From: Micromonospora matsumotoense
GTDB taxonomy: Bacteria > Actinomycetota > Actinomycetes > Mycobacteriales > Micromonosporaceae
DNA: 64,000 nt
Reading direction: 5' to 3'
Assembly: GCF_900091525.1 (NCBI RefSeq)
Contig: NZ_FMCU01000008.1
Location: 124,001-188,000, forward strand
The notes beneath the pieces were generated by a model. That model did not search any database. It saw only the letters and a list, made by a program, of their open reading frames with translations, and was not told the DNA's origin. This document shows positions 1 to 64,000 of the stretch, piece after piece; within the stretch, counting starts at the first letter, position 1, and each line of letters begins with the position of its first letter. The position numbers were made by a program, and so were the translations under genes.

Positions 1-103
1 TAGTTTGGCAGCCGGTCGATCCCCGCCACGGCTCGGGCACCTGTCCGGCGCGCATCCGGTGTGGTCCAACGGCACGAGCCGCCAGCACGATTGGACGCCG
101 TAC

Positions 104-925
104 ATGAGGGTCATCACCATCGCCACCGACCTCGACCATCCCTTCCTGCGCAGACTGCTGGCGCCGTCCTGCGAGGCGGCGGGACTCAGGCTGGACGTCC
201 TGGAGGGGAACCAGAAGGGCTTCCGGCCGAGGGACAAGCGCGCGTTGCTGACCGAATACCTCGCCGAGCAGGTGGCACCGGACGAGCTGGTGATGTTCAC
301 CGACGCGTACGACACGCTCTTCCTGCGGGGGGCGGACTACATCCGCACGACGTACGCGGGCTTTGCGCAGCGTGTCGTGTTCAGCGCCGAGTCGAACTGC
401 TGGCCGCTGGGCAACGTCGGCCTCGCCCTGCACGACGGCCCGCCCGTGCGGCCGTACCCCTATCTCAACAGCGGTGGCTTCATCGGGCCCGCCGGTGACA
501 TCGTGGCCCTCAACACGAAGTATCCGACGCCCCCGAGCGAGCACTTTCCCCTCCTGGGTCGGCTGGGCACGCACGGCGTCGACACGGACCGGTTGCACGG
601 AGCGAGTGACCAGTACTACTGGACGCTCGTCCAACTCCTGGAGCCGGACACCGTCGGGCTCGACCACGGCGCGGTCCTGTTCGAGAACTTCGCGCCGACG
701 GTCGCGAACTTCTGTGAGCTGTCCCGCTGGACGAGCGACTTCCGCGCCCACGGCCGGCAGGCGGCCAGCTATCGACGGGAGCGTACGAGGCTCGAGTCGC
801 GGTTGCAGTCACCCAGCGGGGCCGCCCAGGTGCACTTCGCCTCCGCCCTGGCCAAGACGGTGGTGCTCGACCTGCTCGACGAGGGGCAGCTGCCCTTCTG
901 GTTGACGGAGGTGTTGCCGCGGTGA
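104..925 (+). CDS. PLOD-type glycosyltransferase-like protein
   Basis: The 273-residue product resembles the glycosyltransferase domain of the PLOD/procollagen lysyl hydroxylase family. Visible hallmarks are FTDAYDTLF with the D67-A-Y-D70 metal/nucleotide-sugar motif, VVFSAE followed by CWP, YLNSGGFIG, and a late SDQYYW segment. An in-frame codon at position 5 would add 33 low-complexity residues; ATG at 104 gives the expected N-terminal beta strand (MRVITIATD). The stop overlaps the GTG of the next gene by 4 bp, so the two are probably translationally coupled. The donor and acceptor cannot be read from sequence. Family assignment is fairly sure; function in this host is inference. Confidence 0.75.
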   Translation: MRVITIATDLDHPFLRRLLAPSCEAAGLRLDVLEGNQKGFRPRDKRALLTEYLAEQVAPDELVMFTDAYDTLFLRGADYIRTTYAGFAQRVVFSAESNCWPLGNVGLALHDGPPVRPYPYLNSGGFIGPAGDIVALNTKYPTPPSEHFPLLGRLGTHGVDTDRLHGASDQYYWTLVQLLEPDTVGLDHGAVLFENFAPTVANFCELSRWTSDFRAHGRQAASYRRERTRLESRLQSPSGAAQVHFASALAKTVVLDLLDEGQLPFWLTEVLPR

Positions 926-1620
926 ACGCACGGCCGGAATACGAGGAGCGCCACCGCCCGTCACTGCAGCGCAACGAGCTCCAGCGCAACGACCTGCTGG
1001 CCATGCAGGCACTGGCCCCGCTGTCGCTGACGTACCTGCCGTGGAGCGCGAGCGCCATGCGGCCGAGCGGGGTCGTCGCGGTGCTCAACGAGATCCTGGT
1101 GCACCAGCGTCGGTCCGTCGTCGAGTTGGGCAGCGGCGTCTCCACCTTCTACATCGGCCGCCTGCTGCGCCAGCGCGGCGGGCACCTGTGGACCGTGGAG
1201 CACGACGAGCGCTGGGCGAAACTGCTCGGTCGGGAACTGGCGAACGAGGGCCTCGGCGACGTGGTGACCGTGGTGCACGCCCCCCTGACGCCCGCTCCGT
1301 CCCGCTGGCCGGGCGAGGAGTCGACCTGGTACGAGCAGCGCGGCCTGACGGAGATGACCGCGGGTCGGACCATCGATCTGCTCGTCGTCGACGGGCCCCC
1401 CGCCTACCAGGCCACCCATGCACACTCCCGGTACCCCGCCGGTCCCTTCTTCGCTCCGCTGTTCGCCGAGGACTTCGCCGTCGTGCTCGACGACATCGAC
1501 CGGCGTGGCGAACAGGACATCATGCAGCGCTGGGAACACGAGCTCGGCGTGACGTTCGAACACCGCCCCACCAACGGCCGGATCGGCATCGGCCGGCCCG
1601 GCCCGGCGTTCACCGTGTAG
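922..1620 (+). CDS. SAM-dependent methyltransferase-like protein
   Basis: The product has 232 residues. The segment VVELGSGVSTFYIG at about residues 56-69 is a class I methyltransferase motif I (SAM-binding glycine loop). It is followed by WTVEHDERWA, where an acidic residue would bind the ribose, and later DLLVVDGPP, a motif IV-like strand. The GTG start lies inside the stop of the glycosyltransferase (GTGA overlap), so the pair forms a two-gene unit and probably modifies the same sugar or glycan. Substrate unknown. The family call is good at fold level, weak at reaction level. Confidence 0.7.
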   Translation: MNARPEYEERHRPSLQRNELQRNDLLAMQALAPLSLTYLPWSASAMRPSGVVAVLNEILVHQRRSVVELGSGVSTFYIGRLLRQRGGHLWTVEHDERWAKLLGRELANEGLGDVVTVVHAPLTPAPSRWPGEESTWYEQRGLTEMTAGRTIDLLVVDGPPAYQATHAHSRYPAGPFFAPLFAEDFAVVLDDIDRRGEQDIMQRWEHELGVTFEHRPTNGRIGIGRPGPAFTV

Positions 1621-1713
1621 AGACCCCGCACGCTGATCCTGGCCGCAGACGCGGGCGCAGGCGACGCCCGGCGTGCCCACGCCTGACAGGCGTCCGGGCA
1701 CTAGGGTCGACCC

Positions 1714-2613
1714 ATGGTGCGGACGGAGATTCTGGTGCGGCAGGGCGAGGACTTCATCGTGCACGACGCCACCCGGACGCGATACCAGCTGGCCTCGGTG
1801 AGCAAGCAGTTCACCGCGGCCGCCGTGCTCCTGCTCGTCCAGGACGGCAGGCTGCTCCTCGACGATGTCGTGGGCCGGTGGATCGACGGGTGCCCGGAGG
1901 ATTGGCGGGACATCACGCTGCACCAGTTGCTCACCCACACCTCGGGCCTCGGCCACTGGGACGACTATCCGATGATCGACCTGGCCCGGTGGGTCGAGCC
2001 CGACGAACTGCTGAAGACCTTCCACCGCGTACCACTGCGCTATCCGCCGGGCGGAGGCTGGAGCTACAGCAGCCCGGCATACGTGCTGTTGGCGCACGTC
2101 GTCGAACGGGTCGCCGACACGCCCTACCGGGTCTTCCTTGCCGATCGCCTCTTCGGTCCGCTCGGCCTGACCAGGACGTTCGCGGGCACCGGCGCGGGAC
2201 AGCCCGACCTGGCGCCCGGCCATGACGCCGAGGGCCGGCCGTTGCCGACCTGGGAACTGGACGTCGTGGGCATGGGGGCCGGAGACGTGTGGTCGACGGC
2301 CGAGGATGTGTTGACCTGGACCGATGCCCTGCAGGACGGCCGGCTGCTGGGCGAACCATACCGGACGCTGATGCTCACCGAACGGGCGCGGACCGGCAGG
2401 GGACCCGAGGAGAGTGGTTACGGCTACGGCGTCTTCGTCGGCGAGCACGACGGCCGACGGTGGTGGCACCACAGCGGCCACAACGCGGGTTTCAAGGCGT
2501 TCACCGTCAACATTCCCGACCTGGGCCGTCGCGTCGTGGTCCTCAGCAACACCGAAGCGACGGACGCCGGCACCGTGACGCCGCTGCTCACGGGCGGCAG
2601 GCAACGCGAGTGA
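1714..2613 (+). CDS. serine hydrolase, beta-lactamase class C / PBP-like family
   Basis: The 299-residue protein carries the SxxK nucleophile motif as SVSK (S28-K31), a YSS motif (WSYSSPAYVLL) in the position of the family's YxN, and HSGHNAGF in the position of the KTG/HxG motif. Between them LLTHTSGLGHW is a typical class C/esterase signature. No signal peptide is visible, so it is probably a cytoplasmic esterase/peptidase-like enzyme rather than a secreted beta-lactamase. It stands alone, with 93 bp upstream and 122 bp downstream. Substrate unknown. Confidence 0.8.
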   Translation: MVRTEILVRQGEDFIVHDATRTRYQLASVSKQFTAAAVLLLVQDGRLLLDDVVGRWIDGCPEDWRDITLHQLLTHTSGLGHWDDYPMIDLARWVEPDELLKTFHRVPLRYPPGGGWSYSSPAYVLLAHVVERVADTPYRVFLADRLFGPLGLTRTFAGTGAGQPDLAPGHDAEGRPLPTWELDVVGMGAGDVWSTAEDVLTWTDALQDGRLLGEPYRTLMLTERARTGRGPEESGYGYGVFVGEHDGRRWWHHSGHNAGFKAFTVNIPDLGRRVVVLSNTEATDAGTVTPLLTGGRQRE

Positions 2614-2735
2614 CCGGTCGTCGCGATCCGGCGGAGTCCGCCGAAGACGGCGGGCGGGACAGTACCCACCTGTGGATGCCGGACGCCGACACGCGCCGGG
2701 GAAACACCGTCGGTCGGGTTGGTTAGCATCGCCCC

Positions 2736-3686
2736 ATGATCGAGGAGCTGGTCCGGAAGGTGGCCGCCGGTGACGACGACGCGGTCGAGGAGTTGTCCCT
2801 GATCGCGGACACCGATCCGGGCAGGTTGACGCCCTACCTGGGCTCGCTGCTCGACCGGGACGTGCTGTGGCCGGGAAAGCTGTACCGGGCAGCCGACGCC
2901 GACGTGGTCCGTCGGATCGTCGAGCGCATCGACGGTGGCCGCACACCGGAGCAGCTCAACCATCTGCTGGTCGCCCTGGCGCACACCGCCCACCCGCTGG
3001 CCCAGAACGCCGTGCGGCGCTGGTCGGCCCAGCCCCCGGCCGGCGCGGACACGCTGCACGTCGGTGCCCTGGACTACGCGCGCGAAGGGGGCTGGACGGT
3101 CGACCCGCAGGGCCACCGACGGGACCTGTGCGGTGACACCGCGTACCGGTGGATCCTGCACGCGACGCCACGCCGGGCGGACACTCCCCCCTGTCCGTGG
3201 TGCGCCTCGCCGCAGTGGACCGCCGTGGACCTCGACACGGCGGACCCTGCCGTCGGCGTCGCGCTGGCGCACACCGGTTGGTCCGGCCGGCTGGTGATCG
3301 AGACCTGCTATTTCTGCGCCTGCTACACGACGCTGTACAGCCGGGTCACGCCGGCCGGCGGCACCGACTGGTGGAGCGGCAACACCCGCCCCGACCACCT
3401 CGGCCCCGCCGGGACGGAGGACCCGCCCGCGCTGGTGCCGGTACCCGGGGAGGTCCGGCAGAGCCCCTACCAGGCCAGCGCGTGGGACCGGGGCGGCTCG
3501 ACGTTGGGTGGCCGGCCCGACTGGATCCAGGATGCCGACCACCCCGACTGCCCCGGTTGCCGGCAACCGATGGACTACCTGGGTCTGCTCGGCGGCGCGG
3601 ATCTGGACGACTACGGCGAGGGCGCGTACTACCTGCACCTGCACCAGCCGTGCGGGTTCGCCGCGGTCAACTACCAGCAGAGCTGA
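2736..3686 (+). CDS. hypothetical protein with CxxC zinc-knuckle-like motifs
   Basis: The 316-residue soluble protein is not recognised. The N-terminal 110 residues are helical and repeat-like (leucine-rich, resembling HEAT-type helices). The middle holds CPWC and CYFCAC, and near the end CPGC is followed by GAYYLHLHQPCGF; these Cys pairs could form one or two zinc sites. The C-terminal segment recalls DUF1963/YwqG-like proteins, but I would not assign that. ATG at 2736 is 122 bp after the serine hydrolase gene. Confidence 0.6.
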   Translation: MIEELVRKVAAGDDDAVEELSLIADTDPGRLTPYLGSLLDRDVLWPGKLYRAADADVVRRIVERIDGGRTPEQLNHLLVALAHTAHPLAQNAVRRWSAQPPAGADTLHVGALDYAREGGWTVDPQGHRRDLCGDTAYRWILHATPRRADTPPCPWCASPQWTAVDLDTADPAVGVALAHTGWSGRLVIETCYFCACYTTLYSRVTPAGGTDWWSGNTRPDHLGPAGTEDPPALVPVPGEVRQSPYQASAWDRGGSTLGGRPDWIQDADHPDCPGCRQPMDYLGLLGGADLDDYGEGAYYLHLHQPCGFAAVNYQQS

Positions 3687-3807
3687 CCGCGGTCGGGACG
3701 AGCATCGACTCGGGCCGCTGCCGGAACGTCTGACGCCCCGGCACACCGCCGGGGGCAGCCCGGTACGTCCGGTCCTGCAGGGGCCGACCGTGGGCGAGGA
3801 TGGCCCC

Positions 3808-4677
3808 ATGACCGATGAGTTGACAGTAGGCGTGCTGGGCGCGGGCATCATGGGTGCCGCCATGGCCCGCAATCTCGTCCGGGCGGGGCACGCCGTACGC
3901 GTGTGGAACCGGTCGCCGGACAAGGCGGCGGGGACCGGCGCGACCGTGGCGGACACACCGGCCGACGCCGTACGCGACGCCGACGTGATCATCACGATGC
4001 TGTACGACGGTGCGACCGTTCGCGACGTGATCGGGCGGGCCGCACCCGGACTCAGGGCGGGCGCGGCCTGGCTGCAGACGACCACCGCGAGCCTGGCCGA
4101 TGCGGCCGCGCTCGCCGAGGTCGCCGCCGAGCACGGGGTGGCGTTCTATGACGCGCCGGTGCTCGGCACCCGGCAGCCCGCCGAGGCCGGCCAGTTGACC
4201 GTGCTCGCCGCCGGGCCGCAGACCGGCCGGGAGAAGCTCGCTGCGGTGTTCGACGCGATCGCGGCCCGGGTGGTGTGGCTGGGTGAGGACGGCGCGCGGG
4301 GTGACGGCACCCGGTTGAAGCTGGTGGCGAACAGTTGGGTCCTGACGGTGACGCACGGCGCGGTGGAGTTGCTGGCGCTGGCCGAGGCGCTCGGCGTCGA
4401 CCCGGACCGCTTCTTCGAGGTGATCAAGGATGGTCCGCTGGATCTGGGTTACCTGCACACCAAGACCGATCTTGTGCGGCAGGGCCGGTTGTCGCCGGCG
4501 AGTTTCGCGGTGGAGACCGCCGAGAAGGACGCCCGGCTGATCGTCGCGGCCGGTGCGGACCACGGGCTACGCCTCGATGTCCTGGCCGCCGGGGCGGAAC
4601 GGTTCCGGCGCGCGACCGCGCAGGGTCACGGCGACGAGGACATGGCGGCGTCCTACTACGCCAGTTTCGTCCCGTGA
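3808..4677 (+). CDS. NAD(P)-dependent beta-hydroxyacid dehydrogenase
   Basis: The 289-residue product belongs to the 3-hydroxyisobutyrate dehydrogenase/6-phosphogluconate dehydrogenase-like family. It begins with a Rossmann motif (VGVLGAGIMGAAMARNL), has the substrate-binding segment YDAPVLGTRQPAEAGQLT, and the catalytic Lys region LKLVANSWVL. The length is normal for the family. An upstream in-frame extension to 3508 overlaps the preceding gene and reads as low-complexity sequence, so ATG at 3808 is chosen. The substrate (hydroxyisobutyrate, glyoxylate/succinic semialdehyde or imine) cannot be decided here. Confidence 0.85.
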   Translation: MTDELTVGVLGAGIMGAAMARNLVRAGHAVRVWNRSPDKAAGTGATVADTPADAVRDADVIITMLYDGATVRDVIGRAAPGLRAGAAWLQTTTASLADAAALAEVAAEHGVAFYDAPVLGTRQPAEAGQLTVLAAGPQTGREKLAAVFDAIAARVVWLGEDGARGDGTRLKLVANSWVLTVTHGAVELLALAEALGVDPDRFFEVIKDGPLDLGYLHTKTDLVRQGRLSPASFAVETAEKDARLIVAAGADHGLRLDVLAAGAERFRRATAQGHGDEDMAASYYASFVP

Positions 4678-4726
4678 CGCCGGCGGGATGGCGGGTCGTT
4701 GCGGTGGTCCCTGCGGGTGACGGACG

Positions 4727-4762
4727 GGTGATCGGTGCTGCCCGGCCGGGCACCGGTCACCC
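4727..4762. terminator. possible bidirectional terminator hairpin
   Basis: GGTGATCGGTGC pairs with GGCACCGGTCACC (one G-T wobble) around a short GC loop, between the convergent dehydrogenase and the membrane protein gene. The right arm overlaps the stop codon of the latter. Confidence 0.45.
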
Positions 4763-5428
4763 GCCGGAGCCCTCCTCCGCACCGTCGGGGGTGAGGGCGC
4801 CATCGTCGTGGTCGCCCTCCAGGTAGACATGCTGGTGACCGTGGCCGGCATCGACGTTGATCTGATCAAGCTGGGTGGCGGCGACCGACCAGGCGGTGGC
4901 GGCCTCGGTGGCCTGCCGCTTGGCCAGTGCCGTCAGCGCGGCCCGCTGGGTGAGCGGCCCGGTGACGGCGAGCAGATACGACTCGACGGCCAGGGACGCC
5001 TGTTCCACGGCGCTGCGCAGCCCACCACGCGCCACATTGGTCGCGGTCGTGCCCGACGGCGGGTTGGCGAACGGCTCCGCCGCCCGCAGCAGGGTCTGCT
5101 GCCATTGGCGGACCTGCTGCGGGTCGGGTTGCCGGTCGGCGGGCGGGTCGGCCCGCAGGGCGGCGAGAACCGGGGCGACCTCCTCCCGGAGGCGGCGGGC
5201 CGTCGCCGTCAGCTCGGCGATCTGCTGGGTGTCCCGCTTCGCCTCGGCCTGGCGGATGTCGGCGATGGCCGACTCCGTGGCGTCCGGTCGACCGGCCGCG
5301 TACCCGACGATGCCACCCAGGAGAGCAGCCGCCAGCCCGACCGCCGCGACGACAACGGCGAGACGCGTCGGACGGCGTGGTTCGGGCGCGGACAGTTGGT
5401 ACGAGGGCCTACCGGTGCGGCGCGACAC
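4757..5428 (-). CDS. membrane-anchored hypothetical protein
   Basis: The 223-residue protein has a basic cytoplasmic N-terminus, one transmembrane helix at about residues 22-45 (LAVVVAAVGLAAALLGGIVG) and a long helical extracellular region with possible coiled-coil character (about 55-85). The tail is His- and Asp-rich (GHGHQHVYLEGDHDD). GTG at 5428 is preceded by AGGGAGA. Family not recognised; the acidic/His tail could bind metal, which is inference. It is monocistronic on the minus strand. Confidence 0.6.
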   Translation of the reverse strand: MSRRTGRPSYQLSAPEPRRPTRLAVVVAAVGLAAALLGGIVGYAAGRPDATESAIADIRQAEAKRDTQQIAELTATARRLREEVAPVLAALRADPPADRQPDPQQVRQWQQTLLRAAEPFANPPSGTTATNVARGGLRSAVEQASLAVESYLLAVTGPLTQRAALTALAKRQATEAATAWSVAATQLDQINVDAGHGHQHVYLEGDHDDGALTPDGAEEGSGG

Positions 5429-5541
5429 GACATCTCCCTGCCTCTATGAAGCCTGGTCGCAGCCTAGCCTTCCGTTCCCACGCCGGTCGACACCCGCGCG
5501 CCGCCCACCGTCGCCTCGCGTCAGCGGCGCCGCCGCCGCGA

Positions 5542-5576
5542 CCGGCCACCGGGCACCCTGTCGCCCGGGTGGCCGG
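5542..5576 (-). terminator. hairpin terminator downstream of the 5599-6018 gene
   Basis: CCGGCCACCGGGC pairs with GCCCGGGTGGCCGG with one bulged base, 23 bp past the stop of the minus-strand gene. No U-tract is present, as is common in actinomycetes. Confidence 0.5.
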
Positions 5577-5598
5577 CGTCGGTTCGGCCCCGGGCAAA

Positions 5599-6018
5599 CT
5601 ACCCGAGGTCCGGCCGGACGCCGACGTGGAAGTTGAAGACCGCACCGTTTCGGGTGAGGACGAGGTTCCACTTCCCGCCGTTCTTGAGCACCACCGGATT
5701 GGACGTCGGATACCGCTGGAGGAACCAGTCCTCCAACCGCTGCGCCTCCGCAGCGAAGAGCACCCCGATCTCCCCCACTTCCGCCGCGTGGTGCGGCTGC
5801 GGGTTGCAGCCGGCGTTGAACCGGTAGCTGGTGTCCCGGTTCCACCGGCCGCAGCCGAGCATCGTGACCGTGACCGGGCCGGACTGCTGGAAGGCCAGCT
5901 GCGGGACCGCAGGATCGGCGACGACCACGTCGGGTGACGTCTCCAGGGACGGGAACGGCACCGCCACCGTCTCGATGACGGCCTGCGACGCCCAGTTGAA
6001 GTCGACCTCGAATGACAT
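5599..6018 (-). CDS. hypothetical protein, 139 aa
   Basis: Start ATG at 6018 is preceded by AGGAGAA, a good ribosome-binding site; the longer reading to 6300 is not supported. The protein is soluble and beta-rich. Recognisable features are LGCGRWNRDTSYRFNAGC with two Cys, a helix LFAAEAQRLEDWFLQRYP, and a beta-hairpin end (GKWNLVLTRNGAVFNFHVG). I do not recognise the family. The 6019-6319 stretch upstream contains no convincing gene. Confidence 0.55.
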   Translation of the reverse strand: MSFEVDFNWASQAVIETVAVPFPSLETSPDVVVADPAVPQLAFQQSGPVTVTMLGCGRWNRDTSYRFNAGCNPQPHHAAEVGEIGVLFAAEAQRLEDWFLQRYPTSNPVVLKNGGKWNLVLTRNGAVFNFHVGVRPDLG

Positions 6019-6319
6019 GCCCGTTCTCCTGCCCGCAGTGCCCCGCCCGCCGGTCTGTCGCGACGGCACGTCGACGTTCCCCATCATCGGCCGGACCCGA
6101 CGCCGGACAGCGCCGTTGTCCGCGCCCGGACACTGGCGGCCAACCGACAGCGCCCGGCGCGGAACCGGAACGGTGGGCCTGCCCGGGGCCCGCCACACCG
6201 GCCCGCCCCGGGAGCGTCCGACGCGGGCTCGACAGCGACTCACCGCCGGCCCCAGGTGGCCCGCCGTCCCGAGGGACCGGCCGGAGAGCCGTCGGTTCAC
6301 CTGACCGACGACACCCCGG

Positions 6320-7258
6320 TCAGGCCCTCGCCCGGAACGGCCTCAGCGTGGCCCGGATCGTCTCGGCGGCGCCCCAGTCGTCGTCGAACTGGGCCAGCAC
6401 CGCCAAGTGCTGTCGCAGCTGGATGACCGGCATACGGGCCGGCCAGTCGTCGTCGAGACCGGTCAGCTCGGCATAGACGTCGAAGAACCGGCGCGACTCC
6501 GGCGGCGGCGCCGTGGTCCAGAGATGGGCTAGGTCCACCTCGGCCCACGTGTACGACACCGCCGGGTCGATCAGCGCCGCCCGCCCGTCCGCAGTGGCCA
6601 GCACGTTCTGGGCCCACAGGTCGCCGTGCGTCAGGCAGGCCGGCCGGTCCGGCAACAGTTCGGGGAGCCGGGCACACAACCGTTGCAACGCGGCCCGGTC
6701 GGCGGGTTCGAGCGCCGACTCGACCCGAGGCTCGGAGAGCCAGCGGAGCAACCGGTGCTCGGCGAAGAAGGCGAAACCGTCGTCGGCCCAGGCGTTGATC
6801 TGCCGGCAGCGTCCCAACCAGTTGTCACGGTGCCATCCGAAGCGGCGATGGACGGTGCTGGTGTGCAGGTGGGCGAGCGCGTGGGCGAACTGCTCCCAGA
6901 AGGTCCGGTCGGGTGGCCTCGGGTGCAGCACCGACAACACGAGCACCTCGTGGTTCGCCACGATCACCTCGGGTGTCGGCACCCCGGCGAGGTCCCGCAG
7001 GGCCGTCAGCCCCTCGGCCTCCGCGACGAAGGCGGCGTCGTCACCATCGGGCGCTTCGGCGAAGGATTTGACGAAGACCGGCGGCGCGTCCTGGCGGTGG
7101 GCTATTCCGGCGAGCGCGGCAAGTCCACCGCTCACCGGCACAACGGTGACGACGTCGCGAATCCCCGCCCGCGACAACCGCTGCGCCAGAAGCTCTGTCG
7201 GGGACGTCGACAGTGGCCTCCTCCGGCCCGGGGCGCCTGCCGGACCTTGCGGATCCAT
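6320..7258 (-). CDS. fructosamine/ketosamine kinase-like phosphotransferase
   Basis: The 312-residue protein kinase-fold enzyme has VFVKSF (ATP-binding Lys), LTHGDLWAQNVL (HGD catalytic loop with the Asn) and ALIDPAVSYTWAEVDLAH (DPA, metal Asp). This layout matches the fructosamine-3-kinase/APH superfamily, which deglycates protein-bound ketosamines or phosphorylates small molecules. ATG 7258 and ATG 7276 are both possible starts; 7258 is chosen because the longer N-terminus is low complexity. It lies 53 bp downstream of the tetR-type gene on the same strand. Exact substrate unknown. Confidence 0.75.
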   Translation of the reverse strand: MDPQGPAGAPGRRRPLSTSPTELLAQRLSRAGIRDVVTVVPVSGGLAALAGIAHRQDAPPVFVKSFAEAPDGDDAAFVAEAEGLTALRDLAGVPTPEVIVANHEVLVLSVLHPRPPDRTFWEQFAHALAHLHTSTVHRRFGWHRDNWLGRCRQINAWADDGFAFFAEHRLLRWLSEPRVESALEPADRAALQRLCARLPELLPDRPACLTHGDLWAQNVLATADGRAALIDPAVSYTWAEVDLAHLWTTAPPPESRRFFDVYAELTGLDDDWPARMPVIQLRQHLAVLAQFDDDWGAAETIRATLRPFRARA

Positions 7259-7311
7259 GGGACCATCCCAGCACATCGGCCCCGTCGGGAGCGCTCGTGG
7301 GTGGTGCGGCC

Positions 7312-7893
7312 TCACGGGACGACGGTCTCCCACAGGTGCGGGTGCCGGGTCAGGTGCACCAGCCGCTCTGCCAGCCGTCGATGGGCGAGCGTATGCGTCG
7401 GGGCACCCCACAGGGGCGCGGTGCTCATGCCGTCCGCCGCCGCCACCACGAGCGCCAGCACATCGGCAGGCAGTCCGTCAGCGGCGAGTGCCTCCTCCAG
7501 CCGTTCCGCGTCGGCGCGGGCGAGTTCGGCGACCGCGGGCAGCGTCATGAGCTGAGTGACCAGCGCCAGCGACTCGCGTACCGCGGCGTCGTCGTCGGCG
7601 GGCCCCACGGCCGCGCGGAGGTAGGCCCGGGTCAGCCTTCCTGGTGCGGTGTCCGCCGGGTCCAGCGCGGCGTCGATGCTGGCCTGGAAGGCGGCGAGTT
7701 GATCGCGGGCCAGTTCCAGGATCAGCTCCTCCTTGCTGGCGAAGTGGTAGATCAGCCCGCCCTTCGACACACCGGCGAACCGGGCGATGTCGTCCAGGGA
7801 GGCGTGGATCCCCCGGGCACGCACGGCGTCCGCTGCGGCGTCCAGCAGGGCGCGTCGGGTGTCCTGCGGCGACCGGCCGGCTGTGCGTCCCAC
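7312..7893 (-). CDS. TetR-family transcriptional regulator
   Basis: The 193-residue protein has an N-terminal TetR helix-turn-helix at residues 12-58 (TRRALLDAAADAVRARG ... SLDDIARFAGVSKGGLIYHF) and a ligand-binding C-terminal half with the TetR_C arrangement. It starts with GTG at 7893, 13 bp after the stop of the MFS transporter, so it is co-transcribed with it. It is very likely the local repressor, acting at the perfect palindrome that abuts the MFS start codon (9421-9446). That would give an autoregulated efflux operon. Confidence 0.85.
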   Translation of the reverse strand: MGRTAGRSPQDTRRALLDAAADAVRARGIHASLDDIARFAGVSKGGLIYHFASKEELILELARDQLAAFQASIDAALDPADTAPGRLTRAYLRAAVGPADDDAAVRESLALVTQLMTLPAVAELARADAERLEEALAADGLPADVLALVVAAADGMSTAPLWGAPTHTLAHRRLAERLVHLTRHPHLWETVVP

Positions 7894-7906
7894 GGCGACA
7901 CCGTAC

Positions 7907-9415
7907 CTACGGCCGCGGCGTGCGCGGCGACGGGATCAGCGCCCAGGCCAGCACCGCCGCGGCGAGGGTCAGCACCGCCGCGACCGACGAGGTGACCTGC
8001 ATGCCGGTGATGAACGCGTCGCGCGCGCCGGCAGCGGACTGTGGCGGCAGCACCTGCAGCGCGGATCCCAGCGAGTCACGGACCCGCGCCGCATCCCCGG
8101 CGGGCAGTCCGGCCGGCACGCTCACGTGGTGGCGGTACACCAGCGACAGCAGGGAGCCCAGCACCGCGATGCCCAGCACCACTCCGAGTTCGTTGGCGGT
8201 CTCGGTGATCGCGGAGACGGAGCCGGCCTTGCGCGGTGGCGCGGCCGAGATGATGGCGTCGCCGGTCAGCGTCATCGCCAGCCCGATCCCGAGACCGATG
8301 GGCACGAGCGCCAGACCGAGCCACACGTACGGCGCGTGCGCGGCCGCCGCCACCGCTGCCAGCCCGGCGGCGGCCAGGACCAGGCCGAGCGCGATGGCCC
8401 GGCCCTGGCCGAGCCGGGCCACGACCAGCGCGATGATCACGACCACGACGATCGAGGCCAGGGTGGCGGGCAACTCGGCCAACCCCGCCTGCAACGGGCT
8501 GAACCCACGGGCGAACTGCAGGTACTGCGAGAAGAAGAAGAGCAGCCCGACCAGCGCGAAGATGGCGATGACGTTGGCGACGACCGCCCCGAAGAACGCC
8601 CCGTTGCGGAACAACTCGACGTCGAGCATGGGCTGTGCCAGTCGCCGCTGGCGTCGTACGAACAGCACACCGGCGGCCAGGCCGGCCAGCAGGCACGACG
8701 CTGTCACGCCGTCGACGCCGGCCCCGACGACGTGCTTGATGGCGTAGACCAGGGGCACGATCGCCGTCATGGACAGCAGCGCGGAGAGCACGTCGAAGCG
8801 ACCCGGTTGCGGGTCGCGGGATTCCGGCAGCAGCAGCAGGCCGGAGACCACCACCAGGATCATCACGGGTACGTTGATGAGGAACACCGAGCCCCACCAG
8901 AAGTGCTCCAGCAGGAACCCGCCCACGAGCGGGCCGATCGCCGATCCCGCCCCGAAGGCGGTGGACCAGATCGCGATCGCCCGGGTCCGTTCGCCGCTGT
9001 CGGTGAAGATGTTGCGGATCAGGGACAGCGTGGACGGCATCAGCGTCGCGCCCGCCACACCGAGCAGCAGACGCGCCCCGATCAGCGCCTGGGCGCTGGG
9101 GGCGAACGCGGCCAGCAGCGACGCCGCGCCGAAGGCCACCGAGCCGATCAGCAGGACCCGTTTCCGGCCGAACCGGTCGGCCAGGTTGCCCATCAGCACC
9201 AGCAGCCCCGCCAGGGTCAGCGAGTAGATGTCCCCGATCCAGAGGACCTGCTCCGCGGTCGGTGCCAGGCTCGCGGTCAGCGCCGGCACCGCCAGTGAGA
9301 GCACCGTCCCGTCGACGGCGAGCAGCAGCACCGCCGCGGCCAGCACCGCCAGGGCCGCCCACCGCCGTCGGGTCGACAACACCGGCCCTGCCGCCGCGGT
9401 GGGAACGGAGATCAT
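7907..9415 (-). CDS. MFS drug-efflux transporter, DHA2 (EmrB/QacA) type
   Basis: The 502-residue membrane protein has about 14 hydrophobic segments, as expected for DHA2 antiporters. Motif A is visible as GNLADRFGRKRVLL, TM1 has LLLAVDGTVLSLAVPAL, and motif C-like glycine/proline repeats occur in TM5 (GLGPIGPLVGG type, here GSAIGPLVGGFLLEHF). It is the first gene of a two-gene operon with a TetR regulator. The start codon is 5 bp from a perfect inverted repeat, so induction by a transported drug or dye is the likely mode. Substrate unknown. Confidence 0.88.
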   Translation of the reverse strand: MISVPTAAAGPVLSTRRRWAALAVLAAAVLLLAVDGTVLSLAVPALTASLAPTAEQVLWIGDIYSLTLAGLLVLMGNLADRFGRKRVLLIGSVAFGAASLLAAFAPSAQALIGARLLLGVAGATLMPSTLSLIRNIFTDSGERTRAIAIWSTAFGAGSAIGPLVGGFLLEHFWWGSVFLINVPVMILVVVSGLLLLPESRDPQPGRFDVLSALLSMTAIVPLVYAIKHVVGAGVDGVTASCLLAGLAAGVLFVRRQRRLAQPMLDVELFRNGAFFGAVVANVIAIFALVGLLFFFSQYLQFARGFSPLQAGLAELPATLASIVVVVIIALVVARLGQGRAIALGLVLAAAGLAAVAAAAHAPYVWLGLALVPIGLGIGLAMTLTGDAIISAAPPRKAGSVSAITETANELGVVLGIAVLGSLLSLVYRHHVSVPAGLPAGDAARVRDSLGSALQVLPPQSAAGARDAFITGMQVTSSVAAVLTLAAAVLAWALIPSPRTPRP

Positions 9416-9420
9416 GGCAG

Positions 9421-9446
9421 AACTGTACCGACCAGCCGGTACAGTT
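9421..9446. promoter_or_regulatory. TetR-type operator upstream of the MFS gene
   Basis: AACTGTACCG (9421-9430) and CGGTACAGTT (9437-9446) are a perfect 10-bp inverted repeat with a 6-bp spacer, 5 bp upstream of the transporter ATG. The size and symmetry fit a TetR-dimer operator. Confidence 0.8.
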
Positions 9447-9546
9447 CGTCAGGGTGAGCTGCGGCACCACCTGCGCGGCAGAAAGGCCCGTCAGCACCGG
9501 GGGCGATCCGGCGACGCGCCCGCCGGGGGATGGCAGGGTGTGGGGC

Positions 9547-9939
9547 ATGGACAGGACACACGTCGACCGTTGGCTCGCCGGCTACGAGCAGGCGTGGCGG
9601 ACGCCGGGCACGGACGCGCTGGTCACTCTCTTCACCGAGGATGCGAGCTACCAGCAGGGGCCGTACTGGACGCCCGTCGTGGGCCTGCCGGCCATCGCCC
9701 GGATGTGGGAGAAACAGCGCGAAGGCCCCGACGAGGTCTTCCAGCTGACCAGCGAGATCGTCGCCGTCGATGGCGACACCGCCGTGTCGCGGCATGAGGT
9801 CCGCTACGGCGACCCGGTCGCGCAGGAGTACCGCGACCTGTGGGTCATGCGCTTCGCCGACGACGGACGCTGCCGGTCGTTCGAGGAGTGGCCGTTCTGG
9901 CCGGGACAGCAGCCGGCCAACCCGCCGGACGGGTCGTGA
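9547..9939 (+). CDS. SnoaL-like / NTF2-fold protein
   Basis: The 130-residue protein has the NTF2-like pattern: an N-terminal helix (VDRWLAGYEQAWR), then TLFTEDASYQQGPY, GLPAIARMW, and alternating beta strands (SEIVAVDGDTAVSRHEVRY, YRDLWVMRFADDGRCRSFEEWPFWPGQ). Nuclear-transport-factor-2-like proteins bind small hydrophobic molecules or act as small isomerases and cyclases. It is divergent from the MFS transporter and shares its 131-bp intergenic region with the operator, so co-regulation is possible. Confidence 0.75.
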   Translation: MDRTHVDRWLAGYEQAWRTPGTDALVTLFTEDASYQQGPYWTPVVGLPAIARMWEKQREGPDEVFQLTSEIVAVDGDTAVSRHEVRYGDPVAQEYRDLWVMRFADDGRCRSFEEWPFWPGQQPANPPDGS

Positions 9940-10064
9940 CGCCTCCCCGCCGGGCGATCGAGCCGACGCGACGCGGCCCCCACCCCGACAACCAGGTCCG
10001 GAACTACCCGCCGTGAGGCATGGTTCGCCGTCGCGTCTGCACCCGCGCTGCGGGGACGACGAGT

Positions 10065-10754
10065 TCAGAGGGAATGGAGCAAGGCGAGCGTCTGCGTGAG
10101 CTCGTCCCGCAGCGCCCGTCCGGCCGCCCCGGCGTCCCCCTCCGCGATGGCGCCCACCAGCGCGGCGTGCCCCTCGTCGCCGTGGTTCGGGTCGTCGGAA
10201 CGCAGGCTGAGCAGTTCCACCAGGTCGAGCAGCCGCCGCTGCAGCACCGGCACGAACTCGGTGAACAGGCCGGTGAGCACCGGGTTGTGCGCTGCGGCGA
10301 CCACCGCCTCGTGCAGGGCGATGTCGGCCGCGACGAATTCGGCGTTGCCGGCGTTCGCGGCAGCACGACGCCGGGCCAGGGCCTCGTGCAGGGCGGTGAC
10401 GTCGTCGTCCGTCCGACGCTGTGCGGCCAACTGCGCAGCTTCGACCTCGACGAGCATCCGGACCTCGTAGACATCGGTGATGGCCGCCTGGCGGAGCCGG
10501 GTGGACCAATCCTGCCGGGGTGTGGTCGCGATGACGAACACACCGGATCCCTGACGCGCCTGCACCAGCCCTGCCCCGGAGAGGGCTCGCAGGGCCTCCC
10601 GGACGGTCGAACGCCCCACACCGAGGGACTCGGCCAGGGTGGTCTCGCCGGGGAGCTTCGTCCCCACGGCCCACGCACCACCGGTGATCTGCTCGCGCAG
10701 GCGGTCGGTGGCCTGCTCGACCAGCGGGGACGGCCGCAGGGCGCCTAGCGACAT
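10065..10754 (-). CDS. FadR-subfamily GntR transcriptional regulator
   Basis: The 229-residue protein has an N-terminal winged helix (residues 9-72: LVEQATDRLREQI ... GETTLAESLGVGRSTVREALRALSGAGLV ... GSGVFV) and a helical FCD ligand domain. This C-terminal domain contains the Asp/His residues that bind a metal in FadR-type proteins (YEVRMLVEVEAAQLAAQ, DIALHEAVVAAAHNPVL). It is divergent from leuA. Two inverted repeats in the 184-bp gap, one over the inferred leuA -35, suggest that it may regulate itself and leuA. Its ligand cannot be read from sequence. Confidence 0.88.
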   Translation of the reverse strand: MSLGALRPSPLVEQATDRLREQITGGAWAVGTKLPGETTLAESLGVGRSTVREALRALSGAGLVQARQGSGVFVIATTPRQDWSTRLRQAAITDVYEVRMLVEVEAAQLAAQRRTDDDVTALHEALARRRAAANAGNAEFVAADIALHEAVVAAAHNPVLTGLFTEFVPVLQRRLLDLVELLSLRSDDPNHGDEGHAALVGAIAEGDAGAAGRALRDELTQTLALLHSL

Positions 10755-10776
10755 GTGAGATCACCCTTCTATACCT

Positions 10777-10812
10777 CTCAGGTTGTCTGAGGACCTGAGC
10801 TGTTGTTACAGT
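10777..10812 (+). promoter_or_regulatory. putative leuA leader promoter with GntR-type palindrome
   Basis: TTGTCT (10783-10788) and TACAGT (10807-10812) are spaced 18 bp and would start transcription near 10819-10820, the ATG of the leader peptide. Inverted repeat CTCAGGT (10777-10783) / ACCTGAG (10793-10799), spacer 9, overlaps the -35 and is a candidate operator for the divergent regulator. Confidence 0.5.
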
Positions 10813-10831
10813 ACGGCACATGTTGCCGTAC
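10811..10831. promoter_or_regulatory. inverted repeat at the leuA leader start
   Basis: GTACGGCA (10811-10818) and TGCCGTAC (10824-10831) form a perfect 8-bp repeat with a 5-bp spacer that includes the leader ATG. It could be a second operator or an RNA hairpin masking leader translation. Confidence 0.5.
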
Positions 10832-10867
10832 GAGCATCTCCTCCTCGGCTGCCGCTGCGGGGCCTGA
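10820..10867 (+). CDS. leu leader peptide (putative attenuator)
   Basis: The 15-codon frame reads [15 protein letters not shown] and contains three consecutive CTC leucine codons (10838-10846) plus TTG. It ends 71 bp before leuA. A downstream GC hairpin (CCCCG-TAG-CGGGG, 10879-10891) and further complementary GC blocks could provide terminator and anti-terminator pairs. Placement just before a leucine-biosynthetic gene and the Leu run fit ribosome-mediated attenuation. The inferred promoter would make the leader leaderless. No experimental support; conservation was not checked. Confidence 0.6.
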
Positions 10868-10938
10868 CACGACCGGCACCCCGTAGCGGGGCACCGGGCT
10901 GCGCCGGTCGCCGGATGGCCGACCGAAAGAAGTTTCGC

Positions 10939-12741
10939 ATGACAACCTGCCACTCTCGGGGAATGGCGTTCCCCACCCTGCGCACCCCCGCCGGTGACGT
11001 CCCGGCGGACGCGGCGCGCTGGAATCCCCAGCGCCCGAGCGCGATGCCACAGCACCGCTACCAGCCTGCGCACGAACGGGTCGCCCTGCCGCTCACGGAC
11101 CGGACCTGGCCCTCGCGCCGGATCGGGCGGGCCCCGCTGTGGGTGCCCGTCGACCTGCGCGACGGCAACCAGGCGCTGGCCGAGCCGATGGACACCGAGC
11201 GCAAGCGCCGGATGTTCGACCTCCTGGTCACCATGGGCTTCAAGGAGATCGAGGTGGGCTACCCCTCCGCCAGCCAGACCGACTTCGACTTCGTACGCCA
11301 GCTGGCCGACAGCGACGACGTCCCCCGGGACGTCACCATCTCCGTGTTCACCGCGGCCCGCAGGGACCTGATCGACCGGACCATCGCCTCCGTCGAAGGG
11401 CTCCCCCGCACTCTCGTGCACCTCTACACCGCGACCGCACCCACGTGGCGCAACGTCGTGCTCGGCCGCTCCCGCGCCGAGGTCCACGAGTTGATCCGGG
11501 ACGCCGCCACCTATCTGCTGCGTCGTGCCGAAGAGCGCCCCGGTGCCGACATCCGGTTCGAGTTCTCCCCGGAGGTCTTCAACCTCACGGAGCCGGACTT
11601 CGTCCTGGAGGTCTGCAACAGTCTGACCGCCCGGTGGGAGGCGAGCCCGGACCGGCCGGTGGTCCACAACCTGCCGGCGACGGTAGAGATCGCCACCCCC
11701 AACGTGTACGCGGATCAGATCGAGTACATGGACCGCCATCTGGCCCGCCGTGAGTCCGTGATCCTGTCGGTCCACCCGCACAACGACCGCGGCACCGGCG
11801 TGGCCTGCGCCGAACTCGCCGTCCTGGCCGGGGCGCAGCGGGTGGAAGGCTGCCTGTTCGGAAACGGGGAACGCACCGGAAACGTCGACCTGGTGACCCT
11901 GGCCCTCAACCTGTACGCGCAGGGCGTGAACCCGATGATCGACTTCTCCGACATCGACGCGGTGCGCGAGGTGGTGGAGTACTGCAACCGGCTGCCGGTC
12001 CACCCCCGTCATCCCTATGGCGGCGACCTCGTCCACACGGCCTTCTCGGGCACCCACCAGGACGCCATCGCCAAGGGCCTGGTCCACCACGCCAAGCAGG
12101 CCGCCGAGCTGGGCGTCCCCGCCGAGGAGGCCCCGTGGGCGGTGCCGTACCTGCCCATCGACCCGGGCGACATCGGCCGCACCTACGAGGAGGTCATCCG
12201 GATCAACTCCCAGTCCGGCAAGGGAGGCATCGCGCATCTCCTGCGCACCCACCACGGCCTGGACCTCCCCCAGGCCCTGCGCCCGGACTTCTCCCGCGTC
12301 GTACAGCAGGTCACCGACGCCACCGGTCAGGAGCTCACCCACCAGGAACTGTTCGCGCTGTTCCGCACCACCTACCTCACCCCGGCCCTGGACGGCCCGG
12401 TCACCCTGGTTTCCTGGACCACCAAGGAAACCGCGCCCGGCACGCACCAGTTCACCTGCACGGTGCGGATCGACGGGCGGGAGCACTCCTGCCGGGGCAC
12501 CGGCAACGGGCCGCTGTCCGCCCTCTCCGAAGCCCTCCGCACCGTCGGCTTCACGATCGACATCCTCGGCTTCACCGAGCACTCCACCACCCCGGGACCG
12601 GGCAGCCCCGCCGTCGCCTACGCCGAGTGCCGCGTGGACGGCGTCACGTGCTGGGGCGTCGGCGGGGACACCTCCGTCCTGACCGCGTCGGTGCACGCGG
12701 TCATGGCCGCCGTCAACCGCTGCACGCGGACCACCTCGTGA
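10939..12741 (+). CDS. leuA: 2-isopropylmalate synthase
   Basis: The 600-residue enzyme condenses 2-ketoisovalerate with acetyl-CoA, the first step of leucine biosynthesis. Seen: [15 protein letters not shown] with the metal-binding Asp, [16 protein letters not shown] with HxH metal ligands, and [21 protein letters not shown]. The long C-terminal regulatory LeuA dimer/allosteric domain (about residues 450-600) is complete. The length matches the long LeuA form of actinobacteria. ATG 10939 follows GAAAGAAG; ATG 10963 is the alternative. Its stop overlaps the next ABC gene (GTGA). Expression is probably controlled by leader attenuation and the adjacent GntR protein. Confidence 0.95.
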
Positions 12742-13538
12742 CCGCGCCCCCGGTACTACGCGTGACGGATGCGGCCGTCGTCCGCGACGGCAAGCCGATC
12801 CTGTCCGAGGTGTCACTGACGGTACGGGCCGGCGAGCACTGGGCGCTGCTCGGCGCCAACGGGGCGGGCAAGAGCACGCTGCTCAGCCTTCTCGGCGCGG
12901 TCGCGCACCCCACCCGTGGCACCGTGGACGTGCTGGGCCACCGGTTGGGTCGGGTCGACATGCGGGAGTTGCGTTCTTACGTCGGCCACGTCAATCCGCG
13001 GCACGATCTGCGTTCGCCCCTCACGGTGCAGGACGTCGTGCTGACCGGGCTGACCAACACCAACGAACGCGTTCCCCGCTGGGAGCCGACACCGGAGCAG
13101 ATCGCGACGGCCGATCGTCTGATCGGTCTGCTCGGCCTCGGCGAGCGCCATGCGGCACGGTGGCCGACCCTGTCACAGGGGGAACGGGGCCGTGCGCTGA
13201 TCGCCCGGGCGCTGATGCCCAGTCCGCGACTTCTGCTGCTCGACGAGCCCGCGACCGGTCTTGACGTCGCGGGCCGGGAACAGCTCATCGAGCGGCTCGA
13301 CACGCTGCAACACACCTACCCGGAACTCGCGTCCGTCCTGGTCACTCACCACCTGGAGGAGCTTCCTCCCGGAACGACCGATGTGATGCTGCTACGTGAC
13401 GGGCGCTGCCTGGCGTCGGGTCCCGCCGACGAGGTGCTCACCAGCGACCAGGTCAGCAAGTGTTTCGACCATCCCATCCGGCTCACCCGCGCGGACGGGC
13501 GGTGGAGCGTACGGGCGAACCGACCGGCCAGACCGTGA
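12738..13538 (+). CDS. ABC transporter ATP-binding protein, stand-alone
   Basis: The 266-residue single nucleotide-binding domain has Walker [10 protein letters not shown], signature [15 protein letters not shown], Walker [13 protein letters not shown] and H-loop [11 protein letters not shown]. The signature (LSQGE) and the H-loop sequence resemble the ModF/molybdate-iron subfamily often found without a permease nearby. GTG at 12738 overlaps leuA by 4 bp, so it is co-transcribed with it. No membrane or binding partner is present in the window; the transported substrate, or any non-transport role, is unknown. Confidence 0.8.
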
Positions 13539-13549
13539 GTGCAGGTGGT

Positions 13550-13592
13550 GGTCGCGGTGGTGCGCGCCCGACCGGCGTGCACCACCGCGACC
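13550..13592 (+). terminator. strong hairpin after the leuA-ABC operon
   Basis: GGTCGCGGTGGTGC (13550-13563) pairs perfectly with GCACCACCGCGACC (13579-13592) around a 15-nt loop, 11 bp after the ABC gene stop. Confidence 0.7.
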
Positions 13593-13658
13593 GGAACCCC
13601 AGGTCAGCGACTCCTCCGCCTTCTCGACGGCACCCTGGGCCTGATCCCAGCCCCCGTC

Positions 13659-13765
13659 GAAACGGAACAGGGCACGATCGTCGAGAGCGGCCCGCACGCC
13701 GACCTGGTCGACGCGGGTGGGAACTACGCCCGGCTGTGGACGGCGTGGGCCGACCGCGCCACCGC
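13659..13765 (+). pseudogene. C-terminal remnant of an ABC exporter
   Basis: The frame from 13539 to 13877 has no gene-like start. Its middle, GTIVESGPHADLVDAGGNYARLW, is the characteristic last 25-30 residues of a type-I ABC exporter (after the H-loop: GxIVExGxHxELLxxGGxYAxLW). Nothing of the membrane or Walker regions remains, so this is a decayed fragment lying between the leuA operon terminator and the S4 gene. Confidence 0.6.
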
Positions 13766-13864
13766 CGGCCCGGGGCCGACCCGCAGGGGGCGCACGGTGG
13801 ACAGCGGCGGCCCGTCGACACCGCAACCGCGGCACGGGCGGTGGACCGGACCGCCGCTGACCGC

Positions 13865-14473
13865 TCAGCGGGAGTAGAACTCCACCACGAGCTGCTCGTC
13901 GCAGATCACCGGCACCTCGTGCCGGGCGGGCTCGCGCAGCAGCGTGGCGCTCAATCCGCTCAGCTCCACCGACAGGTACGGCCGGGGTCGGTCATCGGCG
14001 TGCGCGCCGGCGGCGGCGAGCTGGAACGGTGGCAGGGCGCGGCTGCGCTCGCGCACCGCGACCACCTGGCCGGGCCGCAGCCGGTACGAGGGCCGGTCGA
14101 CCTTGCGGCCGTCCACGGTGAAGTGGCCGTGCCCGACGAGCTGGCGTGCCTGGTAGATGCTGCGGGCCAGCCCGGCCCGGAGCACCAGCGCGTCGAGTCG
14201 CCGTTCCAGGAGCGCGACCAGCGACTCGCCGGTCTTCCCGGCGCCCCGGGCGGCCTCGTCGAACGTCCGGCGCAGCTGGGCCTCGCTGACGTTGTACTGG
14301 TGGCGCAGCCGCTGCTTCTCCAGCAGCCGTACCTGGTAGTCGGAGGTCTTGCGACGGTTGCGGCCGTGCACGCCCGGCGGGTAGGGACGCCGCTCGAAGT
14401 ACCGCACGCACTTGCGGGTCAAGGGGATGCCGAGCGCGCGGGAGAGCCGGGCCTTGGGTCGGGGGTGGTTCAC
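13865..14473 (-). CDS. rpsD: 30S ribosomal protein S4 (paralogue candidate)
   Basis: The 202-residue protein is clearly S4: RPYPPGVHGRNRRKTSDYQVRLLEKQ, the S4 RNA-binding domain (RRLDALVLRAGLARSIYQARQLVGHGHFTVDGRKVD) and the conserved end VPVICDEQLVVEFY. The N-terminus lacks the four-Cys zinc cluster, so it is the C-minus type, which is also the usual main S4 form in actinomycetes. GTG 14473 is preceded by GGAGA. It shares a 72-bp divergent region with a DUF2470 gene; an iron box lies there. Whether it is a second copy or the only S4 cannot be told from this window. Confidence 0.85.
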   Translation of the reverse strand: MNHPRPKARLSRALGIPLTRKCVRYFERRPYPPGVHGRNRRKTSDYQVRLLEKQRLRHQYNVSEAQLRRTFDEAARGAGKTGESLVALLERRLDALVLRAGLARSIYQARQLVGHGHFTVDGRKVDRPSYRLRPGQVVAVRERSRALPPFQLAAAGAHADDRPRPYLSVELSGLSATLLREPARHEVPVICDEQLVVEFYSR

Positions 14474-14508
14474 GTCGACGTCTCCGATCGAATGGTCTAG
14501 CCTGCAAC

Positions 14509-14527
14509 TTAGGCAAGGCTAACCTAC
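14509..14527. promoter_or_regulatory. iron box (DmdR1/IdeR-type operator)
   Basis: TTAGGCAAGGCTAACCTAC matches the actinobacterial DmdR1/IdeR iron-box consensus TTAGGTTAGGCTAACCTAA at 16 of 19 positions. It lies between the divergent S4 and DUF2470 genes, 18 bp upstream of the latter's ATG, so iron-dependent repression of one or both genes is expected. Confidence 0.75.
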
Positions 14528-14545
14528 ATTGAGGAGTTCGGGATC

Positions 14546-15280
14546 ATGCGACCCAGCCCGGCGGAGATCGTGCGTACCCTCGTCGCGGGCCGGCTGCCCG
14601 CCCTCGCCCACCTGGCCGGCAGCACCGGCCCGCACCAGGTCCGGCACGCCACCGACCCCGACGGCCGGGTGCTGCTGCTGGTGCCGGCGCTCAGCGACCT
14701 CGCCACGGCGCTCGCGCCGCCGGCCGGGGAGACCGACGTCGCCACCGCCCTCGACGTGCTCGACCTGCCGCCCACCGCCGGCGCCCCCTCGCTCGGCCGG
14801 GCCTGGGTCTCCGGCTGGGCCGAACGTCTCGACGGCGACGAGGCACGTCAGGCCGCGATGGACTTCGCCACCACCCAGCCGACCGGCGACCTGCTCGACG
14901 TGGGCAGCCGGTTCCAGCTGCACCGGTTCGAGGTGGCCGAGGCCCGCTGGGAACACACCGGCGGGATGCGCCCGATCGACCCGCAGGCGTACGCGCAGGC
15001 CGAGCCCGACCCGCTGCACGCGGCCGAGGCGGGATTGCTGGCCGACCTCGCCGACCACCACGCCGAGCAGGTCGCGGGCCACCTGCGCCGGCAGTTGAAG
15101 CTCTCCGGTGCCGAGTCGCCACGGGTGGTCCGGATCGACCGGTACGGCCTGCTGGTCGCGTACGGCCGGCCCGGTGCGACCCGACGGGCGAGGGTGAGCT
15201 TCGCGGGACCCGTCGCCGACGTCGCCGAGTTGTCCCGGCTGCTGCACCCGATGCTCTGTCCCCGGCAGGCGGCCGCCTGA
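14546..15280 (+). CDS. DUF2470-domain protein, iron-regulated
   Basis: The 244-residue soluble protein has the actinobacterial DUF2470 layout. The N-terminal part resembles a pyridoxamine-oxidase-like split-barrel segment (RVLLLVPALSDLATAL, APSLGRAWVSGWAERL), and the C-terminal DUF2470 region starts at AEPDPLHAAEAGLLADLADHHAEQ and ends at LLHPMLCP. Relatives occur in haem-utilisation contexts (HugZ-like), so a role in iron or haem handling is plausible. GAGGAG precedes ATG 14546. The upstream iron box supports iron repression. Catalytic activity is unknown. Confidence 0.75.
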   Translation: MRPSPAEIVRTLVAGRLPALAHLAGSTGPHQVRHATDPDGRVLLLVPALSDLATALAPPAGETDVATALDVLDLPPTAGAPSLGRAWVSGWAERLDGDEARQAAMDFATTQPTGDLLDVGSRFQLHRFEVAEARWEHTGGMRPIDPQAYAQAEPDPLHAAEAGLLADLADHHAEQVAGHLRRQLKLSGAESPRVVRIDRYGLLVAYGRPGATRRARVSFAGPVADVAELSRLLHPMLCPRQAAA

Positions 15281-15426
15281 ACGCACCACGACCGGCGGCC
15301 CGTCACGCCCGGCGGCCGGCACGGCCCTCGGGTCGTCGTTGTTCCGCACCGGCCCCCGCCACCCTGGGGATCGATCCCGCGCCGCACGGGTTTCCCGGCC
15401 CGCACCCGTCCGGGCTGAGTGACGAC

Positions 15427-16728
15427 TCAGATCGGGAGCTGCGGGCCGAGCACGGCGCCCGGGTCGTAGCGGCGCTTCACCTCCCGCCACCGCTCGACGG
15501 TGGGCCCACCGAACTGGGCCCGGTAGAAGTCCCGCTCCACCCGGTGATAGCCGTGCAGGTACTGCCGGCCGCCGAGCTCGTGACAGAGCGCGCCGGCAGC
15601 GTCGAAATGCTCCCGGTACTCGTCGACCCGGTCCGGCGGCACGATGCAGTAGAAGCCGAACGTGCGTACCCGGTCGGCGTCGGGCAGCGGACTCAACGGC
15701 GGCCGGGGCCGGTCCCCGGCACGCAGGAATGCGCCGTTGACCACCGGGACCACGGCGGGATCGGCGAACCGGTCGCGGACTCCGGCGAAGAAGGCGTCGG
15801 CCTTCGCCATCGGCAGGAAGAAGTCGCTCCACAGCCGGCGCGCCTCGGTCTCGTCCGTCAGCAGACCCGCGGCGATCTGGCCGCGGGCGATACCGACGGA
15901 GAAGCCCGCCTCCGCCTCGAACAGCCGCTGGTGATAGTCGGCGACCAGGGTCTCGTCCGACTCGGCCGCCGCGTCGCGCGCCGACCGGCCGACCTCGACC
16001 TTCCACCGGCGCGCGGCGGTGGAGTACACCGCGCGGCACAGACGCAGCCGCTCGTCAGCCCACACCTGCTCCGCCACCGTGGCGAGGTCGTCGCCGTCGA
16101 GCCGGCGGACCAGGACGGCCGGTTCCGCCGGGACCACCCGCAACTCGGCCCGGACGATCAGACCCACCTGACCGAGGCCGCAGAGCGCGTACGAGAACAG
16201 CTCCCGGTGCGGGCCGTCGGCGGTCGCGTGCACGAGTGCGCCGTCACCCGTGACGACCTCCAGGGCCACCACCTGATCGACGACCGCGCCGACGAAGGGT
16301 GACGTCGGCCCGAAGCCGCCGACCGACAGCGTCCCGCCGACCGAGGCGTGCTCGTTGCTGGTCACGACCGGCAGCGCGAGGCCGTGCTCGTGCAACCAGC
16401 GGTGCAGCGTTCCCCAGCGCACCCCGGCCTCGACGCGCACTGTCGCCGCCCCGACCAGTTCGATCCGATCCAACGCGGCGGTGTCCAACTGCAGGCCGTC
16501 GGTGAGGCTCTGCCCGTTGCTGCTGCACCCGTTGCCCCGTGCGACGACCGCCAGGCCACCGGCGAGCGCGTAGCGCACCGTCTCCTGCACGTCGGCGACC
16601 CCGGCGGCGAACACGACCGCCTGTGGCTCCTGGCAGCGGAGCCGGCCGAAGTCCCGCTGCCATCCCTCGGGTGCCGGATCGACCAGCTTCCCGGCCAGCA
16701 GCCGGGCGAGCGGTTGATGTGGCGTCAT
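15427..16728 (-). CDS. FAD-linked oxidoreductase (VAO/CKX-like)
   Basis: The 433-residue protein has an FAD_binding_4 domain (about 30-210) with the PP-loop VVARGNGCSSNGQSLTDG, then NEHASVGGTLSVGGFG, and a C-terminal BBE-like substrate domain ending in KRRYDPGAVLGPQLPI. The loop resembles cytokinin dehydrogenase (GRGHSxxGQ) but has Cys68 where the His that covalently holds FAD usually sits. It overlaps the stop of a MoeN5-like prenyltransferase by 1 bp (TGATG) and is the last gene of the minus-strand cluster. It probably oxidises the prenyl or glycerate part of the product, which is inference. ATG 16728 is chosen over a longer reading. Confidence 0.8.
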   Translation of the reverse strand: MTPHQPLARLLAGKLVDPAPEGWQRDFGRLRCQEPQAVVFAAGVADVQETVRYALAGGLAVVARGNGCSSNGQSLTDGLQLDTAALDRIELVGAATVRVEAGVRWGTLHRWLHEHGLALPVVTSNEHASVGGTLSVGGFGPTSPFVGAVVDQVVALEVVTGDGALVHATADGPHRELFSYALCGLGQVGLIVRAELRVVPAEPAVLVRRLDGDDLATVAEQVWADERLRLCRAVYSTAARRWKVEVGRSARDAAAESDETLVADYHQRLFEAEAGFSVGIARGQIAAGLLTDETEARRLWSDFFLPMAKADAFFAGVRDRFADPAVVPVVNGAFLRAGDRPRPPLSPLPDADRVRTFGFYCIVPPDRVDEYREHFDAAGALCHELGGRQYLHGYHRVERDFYRAQFGGPTVERWREVKRRYDPGAVLGPQLPI

Positions 16729-17537
16729 CAGGCGATCACCGCCGGCCGGCTGATCAGGCCCTTGAGCTTCGCCGCGAAGTGGTCGAAGAACGGCACCAGG
16801 TCGCAGACCGGGTCGCCCTGCCGCACCGCCGCGACGGCCCGGTCGCGCCACTCGTCGATCGCGGCGGCGACGTCGGCCAGGTCGGCCGCACCCGAGGCGA
16901 CCAGGTGGGCGAGGTTGCCGTCGCGCTCGCCGATCTCGTCGAAGTCGACCGCGTCGTCGCCGATCATGTACAGCACGCCCAGTGCCTCACCGAACTCCCG
17001 GGCCGCCGTCACCATCTCGGGAACCCCACCGGCCAGGCAGTTGACCGCCGCGTAATTGGCGAGCATCACCCCGGCCTTGATCCGGGCCGCCGCGATCCAG
17101 GACTCGACAGTGGTCGGTCGGGGCGCGCTGACCTCCACGATCTCCTGCCGCCAGATGTCGCGGTAGTCGTCCTCGAGCGTCCTGAGCACCTCGACCGGCC
17201 GCTGCTGGCTGGCCAGCAGTGTGGTGCCGACCGAGAGCAGTTGGACCCCGAAGATCTGGTCGCGCGGCGAGAGCGGCTGGTCGTCGTCGATGAGGTCGTC
17301 GATCAGCTTCACGCCGACCGCGTGGATGGAGACCCCGGCACCGAGGTCGGCGCGCACCCGCGGGTTGCGCACCCACAGCGTCGTGTAGTACGGCGTACGC
17401 GGGTAGCCGGGGAGGTCACGCACGAAGTCCAGTCCCTGTCGGGACATGCCCAGACTGGTCAGCTCGGCGAGACACCGTTGGACCACCCGCGCCTGGCTGT
17501 CGTCCATCTCGGCCTTGAACTCAGGAAACGTCAGCAC
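16728..17537 (-). CDS. MoeN5-like prenyltransferase A
   Basis: The 269-residue all-helical protein has an FPP-synthase-type first aspartate motif DDLIDDD at residues 80-86. A second acidic motif, GDDAVDFDE (192-200), is followed by GERDGNLAHL. This pairing and length resemble MoeN5, which in moenomycin biosynthesis joins geranyl diphosphate to a farnesyl-phosphoglycerate. Chain-length enzymes are longer and start with GGKRxRP, which is absent. It overlaps the next prenyltransferase by 17 bp. With its paralogue it could form a heterodimer or do two successive prenylations. Confidence 0.78.
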   Translation of the reverse strand: MLTFPEFKAEMDDSQARVVQRCLAELTSLGMSRQGLDFVRDLPGYPRTPYYTTLWVRNPRVRADLGAGVSIHAVGVKLIDDLIDDDQPLSPRDQIFGVQLLSVGTTLLASQQRPVEVLRTLEDDYRDIWRQEIVEVSAPRPTTVESWIAAARIKAGVMLANYAAVNCLAGGVPEMVTAAREFGEALGVLYMIGDDAVDFDEIGERDGNLAHLVASGAADLADVAAAIDEWRDRAVAAVRQGDPVCDLVPFFDHFAAKLKGLISRPAVIA

Positions 17538-18336
17538 GGTCGTCCTCCAGCAGAAAGGTGATCAGGCGGTCGGCGAAGCCGGCCATGAAGCCGGCGATCG
17601 GGAACTCCGGCGGGAACTCCGCCAGGGCGCGCAGCGCCTCCGCGCGCCACCGGCGGGTCGCCGCGACGGCCGCGTCCCGGCTCACCTGCCCGCTCCGGAT
17701 CAGGTGGCACAGGTTTCCGCCGGCCTCACCGAGGTCGCGGTGGTCACGGATGTCGTCGCCGATCATGAACAGGACACCGAACGCCTCGCAGAACGCGCGC
17801 GCGGCGGGCAGCCGCTCCACGACATCGGCGGCGAGGCAGGCGGCGGAGGCGTAACACATCATCATCCGGCCCGACTTGATGCGGGCGTAGTGGATCCAGC
17901 TGTCCAGGTCGTGGGCCGGACGTTCCGCCTCGTTGATCTGCTCCCGCCAGATCACCTCGTAGTCCTCGTCGAAGACGCGCAGCACCTCGGCCGGCCGGTG
18001 GTGGGCCCCGAAGGTCGCCGTGCTGCTCTGGGTGAGGAACATGCCGAGGATCTGGTCCCAGGGCCGGATCGGTTGGTCGCCGTCCATCAGGTCGTCGACC
18101 AGTTTGATCCCCATCGCGTGGGTGCAGATCGCGATCCCCAACTCCTGGCGCTGCACCGGGTCCGGCACCCAGAGCGAGGCGAAATACGGAATCCGCGGAT
18201 AGCCCTTCATCTGGCGGACGTACGCCACCCCGTCCGGGGTCATGCCGATCCCGGCGAGCCGGTCGGTGACCCGCTCCAGCAGGACGCGCTGCGCGACCGC
18301 CCACTCGTCGTCCAGACCGCTCACTCCGGAGAGCAC
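17521..18336 (-). CDS. MoeN5-like prenyltransferase B
   Basis: The 271-residue paralogue of the adjacent downstream gene has first motif DDLMDGD (81-87) and second motif GDDIRDHRD (193-201) followed by EAGGNLCHL. Shared blocks include GYPRIPYFASLWVPDP versus GYPRTPYYTTLWVRNP. The first motif has Gly in place of an Asp found in copy A, so metal binding may differ between copies. It overlaps the upstream glycosyltransferase by 16 bp. Substrates are unknown; a prenyl diphosphate donor and prenylated acceptor are inferred from MoeN5. Confidence 0.78.
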   Translation of the reverse strand: MLSGVSGLDDEWAVAQRVLLERVTDRLAGIGMTPDGVAYVRQMKGYPRIPYFASLWVPDPVQRQELGIAICTHAMGIKLVDDLMDGDQPIRPWDQILGMFLTQSSTATFGAHHRPAEVLRVFDEDYEVIWREQINEAERPAHDLDSWIHYARIKSGRMMMCYASAACLAADVVERLPAARAFCEAFGVLFMIGDDIRDHRDLGEAGGNLCHLIRSGQVSRDAAVAATRRWRAEALRALAEFPPEFPIAGFMAGFADRLITFLLEDDRADVS

Positions 18337-19586
18337 ATTTCCTCCTCGTCGATCCGCAGCGGCACCCCGTCGAGCACCGCGGCGACCGCGGCGACGGTCT
18401 GCCGCCGGGCCCGGTCCGGGTCGAGCAGCGTACGGGCGAGGGCCATCGCCCGGCGGCGGCGACGGGGCAGCTCATCCGGGTCGCCCACCCAGCGGACGGC
18501 GACCTCGACCAACTCCTCCATCCGGTCGAAGCCCCGGCCGACGCCGTGTTCGGCGAGGAACGGGCCGACCCACTCCTCCATCGGCAGGCCGGAGCGCACC
18601 AGCAGTTGCGGGATGCCGAAGTAGAGCCCCTCCAACATGGAGTTCGGCCCGGTCTTGGAGATGAACAGCGGCGCGTCGGCGGCGTGGAGCCAGGCCAGGT
18701 ACCGCAGGTAGTCCCCCTGGGCCAGCCGGTCGAAGGTCTGCCAGGCCGACCGACCCAGCGCGGTCAGCAGTTCGGCCGCCTCGGCGGCCAGCGCCGGGTT
18801 GTTGTACGCGATGAAGACCAGCGCCGCCTCGGGATGCGCGCGGGCGATCCGCTCCAGGGCGGCGAGATACTCCCGGCCGCCCCGGTTGGACAGGATCAGG
18901 ATCCGGGTGCCGGCCGCCGTCAACGCCGGATCGGCGGCACCGACGGCGTCGGCGTCCCCGATGCCGGCGGCGGCGCCCTCGAAGACCTGGGCGGCCTGAG
19001 CCTGGGCGAGCAGCCGGCCGACCGGCACCACCCGCTCGGGCCGGTAGCCGTGCTCGCGGACGAGATAGTCCCTGGCCCGGTCGAACTGCACCAGGTGGAC
19101 CGGCAGGTGGGGCGCCCGGTGCACCGGCAGCCGCAGCAGCCCCTCGTTGGTCACGTAGTTGACCACCGGGGTCGGCAGGTCCGCGATCCGCAGCGCGGCG
19201 TGGCTCAGCCGGGAGATCACCCCCTTGGTGCCGATCACCAGGTCCGGTTTCGTCTGGGCGAAGTGGTCGGCGACGGGTGCCAGCCGATCGACGGTCGCCG
19301 CGGGCAGCGGGTCGTCGTCCAGGCCCGCCGGTAGCCGGTCGGTGAAGTCCGTCATGAGGCGCAGGTATCCGGCCCACACCTCGTCGGCGGGCAGCCGGGC
19401 CGCCACCAGCTCACGAATGGCGGCACCGGCCTCGGCGAACTGCGGGAAGAGCGTCTCCGCCTCGACGACGGTGACCTCCGCATCGTCCAGACCGGCGGCC
19501 AGGGTCGCGGCGAGCGTCCGGCCGGCGAGGAGATTCCCCAGCTCACCCCAGGTGCGCATCGAGATGACCTGCACGCTGCGGGTCAT
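18321..19586 (-). CDS. MurG/MGDG-synthase-like glycosyltransferase
   Basis: The 421-residue GT-B-fold protein has an N-terminal acceptor half (GELGNLLAGRTLAATL; VVEAETLFPQF; LVIGTKGVISRLSHAAL) and a C-terminal donor half (ILILSNRGGREYLAALERI; LFISKTGPNSMLEGLYFGIPQLLV). The latter matches MurG, diacylglycerol galactosyl/glucosyl transferases and related lipid glycosyltransferases that use UDP-sugars. Start ATG 19586; the longer reading to 19952 runs into the upstream gene. It probably glycosylates the cluster's prenyl lipid at the membrane. Confidence 0.78.
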   Translation of the reverse strand: MTRSVQVISMRTWGELGNLLAGRTLAATLAAGLDDAEVTVVEAETLFPQFAEAGAAIRELVAARLPADEVWAGYLRLMTDFTDRLPAGLDDDPLPAATVDRLAPVADHFAQTKPDLVIGTKGVISRLSHAALRIADLPTPVVNYVTNEGLLRLPVHRAPHLPVHLVQFDRARDYLVREHGYRPERVVPVGRLLAQAQAAQVFEGAAAGIGDADAVGAADPALTAAGTRILILSNRGGREYLAALERIARAHPEAALVFIAYNNPALAAEAAELLTALGRSAWQTFDRLAQGDYLRYLAWLHAADAPLFISKTGPNSMLEGLYFGIPQLLVRSGLPMEEWVGPFLAEHGVGRGFDRMEELVEVAVRWVGDPDELPRRRRRAMALARTLLDPDRARRQTVAAVAAVLDGVPLRIDEEEMCSPE

Positions 19587-19614
19587 GCCCACTCCCTCCG
19601 TCGCGCTCGTGGTG

Positions 19615-21744
19615 TCATGCCAGCAGTCCCGGGTTGAACAGGCCGTACGGGTCGAGTTCCCGGCGCAACCGGCGTACGGCGGCGAGGTCGGCGCCGTACA
19701 TCGACTGCAGGTCCGCCTCGTCCAGGTCGTACCAGCCGGCCAGGTAGGGCCGGCCGCCCAGCGCGAGGCACTCGGCCAGCACCTGACGGTGCAGCCCCTG
19801 CACCCGTGCGACGCCGGCCCCGTCCCCGCGCGGGACGCTGAAGTACAGCCCGAAGCCGACGGCCAGGCCACGTAGCCCGGCCGCCGGGGTGAACGGCACC
19901 CCCGGGCGTTGCTCCGGGCGGTGCACGCCGAGCATGAGCAGCCGGCCCGCACCCTCGCGGTAGCCGGGGCTCGGCAGGATCTCCGCGTCGAGGAACCGGG
20001 CGAACTCGGCTGCCGCCGGCAGCGACAGGCAGTAGTCGGCCCAGATGAAGTGCACCGACGGGTCGGCCGGATTGCGCCGGGACTCCCGCATGGACCGCAA
20101 CGGCCAGTCGGCCTCGACGCGGGTCTCGGTCTGTCGGCGCAGTTGCGGCGGCAGTGGGCCGTCGCCCCGCATCCCGTACGTGGCGATGAAGCCGCCCTCG
20201 TAGTGCTGGGCGGAGAAGAGGTCGACCGGCGACCGCTGCTCCTCGGCCAGCCACCCGATGCTCCCTACCAGGGCGGTCAGGGAGGGGTGCCGCCGCGTCG
20301 CGATGGTGGTGTGCCGCTGGTAGTCGACCGTACGCAGGACCACCCGGTCCAACACGCCCAACTGGCCGAGCGCGCCGATGCCGTACCGGAACAGCTCGGG
20401 CGACTCGACGGGCGAGCACCACCGGGCCTGCCCGTCGGGCAGGATCAGCCGGAACCGCTCGACCAGGTCGACCTGGCCGCCGTACCTGATCGTGCCCTCG
20501 CCGTACCCGCCGACCGACAGCGTGCCACCGATCGAGACGGTCAGATGGTTGGTCAGCACCGGAATGCTGCGCCCCCGGGCGTTCAGGGCCATCTCGGCGG
20601 CGTACCAGGGTGCCCGGGCGGACACCTCGGCGGTGCCTTCGTCGCGCAGCCGAACCGCGGGGTCCCCCGGCTCACCGACGATCAGCACGCCACCGTCGGA
20701 CAGGCCCTGCAGGCCGAAGGAGTGTCCGCTGCCGCGCACCGCGACGGGCGTCCCGGCCGCGCGGGTGGTCCGCAGGACGTGCGCGACCTCCTCCGCCGAG
20801 GTCACCGGGGCCACCACGGCCGGCAGCAGCTCGTGCAGACGGCCCACGTTCGTGGCGTACGCCTGCCGGCCGGGCAGATCGGTGCGCACGGGCCGGCGCA
20901 GCCCGCGCTGCAACTCGGCGGCGAGTGTCGGGTGGGCAGCGGGGTCACCGGCCCGGTCGCCCGGCCGGCCGGACAACCTGCGCAGGGTCTCCCGCCAGTC
21001 GGCGGTCTCCAGGCCGTTGCCGACGACGACCCAGTCGACGCCACAGTCGTGATACTCGCGGACCTGACGGTACGAGGTCACGCCACCGCCGACGAACAGC
21101 AACTGCTGGGGTGCCAGGCCACGCCGGTAGGCCCGCAGCACCGCCTCCGGGACCCGGCCGTGCCGGTAGAGCAGGTAGGCGAGGTCGAAGTCGGCGGCGG
21201 CGACCGCCGCCACCAGCCGGGGCAGTTCCGCGCCGTCCTGCACCGTCGGCGGCGCACCGACCGCCTCGTGGGTCTTGCCGTCGCTACCGAAGGCGAACGA
21301 CGCCGATCGCAGCAGCTCGGGCCGGTCCTGCCCGAGCGCCGTCGCGGCGCGGACGGTCGCGGTCAGGCCGCCGGAGACGAAGAAGGACCGCACCGAGTTC
21401 GGTACCGCGTGCACCAGCACCGCGTCGGCGCCCGGACACAGCGGAGCGCCCCGGCCGGGTATCGACGGGAAGTGCAGGACGAGGGGCAGGTCGGTCCGCT
21501 CGCGCAGTTCGGCGACGTAGGGGACCACCTGTCGGTCGAACGCGGCATTGTCGGTGCTGCCGACGAGCAGCGCGGGGTGGCCGAGGTCGGCCACCGCCCG
21601 CGACTTCTCGACCGCCTCGGCCAACGGCACCTTGTACGGGTCCACGACGTGCAGCAGCCCGGGGGCCTGCGCCCGCAGCGCCGTGAGCACCGGGACGGCC
21701 GTCGGGACCGTGCTCAGATTCCCGGGAAGTCGCACTTCGCGCAT
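19615..21744 (-). CDS. PcrB/GGGP-synthase-like domain fused to FAD-linked oxidase
   Basis: The 709-residue fusion has two parts. Residues ~25-255 resemble the geranylgeranylglyceryl-phosphate synthase superfamily (PcrB, MoeO5): LLHVVDPYK, ALLVGSTD, VLHFPSIPG, LLFVGGGVTS (phosphate loop) and DWVVVGNG. Residues ~290-709 are a VAO-type FAD oxidase with PVAVRGSGHSFGLQ (His341, candidate for covalent FAD) and IGGTLSVGGYG, ending with the BBE-type DPYGLFNPGLLA. PcrB enzymes form a prenyl ether on glycerol phosphate and MoeO5 on 3-phosphoglycerate. ATG 21744 has AAAGGA upstream and overlaps the radical-SAM gene by 31 bp. I know of no such described fusion. Confidence 0.78.
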   Translation of the reverse strand: MREVRLPGNLSTVPTAVPVLTALRAQAPGLLHVVDPYKVPLAEAVEKSRAVADLGHPALLVGSTDNAAFDRQVVPYVAELRERTDLPLVLHFPSIPGRGAPLCPGADAVLVHAVPNSVRSFFVSGGLTATVRAATALGQDRPELLRSASFAFGSDGKTHEAVGAPPTVQDGAELPRLVAAVAAADFDLAYLLYRHGRVPEAVLRAYRRGLAPQQLLFVGGGVTSYRQVREYHDCGVDWVVVGNGLETADWRETLRRLSGRPGDRAGDPAAHPTLAAELQRGLRRPVRTDLPGRQAYATNVGRLHELLPAVVAPVTSAEEVAHVLRTTRAAGTPVAVRGSGHSFGLQGLSDGGVLIVGEPGDPAVRLRDEGTAEVSARAPWYAAEMALNARGRSIPVLTNHLTVSIGGTLSVGGYGEGTIRYGGQVDLVERFRLILPDGQARWCSPVESPELFRYGIGALGQLGVLDRVVLRTVDYQRHTTIATRRHPSLTALVGSIGWLAEEQRSPVDLFSAQHYEGGFIATYGMRGDGPLPPQLRRQTETRVEADWPLRSMRESRRNPADPSVHFIWADYCLSLPAAAEFARFLDAEILPSPGYREGAGRLLMLGVHRPEQRPGVPFTPAAGLRGLAVGFGLYFSVPRGDGAGVARVQGLHRQVLAECLALGGRPYLAGWYDLDEADLQSMYGADLAAVRRLRRELDPYGLFNPGLLA

Positions 21745-22550
21745 AGGTCGGTCCGTTCCTTTCGCAGCAGGCTCGCGCGGCGGGCGGTGTACTTGTCGTT
21801 GTTCCAGATCTCCTCGATGGTGTTGTCGTTGACGTTGCCCATGACCTCCTGCACGCTCCAGTCCTGGCAGCACAGGACCACCCGGCCGTCCTGGGTGATG
21901 TAGAACTCGTTGAACGGCCGTACGCAGAACTGGTTGAGCAGCACGGTGGGACGGCCCAGCACGTTGCCGGCGCGGTTGGTGAGGGTGGCGTCCGGATCGC
22001 GGTCGACCAGCACCAGCTCGGGCCGGGCCGGATACCGGCGGACCTTTTCCAGCACCGACAGGTCGGTGGTGTAGTCGTTGACGACGACGGTGGCGTACCG
22101 GGTCAGCTCGTCGGCCAGTTCCTCGGTGAGCTTGGAGCCATTGGTCTGGATGGAGATCGACGCCTTGGTGCGCTCCTTGGCCATCCGCACCATCGCGGGC
22201 AGCCGCCGGTCCAGCAGCGGCTCGTTGAACAGGTACGGGTGAATGACGCCGGTGAAGTCGGCGAGCTGGTCGAGCAGCGACTCGTAGAGCTCCATCGACA
22301 TCTGGCCGGACGGCATCTTGAGGGTGCCGATGGGGCAGAACGAGCAGCGGTAGTTGCAGCCGCTCATCGTCTCGATCGCGATCATGCTGAACTGCGGTGG
22401 CGTACGGCTGGACTTCTGCTTGAGCCAGGCGGCGTCGCTGAGCGCCTTGGTTCCGGTGCCGTGGAAGTAGGTGCGGGACACTCCGCTGAGCACGTTGAGG
22501 ACACCTTTGCCCTGTGCGCGCTGCTTGATGTACTTCGCGATGTCTGTCAT
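21714..22550 (-). CDS. radical SAM/SPASM-domain protein
   Basis: The 278-residue protein has the radical SAM CxxxCxxC cluster (C65, C69, C72 in GCNYRCSFC), conserved FNEPLLD and SIQTNGSKL segments, and a C-terminal SPASM-type auxiliary cluster region (C209, C227, C228, C270, C273). Such enzymes generate a 5'-deoxyadenosyl radical for difficult C-H chemistry. ATG 22550 has GAGGGGAA upstream. It lies between the GT2 gene (4-bp overlap) and the PcrB-like fusion. A step on the lipid or sugar is likely; a peptide substrate is not seen nearby. Confidence 0.82.
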   Translation of the reverse strand: MTDIAKYIKQRAQGKGVLNVLSGVSRTYFHGTGTKALSDAAWLKQKSSRTPPQFSMIAIETMSGCNYRCSFCPIGTLKMPSGQMSMELYESLLDQLADFTGVIHPYLFNEPLLDRRLPAMVRMAKERTKASISIQTNGSKLTEELADELTRYATVVVNDYTTDLSVLEKVRRYPARPELVLVDRDPDATLTNRAGNVLGRPTVLLNQFCVRPFNEFYITQDGRVVLCCQDWSVQEVMGNVNDNTIEEIWNNDKYTARRASLLRKERTDLCAKCDFPGI

Positions 22551-23743
22551 GCGCGTTCCCCTCGGGAGATCTTGGGAGACAACGGGACCGACGAGGCCGT
22601 TGGTTTGGCGTGCTGGGTGTAGGCCGACCACGGGATCTCACGCCGGGGCCGGCCGGCGACGCCGCGTACTGCGAGCCCCAGTGCCACCCGTGAGAACCAG
22701 CCGAAATGGATCGATTTGAGCAGCCACTTCTTGGCCGCGAAGTGGAGGCCCTGGCCCCGGGCTGCGGGCGCCAGTGGCCACAGCCCGTAGAAGTACATGC
22801 GCCAGTACCGGCCGGCGACGTCGGCGGGGAAGTCGGCCATCAGCACCGCCGCGGTCAGCAGCGAGCGGTTGACGCGGCGTCTGATCTCGCCGGCCGGTCC
22901 GCCGGTCAGGTGGTAACTCACGGCGTCCGCGACGATGTGCGTGCGGTGCAGCGGGTTGTCGTGCCGGGGGTCGAGCAGCGCGAAGCAGAAGTAGTCGTCC
23001 TCGCAGGTGTAGCGGTCCGGGATGCCACGGGCCACGAGTTCGGCGTCGATCACCATGCAGCAGCCGTGCGGGTAGCCGAACTTCGGCGTCTTGGTGATCT
23101 GCTTGCCCCGGTGCAGCAACCGGGCCGCCGCGTACGGGTTGGGCTGGGGCACCTTGCTCGCCCCGGCCGAGCCCCGCGCGCCCCGGTCGAGGAAGTCCTC
23201 CAGCAGCCGTCCGATGCAGCCGGCGCTGAACGTCACGTCGTCGTCGACCCACGCCACGCCCGCCAGGCCGAGGCCGGTGGCCACCTCGAACGCGGCGTTG
23301 AGCATGCGACTCTTCCCGGCCTGCGGCATCGCGATCCCGACGAAGGTGAGCCCGCTCCGGGAGGCAGCGATCTCGCTCAGCTGCCCCAGCCGCGCGATCG
23401 CCTCGTCGTGCTGGTCGTCGCGCCACTGCATGCCGACGACCAGCACCAGTGGGCGGGCGGCCACCGTCGGTGGGAGGTCGGTGAGCTGGGTGACGAGTTC
23501 CTCGACGGTCTCGCGGTGGCTCGACAGCGGCGCCCGGCCCACGTAGGTCGGCAGGACCAACGCCAGCCCGCCGCCGAAGCCGTCGCCGAGTTCCGCGGCG
23601 ACCGCCGGGACCGCCGTCGCGGCCCGGACACCGGCCGGACCGGGACGAACCACGATGCACTCCGTGGGCGGTGGATCGCCGTCGGCGGGCTGGTAGCCGC
23701 GCCGGATCGCCCACCGGACGGGCCGGGTCAGAAGCTCGAGCAT
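22547..23743 (-). CDS. GT2-like glycosyltransferase
   Basis: The 398-residue GT-A-type protein has VAWVDDDVTFS (DxD at 167-169), an acidic TCEDDYFCF motif at about 250 and a basic, membrane-associating C-terminal region rich in Trp/Arg. The N-terminal ~55 residues precede the nucleotide-binding start (LALVLPTYVGR). GGAGGAA precedes ATG 23743; a longer upstream reading is a shadow. It is the gene after the exporter pair and is coupled to the radical SAM gene. It probably adds a sugar to the lipid intermediate. Confidence 0.75.
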   Translation of the reverse strand: MLELLTRPVRWAIRRGYQPADGDPPPTECIVVRPGPAGVRAATAVPAVAAELGDGFGGGLALVLPTYVGRAPLSSHRETVEELVTQLTDLPPTVAARPLVLVVGMQWRDDQHDEAIARLGQLSEIAASRSGLTFVGIAMPQAGKSRMLNAAFEVATGLGLAGVAWVDDDVTFSAGCIGRLLEDFLDRGARGSAGASKVPQPNPYAAARLLHRGKQITKTPKFGYPHGCCMVIDAELVARGIPDRYTCEDDYFCFALLDPRHDNPLHRTHIVADAVSYHLTGGPAGEIRRRVNRSLLTAAVLMADFPADVAGRYWRMYFYGLWPLAPAARGQGLHFAAKKWLLKSIHFGWFSRVALGLAVRGVAGRPRREIPWSAYTQHAKPTASSVPLSPKISRGERA

Positions 23744-23760
23744 CGGTTCCTCCGCATGGG

Positions 23761-25536
23761 TCAGTCGGTGGCTACGGCGGACCAGAGCCGGCGTATCTCG
23801 TCGGAGCTCTCCAGCAGGTCGTCCAGGGCTCCGACCGCCTCCAGCCGGCCGTCGCGCAGGACCACGACGAGGGCGGCCCGGCGCAGCACCTCGGGCCGGT
23901 GGGACACCGCCAGCACCGTGCTCCCGCCGTCGCGCAGGATCCCGTCCCACAGGGCTTCGCTCGTCGGGGGATCGAGTGCGCTGGAGACGTCGTCGCACAG
24001 CACCAGCGGGGTGCGGCGGACGAGCATCCGTGCCACGGCCACCCGTTGCGCCTGGCCACCGGACAGGCGGAGCCCACGAGGCCCGATCACCGTGTCGAGC
24101 CCGTCGGCCATCGCCGTCAGGTCGGCGTCGAGGGCCGACCGGGACACCGCCTCGCCCAGCCGGTCGTCCGGCAGCCCGAGCAGGATGTTCTCCCGGATCG
24201 TGCCGGTGAACAGTCGAGGCACCTGCGGCGTGTACGCACACCGGGGCGGCACGAGCACCGCCCGACGGTCCGCGGGCAACGGGACGTCGTCCCAGCACAC
24301 CTCGCCGGTGGCACCCGGCAGTTGGCCGAGCAGGGCGCGCAACAGTGTGGTCTTGCCCGAGCCGACCTGGCCCACCACGACGGTCAGCCGGCCGGCCGGC
24401 ATCGTGAACCCGATGCCGGACACCCCGTTGGCGGCGCCCTCGTGCCGGGCGGTGAGGTCGGTGACCGTGATCGTCGGCGGGCCGCCGGCGGGCGGCGGGG
24501 GCGAGCGGCGCGGCGAAAGGTTGATCATGGAACCGGGCCGGGCGTGGTCGAGGTCCATCCCGTGCCGGGGGTGCAGGCGGCCACCCGTGATCGCGGTCAT
24601 CCGGCGCAGCGCGACGAGCACCCGCTGCAACTGGACGGTGAGCACGCCGAGCGAGGCGAGCGTGTCGACGAGCAACTGCAGGTAGAAGGTGAACAGCACC
24701 ATGTCGCCGATGGACAGCCGGTTGCTGCTGATGGCCGGTGCGGCGATCAGCAGCACGATGCCGGTGCCGAGCGGGGCGGCGTTCAGCAGGGTGCTGCGCT
24801 GCACCGCGACCGCGAGTTCCTCGGAGATGGCGACCCTGGCCCGAACGGCGTTGAGCGCGTCGAGACGCCGGCCGACCGCATCCTCGGCGCACGCGGCCTG
24901 CACGCCCAGCGCCACCCCCATCACCTCGCGCAGCGCCTCGCTGACCAGTGCGGTCTGGGCGCGGCTCTGCTCGCGGTAGGCCATCATCCGCCGGTGCACC
25001 AGGCGCATCACCGCCACGATCACGACGAACAGCCCGAGGATGCTCAGGGTGATGAGCACGTCGATGCGCAGCATGATGGTGATCGCGGCGACCGCGAACA
25101 CCCAACGGGCGATGTTGATGGGCGACCACACCACGAAGAAGCCGGCGTCCGCGGCGTCGGCGCCGACGGTCGCGACCGCCTCGCCCGCGCTGGTGTGTCC
25201 GGCCTCCGGTGGGGGGTCGATCAGCGACTCGAAGAGCGACAGCCGCAACGCACCGACGGTGTGGTACTGCATCCGCGGTTCGAGCCACGGCACGACCGTG
25301 CTGAACTGCAGGGAGATGCGCGCGGCCTCGATGCCGGCGACGAGTGCGACGAGAGTCCACAGGTTCAGGCCGGCGGCCGACTCGCCGCTGAGGGAGTCGA
25401 AGGCCACCTGCATCAGCAGCCCCAGGGCCAGCATGCCCAGCCGCAGCACCGCCCACACGGCGGCGAGCACGGCGTAACGCCGGCCACGGCCGGCCAACAG
25501 CAGGCGTGCCCGGGCGCCTCTGGTCGTCGTGGCCAC
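23761..25536 (-). CDS. ABC exporter subunit with degenerate Walker B (heterodimer half 1)
   Basis: The 591-residue type-I exporter has six membrane segments and one NBD: Walker [10 protein letters not shown], signature [17 protein letters not shown]-loop AVSHRPEVL. Walker B reads [12 protein letters not shown], so the catalytic Glu is Asp. This is typical of the degenerate half of heterodimeric exporters. GTG 25536 is one base past the stop of the partner gene; GTG 25581 is an alternative. Together with the 579-residue partner it probably exports the glycolipid product. Confidence 0.83.
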
Positions 25537-25537
25537 G

Positions 25538-27277
25538 TCAGGACCGCCCGGCGGGGAACAGCCGGGCGGCTGTCTCGTCACTGCCGCCCGTCAGCTCGGA
25601 CCGGGGCGCCAGGCGGACGACCCGGCCGTCCTCGACCACCATCACGTCGTCGACGATGGAGAGCGTCTCGGGCCGGTGGGCGATGATGAGCGCGGTACGA
25701 CCCTCGATGAACCTCTCCATCGTTCGGCGCAGCCGCCGCTCCGCGTGCGGGTCGAGCCGGGCCGACGGCTCGTCGAGCAGCACGATGTCGGGGTCGGTCA
25801 GCAGTGCCCGGGCCAGTGCGAGCAACTGCTCCTCACCGGCGGACAACCCCGCTCCGCCTGGCCCGATCCGCGTGTCGAGGCCGTCGGGCAGGGCGGCGTA
25901 CCAGGTGTCCAGACCGACCTCCTCGACCGCCCGGCGCAGTTGCTCGTCGGGCCACCGGTCGTCGAAGAAGGTGAGGTTGTCCCGCAGGGTGGCCGCGATG
26001 ACGTGCACGTCCTGGGTGACGAGCGTGATGCGGGAGCGCAGCGCGGCGACGTCCAACTGCCGGACGTCCACGCCGCCGATCGAGACCGAGCCGGCCTGCG
26101 GGTCGTACTGGCGGAACAGCATCCGTAGGATGGTCGACTTGCCGCCGCCGCTGCGTCCGACCAGCGCGACCCGCCGGCCCGCCGCGATCGTGAACGACAC
26201 GTCCGACAGCACCGGGCGTTCGTCGTAGGCGAAGGTGACGCCGGTGAAGCTCACCGCGCCGCGGCCCGGCGGGAGGGTGCCACCGCCGTCGGGGACGATG
26301 TGGGCCTCGCCGAACAGTTCCTCGATGCGGCGGACGCTGCCCAGGACGTTCTCCATGTCCTGGAAGCGTGAGGTGATACTGACCAGGGGCATCCGCAGCA
26401 GGATCGCGTACGACAGGCCGGCGAAGACGGTGCCGACGCTGGCGCCCCGGTGCTGGCTGAGCCACACACCGGTGGCCAGTGCCGTACAGAGGTTGACGGC
26501 GGTGAGCGCCTGGACCGCCGCCGGCCAGGTGACCGTGGCCCGGGCGGCGCGGCGGGCCAGCCGGTAGTGGTGCAGGATCCGTTGCCAGGCGCCCTCCAGG
26601 GCGTGCGCCGTCCCGCCGTTGGCGTTGAGGTCCTCCCGCCCGGTCAGGTTCTCCTCCAGATAGCCGAGCAGGCTCGCCTCCGCCCGCTGGCGGTCGGCGA
26701 TGAGCGGCACCGCGCGACCGAGCAGGCGTCGCAGCAGGAGCAGCATCACCACCGCGAGCGGGGTGAAGAGCACGCCGTAGCGCCAGTCGAGCAGGAACAG
26801 CGCCACGACGATGCCGATGATCAGCAGCAGTTGGACGGCGATGTCGAGCACCAACTCGGACAGGAGCTTGGCCAACCGGGTGACGTCGCCGTCCATCCGG
26901 TCGACCAGTTCCCCGGGCGGGTGCCGGAGGAAGAACTTCGGCCCCTGCCGCAGGACGTGCGCGAGCAGGTCGCGGCGCACCCCGTTGGTCGTACGCCAGG
27001 CGACCCGGCCGGAGACCCAGCCGGTGCCGACCGACAGCACCTGCCGTACGACTGCGAGCACCACGAAGACCATGGCGTACCCGGCCAACTCGCCCTGTGG
27101 CCGGCCGCCCACCGCCGCATCGATGAACCGGCGTACGACCTGGGGCGCCACCAACTGGGTGCCGACGTCGAGCGGTATCAGCGCGGCCAGCAGCAGGAAC
27201 CAGCGCCGGTGACTGCGGACGTAGCCCACATAGCGTGCCCAGTTCGTCTCGGCTGTCCGCGGCTCGGGGGACGCCAT
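25538..27277 (-). CDS. ABC exporter subunit (heterodimer half 2)
   Basis: The 579-residue type-I exporter subunit has six transmembrane helices, Walker [10 protein letters not shown], Walker [12 protein letters not shown] (canonical Glu) and H-loop IIAHRPETL. Its signature is [15 protein letters not shown] rather than LSGGQ. The altered signature would face the degenerate ATP site of the partner, so the two form one consensus and one non-consensus site, as in TM287/288-like heterodimers. Start ATG 27277 lies 4 bp after the isomerase stop. Probable job: export or flip the cluster's lipid product. Confidence 0.83.
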
Positions 27278-27281
27278 CTGG

Positions 27282-27869
27282 TCAGCCGTGCCCGGCGACT
27301 GCGACCCGGGCTGCGGGTGGCAGCTCGGCGGCGTCGCCGGTGGACCACCGGCCCGGCACAGGTCCGATCCCGGCCAGCTCGTCGACCTGCAACCGGCACC
27401 ACGGCGAGAGGGTCCCGTCGGTCCGGGTCCGGTCCCGGAACGAGTCCCAGTCGACCCACTCGACCCGGTCCACCTCGTCCGGGTTCGGCACTGGTTCGTC
27501 CGCTGCCCGGGCCACGTAGACGGGGCACATCTCGTTCTCGACCACACCGTCGAGTTCGGCCCGGTAGCGGAAGCGGGGCAGCACCAGACGGAGGTCGCTC
27601 AGCGTGAGGCCCAGCTCGGCGGACGCCCGTCGGTGGACGGCGTCGGTCATCGGCTCACCTGGGCCGGGATGGCCGCAGAAGCTGTTGGTCCATATACCTG
27701 GCCACGTCTTTTTCCGCAACGAACGGCGCGACATTAGGAACTGCCCGCTATTGCTGAAGACGTAACAGGAGAATGCGAGATGCAGCGGCGTGTCGCCGTC
27801 GTGAACGATGCGTTTGTCCTGCTCACCGACGGCTTGGCCATCGTGGTCGAGTAGCACGACCAACTCCAT
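27282..27869 (-). CDS. idi: isopentenyl-diphosphate delta-isomerase, type I
   Basis: The 195-residue Nudix-fold enzyme interconverts isopentenyl and dimethylallyl diphosphate. Seen: active-site Cys65 in NSFCGHP, the acidic pair in ENEMCPVY (Glu111/Glu113), WTNSF and the metal-binding His residues. GGGGGAG precedes ATG 27869. It begins the minus-strand operon, divergent from a prenyl diphosphate synthase, so it supplies the C5 donor for the cluster. The first exons of sequence are less GC-rich than the neighbours. Confidence 0.9.
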   Translation of the reverse strand: MELVVLLDHDGQAVGEQDKRIVHDGDTPLHLAFSCYVFSNSGQFLMSRRSLRKKTWPGIWTNSFCGHPGPGEPMTDAVHRRASAELGLTLSDLRLVLPRFRYRAELDGVVENEMCPVYVARAADEPVPNPDEVDRVEWVDWDSFRDRTRTDGTLSPWCRLQVDELAGIGPVPGRWSTGDAAELPPAARVAVAGHG

Positions 27870-28213
27870 ACCGCTCCCCCACCATCCGGATCGGTCAATT
27901 TCGCTCGCACAACAATCCACTGCGAATCGACTCCAGTCAACCCCCTAGAGGAACAAAACGCCCACACGGGAAATTGCGGATGCGCGAAGTAGGGGGCGCC
28001 GGATCTCCACGGATCGGTTACAGTTGATGCTCAACCAGCCACGGGGGGTCACGTAAGTGCGGGCCCATCCGGCCCTTCGTTATTACTGACAGTGACCATT
28101 TTCCGTCGACGTCCGGCGCGTTCTGCCGCATTCAGCCTGCGCGATCGTTCACCCGGCGGCACCGGACACCGGTGACCTGCCGTCAAAGTCGCCCTCGATC
28201 GGACGGAGGACAG
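27870..28213. promoter_or_regulatory. divergent promoter region of the terpenoid-glycolipid cluster
   Basis: This 344-bp gap separates the isomerase (minus) from the prenyl synthase (plus) and must hold promoters for both arms. It is AT-richer than its surroundings (for example GAACAAAACG, TTATTACTGACAGTG). No single promoter or operator stands out enough to mark; no ORF of note. Confidence 0.5.
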
Positions 28214-29299
28214 ATGACCGCCACCAGCGAGACCACCCGAGGCGTGCCCGGCCTCGCCGGGCCCGCGCTCAGAGCCGAGGTGGAGCGCACGATCGACAGC
28301 TTCCTGACCGCCCGGCGGGACATGGACACCACCCCCGAGTGGCGCGACGGGGTCGACGCCCTCCGCGCCCTGGCACTCGCCGGAGGTAAGCGCACCCGAC
28401 CGACGTTCTGCTGCCTGGGTTGGCGCGCGTTCGGCGGCGGGGATCACCCCGGCATCGTCGTGGCCGCCACGGCGCTGGAACTGTTCCACCTCTTCGCCCT
28501 GGTGCACGACGACATCATGGACGACAGCGATGTCCGGCGGGGGAACCCGACGTTGCACGTGACGATGGCCGAGGCACACCGCCGGCTCGGCTGGCGTGGC
28601 AACCCGGAACACTACGGCCGCAACACGGCGATCCTCTGGGGCGACCTCTGCCTGGCCTGGTCAGACGAGGCTTTCCACGGCTGCGGTCTGGCACCGGAGC
28701 GGGTGTCGGCGGCGGCCGGGTTGCTCCACCGCATGCGCGTCGAGGTGCTGCTCGGGCAGTACCTCGACATCCGCGGCGAGGCTGTCCGGGCAGACCTGAC
28801 CGACTGCCTGACGATCCTGCTCTACAAGTCGGCGAAATACACCGTGGAGCGCCCGCTGCAGATCGGCGCGATGCTGGCCGGCGCGGCCCGACCCGACGTG
28901 GAACGGCTCTCCGGCTTCGGCGTCCCGATCGGTGAGGCATTCCAGCTGCGCGACGACGTCCTCGGTGTCTTCGGCGACGACGCCGTCACCGGCAAGTCGA
29001 TCCTGACCGACCTGCGCAGCGGGAAGTCCACCGTACTCATGGCGCTGACCCGCGAGCGGGCGAACGCCACCCAGGCCGCCGAGATATCCCGGTGGCACGG
29101 CAACCCGGGCCTCGGCGAGCGGGAAGCACAACGGCTGCGGCACATCGTGCGGGACACCGGCGCACTGCGGACGGTCGAGGAGATGATCCACGCCCGCACC
29201 CAAGAGGCGGTGGCGGTGCTCGACTCCCTGCCCATCGTCGGGGAGGTGCGGGTGGCGCTGACCGAGCTGGCCCACACGCTGTCGGTCCGACGCAGCTGA
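28214..29299 (+). CDS. polyprenyl diphosphate synthase
   Basis: The 361-residue class I prenyltransferase has GGKRTRPTFC at residues 58-67, first aspartate motif DDIMDDSD (99-106) and second motif region QLRDDVLGVFGDD (245-257), with KSAKYT and GKSILTDLRSGKST. It makes a prenyl diphosphate (likely farnesyl or geranylgeranyl class; the residues just before the first motif, ELFHLFALVHDD, decide chain length but are not decisive here). ATG 28214 with GGAGGA upstream. It supplies the donor to the PcrB- and MoeN5-like enzymes. Confidence 0.9.
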   Translation: MTATSETTRGVPGLAGPALRAEVERTIDSFLTARRDMDTTPEWRDGVDALRALALAGGKRTRPTFCCLGWRAFGGGDHPGIVVAATALELFHLFALVHDDIMDDSDVRRGNPTLHVTMAEAHRRLGWRGNPEHYGRNTAILWGDLCLAWSDEAFHGCGLAPERVSAAAGLLHRMRVEVLLGQYLDIRGEAVRADLTDCLTILLYKSAKYTVERPLQIGAMLAGAARPDVERLSGFGVPIGEAFQLRDDVLGVFGDDAVTGKSILTDLRSGKSTVLMALTRERANATQAAEISRWHGNPGLGEREAQRLRHIVRDTGALRTVEEMIHARTQEAVAVLDSLPIVGEVRVALTELAHTLSVRRS

Positions 29300-29343
29300 G
29301 AGTCCACCCTGCACGCACGTCCCACGACCAGGAGGGCACGGGA

Positions 29344-30291
29344 ATGACGGTTCACAACCCCCGGCGCACGGTGCTGGTGACCGGTGCCGCCGGGTTCATC
29401 GGGCGACACCTGGTCGAGCACCTGAGCAGCCGGGACCACACGGTGATCGGTGTCGACCTGCGCCAGGCGCCGCCCCGGCCGGCAAACGCGGCAGCCGGCC
29501 GGCACATCGTCGCCGACCTGCGCACCACGGACATCCGCCCGCTGCTCGACGGGGTCTCCTCGGTGGTCCATCTCGCCGCGCTGCCCGGGGTGCGGCCGTC
29601 GTGGGATCGCTTCGACGACTACGTCGAATCCAACGTGCTCGTCACCCGGCGGCTCCTGGAGGCGGGTGCGCAGACCGGTCTACGACGGCTGGTCATCGCC
29701 TCATCGTCCAGCGTCTACGGCAACCAGCGGGACGGGGCGATGAACGAGGACCAACCGCCCGCCCCGATCTCCCCGTACGCGGTCACCAAACTGGCTGCGG
29801 AACACCTCGCGCTGGCCTACGCGGCCCGCCCTGCCTCCGTGCTGACCACCATGGCCCTGCGGTTCTTCACCGTCTACGGCCCCCGGCAACGGCCCGACAT
29901 GCTGATCTCGCGGATCATCTCGGCGGTCCGGGACGGCCGGGAGATCCGGGTGTTCGGCGACGGATCGCAGCGTCGCGACTTCGTCTTCGTCAAGGACGCG
30001 GTGCGCGCGGTGACGGCGGCCATCGACGCGCCGGGCCCGAGCCGCGTATGCAATGTCGGCACCGGTGAGCAGATATCGGTCACCGGGATCATCGCGCTGA
30101 TCAGTGAGCTGATGGGCCGCCCGGCGAACGTCCGGACCGAACCCCACCGGGCAGGTGACGTGGTGTCCACGCGTGCCGACACCGCCCGCACGGCCGAGGC
30201 GCTCGGCTTCCGCGCGTCGGTCTCCCTGCGGGAAGGGCTCCGGGAGCACATCGACGCGGTACGCAGCGAGTCAATGCCCGTCGGCGCCTGA
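29344..30291 (+). CDS. NAD-dependent nucleotide-sugar epimerase/dehydratase
   Basis: The 315-residue extended SDR has the NAD-binding GAAGFIG (14-20), catalytic YAVTK (Tyr145-Lys149), the SSSVYG segment and an RxR-type end. The sequence resembles UDP-glucuronate/UDP-glucose 4-epimerase-like proteins, and an epimerase of this type acts in moenomycin sugar supply. It starts 44 bp after the prenyl synthase and overlaps the next GT2 gene by 1 bp (TGATG). Exact sugar unknown. Confidence 0.82.
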   Translation: MTVHNPRRTVLVTGAAGFIGRHLVEHLSSRDHTVIGVDLRQAPPRPANAAAGRHIVADLRTTDIRPLLDGVSSVVHLAALPGVRPSWDRFDDYVESNVLVTRRLLEAGAQTGLRRLVIASSSSVYGNQRDGAMNEDQPPAPISPYAVTKLAAEHLALAYAARPASVLTTMALRFFTVYGPRQRPDMLISRIISAVRDGREIRVFGDGSQRRDFVFVKDAVRAVTAAIDAPGPSRVCNVGTGEQISVTGIIALISELMGRPANVRTEPHRAGDVVSTRADTARTAEALGFRASVSLREGLREHIDAVRSESMPVGA

Positions 30292-31088
30292 TGGGCCGGG
30301 GACCCGTGCTGACCGTCATCGTGCCGCACTTCCGCTGCGCCACCTACCTGGCGGAGTCGGTCGCCTCCGTACTCGGGCAGACCCATCGGGACCTGCGGCT
30401 CGTGGTCGCCGACGATCACTCGCCGGACGACGACTGGATCACCGCCCTCGCACCGTGGCGGGACGATCCGCGGCTGACGCTGCTGCGTGCGTCGCGCAAC
30501 GTCGGGCCGCTGCGGCTGAAGAACGCCGTGGTCGAGTCGGTCTCCACGCCGTACATCGGCTTCCAGGATGCCGACGACGTGAGCGAACCCGACCGCTTCG
30601 CCCGCCAGCTTGCCGTGCTGGAACGGGGCCGCGCCGATCTGGTCGGCTGCGGCTACCGCATCATCGATGCGCGGGGCAACCCGCAGGGGGTACGGCACAT
30701 GCCGCGCAACGGCAACCTGGTGCACCGGTTCGGCCGCAAGACGGTCGCGCTGCATCCGGCGACGGTCGTGCGCCGCGAGGTCTTCACCCGACTCAACGGC
30801 TTCGACGGCACCGCGGCATTCGGTTCCGACACCGACTTCCAGCTGCGGGTCGCCTGGCTCTACCGGATTCGCAACCTGCGCAGGCCGCTCTATCGCTACC
30901 GTGCCTGGGCGGCCTCGCTGACCGCAGCCCCGGAGACCGGCTTCGGATCACCCGCCCGGGACGAGTGCATGCGGCGGATGGCCGAGTTGGAGCAGCGCCG
31001 CCGCCAGGCGCGCAGCCGCGCGGATCGGCTCCCGTTGCTGGTGGCACCGCCCAACGACGTGTCGTTCGCGCTGCACGAGGTGGCGTGA
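30291..31088 (+). CDS. GT2 family glycosyltransferase
   Basis: The 265-residue GT-A protein has the N-terminal nucleotide-binding segment LTVIVPHFRCATYLAESVASVLGQT, a DxD motif (FQDADD, D93/D95) and a GSDTDFQLR motif typical of the GT2 catalytic base region. Coupled to the epimerase, so it probably uses that sugar. A strong bidirectional terminator follows 5 bp later, ending the plus-strand arm. Confidence 0.85.
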   Translation: MGRGPVLTVIVPHFRCATYLAESVASVLGQTHRDLRLVVADDHSPDDDWITALAPWRDDPRLTLLRASRNVGPLRLKNAVVESVSTPYIGFQDADDVSEPDRFARQLAVLERGRADLVGCGYRIIDARGNPQGVRHMPRNGNLVHRFGRKTVALHPATVVRREVFTRLNGFDGTAAFGSDTDFQLRVAWLYRIRNLRRPLYRYRAWAASLTAAPETGFGSPARDECMRRMAELEQRRRQARSRADRLPLLVAPPNDVSFALHEVA

Positions 31089-31092
31089 GTCC

Positions 31093-31122
31093 GCTGCGGG
31101 CGTGGTGCGCCACGCCCGCAGC
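31093..31122. terminator. bidirectional terminator between GT2 and ABC permease
   Basis: GCTGCGGGCGTGG (31093-31105) pairs perfectly with CCACGCCCGCAGC (31110-31122) around a 4-nt loop, between convergent genes. Confidence 0.75.
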
Positions 31123-31129
31123 GTCGCCC

Positions 31130-31828
31130 CTACTGCACGGCCGCCCTGATCTGCATGTGCTTGCGCCGCCGTAGCCGCACACCCGCCAGCACCGCCGTGA
31201 CCAGCATGAGGCCGATGCAGTACAGGGCACCGTGCAGCAGGCCCTTGCGCAGGAATTCCGGGTCACCACCGTCGAGGCCGTAGAGCCCCACCTGCTGAGT
31301 CGACCAGAACGGCAGGGCCTTGCCGAGCTTCTGCTCCGGATCGACCAGGAACTGCAACCCGGTGATCGAGATCAGGACGAGCGTGCCCTCCAGATCGTGT
31401 GGGGCCACGGCGCTGATCAGCAGGCCCAGCGGGGCAGCAATCACGATCGTGAGCCCGAACTCGATGGCGACGGCGCCGGGCCGCTGCAACGTGTCCTGGT
31501 CGACGTAGATGAGCACCCAGTACACCGCGGCGAGCACGGCACCCAGCGTCAGCAGCGCGGTGAGCGTGCCGAGGTAGAGGTGCGCCGGCCGATAGCCGAT
31601 TTGGCGTAGCCGCCGCTCCACCGCCTTTGTGGTGTTGCTCAGGAACAACCCGGCCGTGCTCACCGCCCAGGCCAGACCCAGGCCGGCGAAGCGAATCGCC
31701 TTTTCCGGATTGGCGTCGTGCCGGGCGATGTAGAACAGCAGTGGTACGAACGCGAGCAGCGCGAGGGCTACCCGCCGCCGGGCGAGGTCCCGACCCATCA
31801 TCTCCGCAACGGTGAAGAGCTTGGTCAT
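31130..31828 (-). CDS. ABC transporter membrane protein
   Basis: The 232-residue protein has six hydrophobic segments and no NBD. It follows the ATP-binding gene with ATGA overlap, so the two form an ABC-2-like transporter. It sits at the edge of the cluster and may export or provide resistance to the product. Family name not recognised beyond the arrangement. Confidence 0.7.
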   Translation of the reverse strand: MTKLFTVAEMMGRDLARRRVALALLAFVPLLFYIARHDANPEKAIRFAGLGLAWAVSTAGLFLSNTTKAVERRLRQIGYRPAHLYLGTLTALLTLGAVLAAVYWVLIYVDQDTLQRPGAVAIEFGLTIVIAAPLGLLISAVAPHDLEGTLVLISITGLQFLVDPEQKLGKALPFWSTQQVGLYGLDGGDPEFLRKGLLHGALYCIGLMLVTAVLAGVRLRRRKHMQIRAAVQ

Positions 31829-32505
31829 GAGTCGGCGGCCGCCTTCGCTCCGAGGTCGAGAACGGCGTCGACCCGATCGAGTGAATTCAACATGTGGGTG
31901 ATGACGAGGGTCGACTTGCCGGCGTCGCGCCGCTGTAACACCCAGTCCCAGAAGTCGACGTAACTGCCCCGGTCGAAACCCTGATAGGGCTCGTCGAGGA
32001 GGAGGATGTCGGGGTCGGAAAGCGCCGCGAGAATGAGGTTGAGCTTCTGCTGGGTGCCACCGGACAGGTGCCGGGCCTGCGTCGACATGCCGCCGTCCCA
32101 GGCCAGGCTCTTCGCGAGCTGCCGGCCGGTCGCCTGGGCCTCGCCCCGGCTCATCCCGTGCCCGGCACCGAACAATGCGAAGTGTTCGTCGGCGGTCAGG
32201 AAGCCCATGAGCCCGGCCTGCTGGGGGCAGTAGGCCATGCTCTCGTCCACTTCCACCACACCGCTGGACGGGCTGACCAGACCCGCGCAGATCTTCATGA
32301 GCGTCGACTTGCCGCAGCCGTTGGCGCCGATGATGGCGACCACCTCGCCGGCGCGTACGGTGAGGTCGACACCCTTCAGGACGTGATTCTTGCCGTACCG
32401 CTTGTGAATGTTCGAAGCATGGAGTCGAATCGGTGTCGACGAGTCACCCTCCGCTGGACCGGGCCTGGTAGCCGTCACTTCCGAAGCGGTGTCACTCAGA
32501 TCCAT
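31825..32505 (-). CDS. ABC transporter ATP-binding protein
   Basis: The 226-residue NBD has Walker A GANGCGKST, signature HLSGGTQQKLNLILAAL, Walker B LLLDEPYQGFD and H-loop ITHMLNSLD. The N-terminal ~25 residues are disordered. It is paired with the 6-TM protein downstream (ATGA overlap). The signature with Thr-Gln is typical of ABC-2 exporters. It is probably part of the cluster, for product export or self-resistance. Confidence 0.82.
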   Translation of the reverse strand: MDLSDTASEVTATRPGPAEGDSSTPIRLHASNIHKRYGKNHVLKGVDLTVRAGEVVAIIGANGCGKSTLMKICAGLVSPSSGVVEVDESMAYCPQQAGLMGFLTADEHFALFGAGHGMSRGEAQATGRQLAKSLAWDGGMSTQARHLSGGTQQKLNLILAALSDPDILLLDEPYQGFDRGSYVDFWDWVLQRRDAGKSTLVITHMLNSLDRVDAVLDLGAKAAADS

Positions 32506-32709
32506 GGGAGCACCCTAGTACACGGTCACGCTCTGCTGCGATCACGCTCACACGGGATCAACATGGTGTTCCCACGGTGCCCTTCTCCCGTGAGCCGGCC
32601 AGGCTGCCCATCAGGTCGGGGGAGAACGCCCGCCCACGCCACGGCCGATTCGGTGGATCGGACGACTGCGGGGTTTCGCCGGTTGCCGGTTGCGGGTAGC
32701 GCATGGGCC

Positions 32710-33273
32710 GTGAACCGCAATCTCGTCACGGCGTTACAGGCTGCCTGGGGACTACCGGAGTTCCGCAACGGGCTGCGTCACCTCATCGACCTCGACGAGG
32801 TGGCGGTGCTCCTGGCCACGCTCTCCGTCCCGGACCACGACCACGAGGTGGACCGCAGCCTGCTCAGACTGCTGCGGTCCAGCCTGGAGACGGGCGAGAT
32901 CCGGGAGGCGGTGTTGCTGCTGCTGGAGCAGGACGAGATACGCCGACCGCTCGTCGCCGCAGTGGTGCCACCCCGGGCCGATCGACCGGGCCAGGCTGCC
33001 GCCGTCACCGCGGCGTCCGAGGACCCCGCAGTGCGGCGTGAGGTACGGACGGTACTGGACGACGCCCGGGTGCGCGCACTGCTCTGGCGGGCGATCGAGG
33101 CCCAGGTGAACGACGACCGGGGCGGCCTGGTCCGCCGCGCCGCGGTGCTGTTCATACGGCATCCGAGCGTGCCGCGCCTCGCCTGGGCCCTGCACCGCCA
33201 CGGCGTGCTCCGCGAGCTACGCCGCCCCTCCACGTCGGCCCCGGCGGAGGGCAACGGACAGCCGCAGGCGTAG
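32710..33273 (+). CDS. hypothetical helical protein
   Basis: The 187-residue protein is all-helical with repeats of acidic and Leu-rich segments (LRHLIDLDEVAVLLATL; LLRSSLETGEIREAVLLLLEQDE). No membrane segment or motif is recognised. GTG 32710 is the best start: the reading further upstream is Pro/Arg-rich, but no strong ribosome site is visible. Function unknown. Confidence 0.5.
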   Translation: MNRNLVTALQAAWGLPEFRNGLRHLIDLDEVAVLLATLSVPDHDHEVDRSLLRLLRSSLETGEIREAVLLLLEQDEIRRPLVAAVVPPRADRPGQAAAVTAASEDPAVRREVRTVLDDARVRALLWRAIEAQVNDDRGGLVRRAAVLFIRHPSVPRLAWALHRHGVLRELRRPSTSAPAEGNGQPQA

Positions 33274-33353
33274 GTGAACTTCACGTTGCCCGACGACCGG
33301 CCGGCGCACGCGGGGCCGCAGCGGCCCCGACGAGCTGGTCCTACACTCCTGCC

Positions 33354-33749
33354 ATGTTCGAGTACCACGGGTGGATCACCCTCCGCTCGACAGCGGATGC
33401 GGTCGACGACGACCCACCCCTTCGCCTCGACGAGATCCAGGACCTGGTCAACGGGTTCACCGGGTACGGGCTGATGGACCTTCGCCCGGCCAACGGCGCA
33501 CACCACGTACACCTCGGCGGTTTCCCCAACCATCGGGGCACCCGGGGTGCCGACGTTGTCGATCTGTTCACCAGGATCGGTCATCTCGCCCCCGGGTCCT
33601 ACGGGCTGCTGTACGTCCACGACGACGAGGATCCCGAGCACGAACTGGCGTTCCGTGTCCACCGGCTGGTCCGCGGAACCGTCTCCGAACACACCGACCA
33701 CCTGCTCTCGCCGGTGATCCCCACCCTCGAAGACGAGTACCTCGACTGA
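33354..33749 (+). CDS. Imm7-family immunity protein (orphan)
   Basis: The 131-residue protein begins MFEYHGWITLRS and has MDLRPANGAHHVHLGGFPNHRG, LAPGSYGLLYVHDDED and a late LSPVIPTLEDEYL. This is the pattern of Imm7, an immunity family found with polymorphic toxins. No toxin gene is adjacent, so it is an orphan immunity gene that would protect against a toxin from neighbours. Assignment rests on recognition of the family pattern only. Confidence 0.75.
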   Translation: MFEYHGWITLRSTADAVDDDPPLRLDEIQDLVNGFTGYGLMDLRPANGAHHVHLGGFPNHRGTRGADVVDLFTRIGHLAPGSYGLLYVHDDEDPEHELAFRVHRLVRGTVSEHTDHLLSPVIPTLEDEYLD

Positions 33750-33843
33750 CTGTGAGGCTGGCCTAGTCGGAGAGGTTTTCGCGCCACGCTCCGCCCGCGA
33801 CGCCGGACGTACGCGATGATGGGGTTTCGTCCGGAGGGTGCTG

Positions 33844-34380
33844 ATGGGAAAACCGACGCTGTTCCTGACCGTGGGACTCCCCTGCACCGGGAAGACCACG
33901 GCTGCTCGGCGCATCGAGATCGAGCGGAAAGCCCTTCGTCTGACGAAGGACGAGTGGGTGAAGGCGCTCTACGGTCCCGAGAATCCGCCGTTGGCGGGGG
34001 ACGTGATCGAGGGGCGGCTCATCCAGATCGGGCTGCGCGCTCTCGCGCTCGGCACCAATGTCGTGATCGACTACGGCCTGTGGGACCGCAACGAGCGTTC
34101 CGCCCTGCGCCAGGCCGCGGTGGACCTCGGCGCGAGGGCGGAGTTGTGCTACTTCGCACTGACCCCTTCCGCGCAGCGGAGACGACGTGACCAGCGCCAG
34201 GCCGAGGCGCCACACACCACATGGCCCATGTCCGACGCGGAACTCGTCGAGTGGGCGACCCGCATGGACATCCCCACGCCGGGTGAACTCGACGGCAGCG
34301 AGCCCATCGACGGCCCACCTGCGGGCTTCACGACGTGGGACGAGTGGCGCAGCCATCGTTGGCCGCCGTCGGTCCACTGA
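33844..34380 (+). CDS. P-loop kinase-like protein (AAA_33 family)
   Basis: The 178-residue protein has Walker A GLPCTGKTTAARR near the N-terminus, LTKDEW, a Walker B-like strand NVVIDYGLWDRNER and Arg-rich lid SAQRRRRDQRQAE. This matches the AAA_33/zeta-like kinase superfamily that phosphorylates small molecules or tRNA-related substrates. GGAGG with 6-nt spacing points to ATG 33844 rather than GTG 33838. Substrate unknown; no antitoxin is adjacent. Confidence 0.75.
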   Translation: MGKPTLFLTVGLPCTGKTTAARRIEIERKALRLTKDEWVKALYGPENPPLAGDVIEGRLIQIGLRALALGTNVVIDYGLWDRNERSALRQAAVDLGARAELCYFALTPSAQRRRRDQRQAEAPHTTWPMSDAELVEWATRMDIPTPGELDGSEPIDGPPAGFTTWDEWRSHRWPPSVH

Positions 34381-34771
34381 GACCCGCCGGTCGGACACGC
34401 GCGGTACGGCGATCGGTACCGGCACCCCCACCAGCCCGCTGACCGGGTCGCACCTGCACTGACACTCGCCAATGTTGCAGAGTGCATCCAGACGTGTTGG
34501 AATGGCTCATATCGCCGCAGCGCGGGGGCAACCGTGCTGAGAACGGCCAGCACGGGAGCACCACGGTGTCGGCAGCGCGCCGCCTTGACGGACGCCCGCA
34601 CGCCGCGCCGCCGGGCCATCGCCCTGCTGGCGGGAACCATGCCGGGCAGGCACTCCCGTCCGCCATACGCACCCCTGGCACGCGCCCCGACGGCCGACGC
34701 GCCGACGCCTGACAGCGGGGCGTGCGATTCGGTCTGCCAGCGCACCACAACCGGCGACGAGGTGAGAAGCG
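34381..34771. other. 391-bp gap without a convincing gene
   Basis: Several overlapping frames are open here, as expected for GC-rich DNA, but none has a good start, codon bias or recognised sequence. No repeat or clear promoter seen. Confidence 0.5.
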
Positions 34772-35350
34772 ATGATATCCGGACGGAGTTTCGCGGGGTG
34801 GTACCGCCACCGCCTGGTGTGGGTGGCGGTGATCCTGCTGGCGGTGTCGGCCGGCACGGTCGTACTGGCCAACCGGGCCGATCCGAAGGCGGAGCCGGCG
34901 GATCTGCAGGCGCAGATCGTGGCCCGGATGCGCACCACGCTCGAACAGGCGGACCCGGGGCAGCACCAGCACGCGGGCCACGGCACCCCGCAGGGTGCCG
35001 GCACGGAGAAGCCACCGGTGATCTGCGGGGTCCGCGTCTACGGCTTCGAGCCGGCAGGGGCCACCGCGTTCGCCGACGTCCGGAAGATCTACGGCTTTCA
35101 CCTCTGCGGAATCGCCGAGCAGAAGCGCCCCTGGAACGTGGCGGTCAAGCTGGCCGGCCCTTTGATCATGGACATGTCCACCGATCCCCCGGGCATCCAG
35201 GTCGTCGAGGCGACCGCCGAGGTCAGGTTCGTCGACCGGCTGCGGGAGATGTTCCCGCCCGCGTACGCGACGATGGCGCAGCAGGAGGCGTTGGGCGCCG
35301 CGGAGATGGCCGACCTGCGTCGCCGGTACGACACCGCGGCCAAGTCATGA
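34772..35350 (+). CDS. membrane-anchored hypothetical protein
   Basis: The 192-residue protein has a short N-terminal cytoplasmic segment, a transmembrane helix at about residues 14-34 (LVWVAVILLAVSAGTVVLA) and an extracytoplasmic domain with a Gly/His-rich linker (QHQHAGHGTPQGAG) and two Cys (ICGV, HLCG) that may form a disulfide. Family not recognised. It is monocistronic. Confidence 0.6.
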   Translation: MISGRSFAGWYRHRLVWVAVILLAVSAGTVVLANRADPKAEPADLQAQIVARMRTTLEQADPGQHQHAGHGTPQGAGTEKPPVICGVRVYGFEPAGATAFADVRKIYGFHLCGIAEQKRPWNVAVKLAGPLIMDMSTDPPGIQVVEATAEVRFVDRLREMFPPAYATMAQQEALGAAEMADLRRRYDTAAKS

Positions 35351-35525
35351 GCCGGCCCGACGGCCGGCACGGCGTCGCACCCGGCCAGGCCGACCATCGG
35401 GCCGAATCCCCCGGCCAGCCGACCCGACCTGCGGCGATGCGGCCGCCGCGACCCCGCACGCGCGTTGCTGATCCGGCAATCTCGGACACCTCGCTGCACA
35501 TCCGACAGCTCGATCCAATCCGACT

Positions 35526-35549
35526 AAATATCGATCAACATTGATATTT
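35526..35549. promoter_or_regulatory. AT-rich palindrome upstream of the LPMO gene
   Basis: AAATATC (35526-35532) and GATATTT (35543-35549) are perfect 7-bp arms, and internal AT steps extend the symmetry, in a region otherwise GC-rich. It lies 76-99 bp upstream of the LPMO start, so it is a likely operator for a regulator of the chitin or cellulose gene. Confidence 0.6.
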
Positions 35550-35624
35550 GTCCTCATCGGTGCCACAGTGGATTAGGGAGCATTAGCAACCCGATGTCCC
35601 GTACCGACGAATGGAGGATGAACA

Positions 35625-36305
35625 GTGCGTTCACACAGGTCCGACCAATCCGGCGGACGGCCCCGGTCGACCGCCCGCCGATCCCTCCAGGCGCTCGTCC
35701 TGATGTTCGCCATGGTGGTCGGCACGCTGCCCGTGACCGGCGCAGCGCAGGCGCACGGCACCATCATCAATCCGGCGACCCGCGCCTACCAGTGCTGGAA
35801 TACCTGGGGCAGCCAACACACCAACCCCGCCATGCAGCAGCAGGACCCGATGTGCTGGCAGGCGTTCCAGGCCAACCCGGACACCATGTGGAACTGGATG
35901 AGCCAACTGCGCGACGGCCTCGCCGGCCAGTACCAGCCCAGCACCCCGGACGGGCAGCTGTGCAGCAACGCCCTGTCCCGGAACAACTCGTTGAACCAGC
36001 CCGGGGCGTGGAAGGCGACCACCGTCAGCCGCAACCTCACGGTCCAGATGTACGACCAGGCCAGCCACGGTGCTGACTTCTTCCGGGTCTACGTCACCAA
36101 GCAGGGGTTCAACCCCGCCACCCAGAAGGTCGGGTGGGGCAACCTCGACCTGATCACCACGACCGGACGGTACGCGCCGGCACAGAACATCTCGTTCAAC
36201 GTCTCGATCCCGTCCTCGCGCAGCGGAAGCCACGTGCTGTTCTTCATCTGGAAGGCGTCCCACGCCGACCAGACCTACATGTGGTGCAGCGACATCAAGA
36301 TCTGA
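35625..36305 (+). CDS. AA10 lytic polysaccharide monooxygenase (chitin/cellulose)
   Basis: The 226-residue secreted protein has a long signal peptide with an RR-containing n-region ending at AQA, so His44 of HGTIINP becomes the mature N-terminus. It provides the copper His-brace with the second His in DQASHGADF. The AA10 pattern continues with CWNTWGSQ, DGQLCSNAL and the end WKASHADQTYMWCSDIKI. AA10 enzymes oxidatively cleave chitin or cellulose. GGAGG precedes GTG 35625. No CBM is fused, but a CBM2-only secreted protein is nearby on the opposite strand. Confidence 0.9.
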   Translation: MRSHRSDQSGGRPRSTARRSLQALVLMFAMVVGTLPVTGAAQAHGTIINPATRAYQCWNTWGSQHTNPAMQQQDPMCWQAFQANPDTMWNWMSQLRDGLAGQYQPSTPDGQLCSNALSRNNSLNQPGAWKATTVSRNLTVQMYDQASHGADFFRVYVTKQGFNPATQKVGWGNLDLITTTGRYAPAQNISFNVSIPSSRSGSHVLFFIWKASHADQTYMWCSDIKI

Positions 36306-36324
36306 TCGGCGACACGGCACCACT

Positions 36325-36354
36325 CCGGCCCGGGACGTTGACGTCCTGGGCCGG
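36325..36354. terminator. terminator after the LPMO gene
   Basis: CCGGCCCGGGACG pairs with CGTCCTGGGCCGG (one G-T pair) around a short loop, 19 bp after the LPMO stop. Confidence 0.7.
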
Positions 36355-36581
36355 ATCTCACTCTCGCGGGACGTGGCTGGTCAACGCGCCCGGTGGTGGG
36401 TTCGACGCGGTCGTCGCCGCACGGAGAGCGCCTTGGCGGGGTCCGCGCGTCCGAACGGTGCTCCCGGAAGGCGGATGCTCCGGGCACCTCGTAGGCTTCT
36501 TCACCAGTCGGCCCCGGTGCGGGCGCGTCGGGCCTCCGGGCAGGTGCGCGGTGATCGTCCGGGCCCACGCCGATCGTCGGC

Positions 36582-37130
36582 TCAGCCCAGCGAGCAGGAT
36601 GTCCCGTTCAGGGTGAACGAGGACGGGCTGCCGGTGCCTCCGGTGTGCTCGGCCACGAACCCGATGGCGATCGACGCGCCCGGCCCGATGATGACGTGGT
36701 CGTCCAGGCCACGCGCCGTGACGTTGCCACTGGATGGCGAGTACACCGCGTTCCAGCCGGCGGTGATGCGTTGTCCGGCGGGCAGCGGGAACGCCAGCCT
36801 CCACGAGGTGATCGTGGTGACGCCGGTGTTGGTGATGGTGATGCTGCTGGTCAGGCCGGTGTCCCAGGTGTAGACCGAGTACCGGACGGTGCACGCGGCC
36901 CCGGTCGGCGGCGGGCTGCTCGGTGTCGAGTCGCTCGGTGTCGGGCTGCTCGGTGTCGGGCTGCTGGGCAGGGCGGTGCCGGGCGGCGGGGCGGTGCTGG
37001 GGGACGGGGCGGTGCTGGGGGGCGGGGTCATGCCGGCCGGCGCCGTGGTCGACGCGCTGGCGCCGTCGATGGCGGCGGCCAGTGTCACGGCCGCCGCAGC
37101 GACACCGAGAAGGCTGCTCTTCAGTCTCAT
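36582..37130 (-). CDS. secreted CBM2 protein without catalytic domain
   Basis: The 182-residue protein has a signal peptide (MRLKSSLLGVAAAAVTLAAA), a Pro/Ser/Thr linker (about 30-80), and a C-terminal family 2 carbohydrate-binding module: ACTVRYSVYTWDTGLTSSITITNTG, SWRLAFPLPAGQRITAGWNA and two terminal Cys. The conserved Trp residues expected for cellulose binding are present. No hydrolase domain is attached. Start ATG 37130 has GGAGGAAT upstream. It probably binds cellulose/chitin and may help the LPMO; the two genes are convergent. Confidence 0.85.
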   Translation of the reverse strand: MRLKSSLLGVAAAAVTLAAAIDGASASTTAPAGMTPPPSTAPSPSTAPPPGTALPSSPTPSSPTPSDSTPSSPPPTGAACTVRYSVYTWDTGLTSSITITNTGVTTITSWRLAFPLPAGQRITAGWNAVYSPSSGNVTARGLDDHVIIGPGASIAIGFVAEHTGGTGSPSSFTLNGTSCSLG

Positions 37131-37212
37131 GGCGGCGGCGATTCCTCCGGAGGCGGGCGCACGGCGGTGCGGCGGAGCGGGGCCCGTCGGCACGGTGCGC
37201 CCTCGCGCACCC

Positions 37213-37240
37213 ACATTAATTGATCACCGTCAATTGTCAA
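37213..37240 (-). promoter_or_regulatory. probable promoter of the CBM2 gene
   Basis: On the minus strand, TTGACA (37240-37235) and TAATGT (37218-37213) are separated by 16 bp in an AT-rich island of a GC-rich region. Confidence 0.5.
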
Positions 37241-37443
37241 ACGCCCGCCAGCACCGCCCCGACCACGCCGACGCCCCAAACGCATCCACGCCTGCCTCTT
37301 TTGCCGGTCCTGGCGTCATCTGACGGCAGGCCCCCCGACGGTATTTCCCGGCGCACTCACGGCTCTTCCACTATGTCATCGCGCCGACACGGCATCGCAA
37401 CACGCCGGACTCGGCGTCCCCCGCCGATGGGAGAAAACCTGTC

Positions 37444-38472
37444 ATGGGCAAGGTAGGAATGCGCGTCCGCCGCTCGACGCTGGCCGTACTCACGGGCGCG
37501 GCGCTGGCCGGGCTGCTGGCGGTCACCGCAGCCGCCGCGGCACCCGGCGAGGCACCGCAGGGCAAGGCCGCCGCGGCGGCCCGGACCGACGTCTATCTCA
37601 AGGACGTCGCCGCCGACACCGGCGTCCAACCACACTCGTACGGCCCGCTGTGGGCCAGCCCCGACATCAAGGTCTGCCCGACCGCCGTCGAATGTGCCGT
37701 CAGTCAGAACCCGATCGTCGGCGTCACCAACTACCTCTTCCTGAAGGTGCGCAACGCCGGCCCGTACGGCTCGGGCATCGACAACGGAGTGCTGCGGGTC
37801 TACCGGACCACCCCGGGCGGCGGCGCCACCTGGCCGACGCACTGGACCCAGATCGGCGCGGCCAGCGTGCCCGTCTACCCGGGCGTCACCACGGTCACGA
37901 TTCCGTGGACCGGGGTGCCCGGACCGGGCCACTTCTGCCTGTTGGCACGCTGGGTGTCCCCCACCGACCCGATGAACTTCGAGGGCCCGAGCACCAGCGT
38001 CAACACCCAGTACAACAACAACATCGCCTGGCGTAACGTCGACTCGGTCCGGCTCACGCCGGGCGGGCCGCGGGTCGTCCGGCCGTTCGCCATCGGCAAC
38101 GTGACCGCCGCGGAGACCAAGAACGAACTGGTCTTCACCCAGCCGGCGGAGCAGGCCCGCGGCGCCCGGGTCTTCGTCGACCTCGGTCCGACCCTGTTCG
38201 CGCGTTGGCAGTCCACCGGCAAGGTCGGCACGGGAATCCGCCAGGTCGGCAAGACCGAGCTGGAGATCGTGGAACCGACCAAGGCCAGCATCGGCGGGCT
38301 GGTGTTGAAGCCCGGTGAGCGCCTCGAGTTCTCCCTGTCCTTCTCGGCCGACACCGCCCTGGCCAAGGAGACCGCGTTCAACGTGACCCAGTTCGGGCCG
38401 GACGCCGACGGCACTGCGCGCGCCGACCTCGGTGGGGTGCAGTACCTGCTGGCGGGCGAGCAGCGGGGGTAA
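37444..38472 (+). CDS. secreted protein of unknown function
   Basis: The 342-residue protein has a signal peptide (about residues 1-32) with an Ala-rich h-region, a short linker (AAAAARTDVYLKD) and a beta-rich domain (LKVRNAGPYGSGIDNGVLRVY; HFCLLARWVSPTDP; FSLSFSADTALAKETAFNVTQFGP). The segment VRNAGPYGSGIDNGVLRVY recalls CARDB/Ig-like adhesion modules. No catalytic motif. It is convergent with the sigma/S8 operon, separated by a strong terminator. Confidence 0.65.
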   Translation: MGKVGMRVRRSTLAVLTGAALAGLLAVTAAAAAPGEAPQGKAAAAARTDVYLKDVAADTGVQPHSYGPLWASPDIKVCPTAVECAVSQNPIVGVTNYLFLKVRNAGPYGSGIDNGVLRVYRTTPGGGATWPTHWTQIGAASVPVYPGVTTVTIPWTGVPGPGHFCLLARWVSPTDPMNFEGPSTSVNTQYNNNIAWRNVDSVRLTPGGPRVVRPFAIGNVTAAETKNELVFTQPAEQARGARVFVDLGPTLFARWQSTGKVGTGIRQVGKTELEIVEPTKASIGGLVLKPGERLEFSLSFSADTALAKETAFNVTQFGPDADGTARADLGGVQYLLAGEQRG

Positions 38473-38493
38473 CGCGGGTCGTCGCCACCTCCG

Positions 38494-38526
38494 GGTGGGG
38501 CGCGGGCATCCGGCCCGCGCCCCACC
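38494..38526. terminator. bidirectional terminator
   Basis: GGTGGGGCGCGGGC (38494-38507) pairs perfectly with GCCCGCGCCCCACC (38513-38526), loop 5 nt, between convergent genes. Confidence 0.8.
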
Positions 38527-38599
38527 TTCGTCGGTCGGGCCGAGGCCGGCCGCCGGGTGCGCGTCGCCGGCCGCACCGTCGCCGGGGGCGGGCCGCCGG

Positions 38600-39064
38600 T
38601 CAGCGCAGACAGACCCAGGCGGTGGACACCGCAAACCCGACGGTACGCGCGCACAACTGGACCAGCCCCGGCGGCGGGACGCCCAACGAGAAGAACCCCA
38701 CCGCGTCCACCGGCGCCTCGTCGTAGGTGCCGGAGGCCGTGCGGGCACTCACCCGTCCACCACCGGACGGGGAGAGCTGCCCGACGATCCCGGTGTCGCT
38801 GACCTCGATCTCCACCACCGCCGACCCGCTGCGGAAGGACAGTGTCCGCACGGGCGCGGCGGACCGGGTCATCCCCACCAACTCGGCGTCGACGGCCGAG
38901 TCGAACGTCAGCTCGGCGACGGCCAGTTCCGCGTCCGCGGTACGCCAGGTGAACGCTGCCAACGCCGCGCTCAGGTACGCCTCCGAGACCGGCCCGGTGT
39001 CCCACAACGCCGCGCCCAGCTCCGTGGTCAGTGCATCGTCATCGACCGGCGGCCACTGCTCCAT
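38600..39064 (-). CDS. hypothetical protein co-encoded with sigma factor
   Basis: The 154-residue soluble protein has an N-terminal helical part and an alternating beta part (AELAVAELTFDSAVDAELVGM; RTLSFRSGSAVVEIEVSDTG; IVGQLSPSG). It is not a zinc-finger anti-sigma factor and has no membrane segment. ATG 39064 overlaps the sigma gene by 26 bp, so coupled expression is expected. It may bind the sigma factor; this is inference from context only. Confidence 0.6.
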   Translation of the reverse strand: MEQWPPVDDDALTTELGAALWDTGPVSEAYLSAALAAFTWRTADAELAVAELTFDSAVDAELVGMTRSAAPVRTLSFRSGSAVVEIEVSDTGIVGQLSPSGGGRVSARTASGTYDEAPVDAVGFFSLGVPPPGLVQLCARTVGFAVSTAWVCLR

Positions 39065-39680
39065 CCGGTTCACCCCCGTTCGTACCGATGGTGGACGCTC
39101 CGAGAAACTCGACGATCGCCGGACATGCCCGCAGCCTACGCAGGCAACGGGCCTGGGTGGGGCCGATGCTGCCGACCGGCATGCCCAACCGCTCGGCAAC
39201 CTCCCGGTAGCTCACCGGCGGGTCGGCCGTCAGCAGCGCCAACAACGCCTGGCAGCGTGGCGGGAGTTGCACGAAACCCTCGCGCAACGCCTGTCGCCGC
39301 TCCGCGCGCAGCAACTCGTCGTCCGGGGCCGGAGCCATCGCGGCCAACTCCCGGGAGAACCCGTGGTACGGCTCAAGCGACTGGTCGTACGGGTCGACGG
39401 GTTGGGCCCGGCGGCTGAGGCGGGACAACCGGTAGCACTCGCGCCGGGTCGTGGTGGCCAGCCAGCCCGGCAGCGCCTCAGGCTCGCGTACCCGGCCCAA
39501 CTGCTCGACCAGGCGGAGCCAGACGGTCTGGTTGACATCGGCCGCATCGGCCCTGCTGAGGTCGTACGCCCGGATGACCGAGTACACGATCGGGGTGTAC
39601 CGGTGCACCAGTTCGGCCCAGGCCGACTCGTCCCCGCCGGCGGCGGCGGACAGCAGGGTGGTCACGCTGGCACCGGTCAT
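39039..39680 (-). CDS. RNA polymerase sigma factor, ECF-like
   Basis: The 213-residue protein has sigma region 2 (ELVHRYTPIVYSVIRAYDLSRADAADVNQTVWLRLVEQLGR) and a region 4 helix-turn-helix (LPPRCQALLALL ... VSYREVAERLGMPVGSIGPTQARCLRRLR). It lies between an S8 protease and a small partner, and diverges from a TPR-CHAT protease gene. Sigma/S8/CHAT neighbourhoods recur in actinobacteria; the recognised promoter is unknown. Confidence 0.85.
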   Translation of the reverse strand: MTGASVTTLLSAAAGGDESAWAELVHRYTPIVYSVIRAYDLSRADAADVNQTVWLRLVEQLGRVREPEALPGWLATTTRRECYRLSRLSRRAQPVDPYDQSLEPYHGFSRELAAMAPAPDDELLRAERRQALREGFVQLPPRCQALLALLTADPPVSYREVAERLGMPVGSIGPTQARCLRRLRACPAIVEFLGASTIGTNGGEPDGAVAAGR

Positions 39681-39708
39681 CGGGTCACCGCCCGACTGCT
39701 GACCCGGC

Positions 39709-41022
39709 TCATCCGACGAGCACCCCGTAGTCGGGATGCCAGCGGGGAGCGGCGAGCAGGGTGGTGCGCGCCTGGTCCGCGTTGAGCCCTCCGGCGGTCA
39801 TCAGAGCGGCGAGCCGCCCGGAGACGTGGGCGGTGGCGAACGAGGTGCCGGCCCAGATGGCGAACCCGTGGAACTGCCGTACCGGTCGCCCGGGCAGCGG
39901 CAGCTGTCCCTCGACGTAGGTGCTGTGCCGCTCACCCAGGGCGCAGGCGTCCACCCAGGGCCCGTAGCAACTGTCGATCGCCGGCACCAGACCGCCGGTC
40001 GTCTGGCTGACCGCCGCGACCGCCAGCACCCGGTCCAGGGCGGCGGGCCAGAGCGGACGACTGGTGCCGGCGTTGCCGGCCGCCGCGACCACGGCGCTCG
40101 TCGCCGGCAGCGCGGCCAGCGCGTTGGCCAGTGGCAGCGATGGTTGATCGTCCAGGGTGTATCCGCCCAGCGAGAGGTTGAACACGGAAACCTGCGGCGC
40201 GAGCCGGCTCAGGGCGGCCACCACCGTCGCCTCGTCCCCCACCCCGGTCGGGTCCAGGGCCTGCTCCGGGTCGACGCGTACGCCCGGCGCGGCCTGCCGG
40301 ACCACTCCCGCGACGAAGGTGCCGTGCCCGCCCTGCGGAGCGAGCACGTCGGTGTGGACGTAGAGCGGGTCCTCGTCGTCGAGCTGCGGCAGATAGGTGC
40401 CGCCGAGCCACTGGGGGTGACAGCTGCCGGCCTGCCGCCAGATTCCGGTGTCGCAGATGCCGACGGTGACACCTGCGCCCTCGCCGAGGCGGGTCGGGTC
40501 GGGCGGCGGCAGCGCCGCGGCCGAGCGGGGTGGGGTGCCCGGGTTTCCCATGATGTTGCCCAGGCCGATCAGCACGTGGTGCGGCTGCACCGCCGGCACC
40601 GGCTGGCCGGGCCACTGTCGGGGGTCGCGCAGCTTTCCCACGACGACGGGGATGTCGGTTTCCCGATCGAAGAGCAGCCGGGTGACACCGGCGAAGCCGG
40701 CTCCGACGGTCACGGGATAATCGTGGTTACGCAACCAGGTGGCAACCCGTTTGACGTCGACGTCGGCGGCGAGCAGTTGCCGGGGCCGGTAGAGGATCTC
40801 CCGGCCCGGCGCGGTGTACCGCCGGACGTTCTGGTTGGCTGCCAGCGCCGCTTCGAACGCCTTCTGGTAGGCGTCGGCATCCGTGTCGCCACCGGCAGCC
40901 GGGGTCGGGCGTGGCACGACACCGAACGGGACGGCCGCTGCCAGTGCGGACAGCGCCAGGATCCGCCGTCGGGACAGCCGGCCGCCCGGACCCGGCACGG
41001 TGGGGTGGTCAGACGGCGGCAC
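39709..41022 (-). CDS. S8-family subtilisin-like protease, Tat-type export
   Basis: The 437-residue protein has a twin-arginine-type N-terminus (LSRRRILALSALAAA) and a 100-residue propeptide-like section. The catalytic triad is Asp191 (GICDTG), His233 (GGHGTFVAG) and Ser394 (AGTSFATAHVSG), with the oxyanion Asn in AAAGNAG. Two Cys pairs may be structural. GTG 41022 follows GAGGATCC. It heads the S8-sigma-partner operon, divergent from the CHAT gene. The substrate is unknown, perhaps the CHAT-side or a secreted protein. Confidence 0.88.
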   Translation of the reverse strand: MPPSDHPTVPGPGGRLSRRRILALSALAAAVPFGVVPRPTPAAGGDTDADAYQKAFEAALAANQNVRRYTAPGREILYRPRQLLAADVDVKRVATWLRNHDYPVTVGAGFAGVTRLLFDRETDIPVVVGKLRDPRQWPGQPVPAVQPHHVLIGLGNIMGNPGTPPRSAAALPPPDPTRLGEGAGVTVGICDTGIWRQAGSCHPQWLGGTYLPQLDDEDPLYVHTDVLAPQGGHGTFVAGVVRQAAPGVRVDPEQALDPTGVGDEATVVAALSRLAPQVSVFNLSLGGYTLDDQPSLPLANALAALPATSAVVAAAGNAGTSRPLWPAALDRVLAVAAVSQTTGGLVPAIDSCYGPWVDACALGERHSTYVEGQLPLPGRPVRQFHGFAIWAGTSFATAHVSGRLAALMTAGGLNADQARTTLLAAPRWHPDYGVLVG

Positions 41023-41088
41023 GGATCCTCCATGCTCTTGAGAGAAGCGCGCCCACCGATGGCGGGCGCGGCGAATTCCCCGACCGCC

Positions 41089-41117
41089 AATTATTCCGGA
41101 CCATCGCCGGTTGTCAA
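41089..41117 (-). promoter_or_regulatory. probable promoter of the S8-sigma operon
   Basis: On the minus strand, TTGACA (41117-41112) and ATAATT (41094-41089) have 17-bp spacing, a consensus-like vegetative promoter in the divergent gap. Confidence 0.55.
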
Positions 41118-41207
41118 TTGCGCCACCATGCAGGACACCCATTGGCAGTATTCCCGCGACGGATTTTCGACGTTGACTCGCGGCGGTCCGTCGTGGACTC
41201 TCTAGGC

Positions 41208-43820
41208 ATGCCCGACAGCACCGGTTCCGGTGCCGCGGCGGCCCAGGCGGCGCTCGACGCCGTCCAGCGCTACCCACCCGAGGCGATCACGATCGCCCAG
41301 CAGGTGCTCGCCGGCCAGACCGCCGACGACGACGAGCGCTCCACCGCCGAGCGGGCCATCGGCCTGGCCCTGCGCGAGCTCAACGACCTGACCGGCGCAC
41401 TGCGCCACCTCCGCCGGGCGGTACGGGCCGCCGGCACACCCCGTACCCAGGCACTGGCCCGGATGAGCCTCGGGTACGTGCTGGCCAATGCCGGTCGTAC
41501 CGCTGCGGCGCTGCGGGCGGTGACCGCCGCGCTGCCCCAGCTCACCGGTGCCGACGCCGGCCGCGCCCGGATGCAGCGCGGGGTGGTGCTGCACTACCGC
41601 GGACGCTATGCCGAGGCGGTGCGCGACTACGGCATCGCCATCGACATCGCCCAACGCGAGGACGACCCGTTGCTGGAGGCCCGCGCCCGCAACAACCGGG
41701 GGCTGCTCAACGCACACCGGGGTGCCTCCGGCGGCACCGACGACGATCTCTCCCGGGCGGCGGCGGTCTTCCGCCGGCTCGGACTCGACCTCGCGGCGGC
41801 GGACGCCCGCTGGAACAGCGGCATCGCCGCCGGGCAACGCGGCGAGATCGCCGTGGCGCTGCGTTGCTTCGCCGACGTCGACGAGGAGTACCGGCGACTC
41901 GCCGTTCCCCGTCCGGCGCTGCTGCTGGACCGGTTCGAGCTGCTGCTGTCGGTGCCGCTGCTCGACGAGGCGGTCGAGGTCGCCGCCGCCGCGGTGCGGG
42001 AGCTGCACCGCCGGGGAATGGCCTCGGACCTCGCCGAGGCGCTGCTCGCCCAGGCGCGAGCCGCGCTGCTGGCCAACGACCTGGACACCGCGACCGCGGC
42101 TGCCGCCCAGGCCCGGGTCAGGTTTCGGCGTCAGGGCCGCCGCATCTGGGCCGCGTTCGCTCGGCACGTCGAACTGCGCGCGGAGTTCCGCCGGGGCACC
42201 CGCACGGCGACCCTGCTCGCCGCGATGGTGCGCACGGCCGGCCAGCTCGACGCCACCGGGTGGGCGGGCCCGGCGCTGACCACCCGCATCGAAGCCGGTC
42301 TGCTGGCCGCCGCCTCGGGTCGCGTCGACCGGGCCGTGGCCCTGCTCGACGTGGCCGCCCAGGCCCGCCGGCGGGGCACCGCCCCCCGCCGCGCCCAGGG
42401 TTGGTACGCCCTGGCCCGGTCGCGTCGGCTCACCGGTGACGACGCCGGTGCGGCCCGGGCACTGCGCCGGGGGCTGGCCGTACTCGACCGGCACCGCACC
42501 TCGCTCGGCGCCACGGAGTTGCGGGCCCACAGCGGGACGTACGGGCAGGAGCTGGCCGCCGAGGGCCTCGACATCGCGGTCCGTGCCGGCTCCCCGGCCC
42601 GGACCCTGGCCTGGGCCGAACGCTGGCGGGCCAACACCCTGCGGATGCGGCCGGCGCTGCCCCCTGACGACCCGGAGCTGTTCGCGGCGCTCACCGAGCT
42701 CCGGCTCGTCAGTAGCCTGCTGGAGGACACGGTGCTGGCGGGCCGGCCGGCCCACGCCCTACGCAGCCGGCAGGCCCGGCTGGAACGGCGCATCCAGGAC
42801 CTGGCCCGACGGGTGCCCGGCGGGATCGGCGTGCTGACCCCGCCCGGTGTGGGCGTGCTCGCCGGGCGGCTGGGCTCCCGCGTGCTGGTCGAGCTGGTCG
42901 CCCACGGCGACCGGCTCCGGGCGGTGCTGGTCCGCGACGGCCGGGCCAGCCTGCACGACCTCGGCCCGCTCGCCGAGGCGGTGCACCTGGCCCGGTGGCA
43001 CCGGTTCGCCCTACGCCGGCTGGTCACCACCGGTGACACGCCCACCGCCCGGGCCGGGGCCAGGCACGCCGCAGCCGCGCTGGACCACCAGCTCTTCGAC
43101 CCGCTGCGGCCGCACCTCGGCGACCGCCCCCTGGTGATCGTGCCGGTCGGGGCCCTGCACGCCGTGCCGTGGTCGGGGCTGCCGACCTGCGCCGGACGCC
43201 CCGTGACGGTGGCCCCGTCGGCCACGGCCTGGCTCAGGGCGGACGGCCGGCAGCCCTCGGCCGGGCCCTCGGTGTTGGCCTGCGGGCCGCGCCTGCCGGC
43301 CGGCCGGGCCGAGGTACGCCGACTCGCGCAGGTGCTGCCCGGAGCCACGCTGCTCACCGGTGCGGACGCCACCGCCGACACGTTGACCGCGGCGCTGGAC
43401 GGGGCCGGTCTGGTCCACATCGCCGCCCATGGCACCTTCCGGGCCGACAATCCGCAGTTCTCCACCCTGGAGCTGGCCGACGGACCGCTGTTCGCGTACG
43501 AGTGGGAACGGGTCCCCCGGCCGCCCGGCTGCGTGGTGCTCTCCGCGTGCGACTCGGGGCTGACCGGGGTGCGTCCCGGCGACGAGGTCATGGGCTTCAC
43601 CGCCGTGCTGCTCGCCCTGGGCGCACGGTGCCTGATCGCCACCGTGCTGCCGGTGCCGGCCGACCCCACCACCGCGCTCATGCTGGACCTGCACCGCCGG
43701 ATGCGGGCCGGTGTCCGCCCGGCGCAGGCTCTCGCCGACGCCCAGCAGGCCTTCGTCACTACCGGTGACAGCACCGCCGGGGCCACGGCGGCGGCGTTCG
43801 TCTGCCTCGGTGCCGGCTGA
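41208..43820 (+). CDS. TPR-CHAT caspase-like protease
   Basis: The 870-residue protein has an N-terminal two-thirds of tetratricopeptide-like helices (from ~10 to ~560). The C-terminal CHAT domain has catalytic His741 in HIAAHG and Cys781 in LSACDSG, and the usual end AGATAAAFVCLGAG. CHAT proteases are caspase-related and often act in defence or regulated cell death (gasdermin or Csx29 partners); none is next to it. Divergent from the S8/sigma operon. The cognate substrate may be the S8 zymogen, the small partner, or another protein. Confidence 0.88.
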   Translation: MPDSTGSGAAAAQAALDAVQRYPPEAITIAQQVLAGQTADDDERSTAERAIGLALRELNDLTGALRHLRRAVRAAGTPRTQALARMSLGYVLANAGRTAAALRAVTAALPQLTGADAGRARMQRGVVLHYRGRYAEAVRDYGIAIDIAQREDDPLLEARARNNRGLLNAHRGASGGTDDDLSRAAAVFRRLGLDLAAADARWNSGIAAGQRGEIAVALRCFADVDEEYRRLAVPRPALLLDRFELLLSVPLLDEAVEVAAAAVRELHRRGMASDLAEALLAQARAALLANDLDTATAAAAQARVRFRRQGRRIWAAFARHVELRAEFRRGTRTATLLAAMVRTAGQLDATGWAGPALTTRIEAGLLAAASGRVDRAVALLDVAAQARRRGTAPRRAQGWYALARSRRLTGDDAGAARALRRGLAVLDRHRTSLGATELRAHSGTYGQELAAEGLDIAVRAGSPARTLAWAERWRANTLRMRPALPPDDPELFAALTELRLVSSLLEDTVLAGRPAHALRSRQARLERRIQDLARRVPGGIGVLTPPGVGVLAGRLGSRVLVELVAHGDRLRAVLVRDGRASLHDLGPLAEAVHLARWHRFALRRLVTTGDTPTARAGARHAAAALDHQLFDPLRPHLGDRPLVIVPVGALHAVPWSGLPTCAGRPVTVAPSATAWLRADGRQPSAGPSVLACGPRLPAGRAEVRRLAQVLPGATLLTGADATADTLTAALDGAGLVHIAAHGTFRADNPQFSTLELADGPLFAYEWERVPRPPGCVVLSACDSGLTGVRPGDEVMGFTAVLLALGARCLIATVLPVPADPTTALMLDLHRRMRAGVRPAQALADAQQAFVTTGDSTAGATAAAFVCLGAG

Positions 43821-43873
43821 CGAACGCCGTCGGCTGCGGGTGGCCCGGGGCGTCACCTGCAGGACGGGCTTGG

Positions 43874-44656
43874 TCAGCCCAGCGCCGCGACCCGGGGACG
43901 CAGGCCGTCGATCAACCCCGGTGGGGCGGCGAGCACCCGGCTGCCGCTCACCTCGACCGCGGCGCCGGCCTCGACGGCGATCACCAGACCGGCCGCCCAG
44001 TCCCAGCGGAACGTGCGGTCCTCGACGTACGCGTCGCAACGGCCCGCGGCGATCCAGGCCAGGGCCAGCGCCGTCGAGCCCAGCATCCGCACCCCGCGCA
44101 CGTCGCCGGCCAGGTCGGTGACCACGGCCGCCTGCACCTTGCGGTGGGCGACGTCGTAGGCGTACCCGGCGGCGAGGACGACCTCGCCGAGCGCGACGCC
44201 GGCGGGCCGGACCAGCGGCACGTCGTTCAGGAACGCACCCCGACCCCGCACGCCGCAGAACGTCTCGTCGTGCACCGGATCGTGGACCACCCCGACGACG
44301 GGCCGCCAACCGTCCGGTGTCTGCTGCTCGCAGGCCACGCTGACGCACCAGAACGGCATCCCGGCGACGTAGTTGACAGTGCCGTCGAGGGGGTCGAGCA
44401 CCCAGCGCAGCCCGGAGTCGCCGACGTGGTCGCTGCCCTCCTCGGCGAGGATGCCGTCGCCGGGCCGGCGGGCGCGCAGCAACTCGACGATGCGGGCCTC
44501 GCTGGCCCGGTCCGCCTCGCTGACCAGATCGGTGGAGGCGGTCTTGTAGTCGACGCGGCCGTGGTCGCCGAAGCGCCGCAGCAGCTCCCGACCGCCGAGG
44601 CGGGCCGCCTCCTCGGCGACCCGCCGGCAGTCGTCCAGCTCGGCACCGGTGGCCAT
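43874..44656 (-). CDS. inositol monophosphatase family protein
   Basis: The 260-residue Mg-dependent phosphatase has the IMPase motifs: ILAEEG (Glu), WVLDPLDGTVNYVAGMPFW (DPxDGT), and WDWAAGLVIAVEAG (WDxAAG). GAGGAG precedes ATG 44656. The family covers inositol-1-phosphatase, fructose-1,6-bisphosphatase and histidinol-phosphatase, so the substrate is open. It is divergent from the aminotransferase with a 288-bp gap. Confidence 0.88.
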   Translation of the reverse strand: MATGAELDDCRRVAEEAARLGGRELLRRFGDHGRVDYKTASTDLVSEADRASEARIVELLRARRPGDGILAEEGSDHVGDSGLRWVLDPLDGTVNYVAGMPFWCVSVACEQQTPDGWRPVVGVVHDPVHDETFCGVRGRGAFLNDVPLVRPAGVALGEVVLAAGYAYDVAHRKVQAAVVTDLAGDVRGVRMLGSTALALAWIAAGRCDAYVEDRTFRWDWAAGLVIAVEAGAAVEVSGSRVLAAPPGLIDGLRPRVAALG

Positions 44657-44740
44657 CGCGCACTCCTCGGGTCGTCGGCAGGGCCGGTCGAGATCGTCGC
44701 ACCCGGGCGGGCGGGAACACCAGGTGCCGACCGAGGGTGC

Positions 44741-44803
44741 CCCGCCACCGCCACCGCCACCGCCACCGCCGCCCCGCGCGGGCGCGGGTGCGGGTGCGGG
44801 TGC
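44741..44803 (+). repeat. GC-rich simple repeats between two genes
   Basis: Four copies of CCGCCA (44742-44765) with a fifth partial, followed by repeats of GCGGGT (three near 44782-44800). The tract lies in the divergent intergenic gap and could vary in length by slippage. Confidence 0.75.
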
Positions 44804-44944
44804 CGACGTCGTCGTGCCGGACACCGGAGGGCAAGCGGCGTGGCCGGCCGGTCGGGCACACTGTGGACAGCGGTCGGGACACCGACGTTCGCCGACGCGC
44901 CGTCGACCTGCCCCGTCGCCATCGCCGTGGGGAGGCACTTCGGC

Positions 44945-46741
44945 ATGGGTACGGTGGGTACGTCCAGGGTGGAGCGGCTGCTGGCACGGATTCGCGACGG
45001 GGTCATCGGCGAGGGTGAGGTGCTCGACGGCCCCTACGGGCCGCGCCGGATCACCTACGCCGACTACACCGCCTCCGGCCGGGCGCTGGACTTCGTGGAG
45101 GACACCGTCCGGGACCGGGTGCTGCCCCGTTACGCCAACACTCACACCGAGAGTTCCGCCACCGGCCGGGCGACGGGGCGGCTGCGCGAGGACGCCCGGC
45201 GGACCATCCTCGACGCCGTCGGTGGCACCGACGACCATGTGGTGATCTTCTGCGGTTCGGGGGCCACAGCGGCGATCGACAAGCTGATCGGGCTCCTCGA
45301 ACTGCGGCTGCCCGCCGGGCCGGCACGCCGCCACGGCCTGCTGGACGGCATCCCCGCGCAGCAGCGCCCCGTGGTCTTCGTGGGCCCCTACGAGCACCAC
45401 TCCAACGAGCTGCCGTGGCGGGAGACGTACGCCGATGTGGTCGTCATCGGCGCGGACGACGACGGGCACATCGACCGGGCCGAGTTGGCCACCCGGTTGG
45501 TCCGGTACGCGGACCGGCCGCTGCGCGTCGGCAGTTTCTCCGCCGCCTCCAACGTCACCGGCATCCTCTCCGACACCGACGCGATCGCGGCGCTGCTGCA
45601 CACCCACGGGGCGCTGGCGTGCTGGGACTACGCCGCCGCCGGCCCGTACGTGCCGATCCGGATGGCTGAGTCGACGCCGGGAGCGGCGGACGACAAGGAC
45701 GCGGTCTTCCTGTCCCCGCACAAGTTCGTCGGTGGCCCGCAGACCCCCGGGGTCCTGGTGGTGCGCCGGGACCTGATGCGCAACCGGGTCCCGACGGTGC
45801 CCGGTGGCGGCACCGTGGCGTTCGTCGACCCCGTGGGGCACCGGTACCTCGACGATCCGGTGGCCCGCGAGGAGGGCGGCACTCCGGCGATCGTCGAGTC
45901 GATCCGGGCGGGCCTGGTGTTCGCCCTCAAGCAGTCCGTCGGCGCGGACGTCATCCAGGCCCGCGAGGAGCGGCTGTGGTCGCGGGCGCTGCGCCGCTGG
46001 TCGGCGAACCCGGGGATCGTGGTCCTGGGCAACCCCCGGGCGCGGCGGCTGCCCATCGTGTCGGTGCAGATCCGCCACGGCAGCCGCCACCTGCACCACA
46101 ACTTCGTCGTCGCGCTGCTCAACGACCTGTTCGGCATCCAGGCCCGGGGCGGGTGTTCCTGCGCGGGCCCCTACGGGCATCGCCTGCTGGGCATCGACGA
46201 GGAGCACTCCCGGGCGTTCCGGGAGCAGATCGCCCTGGGCTGGGAGGGGATCAAGCCCGGTTGGACCCGGATCAGCTTCGGCTACTTCGTCTCCGACCTG
46301 GTCGCCGACCATCTGATCGACGCGGTCGACCTGGTCGCCCGCCTGGGGCACCGCCTGCTGCCCGACTACCGCTTCGACGCCCGCAGCGGGCTGTGGCGTC
46401 ACCACCGGGGCACGGGGCCGTCGCTGCGCCTGGCCGAGCTGGCCCGCCTGTTCACCGGCGACGACCAGCCGGCCCTGCCGCGGCGGTGGGCCGCCTGGCC
46501 GGCCACCTGCACGAGGCACGGGAGATCCTGGCGGGGCGTGGGGACCACGTCGACGAGGGGCCCACCGGCCTGCCGGCCGGCGTGGAGGCGCTGCGCTGGT
46601 TCCACCTCCCGCCGGCCTGCATGGCTGCCCCGAACGCGCCGTCCTCGCGCTGAGCAGGGTGGGCGTGGGTGGCCGAGGTTCTGTACCGCACCTACCTCTC
46701 ACACGAGCAGGAAGATGGGGCCACAACATGGGTCACCATGA
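44945..46741 (+). CDS. class V aminotransferase / cysteine desulfurase-like, frameshifted C-terminus
   Basis: The ATG at 44945 opens a PLP-enzyme with YADYTASGRALDFVE, CGSGATAAIDKL, PYEHHSNELPW, WDYAAAGPYVPI and the PLP-Lys region LSPHKFVGGPQTPGVL. From about 46480 the reading frame becomes Arg/Trp-rich and unrelated, while the next frame continues naturally (HLHEAREILAGRGD, GVEALRWFHLPP, stop at 46653). A missing G around 46481-46486 would restore it. So the last ~55 native residues are out of frame in this assembly; this may be a sequencing or assembly error or a real mutation. Reaction unassigned. Confidence 0.75.
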   Translation: MGTVGTSRVERLLARIRDGVIGEGEVLDGPYGPRRITYADYTASGRALDFVEDTVRDRVLPRYANTHTESSATGRATGRLREDARRTILDAVGGTDDHVVIFCGSGATAAIDKLIGLLELRLPAGPARRHGLLDGIPAQQRPVVFVGPYEHHSNELPWRETYADVVVIGADDDGHIDRAELATRLVRYADRPLRVGSFSAASNVTGILSDTDAIAALLHTHGALACWDYAAAGPYVPIRMAESTPGAADDKDAVFLSPHKFVGGPQTPGVLVVRRDLMRNRVPTVPGGGTVAFVDPVGHRYLDDPVAREEGGTPAIVESIRAGLVFALKQSVGADVIQAREERLWSRALRRWSANPGIVVLGNPRARRLPIVSVQIRHGSRHLHHNFVVALLNDLFGIQARGGCSCAGPYGHRLLGIDEEHSRAFREQIALGWEGIKPGWTRISFGYFVSDLVADHLIDAVDLVARLGHRLLPDYRFDARSGLWRHHRGTGPSLRLAELARLFTGDDQPALPRRWAAWPATCTRHGRSWRGVGTTSTRGPPACRPAWRRCAGSTSRRPAWLPRTRRPRAEQGGRGWPRFCTAPTSHTSRKMGPQHGSP

Positions 46742-46784
46742 GCAAGAGCAAGCAGCAGACCCGGCGGGTAGATTGCGCGCCTAA

Positions 46785-46805
46785 CTAGATCGCGATACTG
46801 TCTAG
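46785..46805. promoter_or_regulatory. PadR-type palindrome over the operon promoter
   Basis: CTAGA (46785-46789) and TCTAG (46801-46805) are inverted around 11 bp, and GATACT (46794-46799) looks like a -10 that would start transcription at or near the ATG (46808). This suggests autoregulation and a leaderless message. Confidence 0.55.
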
Positions 46806-46807
46806 AC

Positions 46808-47152
46808 ATGGGTGATGCGGCGTGGCCGTCGGAGTGGCTTCGCGGGGTGCTCGGACCGGCCGTTCTCTCGATCCTGTCGGAGCGCGAGGCGTACGGATAT
46901 CTGATCGCCCAGCGATTGGAACAGGGAGGGCTGGGCCACGTTAAGGGCGGAACCCTCTACCCGCTTCTCGCGAGGTACGAGTCCGCGGGACTGCTGGAGT
47001 CTTCGTGGCAGGAAGGCGACGGCGGACCTGGGCGTAAGTTCTTCACGATCACCGAAGCGGGAGCCGCGGAACTCAGCGGGCTCCGCGAGAGATGGGCGGC
47101 TTTCTCGCATCGCGCCGGGGCACTCATCAACCCAGAGGAAGCAATGAGATGA
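46808..47152 (+). CDS. PadR-family transcriptional regulator
   Basis: The 114-residue winged-helix protein has LGPAVLSILSEREAYGYLIAQ, the wing VKGGTLYPLLARYESAGLLES and EGGDGPGRKFFTITEAG-type beta hairpin (here EGDGGPGRKFFTITEAG). PadR proteins repress small efflux or membrane operons. It is the first gene of a two-gene operon (ATGA overlap with the next) and a palindrome covers its promoter, so it should be autoregulated. Confidence 0.9.
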   Translation: MGDAAWPSEWLRGVLGPAVLSILSEREAYGYLIAQRLEQGGLGHVKGGTLYPLLARYESAGLLESSWQEGDGGPGRKFFTITEAGAAELSGLRERWAAFSHRAGALINPEEAMR

Positions 47153-47565
47153 CTCACCCCGACACAGACGCGTACCTGGACGAACTCCGCACCGCCCTGG
47201 AGTTGCGCGACGCAAGCGACCACCAGACCGCAGACATCATTCGCCAGACGCGAAGCCACCTGATCGATACCGGGGAAGACCCCTACGAGGCATTCGGCGA
47301 CCCTCGCGACTACGCGAAGCAGTATGCACCGCACTCGACGCCGGTGCGATTCTGGGCTCTCATCATCGGCTCGGTCATTCTCGCAACGACCGGCGGATGG
47401 CTCCTTACGAACGGCATCATCAACCTCGTCGGCGGGAATACCGTTCTGTGGGGTCTGCCCCCCGTCGTCGGGATCATCGTCGGCAGCCTGCTCATCGTCA
47501 CCTGGATGGCCGCCCTCGTGACCGTCGGAGTCCGACACGCCAGACAGCGCAGAATCCGAAACTGA
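47149..47565 (+). CDS. PadR-associated two-TM membrane protein
   Basis: The 138-residue protein has a soluble N-terminal helical half (YLDELRTALELRDASDHQTADIIRQTRSHL) and two transmembrane helices at about 68-90 and 100-125 (FWALIIGSVILATTGGWLL; LPPVVGIIVGSLLIVTWM). This arrangement resembles the DUF1700/PadR-linked membrane family. Translationally coupled to padR. It may sense envelope stress; function is unknown. Confidence 0.8.
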   Translation: MTHPDTDAYLDELRTALELRDASDHQTADIIRQTRSHLIDTGEDPYEAFGDPRDYAKQYAPHSTPVRFWALIIGSVILATTGGWLLTNGIINLVGGNTVLWGLPPVVGIIVGSLLIVTWMAALVTVGVRHARQRRIRN

Positions 47566-48055
47566 CGCGGCTTGGCAAGCAGCCACGACATCCACTGGCA
47601 TGAGGCACGCGTCGCGACTCATCAGTAAGCTGGAACAGCGCACACGCGCACGATCACAGGCGAGCGTGTTTGGACACCTCGGCTAGCCCGGTTCGCCGGG
47701 CCGCAAGGCCGGCCCGCGGCAGGACGGCCGCTTCGGCCGTGTCCGCGGTCGCGACGGGGCCGGCACGCCGAGGCTCAGGGCGCGGCCCGGCCTCCAGTTG
47801 ACCGTCGAGATCCATCGGTGCGAGCGGTCGAGACGGTGGCGACGACGCTCACACCTGGTCGGCGGACATCGGGCGGCTCAGGCAGCAGCGGACCCGTCCG
47901 GCGGTGGAGCCCGCTACGGGCCCACGTCCTTGCCCGTTACCGCGATGGCCGGTGGCTCGCAACTCCGTCCGGGTCACCGGACCTCCGTCCACGCCGACAC
48001 CCCTGACCGGCGGACCGGGACGGCGACGAGGAGCAGACGTGCGCGGGGTACGGCC
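47566..48055. other. 490-bp gap with hairpin but no convincing gene
   Basis: The stretch contains a strong GC hairpin (CCGCGG with an inner CGGCCG stem, 47714-47748), plausible as a distal terminator of the PadR operon. No supported ORF. Confidence 0.45.
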
Positions 48056-48244
48056 ATGGCGGATAATCGCCCGATGACAAATCCTGACCTCGATCCCGCC
48101 GTCTATCCACCCCTCGACCCCCGTGAGCCGGTGCCGGACGACCTCGGCGAGCTTCTTCCCGACACACCCGGCGAGTTGCCGGAGGCACCGGTCGAGCCGA
48201 TGCCCGACGACGGCGAGCCGGGAGCGGTGCCCGAGCCGGCATGA
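48056..48244 (+). CDS. small acidic Pro-rich protein (doubtful)
   Basis: The 62-residue frame is very acidic and Pro-rich (DPREPVPDDLGELLPDTPGE; PEAPVEPMPDDGEPG), with ATG at 48056 followed by an in-frame ATG. No family is recognised. It could be a small linker-like protein or chance ORF in GC-rich DNA. Little support beyond length and bias. Confidence 0.4.
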   Translation: MADNRPMTNPDLDPAVYPPLDPREPVPDDLGELLPDTPGELPEAPVEPMPDDGEPGAVPEPA

Positions 48245-48289
48245 CTCCCGGCGCCGGCGGAGCGTCGACCAGCGGTCCGGGGCGGTCGG

Positions 48290-48676
48290 AGACCAGCGCC
48301 ATGCGTCGAGCTTCCGGGGGTTCCGGACCACCCACACGTGGCTGATCCTGCCCGTGTCGGTCGTGGCGGGTGCGAGCACGGCGAGAGTGCGGCCCTGACG
48401 ATCAGTCGCGATCAGGCCCGGCGCGCCGTTGACAATCTCCTCGCCGACGGCAGCGAGGTCGGGTTGCCGGTCCCACACGCCGAGGAAGAAACTCGCGATG
48501 GCTGCTGACCCGTGCAACGGTGCGAGCATGGCGAAGACCAGGCCGCCACCGTCGATGATCGCGGTAGCGTCCGGATCGAGCGCCTCGACGAGAGCGGCGA
48601 GGTCGCCGGCCTGCCAGGCGGACCTGAACGCCCGTACGGCCGCGGCATGCTCGCCAGGCCGCGCCGTCTTGAGCAT
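48290..48676 (-). pseudogene. SigJ/ECF41-type C-terminal SnoaL domain remnant
   Basis: The minus-strand frame encodes AAAVRAFRSAWQAGDLAALVE, DATAIIDGGGLV, ASFFLGVWDRQPDL and HVWVVRNPRKLDAW. This is the SnoaL-like C-terminal domain typical of SigJ/ECF41 sigma factors, here lacking sigma regions 2 and 4 entirely. The open frame runs on without homology on both sides, so it is a truncated relic. No full copy is nearby. Confidence 0.65.
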
Positions 48677-49181
48677 GCCGAGGGCGATGCGGCTGGCAGT
48701 CTTGTATGAGCCACGCTCGGGGGTTGGCGATGGGAGAGCGCCGACGATGTCAAGGCCACGCAGTCCGACCCGCAGGCAGCCGAATACGCCCGGCGGACCG
48801 CCGCGATCGCCCGGGCAAGCCCCGGCCTCTACACCGTCGTCGACGAGTTCCCCACCAGCGGTGGCGGGCGGACCGACGCCAGCCCACACAGGCACGACGA
48901 TCCGACGTGGCAGCTCGGTGCGGGTGTCGCGCGTGGCATCGAAGGAGCCGTGTCGGTACGGGGTTGCGGAGGTCCCCTGTCCCACCCTCGCCGTCGTGGA
49001 TCTGCACCCGGTGGTGTGCCGTGCCCTGTGCGCCGTCACCTGTGTGCGGTGCGGGGCGTGCGGTGTGTGCCGGGGGATCGAACCCCTGCGCCTGCCCTCG
49101 GCGCGCCGGGAGTGAGCCGGAATACCCGCCGGCTCTCGGGTTCGTGCCCGCCTCCACGTCGGCTACCTGCTCCGCAACCCG

Positions 49182-49647
49182 TCAGTCCAGCAGGTCGACC
49201 TCCCAGTTGGTCCGCTGGATCAGGGTGTCGACCTCGCGGAGCTGCCGGGCGAGATCGTCGGCCTGGCCGCGCAGTAGCGCCACCGGCAGCGCCGGGATCA
49301 TCTTCAGCTCCGACCGCAACTGCCGAAACCCCCGCTGGCCCTCCCCCCGCAGCGGCGTCGGCGGCAGAAGTGACCACGCCGTGCCGCAACCGGAGCACGT
49401 CGCGGCGGGCCAGCGCATCGGTGAGCGTGCCACCGTCGACCACGGTGGCGGCGTTGGTGCGGTTGATCCGCCGAATCAGCGTCTCCAGTTCACCGAGCAC
49501 CCCGCCGACCTCCGCCAGGAGAGCCGCCGCGTCCTCCGCGGGCGTCTCACCCTCCTGGAAACGGGCGCTGGCGACGATGCGGGCACGGAGTTGTTCGGCG
49601 CGTCGCGCCGCATCCGCGCGCAGCGCCAGAGCCTCAGCAAGCTTCAT
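49182..49647 (-). pseudogene. DIP1984-like protein, frameshifted
   Basis: The N-terminal part from ATG 49647 (MKLAEALALRADAARRAEQL; LIRRINRTNAAT; LTDALARRDVLRLRHGVV) and the C-terminal part in another frame (RQLRSELKMIPALPV; LRGQADDLARQLREVDTLIQRTNWE, stop at 49182) are pieces of one DIP1984-family helical protein. The shift lies near 49345-49370, next to G/C runs, and corresponds to one extra base. Either a sequencing error or a disabled gene. Confidence 0.7.
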
Positions 49648-49783
49648 GGGCACCAGTATGACCAGCGAGGATCACCCGCCGCCTCCCCAATTCATCGGGC
49701 GACGAGCGGAGGCAGCAGCAGGCACGGTGGAGCGCCGGCCGAGTCCCGGGCAGGAGGATCGGGCACCGTTGTAGCCTCTGCGG

Positions 49784-50152
49784 ATGGCTGATGCCGACGA
49801 TGTACGCCGTCTGGCGCTCGCGCTGCCCCACGCGGTGGAGATTCCCAGCGACGGCTTCGACTTCCGCGTGGAGAACAAGGGTTTCGTCTGGTCTTATCCG
49901 GAACGCGTGCCGGGGAAACCGCGGGTGATCCGCACCGATGTCGCGGTGCTCCACGTCGGTGATGAGGGGGAGAAGCAGGCACTGCTCCTCGGCGAGCCCG
50001 CCCTGTTCTTCACGACGGCCGGCTACGACGGGCTGCCCCTGGTGATGGTGCGCCTCACCGAGGTGTCAGTCGAGCGGCTGGCCGAGCTGATCACCGATGC
50101 GTGGCGGATGCGGGCGCCCGCCGAACTGCAGGAGAGCCTGCAGGACGGATGA
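49784..50152 (+). CDS. MmcQ/YjbR-family protein
   Basis: The 122-residue protein has the YjbR-like pattern: ADDVRRLALALPHAVEI, FDFRVENKGFVWSYPERV, LLLGEPALFFTTAGYDGLPLVMVRL and a C-terminal helix ELITDAWRMRAP. These small cytoplasmic proteins have a DNA-binding-like fold of unknown function. Good length for the family. Monocistronic. Confidence 0.8.
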   Translation: MADADDVRRLALALPHAVEIPSDGFDFRVENKGFVWSYPERVPGKPRVIRTDVAVLHVGDEGEKQALLLGEPALFFTTAGYDGLPLVMVRLTEVSVERLAELITDAWRMRAPAELQESLQDG

Positions 50153-50256
50153 TCCCCGCGCCGCCGTGGCCGCACGCCGCGTCCTGACGCCGTGACGATG
50201 GCGTTGCGGCGGAATCCGGGTGGACCGGTCGGGTCTTGATCGTCGAGGATCGACGG

Positions 50257-50898
50257 GTGTCCGTTCCCGTACGCCAGATCCGTGCTCGCTATTCGACCGC
50301 GACCATCACCGTGTACCAGGCGTATCCGCCGGAGATTGCGCTGCCGGCGGTGTCGGCCGGTCGTTTCGTGGCCCCTTTCAAGCGGGACCGGATGACGTGG
50401 ATCAAGCCGTCCTTCCTGTGGATGATGTACCGCTGCGGCTGGGCCACGAAGCCCGGGCAGGAGCGCGTGCTGTCCATCGACATCACCCGGGAGGGGTTCG
50501 AGTGGGCGTTGGCACGGGCGTGCCTGAGTCACTACCACCAGGGCCTGCACGGCGACGCGGCGAACTGGTCGCGGCAGTTGAAGGCCAGCCCGGTCCGGGT
50601 GCAGTGGGACCCCGAGCGGGCACTGCGCCTGCACGCGTTGCCGTACCGGTCGTTGCAGGTCGGCCTGTCCGGCAAGGCCGTCGACCGGTACGTCGACGAC
50701 TGGATCGTCGCCGTCGCGGACATCACCCCCACCGTCGAGCGGGTCCGGGACCTGCTGTGCCGGGGCGACGAACAGGCAGCCGCAGCGCAGCTGCCTGTCG
50801 CGCATGTCTACCCGCTCCCGGATCGGATCGCCGCCCACCTGGACGCCAGCCCGGACACCGCTCCCGCCGAGAACCCCGAGCGGCGGCACCGGCACTGA
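50257..50898 (+). CDS. DUF4291-family protein
   Basis: The 213-residue soluble protein has RQIRARYSTATITVYQAYPPEIA, APFKRDRMTWIKPSFLWMMYRCGWATKPGQERVL and RVQWDPERALRLHALPYRSLQVGLSG, the recognised DUF4291 pattern. A TTG at 50236 would extend it; GTG 50257 has GAGGA 7-11 bases upstream and is preferred. Function is unknown; DUF4291 proteins are related to RNA-ligase-like or nucleic-acid enzymes only by inference. Confidence 0.8.
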   Translation: MSVPVRQIRARYSTATITVYQAYPPEIALPAVSAGRFVAPFKRDRMTWIKPSFLWMMYRCGWATKPGQERVLSIDITREGFEWALARACLSHYHQGLHGDAANWSRQLKASPVRVQWDPERALRLHALPYRSLQVGLSGKAVDRYVDDWIVAVADITPTVERVRDLLCRGDEQAAAAQLPVAHVYPLPDRIAAHLDASPDTAPAENPERRHRH

Positions 50899-51065
50899 CC
50901 GGCCGCCCCTGACCGCCGCGCCGCGGCAGGACAGGGCCCGTCGCCGCCCGGATCTCGACGGCGTCGGGCACCGTCGGGCCGGACGATCCGGCTCGGGGCG
51001 CACGTTGCCCTGCCCCGGGCCACCCGGCACCTGGTCAGGTGATCACCGGCGGTCACTCGGTGGGC

Positions 51066-52433
51066 TCAGGACGGGAAACCCGGTGGCCGGGGCCACTGCT
51101 GCGCCTCCGGATCGGGCTGGTAGCCCGGCGGGGGTGCCGGTGGCGTGGCGGGCCGCGACGACGCCGCGGTCACTGCGGGCGGCAGGTGGCCGGCGGGCTG
51201 CGGCCCCGGGCCGGAGATCGCCGGCACGGTCGCCCTGGGCCGCCAGACCGGCTCGCCGCCGACCAGGCCACCGAAGTCGAACTGACACTTCGGGCAGGCG
51301 CGCAGCGCGGTCTCGGCACGGCGGTCACCGCACCGTTGGCAGTAGGTCACCACCGTCTCGTCGGCGTCCATCCCCTGACACCGGGGGCAGGCGAACTTCG
51401 GGCCCTTGTTGTTGAGCTGCACCAGCCGACCGGCGAGCACGTAGGGCGTGACCAACCCGCCGATGCTGCTGGCCAGGTCCCGGGTCCGTCGGGTGCGCTC
51501 CTGCATGCGTTCCATCTCCGGGTTGGCGACCTTTTCCAGCCGGCAGGTGGTGCAGGTGCGCAGCGTCCGCACCGGCAGCAGGCCGCGCAGCCGCGCCTGC
51601 TGGTGCAGGAAGGTCACCGCCGGTACGTCCGCCGGCTCGACGGCGAGCCGGTCGGCCCCGCCTGCCGCAAGGCACTCCTCGACCCGGAACACCAGCGACT
51701 GCACCTGCCCGACCAGCTTCGGCGGCATACCGCCCGGCCGGCTGACGATCAGCGTGCCGACCATCAGCATGCCGTCGGCCAACTCGGCGGGAACCTCGGC
51801 GACGGCATCGGCCGTCTCGAAGGTGAAGGTCGCCCCGCCGGTACGGGTGACCACCGCCTGCCGTTGCGCCTGCCCGTCGCCGTCGAGCAGCCGTCCCGCG
51901 TGCCGCGAGAGGGCCGCCTGCGCCCGGTTGGCCAGGCCGGCGGCGTGCTGCATCATCGCCACGTCACCCGGGCCCGTCTGCCGCCACCACGGGGCGAACG
52001 AGGCCGCCGCCGCCGGGTCGAGCCGACCGAGGACGGCGTCGACCGTGCTCAGCACGGACTCGAAGAGGCCGACGTACACCGAGGTCACACCCCAGTTCCG
52101 CCCCAGCTTGCCCGGCCAGCGGTCGACCAGCAGCACGCCCACCCGCACACCCGGGCCGTCGGCCTCCAGGGTGATCCGCAGCAGCACCGGCACCTGGGCC
52201 GGCGAGAGGGTGACGCCCCCGAAGCGGGAGCCGCGTACCGCCTCCAGGAGGCTGAGCTGCTCGACCTTCAGCGCGAACGCGAGTTCGCGGACACTGCGCA
52301 GCAGCTGCTGGCGGGCCACGCTCGGCGGGACGCCGAGCCGTCGTTCCACGCCGGCCGCCAGCCGGCCGGGCTCCAGCCCGGCCGCGGCGGCCGGCGGCAC
52401 GGCACCGGGTCCACCGGCGTCAGCCCAACTCAT
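51066..52433 (-). CDS. zinc-ribbon protein of unknown function
   Basis: The 455-residue protein has a long alpha/beta N-terminal part and, at about residues 335-400, zinc-ribbon-like Cys pairs (CPRC, CQRC, CPKC) and an upstream CTTC. A Pro-rich tail follows. No membrane segments. ATG overlaps the upstream repeat-protein gene by 4 bp (ATGA), so they are co-expressed. The function cannot be inferred. Confidence 0.65.
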   Translation of the reverse strand: MSWADAGGPGAVPPAAAAGLEPGRLAAGVERRLGVPPSVARQQLLRSVRELAFALKVEQLSLLEAVRGSRFGGVTLSPAQVPVLLRITLEADGPGVRVGVLLVDRWPGKLGRNWGVTSVYVGLFESVLSTVDAVLGRLDPAAAASFAPWWRQTGPGDVAMMQHAAGLANRAQAALSRHAGRLLDGDGQAQRQAVVTRTGGATFTFETADAVAEVPAELADGMLMVGTLIVSRPGGMPPKLVGQVQSLVFRVEECLAAGGADRLAVEPADVPAVTFLHQQARLRGLLPVRTLRTCTTCRLEKVANPEMERMQERTRRTRDLASSIGGLVTPYVLAGRLVQLNNKGPKFACPRCQGMDADETVVTYCQRCGDRRAETALRACPKCQFDFGGLVGGEPVWRPRATVPAISGPGPQPAGHLPPAVTAASSRPATPPAPPPGYQPDPEAQQWPRPPGFPS

Positions 52434-52981
52434 TCCGCTACGTCGTACGAGGTGCTGGCGTCGTAGCCCCCGGCGTCATACGACGTGCTCGTGTCGTACG
52501 ACGTGCTCGTGTCGTACGAGGTGCTCGTGTCGTACGAGGTGGTGTCGTAGGAGGTGCTGGTGTCGTACGAGGTGTCGGTCAGGGAGGTGTCGGTGCCGCT
52601 GGTGGCCCAGTCGACCTCGGCGGCGGCGGTCTCCACGTGGTCGACGACGGCGTCGGAGTAGTCGTCGGAGACCGTGTAGTTGTTCTCGGCGATGTTCGCG
52701 TGGTCGGCCGCCCGGGCCATGGCGCTCTCGGCGACCTCGGTGTTGCCGGCCGCGGCGTTCTCCACGGCGTAGTCGGCCCAGTCCTGGGCGGAGTCGGCCC
52801 AGTCGTCGCCGCTGTCCGCGTGCCAGTTCGACCAGTCCTGATCGTTGACCGCGCCGCTGATCTCGCTCTCCACGATGGACGCCGCCGGCTCCGGCAGCGC
52901 CGCCACCGCCTCCGTCAGGGTGGTGTCCCCGATCGGAGTGTCGGTGGTCAGGAAGTCTCCCCAGTCCGAGTCGGCATTCAT
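52430..52981 (-). CDS. acidic protein with Tyr-Asp-Thr-Ser repeats
   Basis: The 183-residue acidic protein has an Asp/Trp-rich helical first half (WSNWHADSGDDWADSAQDW; ENAAAGNTEVAESAMARAADH) and a C-terminal tail of tandem YDTSTS-type repeats (residues ~137-180), encoded by near-identical DNA repeats (52440-52580). No signal peptide. Such tails can be intrinsically disordered or adhesive. Coupled to the zinc-ribbon gene. Function unknown. Confidence 0.65.
   Translation of the reverse strand: MNADSDWGDFLTTDTPIGDTTLTEAVAALPEPAASIVESEISGAVNDQDWSNWHADSGDDWADSAQDWADYAVENAAAGNTEVAESAMARAADHANIAENNYTVSDDYSDAVVDHVETAAAEVDWATSGTDTSLTDTSYDTSTSYDTTSYDTSTSYDTSTSYDTSTSYDAGGYDASTSYDVAE
52440..52580 (-). 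repeat. tandem repeats encoding YDTSTS units
   Basis: Direct repeats of about 15-18 bp built around GTCGTACGA and GGTGCTCGTG encode the Tyr-Asp-Thr-Ser-Thr-Ser tail of the upstream gene. Copy number is likely to vary. Confidence 0.75.
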
Positions 52982-53336
52982 GCGTGATTCCCCAGATTCT
53001 GATGAACGTTGCGGTAGGCGGTCGTCGCCCGGGCGATCCGGCCGAACGACCAGAACTGTCCCACGACCACGCCAGGGGTCGCGCGGTCGCGGCGGTGGGG
53101 CCGCAGAGCATCGGCCGAGGTCACGGCAGGTGCCGGCCGGTAGGGGCGGGCGATGGTGTCAACATGTCGACAGATTCCGGCCGCCGCCGCGCGTGGGCCA
53201 CTGGTCCGGCCCGCCCCGCCGTCAGTGGTTTCTCCACCCCGAGTCGGGCTTTAACGGCTCTCTAGGTCGGCTCAAGTCTTGTCGATAACCTGTGATCGGC
53301 TCACTACCGAGCGCCCCGATTCGAGGAGGGTTCGCC
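52982..53336. promoter_or_regulatory. 355-bp intergenic region upstream of the RiPP-like operon
   Basis: It separates the divergent repeat-protein and peptide genes. Near the peptide gene, AT-richer sequence (CTTTAACG, CTTGTCGATAACCTG, 53252-53291) probably holds its promoter, but no hexamers are confident. GAGGAGG (53322-53330) is a strong ribosome site. Confidence 0.5.
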
Positions 53337-53462
53337 ATGAACACCCAGGATGTGAAGGCCGTGCGGCCGATGAAGAAGATCACCGTCCGCAAGGCCGGGT
53401 CGGTCCGGCTGACCGCCAACGCGAACTCCCTGTACGCCCCCTTCTCCTGCTGGCCGTTCTGA
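53337..53462 (+). CDS. putative RiPP precursor peptide, 41 aa
   Basis: GAGGAGG with 7-nt spacing precedes the ATG. The 41-residue peptide has a charged leader (MNTQDVKAVRPMKKITVRKA) and a hydrophobic, aromatic core ending NSLYAPFSCWPF. A single Cys and many aromatic residues lie in the last 12. It is directly upstream of a PqqD-like/M50 protease gene. This is the layout expected for a RiPP precursor. The peptide is too short for ordinary ORF tracks. Product and class unknown. Confidence 0.7.
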   Translation: MNTQDVKAVRPMKKITVRKAGSVRLTANANSLYAPFSCWPF

Positions 53463-53469
53463 TCGTGGC

Positions 53470-53504
53470 GCGCCGCCCGGCCGGGTCTTCCGGTCGGGCG
53501 GCGC
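53470..53504 (+). terminator. hairpin attenuator between peptide and protease genes
   Basis: GCGCCGCCCG (53470-53479) pairs perfectly with CGGGCGGCGC (53495-53504); inner GCCGG/CCGGT extend the stem. Such hairpins lower readthrough so that precursor exceeds processing enzyme. Confidence 0.7.
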
Positions 53505-53538
53505 TCCGCCCGGACCGACACCACCACAGGAGGACGGC

Positions 53539-54786
53539 ATGAGCGGCCACGCCGGCACCGATCAGGTCATCGTCCCGGCCGGGGAACCGGGCTTCGACCC
53601 GGATCGGCAGGTGCAGGTACCGCGTCTGTCGTTCCTGCCCGAGGGCGACGGTGTCGTGGTGGGCAACGCGGACACCGACTCGTATGCGGTCCTGCCCACC
53701 GATGGCGCGGAGCTCCTGCGACGGCTCGCCGAGGGGATGACGCCCCGGGCCGCCGCCGCCTGGTATGCCGAAACCTACGGCGAGGAGGTCGACATGGCCG
53801 AACTTCTCGCCGATCTGGCCGAACTGGGCCTGGTCGCCCTGTCTGACACCGTCGGGCGGGTCACTCCCTCCGCACCCGCACCGGTAAGATGGCAGCGGTT
53901 GGGCCGTGCCCTCTTCTCTCCGGTGGCCCTGCTCGCCTACGCGGCGTTGATCGTGGCCGCCGTCGCCGTCGCGGTGGCTCAACCCGACCTGCGCCCGCAC
54001 TACCGGGCCATCTTTTTCACCGACTACCTGACAGTCGTCACGATCGTGCTGGCCGTCGGCCAGTGGCCGCTGATCGCCCTGCACGAGTCCGCGCACGCGC
54101 TGGCGGGGCGACGGTTGGGGCTGAGGAGCCGGCTGACCATCGGATACCGGTTGCAGTATCTGGTCTTCGAGACGGTGATGGACGGTCTGGTCACCGTCCC
54201 GCGCCGCAAGCGCTGGGTGCCGATGCTTGCCGGCATCGGCGTGGACCTGGTCGTGATGGCGCTGCTGACCCTCGCCGCCGCGGCGTTGCGCGAGCCCGAC
54301 GGCTCGCTGCCGCTGCTCGCGCGGCTCTGCCTCGCGTTGAGCTTCGGCGCGCTGCTCCGCGTCGCCTGGCAGTTCTTCCTCTACCTGCGTACCGACCTGT
54401 ACTACCTGCTCACCCTGGTGCTCGGCACGGTCGACCTGCACGGCAGCGCCAGCGTGCTGCTGCGGCACCGGTTCCGCCGGCTGACCGGCCGGCCGGGCCT
54501 GGACCAGCAGTGGGCACAACTACACCCCGTCGACCGGCGGACCGCACGCTGGTACTCGTGGGTGATGGTCGCCGGGTACGCCGCCACCCTGGCCACGCTG
54601 ACCTTCGCCATCGTGCCGGCGGGCATCCACTTCTTCGCCGAGGCGCTGGCCGAACTCGACGGCCGGCACGGCACCGACAACCTCGTCGACTCCGCCGTGG
54701 TGCTCGTGCTCAGCGTGGCCGAACTGGCCTTTGTCGGCTACCTGGCCCTGCGCACCCGACGCCGCGCCCGGACCACGCCGGCCTGA
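53539..54786 (+). CDS. PqqD-like (RRE) / M50-like membrane metalloprotease
   Basis: The 415-residue protein has an N-terminal PqqD-like precursor-recognition region at about 25-105 (VPRLSFLPEGDGVVVGNADTDSYAVL; ELLADLAELGLVA). After it come several transmembrane helices with the zinc motif HESAH (182-186) and a third-ligand candidate Asp in LRTDLYYLL. This resembles the putative peptide zinc metalloprotease family found in RiPP clusters. AGGAGG precedes ATG 53539. It probably binds the 41-aa peptide's leader and cleaves it in or at the membrane. Confidence 0.82.
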   Translation: MSGHAGTDQVIVPAGEPGFDPDRQVQVPRLSFLPEGDGVVVGNADTDSYAVLPTDGAELLRRLAEGMTPRAAAAWYAETYGEEVDMAELLADLAELGLVALSDTVGRVTPSAPAPVRWQRLGRALFSPVALLAYAALIVAAVAVAVAQPDLRPHYRAIFFTDYLTVVTIVLAVGQWPLIALHESAHALAGRRLGLRSRLTIGYRLQYLVFETVMDGLVTVPRRKRWVPMLAGIGVDLVVMALLTLAAAALREPDGSLPLLARLCLALSFGALLRVAWQFFLYLRTDLYYLLTLVLGTVDLHGSASVLLRHRFRRLTGRPGLDQQWAQLHPVDRRTARWYSWVMVAGYAATLATLTFAIVPAGIHFFAEALAELDGRHGTDNLVDSAVVLVLSVAELAFVGYLALRTRRRARTTPA

Positions 54787-54841
54787 ACGCGGCCGCCATC
54801 GCAGACAACCGACGGCCCCGTGACCATTCGAAAGGTGAACC

Positions 54842-56938
54842 GTGCCGCAGACCCCGCACCGCTGGATCAGGGCCGCTCGACACCACGACCGGCAACGGCT
54901 GCTGACCACCGGGATCGACGTGCCCGTGCTCGCCGACCTCGATGCCCACCGGTGGTTGCGCGGGCCGTACACGGCTGCCGGCACGCTGCTGCGCGCCCTG
55001 GTGCCGACGATGCTGGCGCGGCGTCCGGACCTCGTCGCCCGGCACCAGATCGAGATCCTCTCGGTCGCGCCGGAGTTGCGGGAACTCATTCCGGCCACCC
55101 GGGAGACGCTGACCTCGCTCGCGGTGCCGGCGGAACGCACCCGGTTCTACTCCCGGATGCGGACCCTGCGCCACGCGCACGGGCTCGTCGACCTGCTCGA
55201 CGCATGGCTGCGGCACCTCGACGACGGACCGAGGTGTCTGGTGGTGGAAAACCTGCACGAGGCGGACCCGACCGACCGGGAGTTCGTCGGGACGCTGCTG
55301 CGCCGGGCCGACCCCGACCTGCTGCACCTGCGGGTGGCGACGGCCACCGACTCGGTCGACGAGCCGCCCGGGGCGGTCGCCGTCCCGATCCTCGGTGCCC
55401 TCCAGCGGCACGCGGTGGCCGTGGACGGCGATCCGTCGCAGCCGGCGACCGAGCTGCCCGCCGACCCGGCGTCGCGCGCCCGGGCCTATGTCGACGGTGA
55501 CTGTGTCGACGACGACCCGGCGGTGCTGACCGCCTACCGGGAGCTGCCGGCGCCGGTGCGGGCCGCCCTGCACGACGACCGGGCCGATGAACTGCTCGCC
55601 ACCGGGCAGTGGTCGTGGCGGCTCGGTGCCGTCGCGCTGCATCGGGAACGGGGCCGCGCGCCGGGCTCGACCGGTGCCGACGCGCTGCGCGAGGCACTCG
55701 AATACTGCGTCAACCTGGGCTTCTACCACGCCACCCTGGACTACGGTGCGCGTGGCCGGGCGGTGATCGACTGGTCCGGACAGGTGGAGCACTGGTGGGC
55801 GTTCACCACCAAGATGACCACCTCGTTGATGGCGTTGGAACGGCCGCTGGAGGCGTTGGACCTCTATGACGAGGCGCGGGCGCAGACCGACAGCGGCATG
55901 GTGCACATGCAGGCGGCGTACGCCACCGCCATGATCTACACCCGGCACCTGGAAACCGGGAAGCGGGACCACCGCAAGGCGCGGGCCTGGTGCAACGCGG
56001 CGATCGCGTTTGCCCGGCTGGCTCCGAACCCGCAGGACAGCGCCGCCAACCTGGTCTTCAACCGCAACGGTCTGGCCCTGGTGGCGATGCACGAGGGCAA
56101 ACTCACCGAGGCGCTGGACCTGATCACCACCGGCATCGCCAGCATGGAGGACGCCCTGAGCGACGACAAGCACCTGCTCCACCGCTCGGTGCTGCGTCAC
56201 AACCGCTCACAACTACTCTCCGCCCTGGGCCGGCCGGAGGAGGCGCTGGCCGATCTGGAGACGGTCATCGCGATCGATCCCCACTATGCCGAGTACCACC
56301 TCGACCGGGGCACGCTGCTGCGCCGGCTGGGCCGTCTCGACGAGGCGTTGGAGAGCTACGAGCAGGCGTCGCGGCTCTCCCCGCCCTTCCCTGAGGTGCA
56401 CTACAACCGGGCCGACGTGCTGCTGGAACTCGGTGCTCTCGAGCAGGCCCTGGCAGGCTTCGACAGGGTGCTCGACCTCGACCCGGAGCACCTGGACGCC
56501 CGGATCAACCGGGCCGGGCTGCGCCAGGGGCTCGGCGACGTCGAGGGGGCGTGGGCCGACGTCCGGGCCGGGCTGGCGCTCGACCCGGACAACGGCCACC
56601 TGCTCTGCGTACAGGGACAACTGGAGCTGGAGGCGGACCCGGAACAGGCCCGGCGGACGCTGACCGACGCCGTGGCGGCCGATCCGAGGCTCGCCGCCGG
56701 CTGGGCCGCCCGGGGGGTGGCCAGCTACGAGCTGGGCGACCTGCCGGCTGCCATCGCCGACCTCGGCCACGCGCTGGAACTCGACGACGATCCGGCAGTC
56801 CGTTTCAACCGGGCCCTCGCCCTGGCCGACGCCGGCCGGCAGGCCGAGGCGGATGCCGACTTCCAGGCGTGTGTGGCGGCGGACCCGACGCTCGCCGCCG
56901 AGGTGGCCGAACAACGCGAGCGACTGCTGCCCGCCTGA
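54842..56938 (+). CDS. TPR-repeat protein with STAND-like segment
   Basis: The 698-residue protein has an N-terminal region with a Walker B-like LVVENLHEADPTDREF at about 135-150 but no visible Walker A, then tetratricopeptide repeats in the C-terminal half (about 350-690: YLDRGTLLRRLGRLDEALESYEQA type units). Good AAAGGTG precedes GTG 54842, 55 bp after the protease. It may scaffold the RiPP machinery or sense its product; function is inference. Confidence 0.75.
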   Translation: MPQTPHRWIRAARHHDRQRLLTTGIDVPVLADLDAHRWLRGPYTAAGTLLRALVPTMLARRPDLVARHQIEILSVAPELRELIPATRETLTSLAVPAERTRFYSRMRTLRHAHGLVDLLDAWLRHLDDGPRCLVVENLHEADPTDREFVGTLLRRADPDLLHLRVATATDSVDEPPGAVAVPILGALQRHAVAVDGDPSQPATELPADPASRARAYVDGDCVDDDPAVLTAYRELPAPVRAALHDDRADELLATGQWSWRLGAVALHRERGRAPGSTGADALREALEYCVNLGFYHATLDYGARGRAVIDWSGQVEHWWAFTTKMTTSLMALERPLEALDLYDEARAQTDSGMVHMQAAYATAMIYTRHLETGKRDHRKARAWCNAAIAFARLAPNPQDSAANLVFNRNGLALVAMHEGKLTEALDLITTGIASMEDALSDDKHLLHRSVLRHNRSQLLSALGRPEEALADLETVIAIDPHYAEYHLDRGTLLRRLGRLDEALESYEQASRLSPPFPEVHYNRADVLLELGALEQALAGFDRVLDLDPEHLDARINRAGLRQGLGDVEGAWADVRAGLALDPDNGHLLCVQGQLELEADPEQARRTLTDAVAADPRLAAGWAARGVASYELGDLPAAIADLGHALELDDDPAVRFNRALALADAGRQAEADADFQACVAADPTLAAEVAEQRERLLPA

Positions 56939-57151
56939 GCGCGGCCGGCCCGGGACCTCACCCGGCGCCGGCCGGGTTGACGGGGCGGTCCACGTCGGAG
57001 TCCCACGATGACGGGGCCACCCCCGGTCCTGCTCCGGGTCTGCGGGCTGGTCGCGACGGCCGGGTGGTGGGTGGGTACCGGCCGGGAGCGGTGGCTCGTC
57101 AGCTACGGCGGCTCCACGCCGGCGAATTCGAGGAGCTCGAACGTCGGGCGA

Positions 57152-57197
57152 GCCTGGGCTGCTGGTCGCCGCCGACGCGGCGACCAGCAGCCCAGGC
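57152..57197. terminator. perfect 19-bp inverted repeat, terminator-like
   Basis: GCCTGGGCTGCTGGTCGCC (57152-57170) pairs perfectly with its complement (57179-57197), loop 8 nt, in the 386-bp gap between the TPR gene and the next gene. No T-tract. Otherwise nothing else is seen in the gap. Confidence 0.75.
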
Positions 57198-57324
57198 CGT
57201 CGTCGCGCTTGTCACGTATCACCCGCCGCCGGGGCACACAGCGGCGGCGACTCCCGCTGACCGGACGGTCCCGTCGGACCGTCGTGCCATGATGCCGCTC
57301 ACCCAAGGCAAGGAGCACGGCGCA

Positions 57325-57717
57325 ATGGCCACGGTGACGGTTCGGGACGAGACGGCGACCGGCAGGGCGATCGATCAGTGGCCGCTGGCCGGCCTGCCGG
57401 AGCGCATCTCCGCGCGGGAGTTGGTCCGGTTGCGCGTCCGCGAGGAGGTGGCGCGGTTCAACGCCGACCAGACGGACCTCTTCCGGGGTCTGGTGCGGCC
57501 GACCGACGCGGAGGCGACGTGGAACGGCTACCGGGTCGGTCAGGGTCGGCGGCTGGACTGGGAACGCCAGGCGGACGCCGCCTGTGCCGCCTTCGCCCGT
57601 AACGGCTTCGTGCTGCTGGTGGGTGACCGCCAGGTCGAGGACCTGGACGAGGAGATCGACCTGCTCGCGGAGCCCGAGGTGGCCTTCGTGCGGCTCGTTG
57701 CCCTGGTGGGTGGCTGA
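57325..57717 (+). CDS. hypothetical protein upstream of DUF4132
   Basis: The 130-residue protein is largely helical (ISARELVRLRVREEVARFNADQT; LDWERQADAACAAFARNGFVLLVGD; VEDLDEEIDLLAEPEVAF). Family not recognised. ATG 57325 is preceded by AAGGAG. Its stop overlaps the DUF4132 GTG, so they are coupled. Confidence 0.65.
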   Translation: MATVTVRDETATGRAIDQWPLAGLPERISARELVRLRVREEVARFNADQTDLFRGLVRPTDAEATWNGYRVGQGRRLDWERQADAACAAFARNGFVLLVGDRQVEDLDEEIDLLAEPEVAFVRLVALVGG

Positions 57718-60151
57718 GGTGGCCGACTGGACACGGCTGCTTCCCCCGCTGAGCGCGGCGGATCGCCAGCGGGTGGAGACCGGGGTCGCCGAAGCCGATG
57801 CCCAGGTTCGGCCGCTGCTCCGGCGGGCCAGCACCTACCACTGGACGTCGTCGGTGACCCACACCCCCGAGTGGGCCGTCACCGGGTCGTGGCCGACCGG
57901 GCTTCGCCGCTGTGCCGCGCTGGCCATGCACCTGGAGGTGGTGGCCAGTTCGATGCCGTCGGTGCTGAACAACGTCGTACGGAGTCTCGCCGACGGTGAG
58001 CACGACTGGACCCGGGCGGATCTTCTGTGGTGTCTGGAGGCTGTCGGACAGGGGCTCGACTACGACCTCGGCGTCCGCCTGGAATTGCCGGCGACGATCG
58101 CCGCGCACCTGGCTCCCGCCGACCTGGCCGATCTCGCGCCGGCGATCTCGGGCCTGTTCGACGAACTCGCCGCGAGCAACGTCCCGACGGCCGGCCCTCG
58201 ACGTCGGGTCGTCACGCTGATCGGGGAGGCGCTCGACCGTGCCACGGATCGCCGCGTGCCGTCCTGGTTGCTGCACCCCGGAGATGAGTTCGGTCCGCTC
58301 GTCCGCGCCGGCCTGGGGGACGTCCTCGCCGCGCCGGGCGTGCCCGAGTTGCTGGTGCACTGTGCCTCACTCGACAAGCCGGCGGCGTCGGCGACCTGGC
58401 TGCGCGGCCTGGACCAGCAGCTCACGACCGCGACCGACGGGAGGAAGGCGGTCCGTACGATCCTGGAGGCGTTCGCCGCCCACCGGCACCCGGTGCACGA
58501 CGACTCGGACCGCCTCCTGCGTGGCCTGGTGTGGGCGCTGTCGCGGGAGTCGGACGAGGCAGCGACGGACCTGCTGACCCGGGTCACCGCCGCCGCCTCG
58601 GCAGCGCCCCGCCAGGCGGCGGGTTTCCCCCACGCCCAGCGCACCGCGATCGCGGCCGTGCAACTGCTCGCCGGGCGCGACGGTGAGGCGCCGGTGCGAA
58701 CCCTGGCGCGGCTCGCGGTGACCGTGAAGAACAAGGCGGTACGCAGTCGGGTGCACACCGCGCTGACCCGCCTCGGCGCTCTGCGGGGGTGGTCACTGAG
58801 CGAGGTGCTGGAACTCGCCGTCGACGACCACGGGCTCGACCCGGCCGGGACCCGGCGGACCCCCGTCGGCCCGTACGAGGCGACGGTGCGGGTCGAGGGT
58901 GAGAAGGCCCGCCTGACCTTCGCCCGCGGCGACGTCGGGCTCAAGGGCGTTCCCGCGGTGCTCAAGGAGACACACGCCGGCGAGCTGAGACAGCTGCGCG
59001 ACTCGGTGAAGGCCATCAACGCGACGCTGACCGCCGAGCGCCAACGGGTGGAGGCGTTGCTGTCCGAGGAGCGCACCTGGGCGTACCCGGACTGGGCGTC
59101 CCGCTTCCTGGACCACCCGGTCACCGGGACGTACGGGCGGCGGCTGCTCTGGGAGACCAGCGCCGACGGGTGCGACTGGTCGGCGGGCCTGCCCCGCGAG
59201 GACGCCGACGGGTGGGTGATCGTCGGTCTCGACGGGCGGCCGGTCCGTGGGGGCCGGGTCCGGCTGTGGCACCCCGTCCGCGCCGGGATGGACGAGGCCC
59301 TCGCCTGGCGTGACCGGGTGCTCGGCACGGGCCTGACGCAGCCGTTCAAGCAGGCATTCCGCGAGGTCTACCTGCTCACACCGGCCGAGGAGCGGACCGG
59401 TTCCTACTCCAACCGGTTCGCCGCGCACATCCTGCGCTACCGCCAGGCGAACGCGCTCATGCGCGCCCGCGGCTGGCAGGCCGGCTACCTGGGCACCTGG
59501 GACGGCGGGTACGACAGCGAAGCCACGAAGCTCTTCGGCGGCGGCGCGTGGCGGGCGTCCTTCCACCACCAACTGGTCGGCACGGACGATCCCCAGAACT
59601 ACGACGTCGACCACTGCGCCACCGATCAGGTGCGTTTCGCCCGATCCGACGGCGCGACCTGGCAACCCGTCCCGGTCGCGGACGTGCCACCGCTGGTGTT
59701 CACCGAGGCGATGCGGGACGTGGACCTGTTCGTCGGCGTCACCTCCATCGCCACCGACCCGCAGTGGGCCGACCGGGGCGAGGACCGGTTCCGGGACTAC
59801 TGGCACCGCACCGTGGTCGGGGCACTGACCCCGTCGGCGGAGATACGCCGCGACGCCCTGGCCCGGCTGCTCCCCCGGATGGCCATCGCCGACCGGGTCA
59901 CCCTCACGGACCGCTACCTGCACGTACGCGGGAACCTGCGCGGCTACCGGATCCACCTCGGCTCGGGCAACATCCTGATGGAGCCCCACGACGCCTACCT
60001 GTGCATCGTCCCCGCGCGCGGGGGCACCGGGCGGCTGCACCTGCCGTTCGAGGACGACCCCATGCTGTCGATGATCCTGTCGAAGGCGATCATGCTCGCC
60101 GCCGACGACACGATCACCGACCCCACGGTGGTGGCACAGTTCGCCCCATGA
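57710..60151 (+). CDS. DUF4132-domain protein
   Basis: The 813-residue protein has a helical N-terminal two-thirds. The C-terminal DUF4132 pattern includes WASRFLDHPVTGTYGRRLLW, GWVIVGLDGRPV, VRLWHPV, QPFKQAFREVYLLTPAEERTGSYSNRFAAHILR and RYLHVRGNLRGYRIHLGSGNILMEPHDAYLCIVP. Relatives include MolR-type proteins; role unclear. GTG 57710 or 57719 are both possible. Coupled to the 130-aa gene. Confidence 0.8.
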   Translation: MAEVADWTRLLPPLSAADRQRVETGVAEADAQVRPLLRRASTYHWTSSVTHTPEWAVTGSWPTGLRRCAALAMHLEVVASSMPSVLNNVVRSLADGEHDWTRADLLWCLEAVGQGLDYDLGVRLELPATIAAHLAPADLADLAPAISGLFDELAASNVPTAGPRRRVVTLIGEALDRATDRRVPSWLLHPGDEFGPLVRAGLGDVLAAPGVPELLVHCASLDKPAASATWLRGLDQQLTTATDGRKAVRTILEAFAAHRHPVHDDSDRLLRGLVWALSRESDEAATDLLTRVTAAASAAPRQAAGFPHAQRTAIAAVQLLAGRDGEAPVRTLARLAVTVKNKAVRSRVHTALTRLGALRGWSLSEVLELAVDDHGLDPAGTRRTPVGPYEATVRVEGEKARLTFARGDVGLKGVPAVLKETHAGELRQLRDSVKAINATLTAERQRVEALLSEERTWAYPDWASRFLDHPVTGTYGRRLLWETSADGCDWSAGLPREDADGWVIVGLDGRPVRGGRVRLWHPVRAGMDEALAWRDRVLGTGLTQPFKQAFREVYLLTPAEERTGSYSNRFAAHILRYRQANALMRARGWQAGYLGTWDGGYDSEATKLFGGGAWRASFHHQLVGTDDPQNYDVDHCATDQVRFARSDGATWQPVPVADVPPLVFTEAMRDVDLFVGVTSIATDPQWADRGEDRFRDYWHRTVVGALTPSAEIRRDALARLLPRMAIADRVTLTDRYLHVRGNLRGYRIHLGSGNILMEPHDAYLCIVPARGGTGRLHLPFEDDPMLSMILSKAIMLAADDTITDPTVVAQFAP

Positions 60152-60473
60152 CCGGCGGGGCGCGACCGCACGTCCCGCTCCGTGGTGTCGACACGACGTT
60201 CCACATGGCCATGCGGGGCAACCGCCGCCTGCACCACCTCATCGGTAATCACGTGCCGGCCGCTTCGTCGCCGAAGGCGGCCGGTTGATCAGCCGCTTGC
60301 GCTGTTGCGTGGACGAGGAAGCCCAGCACACCGCGCCCGCCTGACGGCTCGCCGGGCACGCACCTGACGGTTGGCTGACGGTCCCGGCCCCCACCGACAT
60401 CCGGCCGGGTCGCCGCGCCCACCCGGCCGAGGAGCTCGGGCACGACTGACGTGACTTCCTTCGACATCGGCTA
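60152..60473. other. gap between DUF4132 and lacI-type gene
   Basis: Contains the DUF4132 terminator hairpin; nothing else is convincing. A 46-codon ORF (60148-60288) is not supported. Confidence 0.5.
60256..60284 (+). terminator. hairpin after the DUF4132 gene
   Basis: CCGGCCGC-TTCG pairs with CGAAGGCGGCCGG with one bulged base. It lies inside a short overlapping ORF that is not supported. Confidence 0.5.
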
Positions 60474-60533
60474 TTGACGTCGATGTAACAGGGGGCTTAG
60501 CGTCTGTCGAACCGCTTCGTCGAACCGCTTCGA
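60474..60533 (+). promoter_or_regulatory. lacI-type promoter and tandem operators
   Basis: TTGACG (60474-60479), 18-bp spacing and TAGCGT (60498-60503) form a promoter. Two tandem copies of TCGAACCGCTTCG (60507-60519, 60520-60532; second with A 60533) follow; TCGAA..CG..TTCGA is a near-perfect palindrome, fitting a LacI operator over the start site. Autoregulation is likely. Confidence 0.7.
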
Positions 60534-60578
60534 CGACTACCCGGATGCGGTTGCCTGCCTGGCCGGAGGAGGTGCGCG

Positions 60579-61616
60579 GTGGCCACCATGCATGACGTCG
60601 CCCGCCTGGCGCAGGTCTCGGTCAGCACCGTGTCCTACGTCCTCACCGGTGCCCGGCCGATCTCCCAGGCCACCCGGGCCAAGGTGCTCACCGCCATGGC
60701 CGAACTCGACTACCAGCCCAACGCCATGGCCCGTGGCCTGGCCAGTCGGCGCAGCCGGATCCTGGGCCTGCTGCTGCCGATGGACGAGCGCGGCCTCGGC
60801 GCGACCGAGACGGCGTTCGTCACCGGGGCCGCCGCGGCGGCCAGCGCCGTCGGCTACCACCTGGTGTTGTCGCCCGTCGGTGGGGGCGGTGACCTCGACG
60901 GTCTGCGCCGGCTGGCCAGCCAGCGGATGTTCGACGGCGTCGTGCTGATGGAGGTGCAGCTCGCCGACGAGCGGGTCACCGCGCTCCAGCAGGCCGGTGT
61001 GCCGCTGGTGCTGATCGGGCGCACCGGGGACACCGACGGGCTCTCCTACGTCGACATCGACTTCGCGCAGACCGTGCGGGAGGCGGTGGCGCACCTGGTC
61101 GGCCTGGGGCACCGGCAGATCGTCTACGTCAACCACTCGGCCGAGACCCTGGCCAGCGGTTACGGGCCGGCGCTGCGTACCCGGGACGCCTTTGTCACGG
61201 CCATGACCGGCCACGGCCTGGAGCCGGTCATGATCCCGGCCCAGGACAGCGCCGCAGGCGGGCGGGCCGCGCTGGCCGCCGCCTTCGCGCGGACGCCGGA
61301 CCTGACGGCGGTGCTGGCCATGAACGAGACGGCGGTCTTCGGCATCCTCGGCGAACTGACCGCGCGGGGGCTGGCCGTGCCCGACGACGTGTCGGTCGTC
61401 TCGATGGTCACCTCGCCGCAGGTCGCCGAGCTGGCCACCCCGGCGCTGACCACGATGACGTCGCCCGGGTCGGCGATGGGCCGGATCGCGATCGAGGCGC
61501 TGGTGCGCCATCTGGACGGGGCCGGTGACGAGCGCCACCAGCAACTGCTGCCGTGCGCGCTGGAGATCCGGGGATCGACCGCAGCACCACGAAGCCGCCA
61601 CACCGATGGGGGCTGA
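60579..61616 (+). CDS. LacI-family transcriptional regulator
   Basis: The 345-residue repressor has an N-terminal LacI helix-turn-helix (TMHDVARLAQVSVSTVSYVLTG; YQPNAMARGLASRRSRILGLLLP) and a periplasmic-binding-protein-like sensor domain (FDGVVLMEVQLAD; PLVLIGRTGDTDGLSYVDIDF; PDDVSVVSMV). GGAGGAGG precedes GTG 60579. It controls the following sugar ABC genes and itself, via tandem palindromes upstream. Inducer unknown. Confidence 0.9.
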   Translation: MATMHDVARLAQVSVSTVSYVLTGARPISQATRAKVLTAMAELDYQPNAMARGLASRRSRILGLLLPMDERGLGATETAFVTGAAAAASAVGYHLVLSPVGGGGDLDGLRRLASQRMFDGVVLMEVQLADERVTALQQAGVPLVLIGRTGDTDGLSYVDIDFAQTVREAVAHLVGLGHRQIVYVNHSAETLASGYGPALRTRDAFVTAMTGHGLEPVMIPAQDSAAGGRAALAAAFARTPDLTAVLAMNETAVFGILGELTARGLAVPDDVSVVSMVTSPQVAELATPALTTMTSPGSAMGRIAIEALVRHLDGAGDERHQQLLPCALEIRGSTAAPRSRHTDGG

Positions 61617-61702
61617 CCAGGAGAAACGGTCCGTCGCCGCGCGGCAACGCGACGACGGACCCAGTGAAGTACCGGGCTCGATACTCAACGAGGAGGATAG
61701 CA

Positions 61703-63007
61703 ATGCAGCGATTCCGCCGGATCGTCGTCGCGATCGCCCTGGCGGCGACCGCGACGACCACCGTGGCCGCGTGCGGCGACGACGACAGCGGTGACGACAG
61801 CGGCGCCACGACCCTCAAGCTCTGGCACTACGAGGGCGAGAGCAGCGCGATGGGGGTCGGCTGGGACCGGGCCATCGAGATCTTCAAGACCGAGCACCCG
61901 GGCGTCGAGGTGCGCTTCGAGCGCAAGGCCTTCGAGCAGATCCAGCAGAACGCCGGCATGATCATCAACTCGTCCGAGGGCCCGGACATCATGGAGTACA
62001 ACAAGGGCAACGCGACGGCCGGCCTGCTGTCGTCCCAGGGTCTGCTCACCGACCTCAGCGACGAGGCGTCGAAGCGCGGGTGGGCCGACAAGCTCAGCCC
62101 CAGCCTGCAGACCACCGCGCGCTACAGCGACAAGGGCGTGATGGGGTCGGGCAACTGGTTCGGCGTGCCGAACTACGGCGAGTACGTCACGGTCTACTAC
62201 AACAAGGACCTGTTCGACCGTAACGGCGTCACGGTGCCCACCACCATGGCGGAGCTGACCGCCGCGATGGACACCTTCGTCGGCAAGGGCATCACCCCGC
62301 TCGGCACGGCCGGTGCCGAGTACCCGGCCGGGCAGCTCTTCTACCAGCTGGCCCTGTCGAAGGCCGACCGGCAGTTCGTCGACAACTACCAGCTCTACAA
62401 GAACCCGGTCGACTTCCGTGCCGACCCGCTGAAGTACGGCGCGGACACCTTCGCCGACTGGGTGCGCAGGGGCTACGTGGCCAAGGACTCGGCGAGCCTC
62501 AAGGCCGAGGACATGGGCACCGCGTTCATCGCGGGCAAGACGCCGATGATCGTGTCGGGCAGCTGGTGGTACGGCCGATTCAAGGCCGAGATGAAGGCCA
62601 ACTGGGACACCTTCCTGTTCCCGGGCAACACCCTCAACGCCGGCTCGTCGGGCAACCTCTGGGTCGTCCCGACCAGCAGCAAGGCCAAGAGCCTGGCGTA
62701 CGACTTCATCGACATCACCCTGCGCCCGGAGATCCAGGACCTGATCGGCAACAACGGTGGCATCCCGGTGGCCGGCGACCCCGCCAAGATCAGCGATCCG
62801 AAGGACCGCAGGCTGATCGGGGACTTCAACACGGTCAGCAAGCAGGACGGTCTGGCGTTCTACCCGGACTGGCCGGTGCCCGGCTACTACGACGTGCTGG
62901 TCGGCGGGTTCCAGAGCCTGATCAACGGGTCCAAGTCCCCCGACCAGGTGCTCGACACGATCGCCAAGCCGTACGCCGATGGCGTCAAGGAGATCACCGG
63001 CAAGTGA
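61703..63007 (+). CDS. sugar-binding lipoprotein of an ABC importer
   Basis: The 434-residue extracytoplasmic solute-binding protein has a signal peptide with lipobox VAAC and an acidic linker, then TTLKLWHYEGESSAMGVGWDRAIEIFKTEHPGVEVRFE and the family's SGSWWYGRF and WYSPWPVPGYYD-type segments. GAGGAGG precedes ATG 61703. It delivers an unknown sugar to the permease downstream. Transcribed with lacI-type gene, which lies 86 bp upstream. Confidence 0.88.
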   Translation: MQRFRRIVVAIALAATATTTVAACGDDDSGDDSGATTLKLWHYEGESSAMGVGWDRAIEIFKTEHPGVEVRFERKAFEQIQQNAGMIINSSEGPDIMEYNKGNATAGLLSSQGLLTDLSDEASKRGWADKLSPSLQTTARYSDKGVMGSGNWFGVPNYGEYVTVYYNKDLFDRNGVTVPTTMAELTAAMDTFVGKGITPLGTAGAEYPAGQLFYQLALSKADRQFVDNYQLYKNPVDFRADPLKYGADTFADWVRRGYVAKDSASLKAEDMGTAFIAGKTPMIVSGSWWYGRFKAEMKANWDTFLFPGNTLNAGSSGNLWVVPTSSKAKSLAYDFIDITLRPEIQDLIGNNGGIPVAGDPAKISDPKDRRLIGDFNTVSKQDGLAFYPDWPVPGYYDVLVGGFQSLINGSKSPDQVLDTIAKPYADGVKEITGK

Positions 63008-63017
63008 CACGGCGAGC

Positions 63018-63054
63018 GGCGGGCGCGACCGGCAGCACGGCCGACGCGCCCGCC
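63018..63054 (+). terminator. intergenic hairpin after the binding-protein gene
   Basis: GGCGGGCGCG (63018-63027) pairs perfectly with CGCGCCCGCC (63045-63054), loop 17 nt. Such hairpins protect or attenuate so that binding protein exceeds permease. Confidence 0.6.
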
Positions 63055-63078
63055 CACCCCCGCCGGGAAGGGTCCTCC

Positions 63079-64000
63079 ATGGCAGTCCCCGACACCGTCG
63101 CCGGCACACCCTCGGCGGCGACCCGCACCCCCGCGCCCGCGCCCCGCCGCCGACCGGGGGGCCGCGCTGCGGCGTACTGGCTCTACCTGCTCCCCGGAGC
63201 GGCGCTGTTCATCCTGGTCATCGGCGTGCCGCTGGTGGGTACCGGCTACCTGTCGCTGACCCGGTGGTCGGGCGTCGGTGACCCCACCTTCGTCGGGTGG
63301 GACAACTACCAGCGGTTGCTGTCCGACGAGGTGTTCTGGGCGTCGTTCCGCAACACCGTGGCGATGATCGTCGCGATGGTGGTGGTGCCGACCCTGCTCG
63401 GGCTGCTGCTCGCCTCGGTGCTCTTCGACGTCATCGGGCGTCGGTTCAGGCCGCGTACGGCGGCGGCGTTGCGGGCCGCGTTCTATCTGCCGCAGGTGCT
63501 GCCCGTGGTGGTGGCGGGCATCGTCTGGGGTTGGATCCTGCGCCCCGACGGCGCGTTCAACAGTCTGCTCGACGCGGTCGGCCTCGGGGCGCTGCGCCAC
63601 GACTGGTTGGGCGACCCGGACACCGCGCTGCCGGCGGTGATGGCGGTGATGATCTGGGTGCAGATCGGTTATCCGGTGGTCGTGTTCATGGCGGCGTTGC
63701 AGCGGGTCGACCCGGAGCTGTACGAGGCGGCCGAGGTCGACGGGGCGAACTGGCGGCACCGGTTCCGGGCGATCACCCTCCCGCAGATCCGACCGGAGAC
63801 CTTCGTGGTGGCCCTGACCTGCACCATCGCCGCCCTGAAGGTGTTCGGGCCGATCTACGCGCTGACCCGGGGCGGCCCGGAGAACGCCACCAACGTGCCG
63901 TCGTACTTCGCGTACTACACGTTCTTCAAGAAGCTCCAGGTCGGGTACGGGTCCGCGATCTCCACCGTGCTCACGGTGATCATCGTGGTGGTGGCCGTGG
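63079..64000 (+). CDS. sugar ABC transporter permease (partial)
   Basis: The frame is open to the window edge. The N-terminal ~30 residues are disordered and Pro/Arg-rich. MalF/UgpA-type transmembrane helices follow, with the EAA loop EAAEVDGANWRHRFRAITLPQIRP. The second permease and any ATPase would lie beyond 64000. Substrate unknown; follows the binding protein by 71 bp. Confidence 0.88.
   Translation, partial: MAVPDTVAGTPSAATRTPAPAPRRRPGGRAAAYWLYLLPGAALFILVIGVPLVGTGYLSLTRWSGVGDPTFVGWDNYQRLLSDEVFWASFRNTVAMIVAMVVVPTLLGLLLASVLFDVIGRRFRPRTAAALRAAFYLPQVLPVVVAGIVWGWILRPDGAFNSLLDAVGLGALRHDWLGDPDTALPAVMAVMIWVQIGYPVVVFMAALQRVDPELYEAAEVDGANWRHRFRAITLPQIRPETFVVALTCTIAALKVFGPIYALTRGGPENATNVPSYFAYYTFFKKLQVGYGSAISTVLTVIIVVVAV

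Follow-up and report, generated by a model that had tools for sequence, protein, structure and literature searches.

The window analysed here is a 64,000 nt stretch of the Micromonospora matsumotoense genome (GCF_900091525.1, NZ_FMCU01000008.1, positions 124,001 to 188,000, forward strand). Fifteen genes situated between window positions 15427 and 32505 form a cluster (Table 1), whose limits, already given in an earlier note, are those of the stretch common to three Micromonospora loci. On its gene content the block is a predicted moenomycin-family phosphoglycolipid cluster, having homologues of MoeO5, MoeN5 and MoeE5, moe-type glycosyltransferases and two ABC systems. The three Micromonospora stretches were compared with eight other moe- and tch-type loci, S. 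clavuligerus among them.

Table 1. Genes of the Micromonospora cluster (window coordinates)
Gene product	Position	Strand	Support
FADox2, second FAD-binding (VAO/PCMH-type) oxidase, 433 aa	15427..16728	-	Pfam FAD_binding_4 E 2.6e-30
MoeN5B, MoeN5-like prenyltransferase, 269 aa	16728..17537	-	PDB MoeN5 E 1.3e-26
MoeN5A, second MoeN5-like prenyltransferase, 271 aa	17521..18336	-	PDB MoeN5 E 3.1e-22
MoeGT1-like glycosyltransferase (GT-B/GT28-like)	18321..19586	-	38-41% to MoeGT1-position gene, 8 moe/tch-type loci
MoeO5-FAD oxidase fusion, 709 aa	19615..21744	-	MoeO5 3vk5 E 1.6e-52; FAD_binding_4 E 3.6e-21
Radical-SAM/SPASM (twitch) enzyme, BtrN-like, 278 aa	21714..22550	-	Pfam SPASM E 2.7e-15, Radical_SAM E 1.2e-11
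GT2a, GT2-family glycosyltransferase, nearest MoeGT4-position gene	22547..23743	-	Pfam Glycos_transf_2 E 4.1e-5
ABC exporter half-transporter 2 (moe-type pair)	23761..25536	-	Pfam ABC_tran/ABC_membrane; 44-48%, 6/8 loci
ABC exporter half-transporter 1 (moe-type pair)	25538..27277	-	Pfam ABC_tran/ABC_membrane; 45-51%, 6/8 loci
IDI-like NUDIX protein (isopentenyl diphosphate isomerase)	27282..27869	-	Pfam NUDIX E 6.3e-18; IDI from sequence and context
Short-chain prenyl diphosphate synthase	28214..29299	+	Pfam polyprenyl_synt E 1.7e-47
MoeE5-like UDP-glucuronate/galacturonate 4-epimerase	29344..30291	+	PDB MoeE5 6kv9 E 1.7e-81
GT2b, GT2-family glycosyltransferase, MoeGT2-type	30291..31088	+	Pfam Glycos_transf_2 E 2.2e-22
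ABC transporter permease (moeP5-like)	31130..31828	-	44-55%, 7/8 moe/tch-type loci
ABC transporter ATPase (moeX5-like)	31825..32505	-	Pfam ABC_tran E 2e-25; 57-63%, 7/8 moe/tch-type loci

Relationship to the moe and tch clusters

The MoeO5, MoeN5, MoeE5, MoeGT1-, GT4/5- and GT2-type genes and the two ABC systems are common to the Micromonospora cluster and the moe clusters of S. ghanaensis/viridosporus and S. clavuligerus. S. clavuligerus was compared directly and S. ghanaensis only through PDB entries; the two moe clusters are described as syntenous in PMC3814723. Compared with moe, the Micromonospora cluster lacks F5, H5, K5, M5 and a second GT4/5-type gene, and adds the MoeO5-FAD fusion, FADox2, the BtrN-like radical-SAM enzyme, IDI, the prenyl synthase and a second MoeN5. 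The teichomycin A1 (tch) cluster of Actinoplanes teichomyceticus was compared only through the tch-like loci G552, G553 and G521. These have the same moe-type genes as the Micromonospora cluster, together with counterparts of its prenyl diphosphate synthase (55-57%) and GT2b (70-72%), both in G552 and G553. However, the tch-like loci also have F5 (52-56%), K5 (79-80%), M5 (63-64%), a GT5-type gene and a cyclase-like gene beside moeO5, all absent from the Micromonospora cluster.

The earlier note had listed an epimerase, three glycosyltransferases and two ABC transporters, all of which are present, but its statement that there are no moenomycin sugar genes or recognisable moenomycin glycosyltransferases was wrong. 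Among PDB entries MoeE5 is the best match of the epimerase (next best E 2.5e-59), and each transferase has a counterpart in S. clavuligerus (38-61% identity). The MoeGT1-like enzyme has no Pfam match of its own. GT2a is 40-43% identical to GT4-type and 35-40% to GT5-type genes, and GT2b is 59-72% identical to the matching gene in seven of the eight moe/tch-type loci; the GT4, GT5 and GT2 names follow what we take to be the gene order. The two ABC systems, which comprise four polypeptides, are matched in S. clavuligerus and in further moe/tch-type loci, and PMC6804068 reports four transporter genes in each of the moe and tch clusters. A glycolipid cluster outside the moenomycin family was ruled out by the MoeE5-like protein, the MoeGT1-, GT4/5- and GT2-like transferases and both moe-type transporter systems.

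The divergence of the shared proteins was gauged against that between S. clavuligerus and G553. MoeN5 (30/31% versus 50%), GT1 (39/39% versus 54%), GT2a (40/42% versus 54%) and MoeO5 (40/40% versus 46%) fall below this yardstick, while no clear shortfall is seen for MoeE5, GT2b and the half-transporters. This suggests that the lipid and first-sugar enzymes may have diverged most, although the pattern is not clean: the gap for MoeO5 is just 6 points, and the ABC permease (44/55% versus 54%) and ATPase (57/59% versus 61%) are also partly below.

The MoeO5-FAD fusion

The fusion protein is MoeO5-like in residues ~1-262 and an FAD oxidase in residues ~290-709, and is encoded by one open frame (709-711 aa) in all three Micromonospora. 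The match to MoeO5 covers residues 19-262, whereas the best GGGP synthase scores only E 1.9e-9. Thus the PcrB/MoeO5-like domain described earlier is present, but it is a MoeO5 homologue and part of an FAD-fused protein. The Pfam PcrB model recognises it by direct hmmscan (29.9 bits versus a cut-off of 23.9) but gave no match in a search of the whole genome at E<=0.001. The cluster has a homologue of the MoeO5-type prenyl-phosphoglycerate synthase, and that activity is predicted for it.

In a tree of 11 MoeO5 sequences the three Micromonospora domains form a branch of their own. The eight other MoeO5 agree at 96 positions, and 42 of these are altered in one or more of the Micromonospora sequences, so that the substrate may differ. 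All three have Leu in place of MoeO5 Tyr201, which according to PMC13096315 is one of a pair of tyrosines that hold the farnesyl chain in position. MoeO5 activity has been read by bioassay and mass spectrometry in the moeO5-null S. viridosporus strain dO5 (PMC13096315).

Prenyltransferases, prenyl supply and oxidising enzymes

The two MoeN5-like proteins, the IDI and the prenyl diphosphate synthase of the earlier note are all borne out. MoeN5A and MoeN5B are 44% identical, and both Asp-rich motifs are visible in each (DDLMD and DDIRD in MoeN5A, DDLID and DDAVD in MoeN5B). The IDI is 88% identical in two Micromonospora and has no match in the eight other moe-type loci; the synthase has its counterparts in the two tch-like loci named above.

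Both FAD oxidases and the radical-SAM enzyme were likewise found, the former by Pfam and PDB matches, one of them as part of the fusion. FADox2 is 89-90% identical in two other Micromonospora, with no match in the eight other moe-type loci. The motif RGSGHS occurs in the fused FAD domain and RGNGCS in FADox2. The resemblance to PDB relatives hardly extends beyond the FAD-binding half and thus does not constrain the substrate. It is this half that the cluster oxidases have in common with cytokinin dehydrogenase, DprE1 and EncM, whereas the substrate half of the cluster oxidases is hardly recognisable and one of them is fused to a MoeO5 domain. The AlphaFold models of both are poor (mean pLDDT 42.5 and 43.1).

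The radical-SAM enzyme aligns with BtrN (E 1.6e-28) over residues 44-274 of 278, including the radical-SAM and auxiliary-cluster cysteines. The cysteines can be traced as far as LCAKC, where CAKCD stands against CKNCN. The enzyme has the BtrN-type CxxxCxxC plus four putative auxiliary-cluster cysteines (twitch); four-Cys ligation of the auxiliary cluster of BtrN is reported in PMC9012708. BtrN itself belongs to a different pathway, that of butirosin.

Absent decoration genes

The amidotransferase F5, the B12 radical-SAM methyltransferase K5, the carbamoyltransferase M5 and a GT5-type gene each occur in all eight other loci. F5, K5 and M5 are found in none of the three Micromonospora stretches, each of which has one GT4/GT5-type gene in place of the usual two. 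Conversely, the MoeO5-FAD fusion, FADox2, the BtrN-like enzyme, IDI and the second MoeN5 occur in all three Micromonospora and in none of the eight. MoeH5 attaches C5N; it has no match in the three Micromonospora stretches, the window included, and is full-length in only five of the eight other loci. The Micromonospora loci are thus without recognisable genes of the decoration set of moenomycin proper (F5, K5, M5), and the groups that these enzymes add in moenomycin should be absent from the product.

Proposed product and alternatives

The earlier note proposed that a MoeO5/MoeN5 core, with oxidative and radical enzymes added, could make a new prenyl-ether (phospho)glycolipid, and the gene content supports this. 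Since the usual sugar-decorating steps are absent and oxidases have been gained, the cluster may make a new lipid-sugar molecule. We infer that this is probably a short phosphoglycolipid, oxidised but undecorated, in which the lipid/first-sugar core is altered, its oxidation sites, lipid and target being predicted from sequence. IDI and the prenyl synthase would provide prenyl diphosphates, and the MoeO5 domain would link 3-phosphoglycerate, or a closely similar compound, with a prenyl chain. The prenyl-phosphoglycerate would be glycosylated by the MoeGT1-like enzyme, which would transfer a MoeE5-derived hexuronic acid to its phosphate. GT2a would add an amino sugar, the MoeN5 pair would extend or branch the lipid once or twice, GT2b would add a terminal sugar and the transporters would export the product. 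Alcohols would be oxidised in two-electron steps, to a ketone, an aldehyde or an acid, by the BtrN-like enzyme and both FAD oxidases. The likeliest site is the lipid/first-sugar end, which in moenomycin bears amide, methyl and carbamoyl groups. The FAD domain of the fusion would most likely act on prenyl-phosphoglycerate or its first glycoside during hand-on. More tentatively, the fusion might make and at once oxidise prenyl-phosphoglycerate, opening an oxidised branch with a core unlike that of moenomycin and, in the absence of the moenomycin carbamate and carboxamide, with a different target or a new binding to peptidoglycan glycosyltransferases.

A rather unlikely variant is that the substrate of both FAD oxidases is the prenyl chain, from which allylic hydride abstraction would produce a lipid that is desaturated, cyclised or carries an aldehyde, and that only the BtrN-like enzyme acts on a sugar. 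Cytokinin dehydrogenases oxidise a prenyl-bearing carbon rather than a sugar, abstracting an allylic hydride from isopentenyladenine, and they are the best PDB matches of FADox2 (E 1.2e-21), of the fused domain (4.5e-17) and of a joint profile (1.1e-38). The fusion partner is also the first enzyme to handle the prenyl chain, and among the shared genes MoeN5 has diverged furthest. However, the FAD-binding half, to which these matches are mainly due, is common to sugar and lipid oxidases, and DprE1, whose substrate is a polyprenyl-phospho-sugar, matches FADox2 almost as well (E 6.3e-19). Far less probable is use of glycerol-1-phosphate by the MoeO5 domain, as in bacterial PcrB, yielding an archaeal-type membrane ether glycolipid. 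The phosphate-site loop GGGV does resemble GGGI of the aligned GGGP synthase (SGNV or SGGV in other MoeO5), and the second loop is VVGN instead of FAGA, which we take to be PcrB-like, the aligned GGGP synthase having VTGT. Although PcrB/GGGP synthase and MoeO5 belong to the same family, membership of the domain in the former was rejected, since the E-value is 43 orders of magnitude weaker than for MoeO5 and the Glu of the YLE stretch, which has a role in GGGP synthase, is Leu. Moreover, the neighbouring genes are moe-type, and TchO5, also without Asn230, still restores moenomycin (PMC13096315). The membrane lipid offered in the earlier note is weakened by the moenomycin-family membership and by the patchy distribution of the fusion type (3 of 354 family genomes), while cell-wall transglycosylase inhibition, its other suggestion, is possible for the predicted product.

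It is improbable that ordinary moenomycin is made with decoration enzymes encoded elsewhere, even though, according to PMC6804068, cloning of the S. ghanaensis moe genes yielded two separate clusters. The M. matsumotoense assembly (57 contigs, rated 100% complete) holds several asparagine-synthase paralogues, but these are only 32-38% identical to F5, against 52-56% in tch-like loci, and the genome has no match to M5 and no K5 orthologue (best E 1.9e-6). A natural cluster with the scaffold genes in place, no decorations and strongly changed lipid/first-sugar enzymes would be a source of new scaffold variants. There is little reason to think that the cluster is decaying or silent, although S. 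clavuligerus is reported to be without detectable moenomycin (PMC3814723) and GT2b is frameshifted and truncated in Micromonospora G669. The other 14 of the 15 genes have open frames in all three species, with dN/dS of 0.08-0.33, which indicates that the gene set is under purifying selection, except for this one transferase in one genome. The GT2b sugar is thus presumably not always added.

Identity of the core enzymes and gene organization

Among solved structures, the PcrB-like domain of the cluster matches MoeO5 with E 1.6e-52; for geranylgeranylglyceryl phosphate (GGGP) synthases the best value is 1.9e-9. The two MoeN5-like proteins match the MoeN5 structure with E 3.1e-22 and 1.3e-26, in agreement with the domain assignments made in the earlier note. 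The epimerase matches MoeE5 (1.7e-81; next entry 2.5e-59). The MoeO5 domain is part of a 709-aa fusion with an FAD oxidase. Its ORF reaches 29.9 bits with the Pfam PcrB model (cut-off 23.9); a genome-wide search with this model gave no match in the own genome. The phosphate loops of the domain are GGGV, as in GGGP synthase, and VVGN, and the Glu of the YLE stretch of GGGP synthase is absent.

Gene models were based on codon-position GC, start sites and overlaps. The minus-strand run is densely packed, with several overlapping junctions. A 1008-aa ORF was rejected on account of wrong codon-position GC in its first ~300 residues, and a 358-aa ORF because the codon-position GC was wrong all along. 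The genuine genes in this region are those of the fusion, the radical-SAM enzyme and the glycosyltransferase GT2a.

Coordinates of the cluster, its surroundings and features of related loci (window positions unless stated)
Feature	Position	Strand	Remark
Minus-strand run: IDI, two ABC half-transporters, GT2a, radical-SAM, MoeO5-FAD fusion, MoeGT1-like, MoeN5A, MoeN5B, second FAD oxidase (FADox2)	27869 to 15427	-	order from 27869
Prenyl diphosphate synthase, MoeE5-like epimerase, GT2b		+	beside the run
ABC permease/ATPase pair		-	after the plus-strand genes
ABC ATPase	31825-32505	-
1008-aa ORF	19615-22641		rejected
358-aa ORF	22638-23714		rejected
rpsD (S4) and DUF2470 genes	13865-15280
Imm7 immunity protein gene	33354-33749		Pfam E 5e-47
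LPMO_10 lytic polysaccharide mono-oxygenase	35625-36305		Pfam E 2.7e-43
TPR-CHAT domain protein, divergent from sigma-70 region 2 protein	39039-43820
GT2b break in G669	around joined position 27247-27517		L031 7247-7517, after 20000 of L030
Squalene-hopene-cyclase-like protein in G553	L035:16090-17118		~342 aa; Pfam E 7e-8

Comparison with the moenomycin and teichomycin A1 loci

Eleven loci were compared: that of the window, two 40-kb stretches from the same genus (G048 and G669) and eight non-Micromonospora loci. The latter comprise three loci resembling the teichomycin A1 cluster from another genus of the same family (G552, G553 and the 9.4-kb contig G521), S. clavuligerus pCLA1, and four loci from a genus taken as Streptomyces (G915, G1075, G962 and G1039, the last a 20-kb stretch only). 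Gene names across the loci follow customary moe usage, and the labels GT4, GT5 and GT2 are presumed. The S. clavuligerus M5 carbamoyltransferase, K5 B12 radical-SAM and F5/H5 asparagine-synthase-type genes were confirmed with Pfam, and PMC3814723 describes this cluster as a moe cluster syntenous with that of S. ghanaensis. The name MoeGT1 is supported, since the MoeGT1-type match overlaps the match to H5 (the enzyme attaching C5N) in G915 and G1075, as reported for the two S. ghanaensis genes in PMC8778134.

The GT1-, MoeO5- and GT2a-type genes are found in all 11 loci and the GT2b type in 10, of which one is broken (G669); the locus without it is the short G521 contig. The decoration genes F5, K5 and M5 occur in all eight non-Micromonospora loci (partially at the G521 contig ends), as opposed to none of the three Micromonospora stretches. 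Each of the eight has two GT4/GT5-type genes and each of the three has one, and full-length H5 is present in five of the eight and none of the three. Thus the claim that moenomycin sugar genes are lacking was wrong: the cluster has a MoeE5-like epimerase and glycosyltransferases with counterparts in the moenomycin and teichomycin loci, and it is the decoration genes that are missing. A non-moenomycin glycolipid cluster was rejected on the MoeE5 match and these counterparts, and membership of the moenomycin family is well supported and very probable.

With tblastn, a different search from that of the own genome, the decoration queries recover the expected genes in all eight non-Micromonospora loci. 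In the own genome M5 has no match. The best K5 match there has E 1.9e-6, with 31% identity across part, whereas K5 of S. clavuligerus and K5 of the tch-like loci are 79-80% identical; the main F5 matches are paralogues of 32-38%, versus 52-56% in the tch-like loci.

Conversely, the FADox2, IDI and radical-SAM genes are present in all three Micromonospora loci and in none of the other eight, in none of which an FAD-oxidase match adjoins MoeO5. MoeN5 is double in the three, single in seven of the eight and absent from the G521 contig; the prenyl synthase is shared with G552 and G553 only. When the limit is loosened to E 1e-3, the radical-SAM query also aligns with 72 residues of K5 in the three tch-like loci, at E 1.7e-4 to 7.9e-4; this is read as superfamily kinship. 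GT2a was not accepted as a strict MoeGT4 orthologue, as an unrooted tree with only three groups gives no decision and only similarity favours GT4; the same limitation applies to dating the MoeN5 duplication.

The squalene-hopene-cyclase-like gene adjoins moeO5 in six of the eight non-Micromonospora loci (G553, G552, G521, G915, G1075 and G1039) and is without a match in the other two, S. clavuligerus and G962, and in the three Micromonospora loci. Its product could act in lipid cyclisation.

Divergence of the lipid and first-sugar enzymes

The identity of the window proteins to those of S. clavuligerus and G553 was measured against the identity between the latter two.

Amino acid identity (%) of window proteins relative to the S. 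clavuligerus-G553 yardstick
Protein	Window to S. clavuligerus	Window to G553	S. clavuligerus to G553
MoeN5 (A)	30	31	50
GT1	39	39	54
GT4-type	40	42	54
MoeO5	40	40	46
MoeE5	51	61	52
GT2-type	61	70	65
Half-transporter	48	45	46
Half-transporter	48	45	48
ABC ATPase (in between)	57	59	61
ABC permease (in between)	44	55	54

By these values the greatest divergence appears to be in the enzymes predicted to handle the lipid and the first sugars, with MoeO5 only slightly under the yardstick. Of the 96 MoeO5 positions invariant in the eight other sequences, 54 are kept in all three Micromonospora sequences and 42 differ in one or more of them. Among the latter is Tyr201, which is Leu in all three; according to PMC13096315 it is one of two tyrosines that hold the farnesyl chain.

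Oxidative enzymes and the probable product

The radical-SAM enzyme matches BtrN with E 1.6e-28 across residues 44-274 and aligns with it at the cysteines that we take to hold the auxiliary cluster. According to PMC9012708, that cluster is held by four cysteines, and BtrN performs the two-electron oxidation of 2-deoxy-scyllo-inosamine. The two FAD oxidases belong to the VAO/PCMH type, and a profile built jointly from six sequences matched cytokinin dehydrogenases best (1.1e-38), followed by DprE1 (7.8e-26), with the similarity confined almost entirely to the FAD-binding half. The fused FAD domain keeps RGSGHS, the His of which commonly carries covalent flavin, and FADox2 has RGNGCS. AlphaFold models from four-sequence alignments had a mean pLDDT of 42.5 and 43.1, too poor for use. 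The FAD tree shows only that each oxidase forms a tight Micromonospora branch.

These enzymes would oxidize the product at its lipid/first-sugar end, where moenomycin is decorated; this whole statement is somewhat favoured. Oxidation of the prenyl chain is a distinctly less probable alternative, and a membrane ether lipid, an ordinary moenomycin or a silent relic is much less likely. The dN/dS of the window against G048 or G669 lies at 0.08-0.33 over the genes compared and at 0.24-0.31 for the two parts of the fusion. GT2b carries a frameshift and is truncated in G669, and the other 14 genes are open across the spans compared; G669 is likely a natural variant without one sugar.

Distribution and genomic surroundings

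In overlapping genome sets, which are samples and not every known genome, the MoeO5-domain query matched 6 of 354 genomes of the family (fusion type in three of the six), 1 of 394 of the class (the window's own) and four of the 392 genomes from the Streptomyces-like genus, where all the frames, at 281-439 aa, are too short to be the fusion. It found one locus among contigs of close relatives and three plasmid records, all S. clavuligerus. With the radical-SAM query at E 1e-6, three of the 374 genomes of the class gave a match, and in the two besides the own genome it was partial (E 4.4e-9 and 2.6e-7; <100 residues). Nothing was found among eight genomes of the small genus of G227.

In the open-licence literature, mostly titles and abstract starts, no description of the cluster was found and no paper on a MoeO5-FAD fusion. 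Searches there for Micromonospora with moenomycin or phosphoglycolipid, and for M. wenchangensis clusters, also left the cluster undescribed; in PMC11960110, whose title names Micromonospora, "phosphoglycolipid" is a polar-lipid label.

The cluster adjoins rpsD/DUF2470 in the window and G048, and the G669 stretch has neither gene. DUF2470 has a match in 17 genomes, five others of which were examined over 20 kb. All five keep the DUF2470 gene and have no cluster orthologues within 20 kb, only ABC paralogues of 27-36%; the cluster thus seems to move as one unit, with natural limits at 15427-32505. An rpsD match lies beside DUF2470 in three of these five relatives.

The 15 genes hold a single TTA codon, located in that of the ABC ATPase, whereas in S. 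ghanaensis such codons occur in moeO5 and moeE5, according to PMC3814723. The Imm7 gene flanks the cluster at its ABC-ATPase end in the window and at its FADox2 end in G048.
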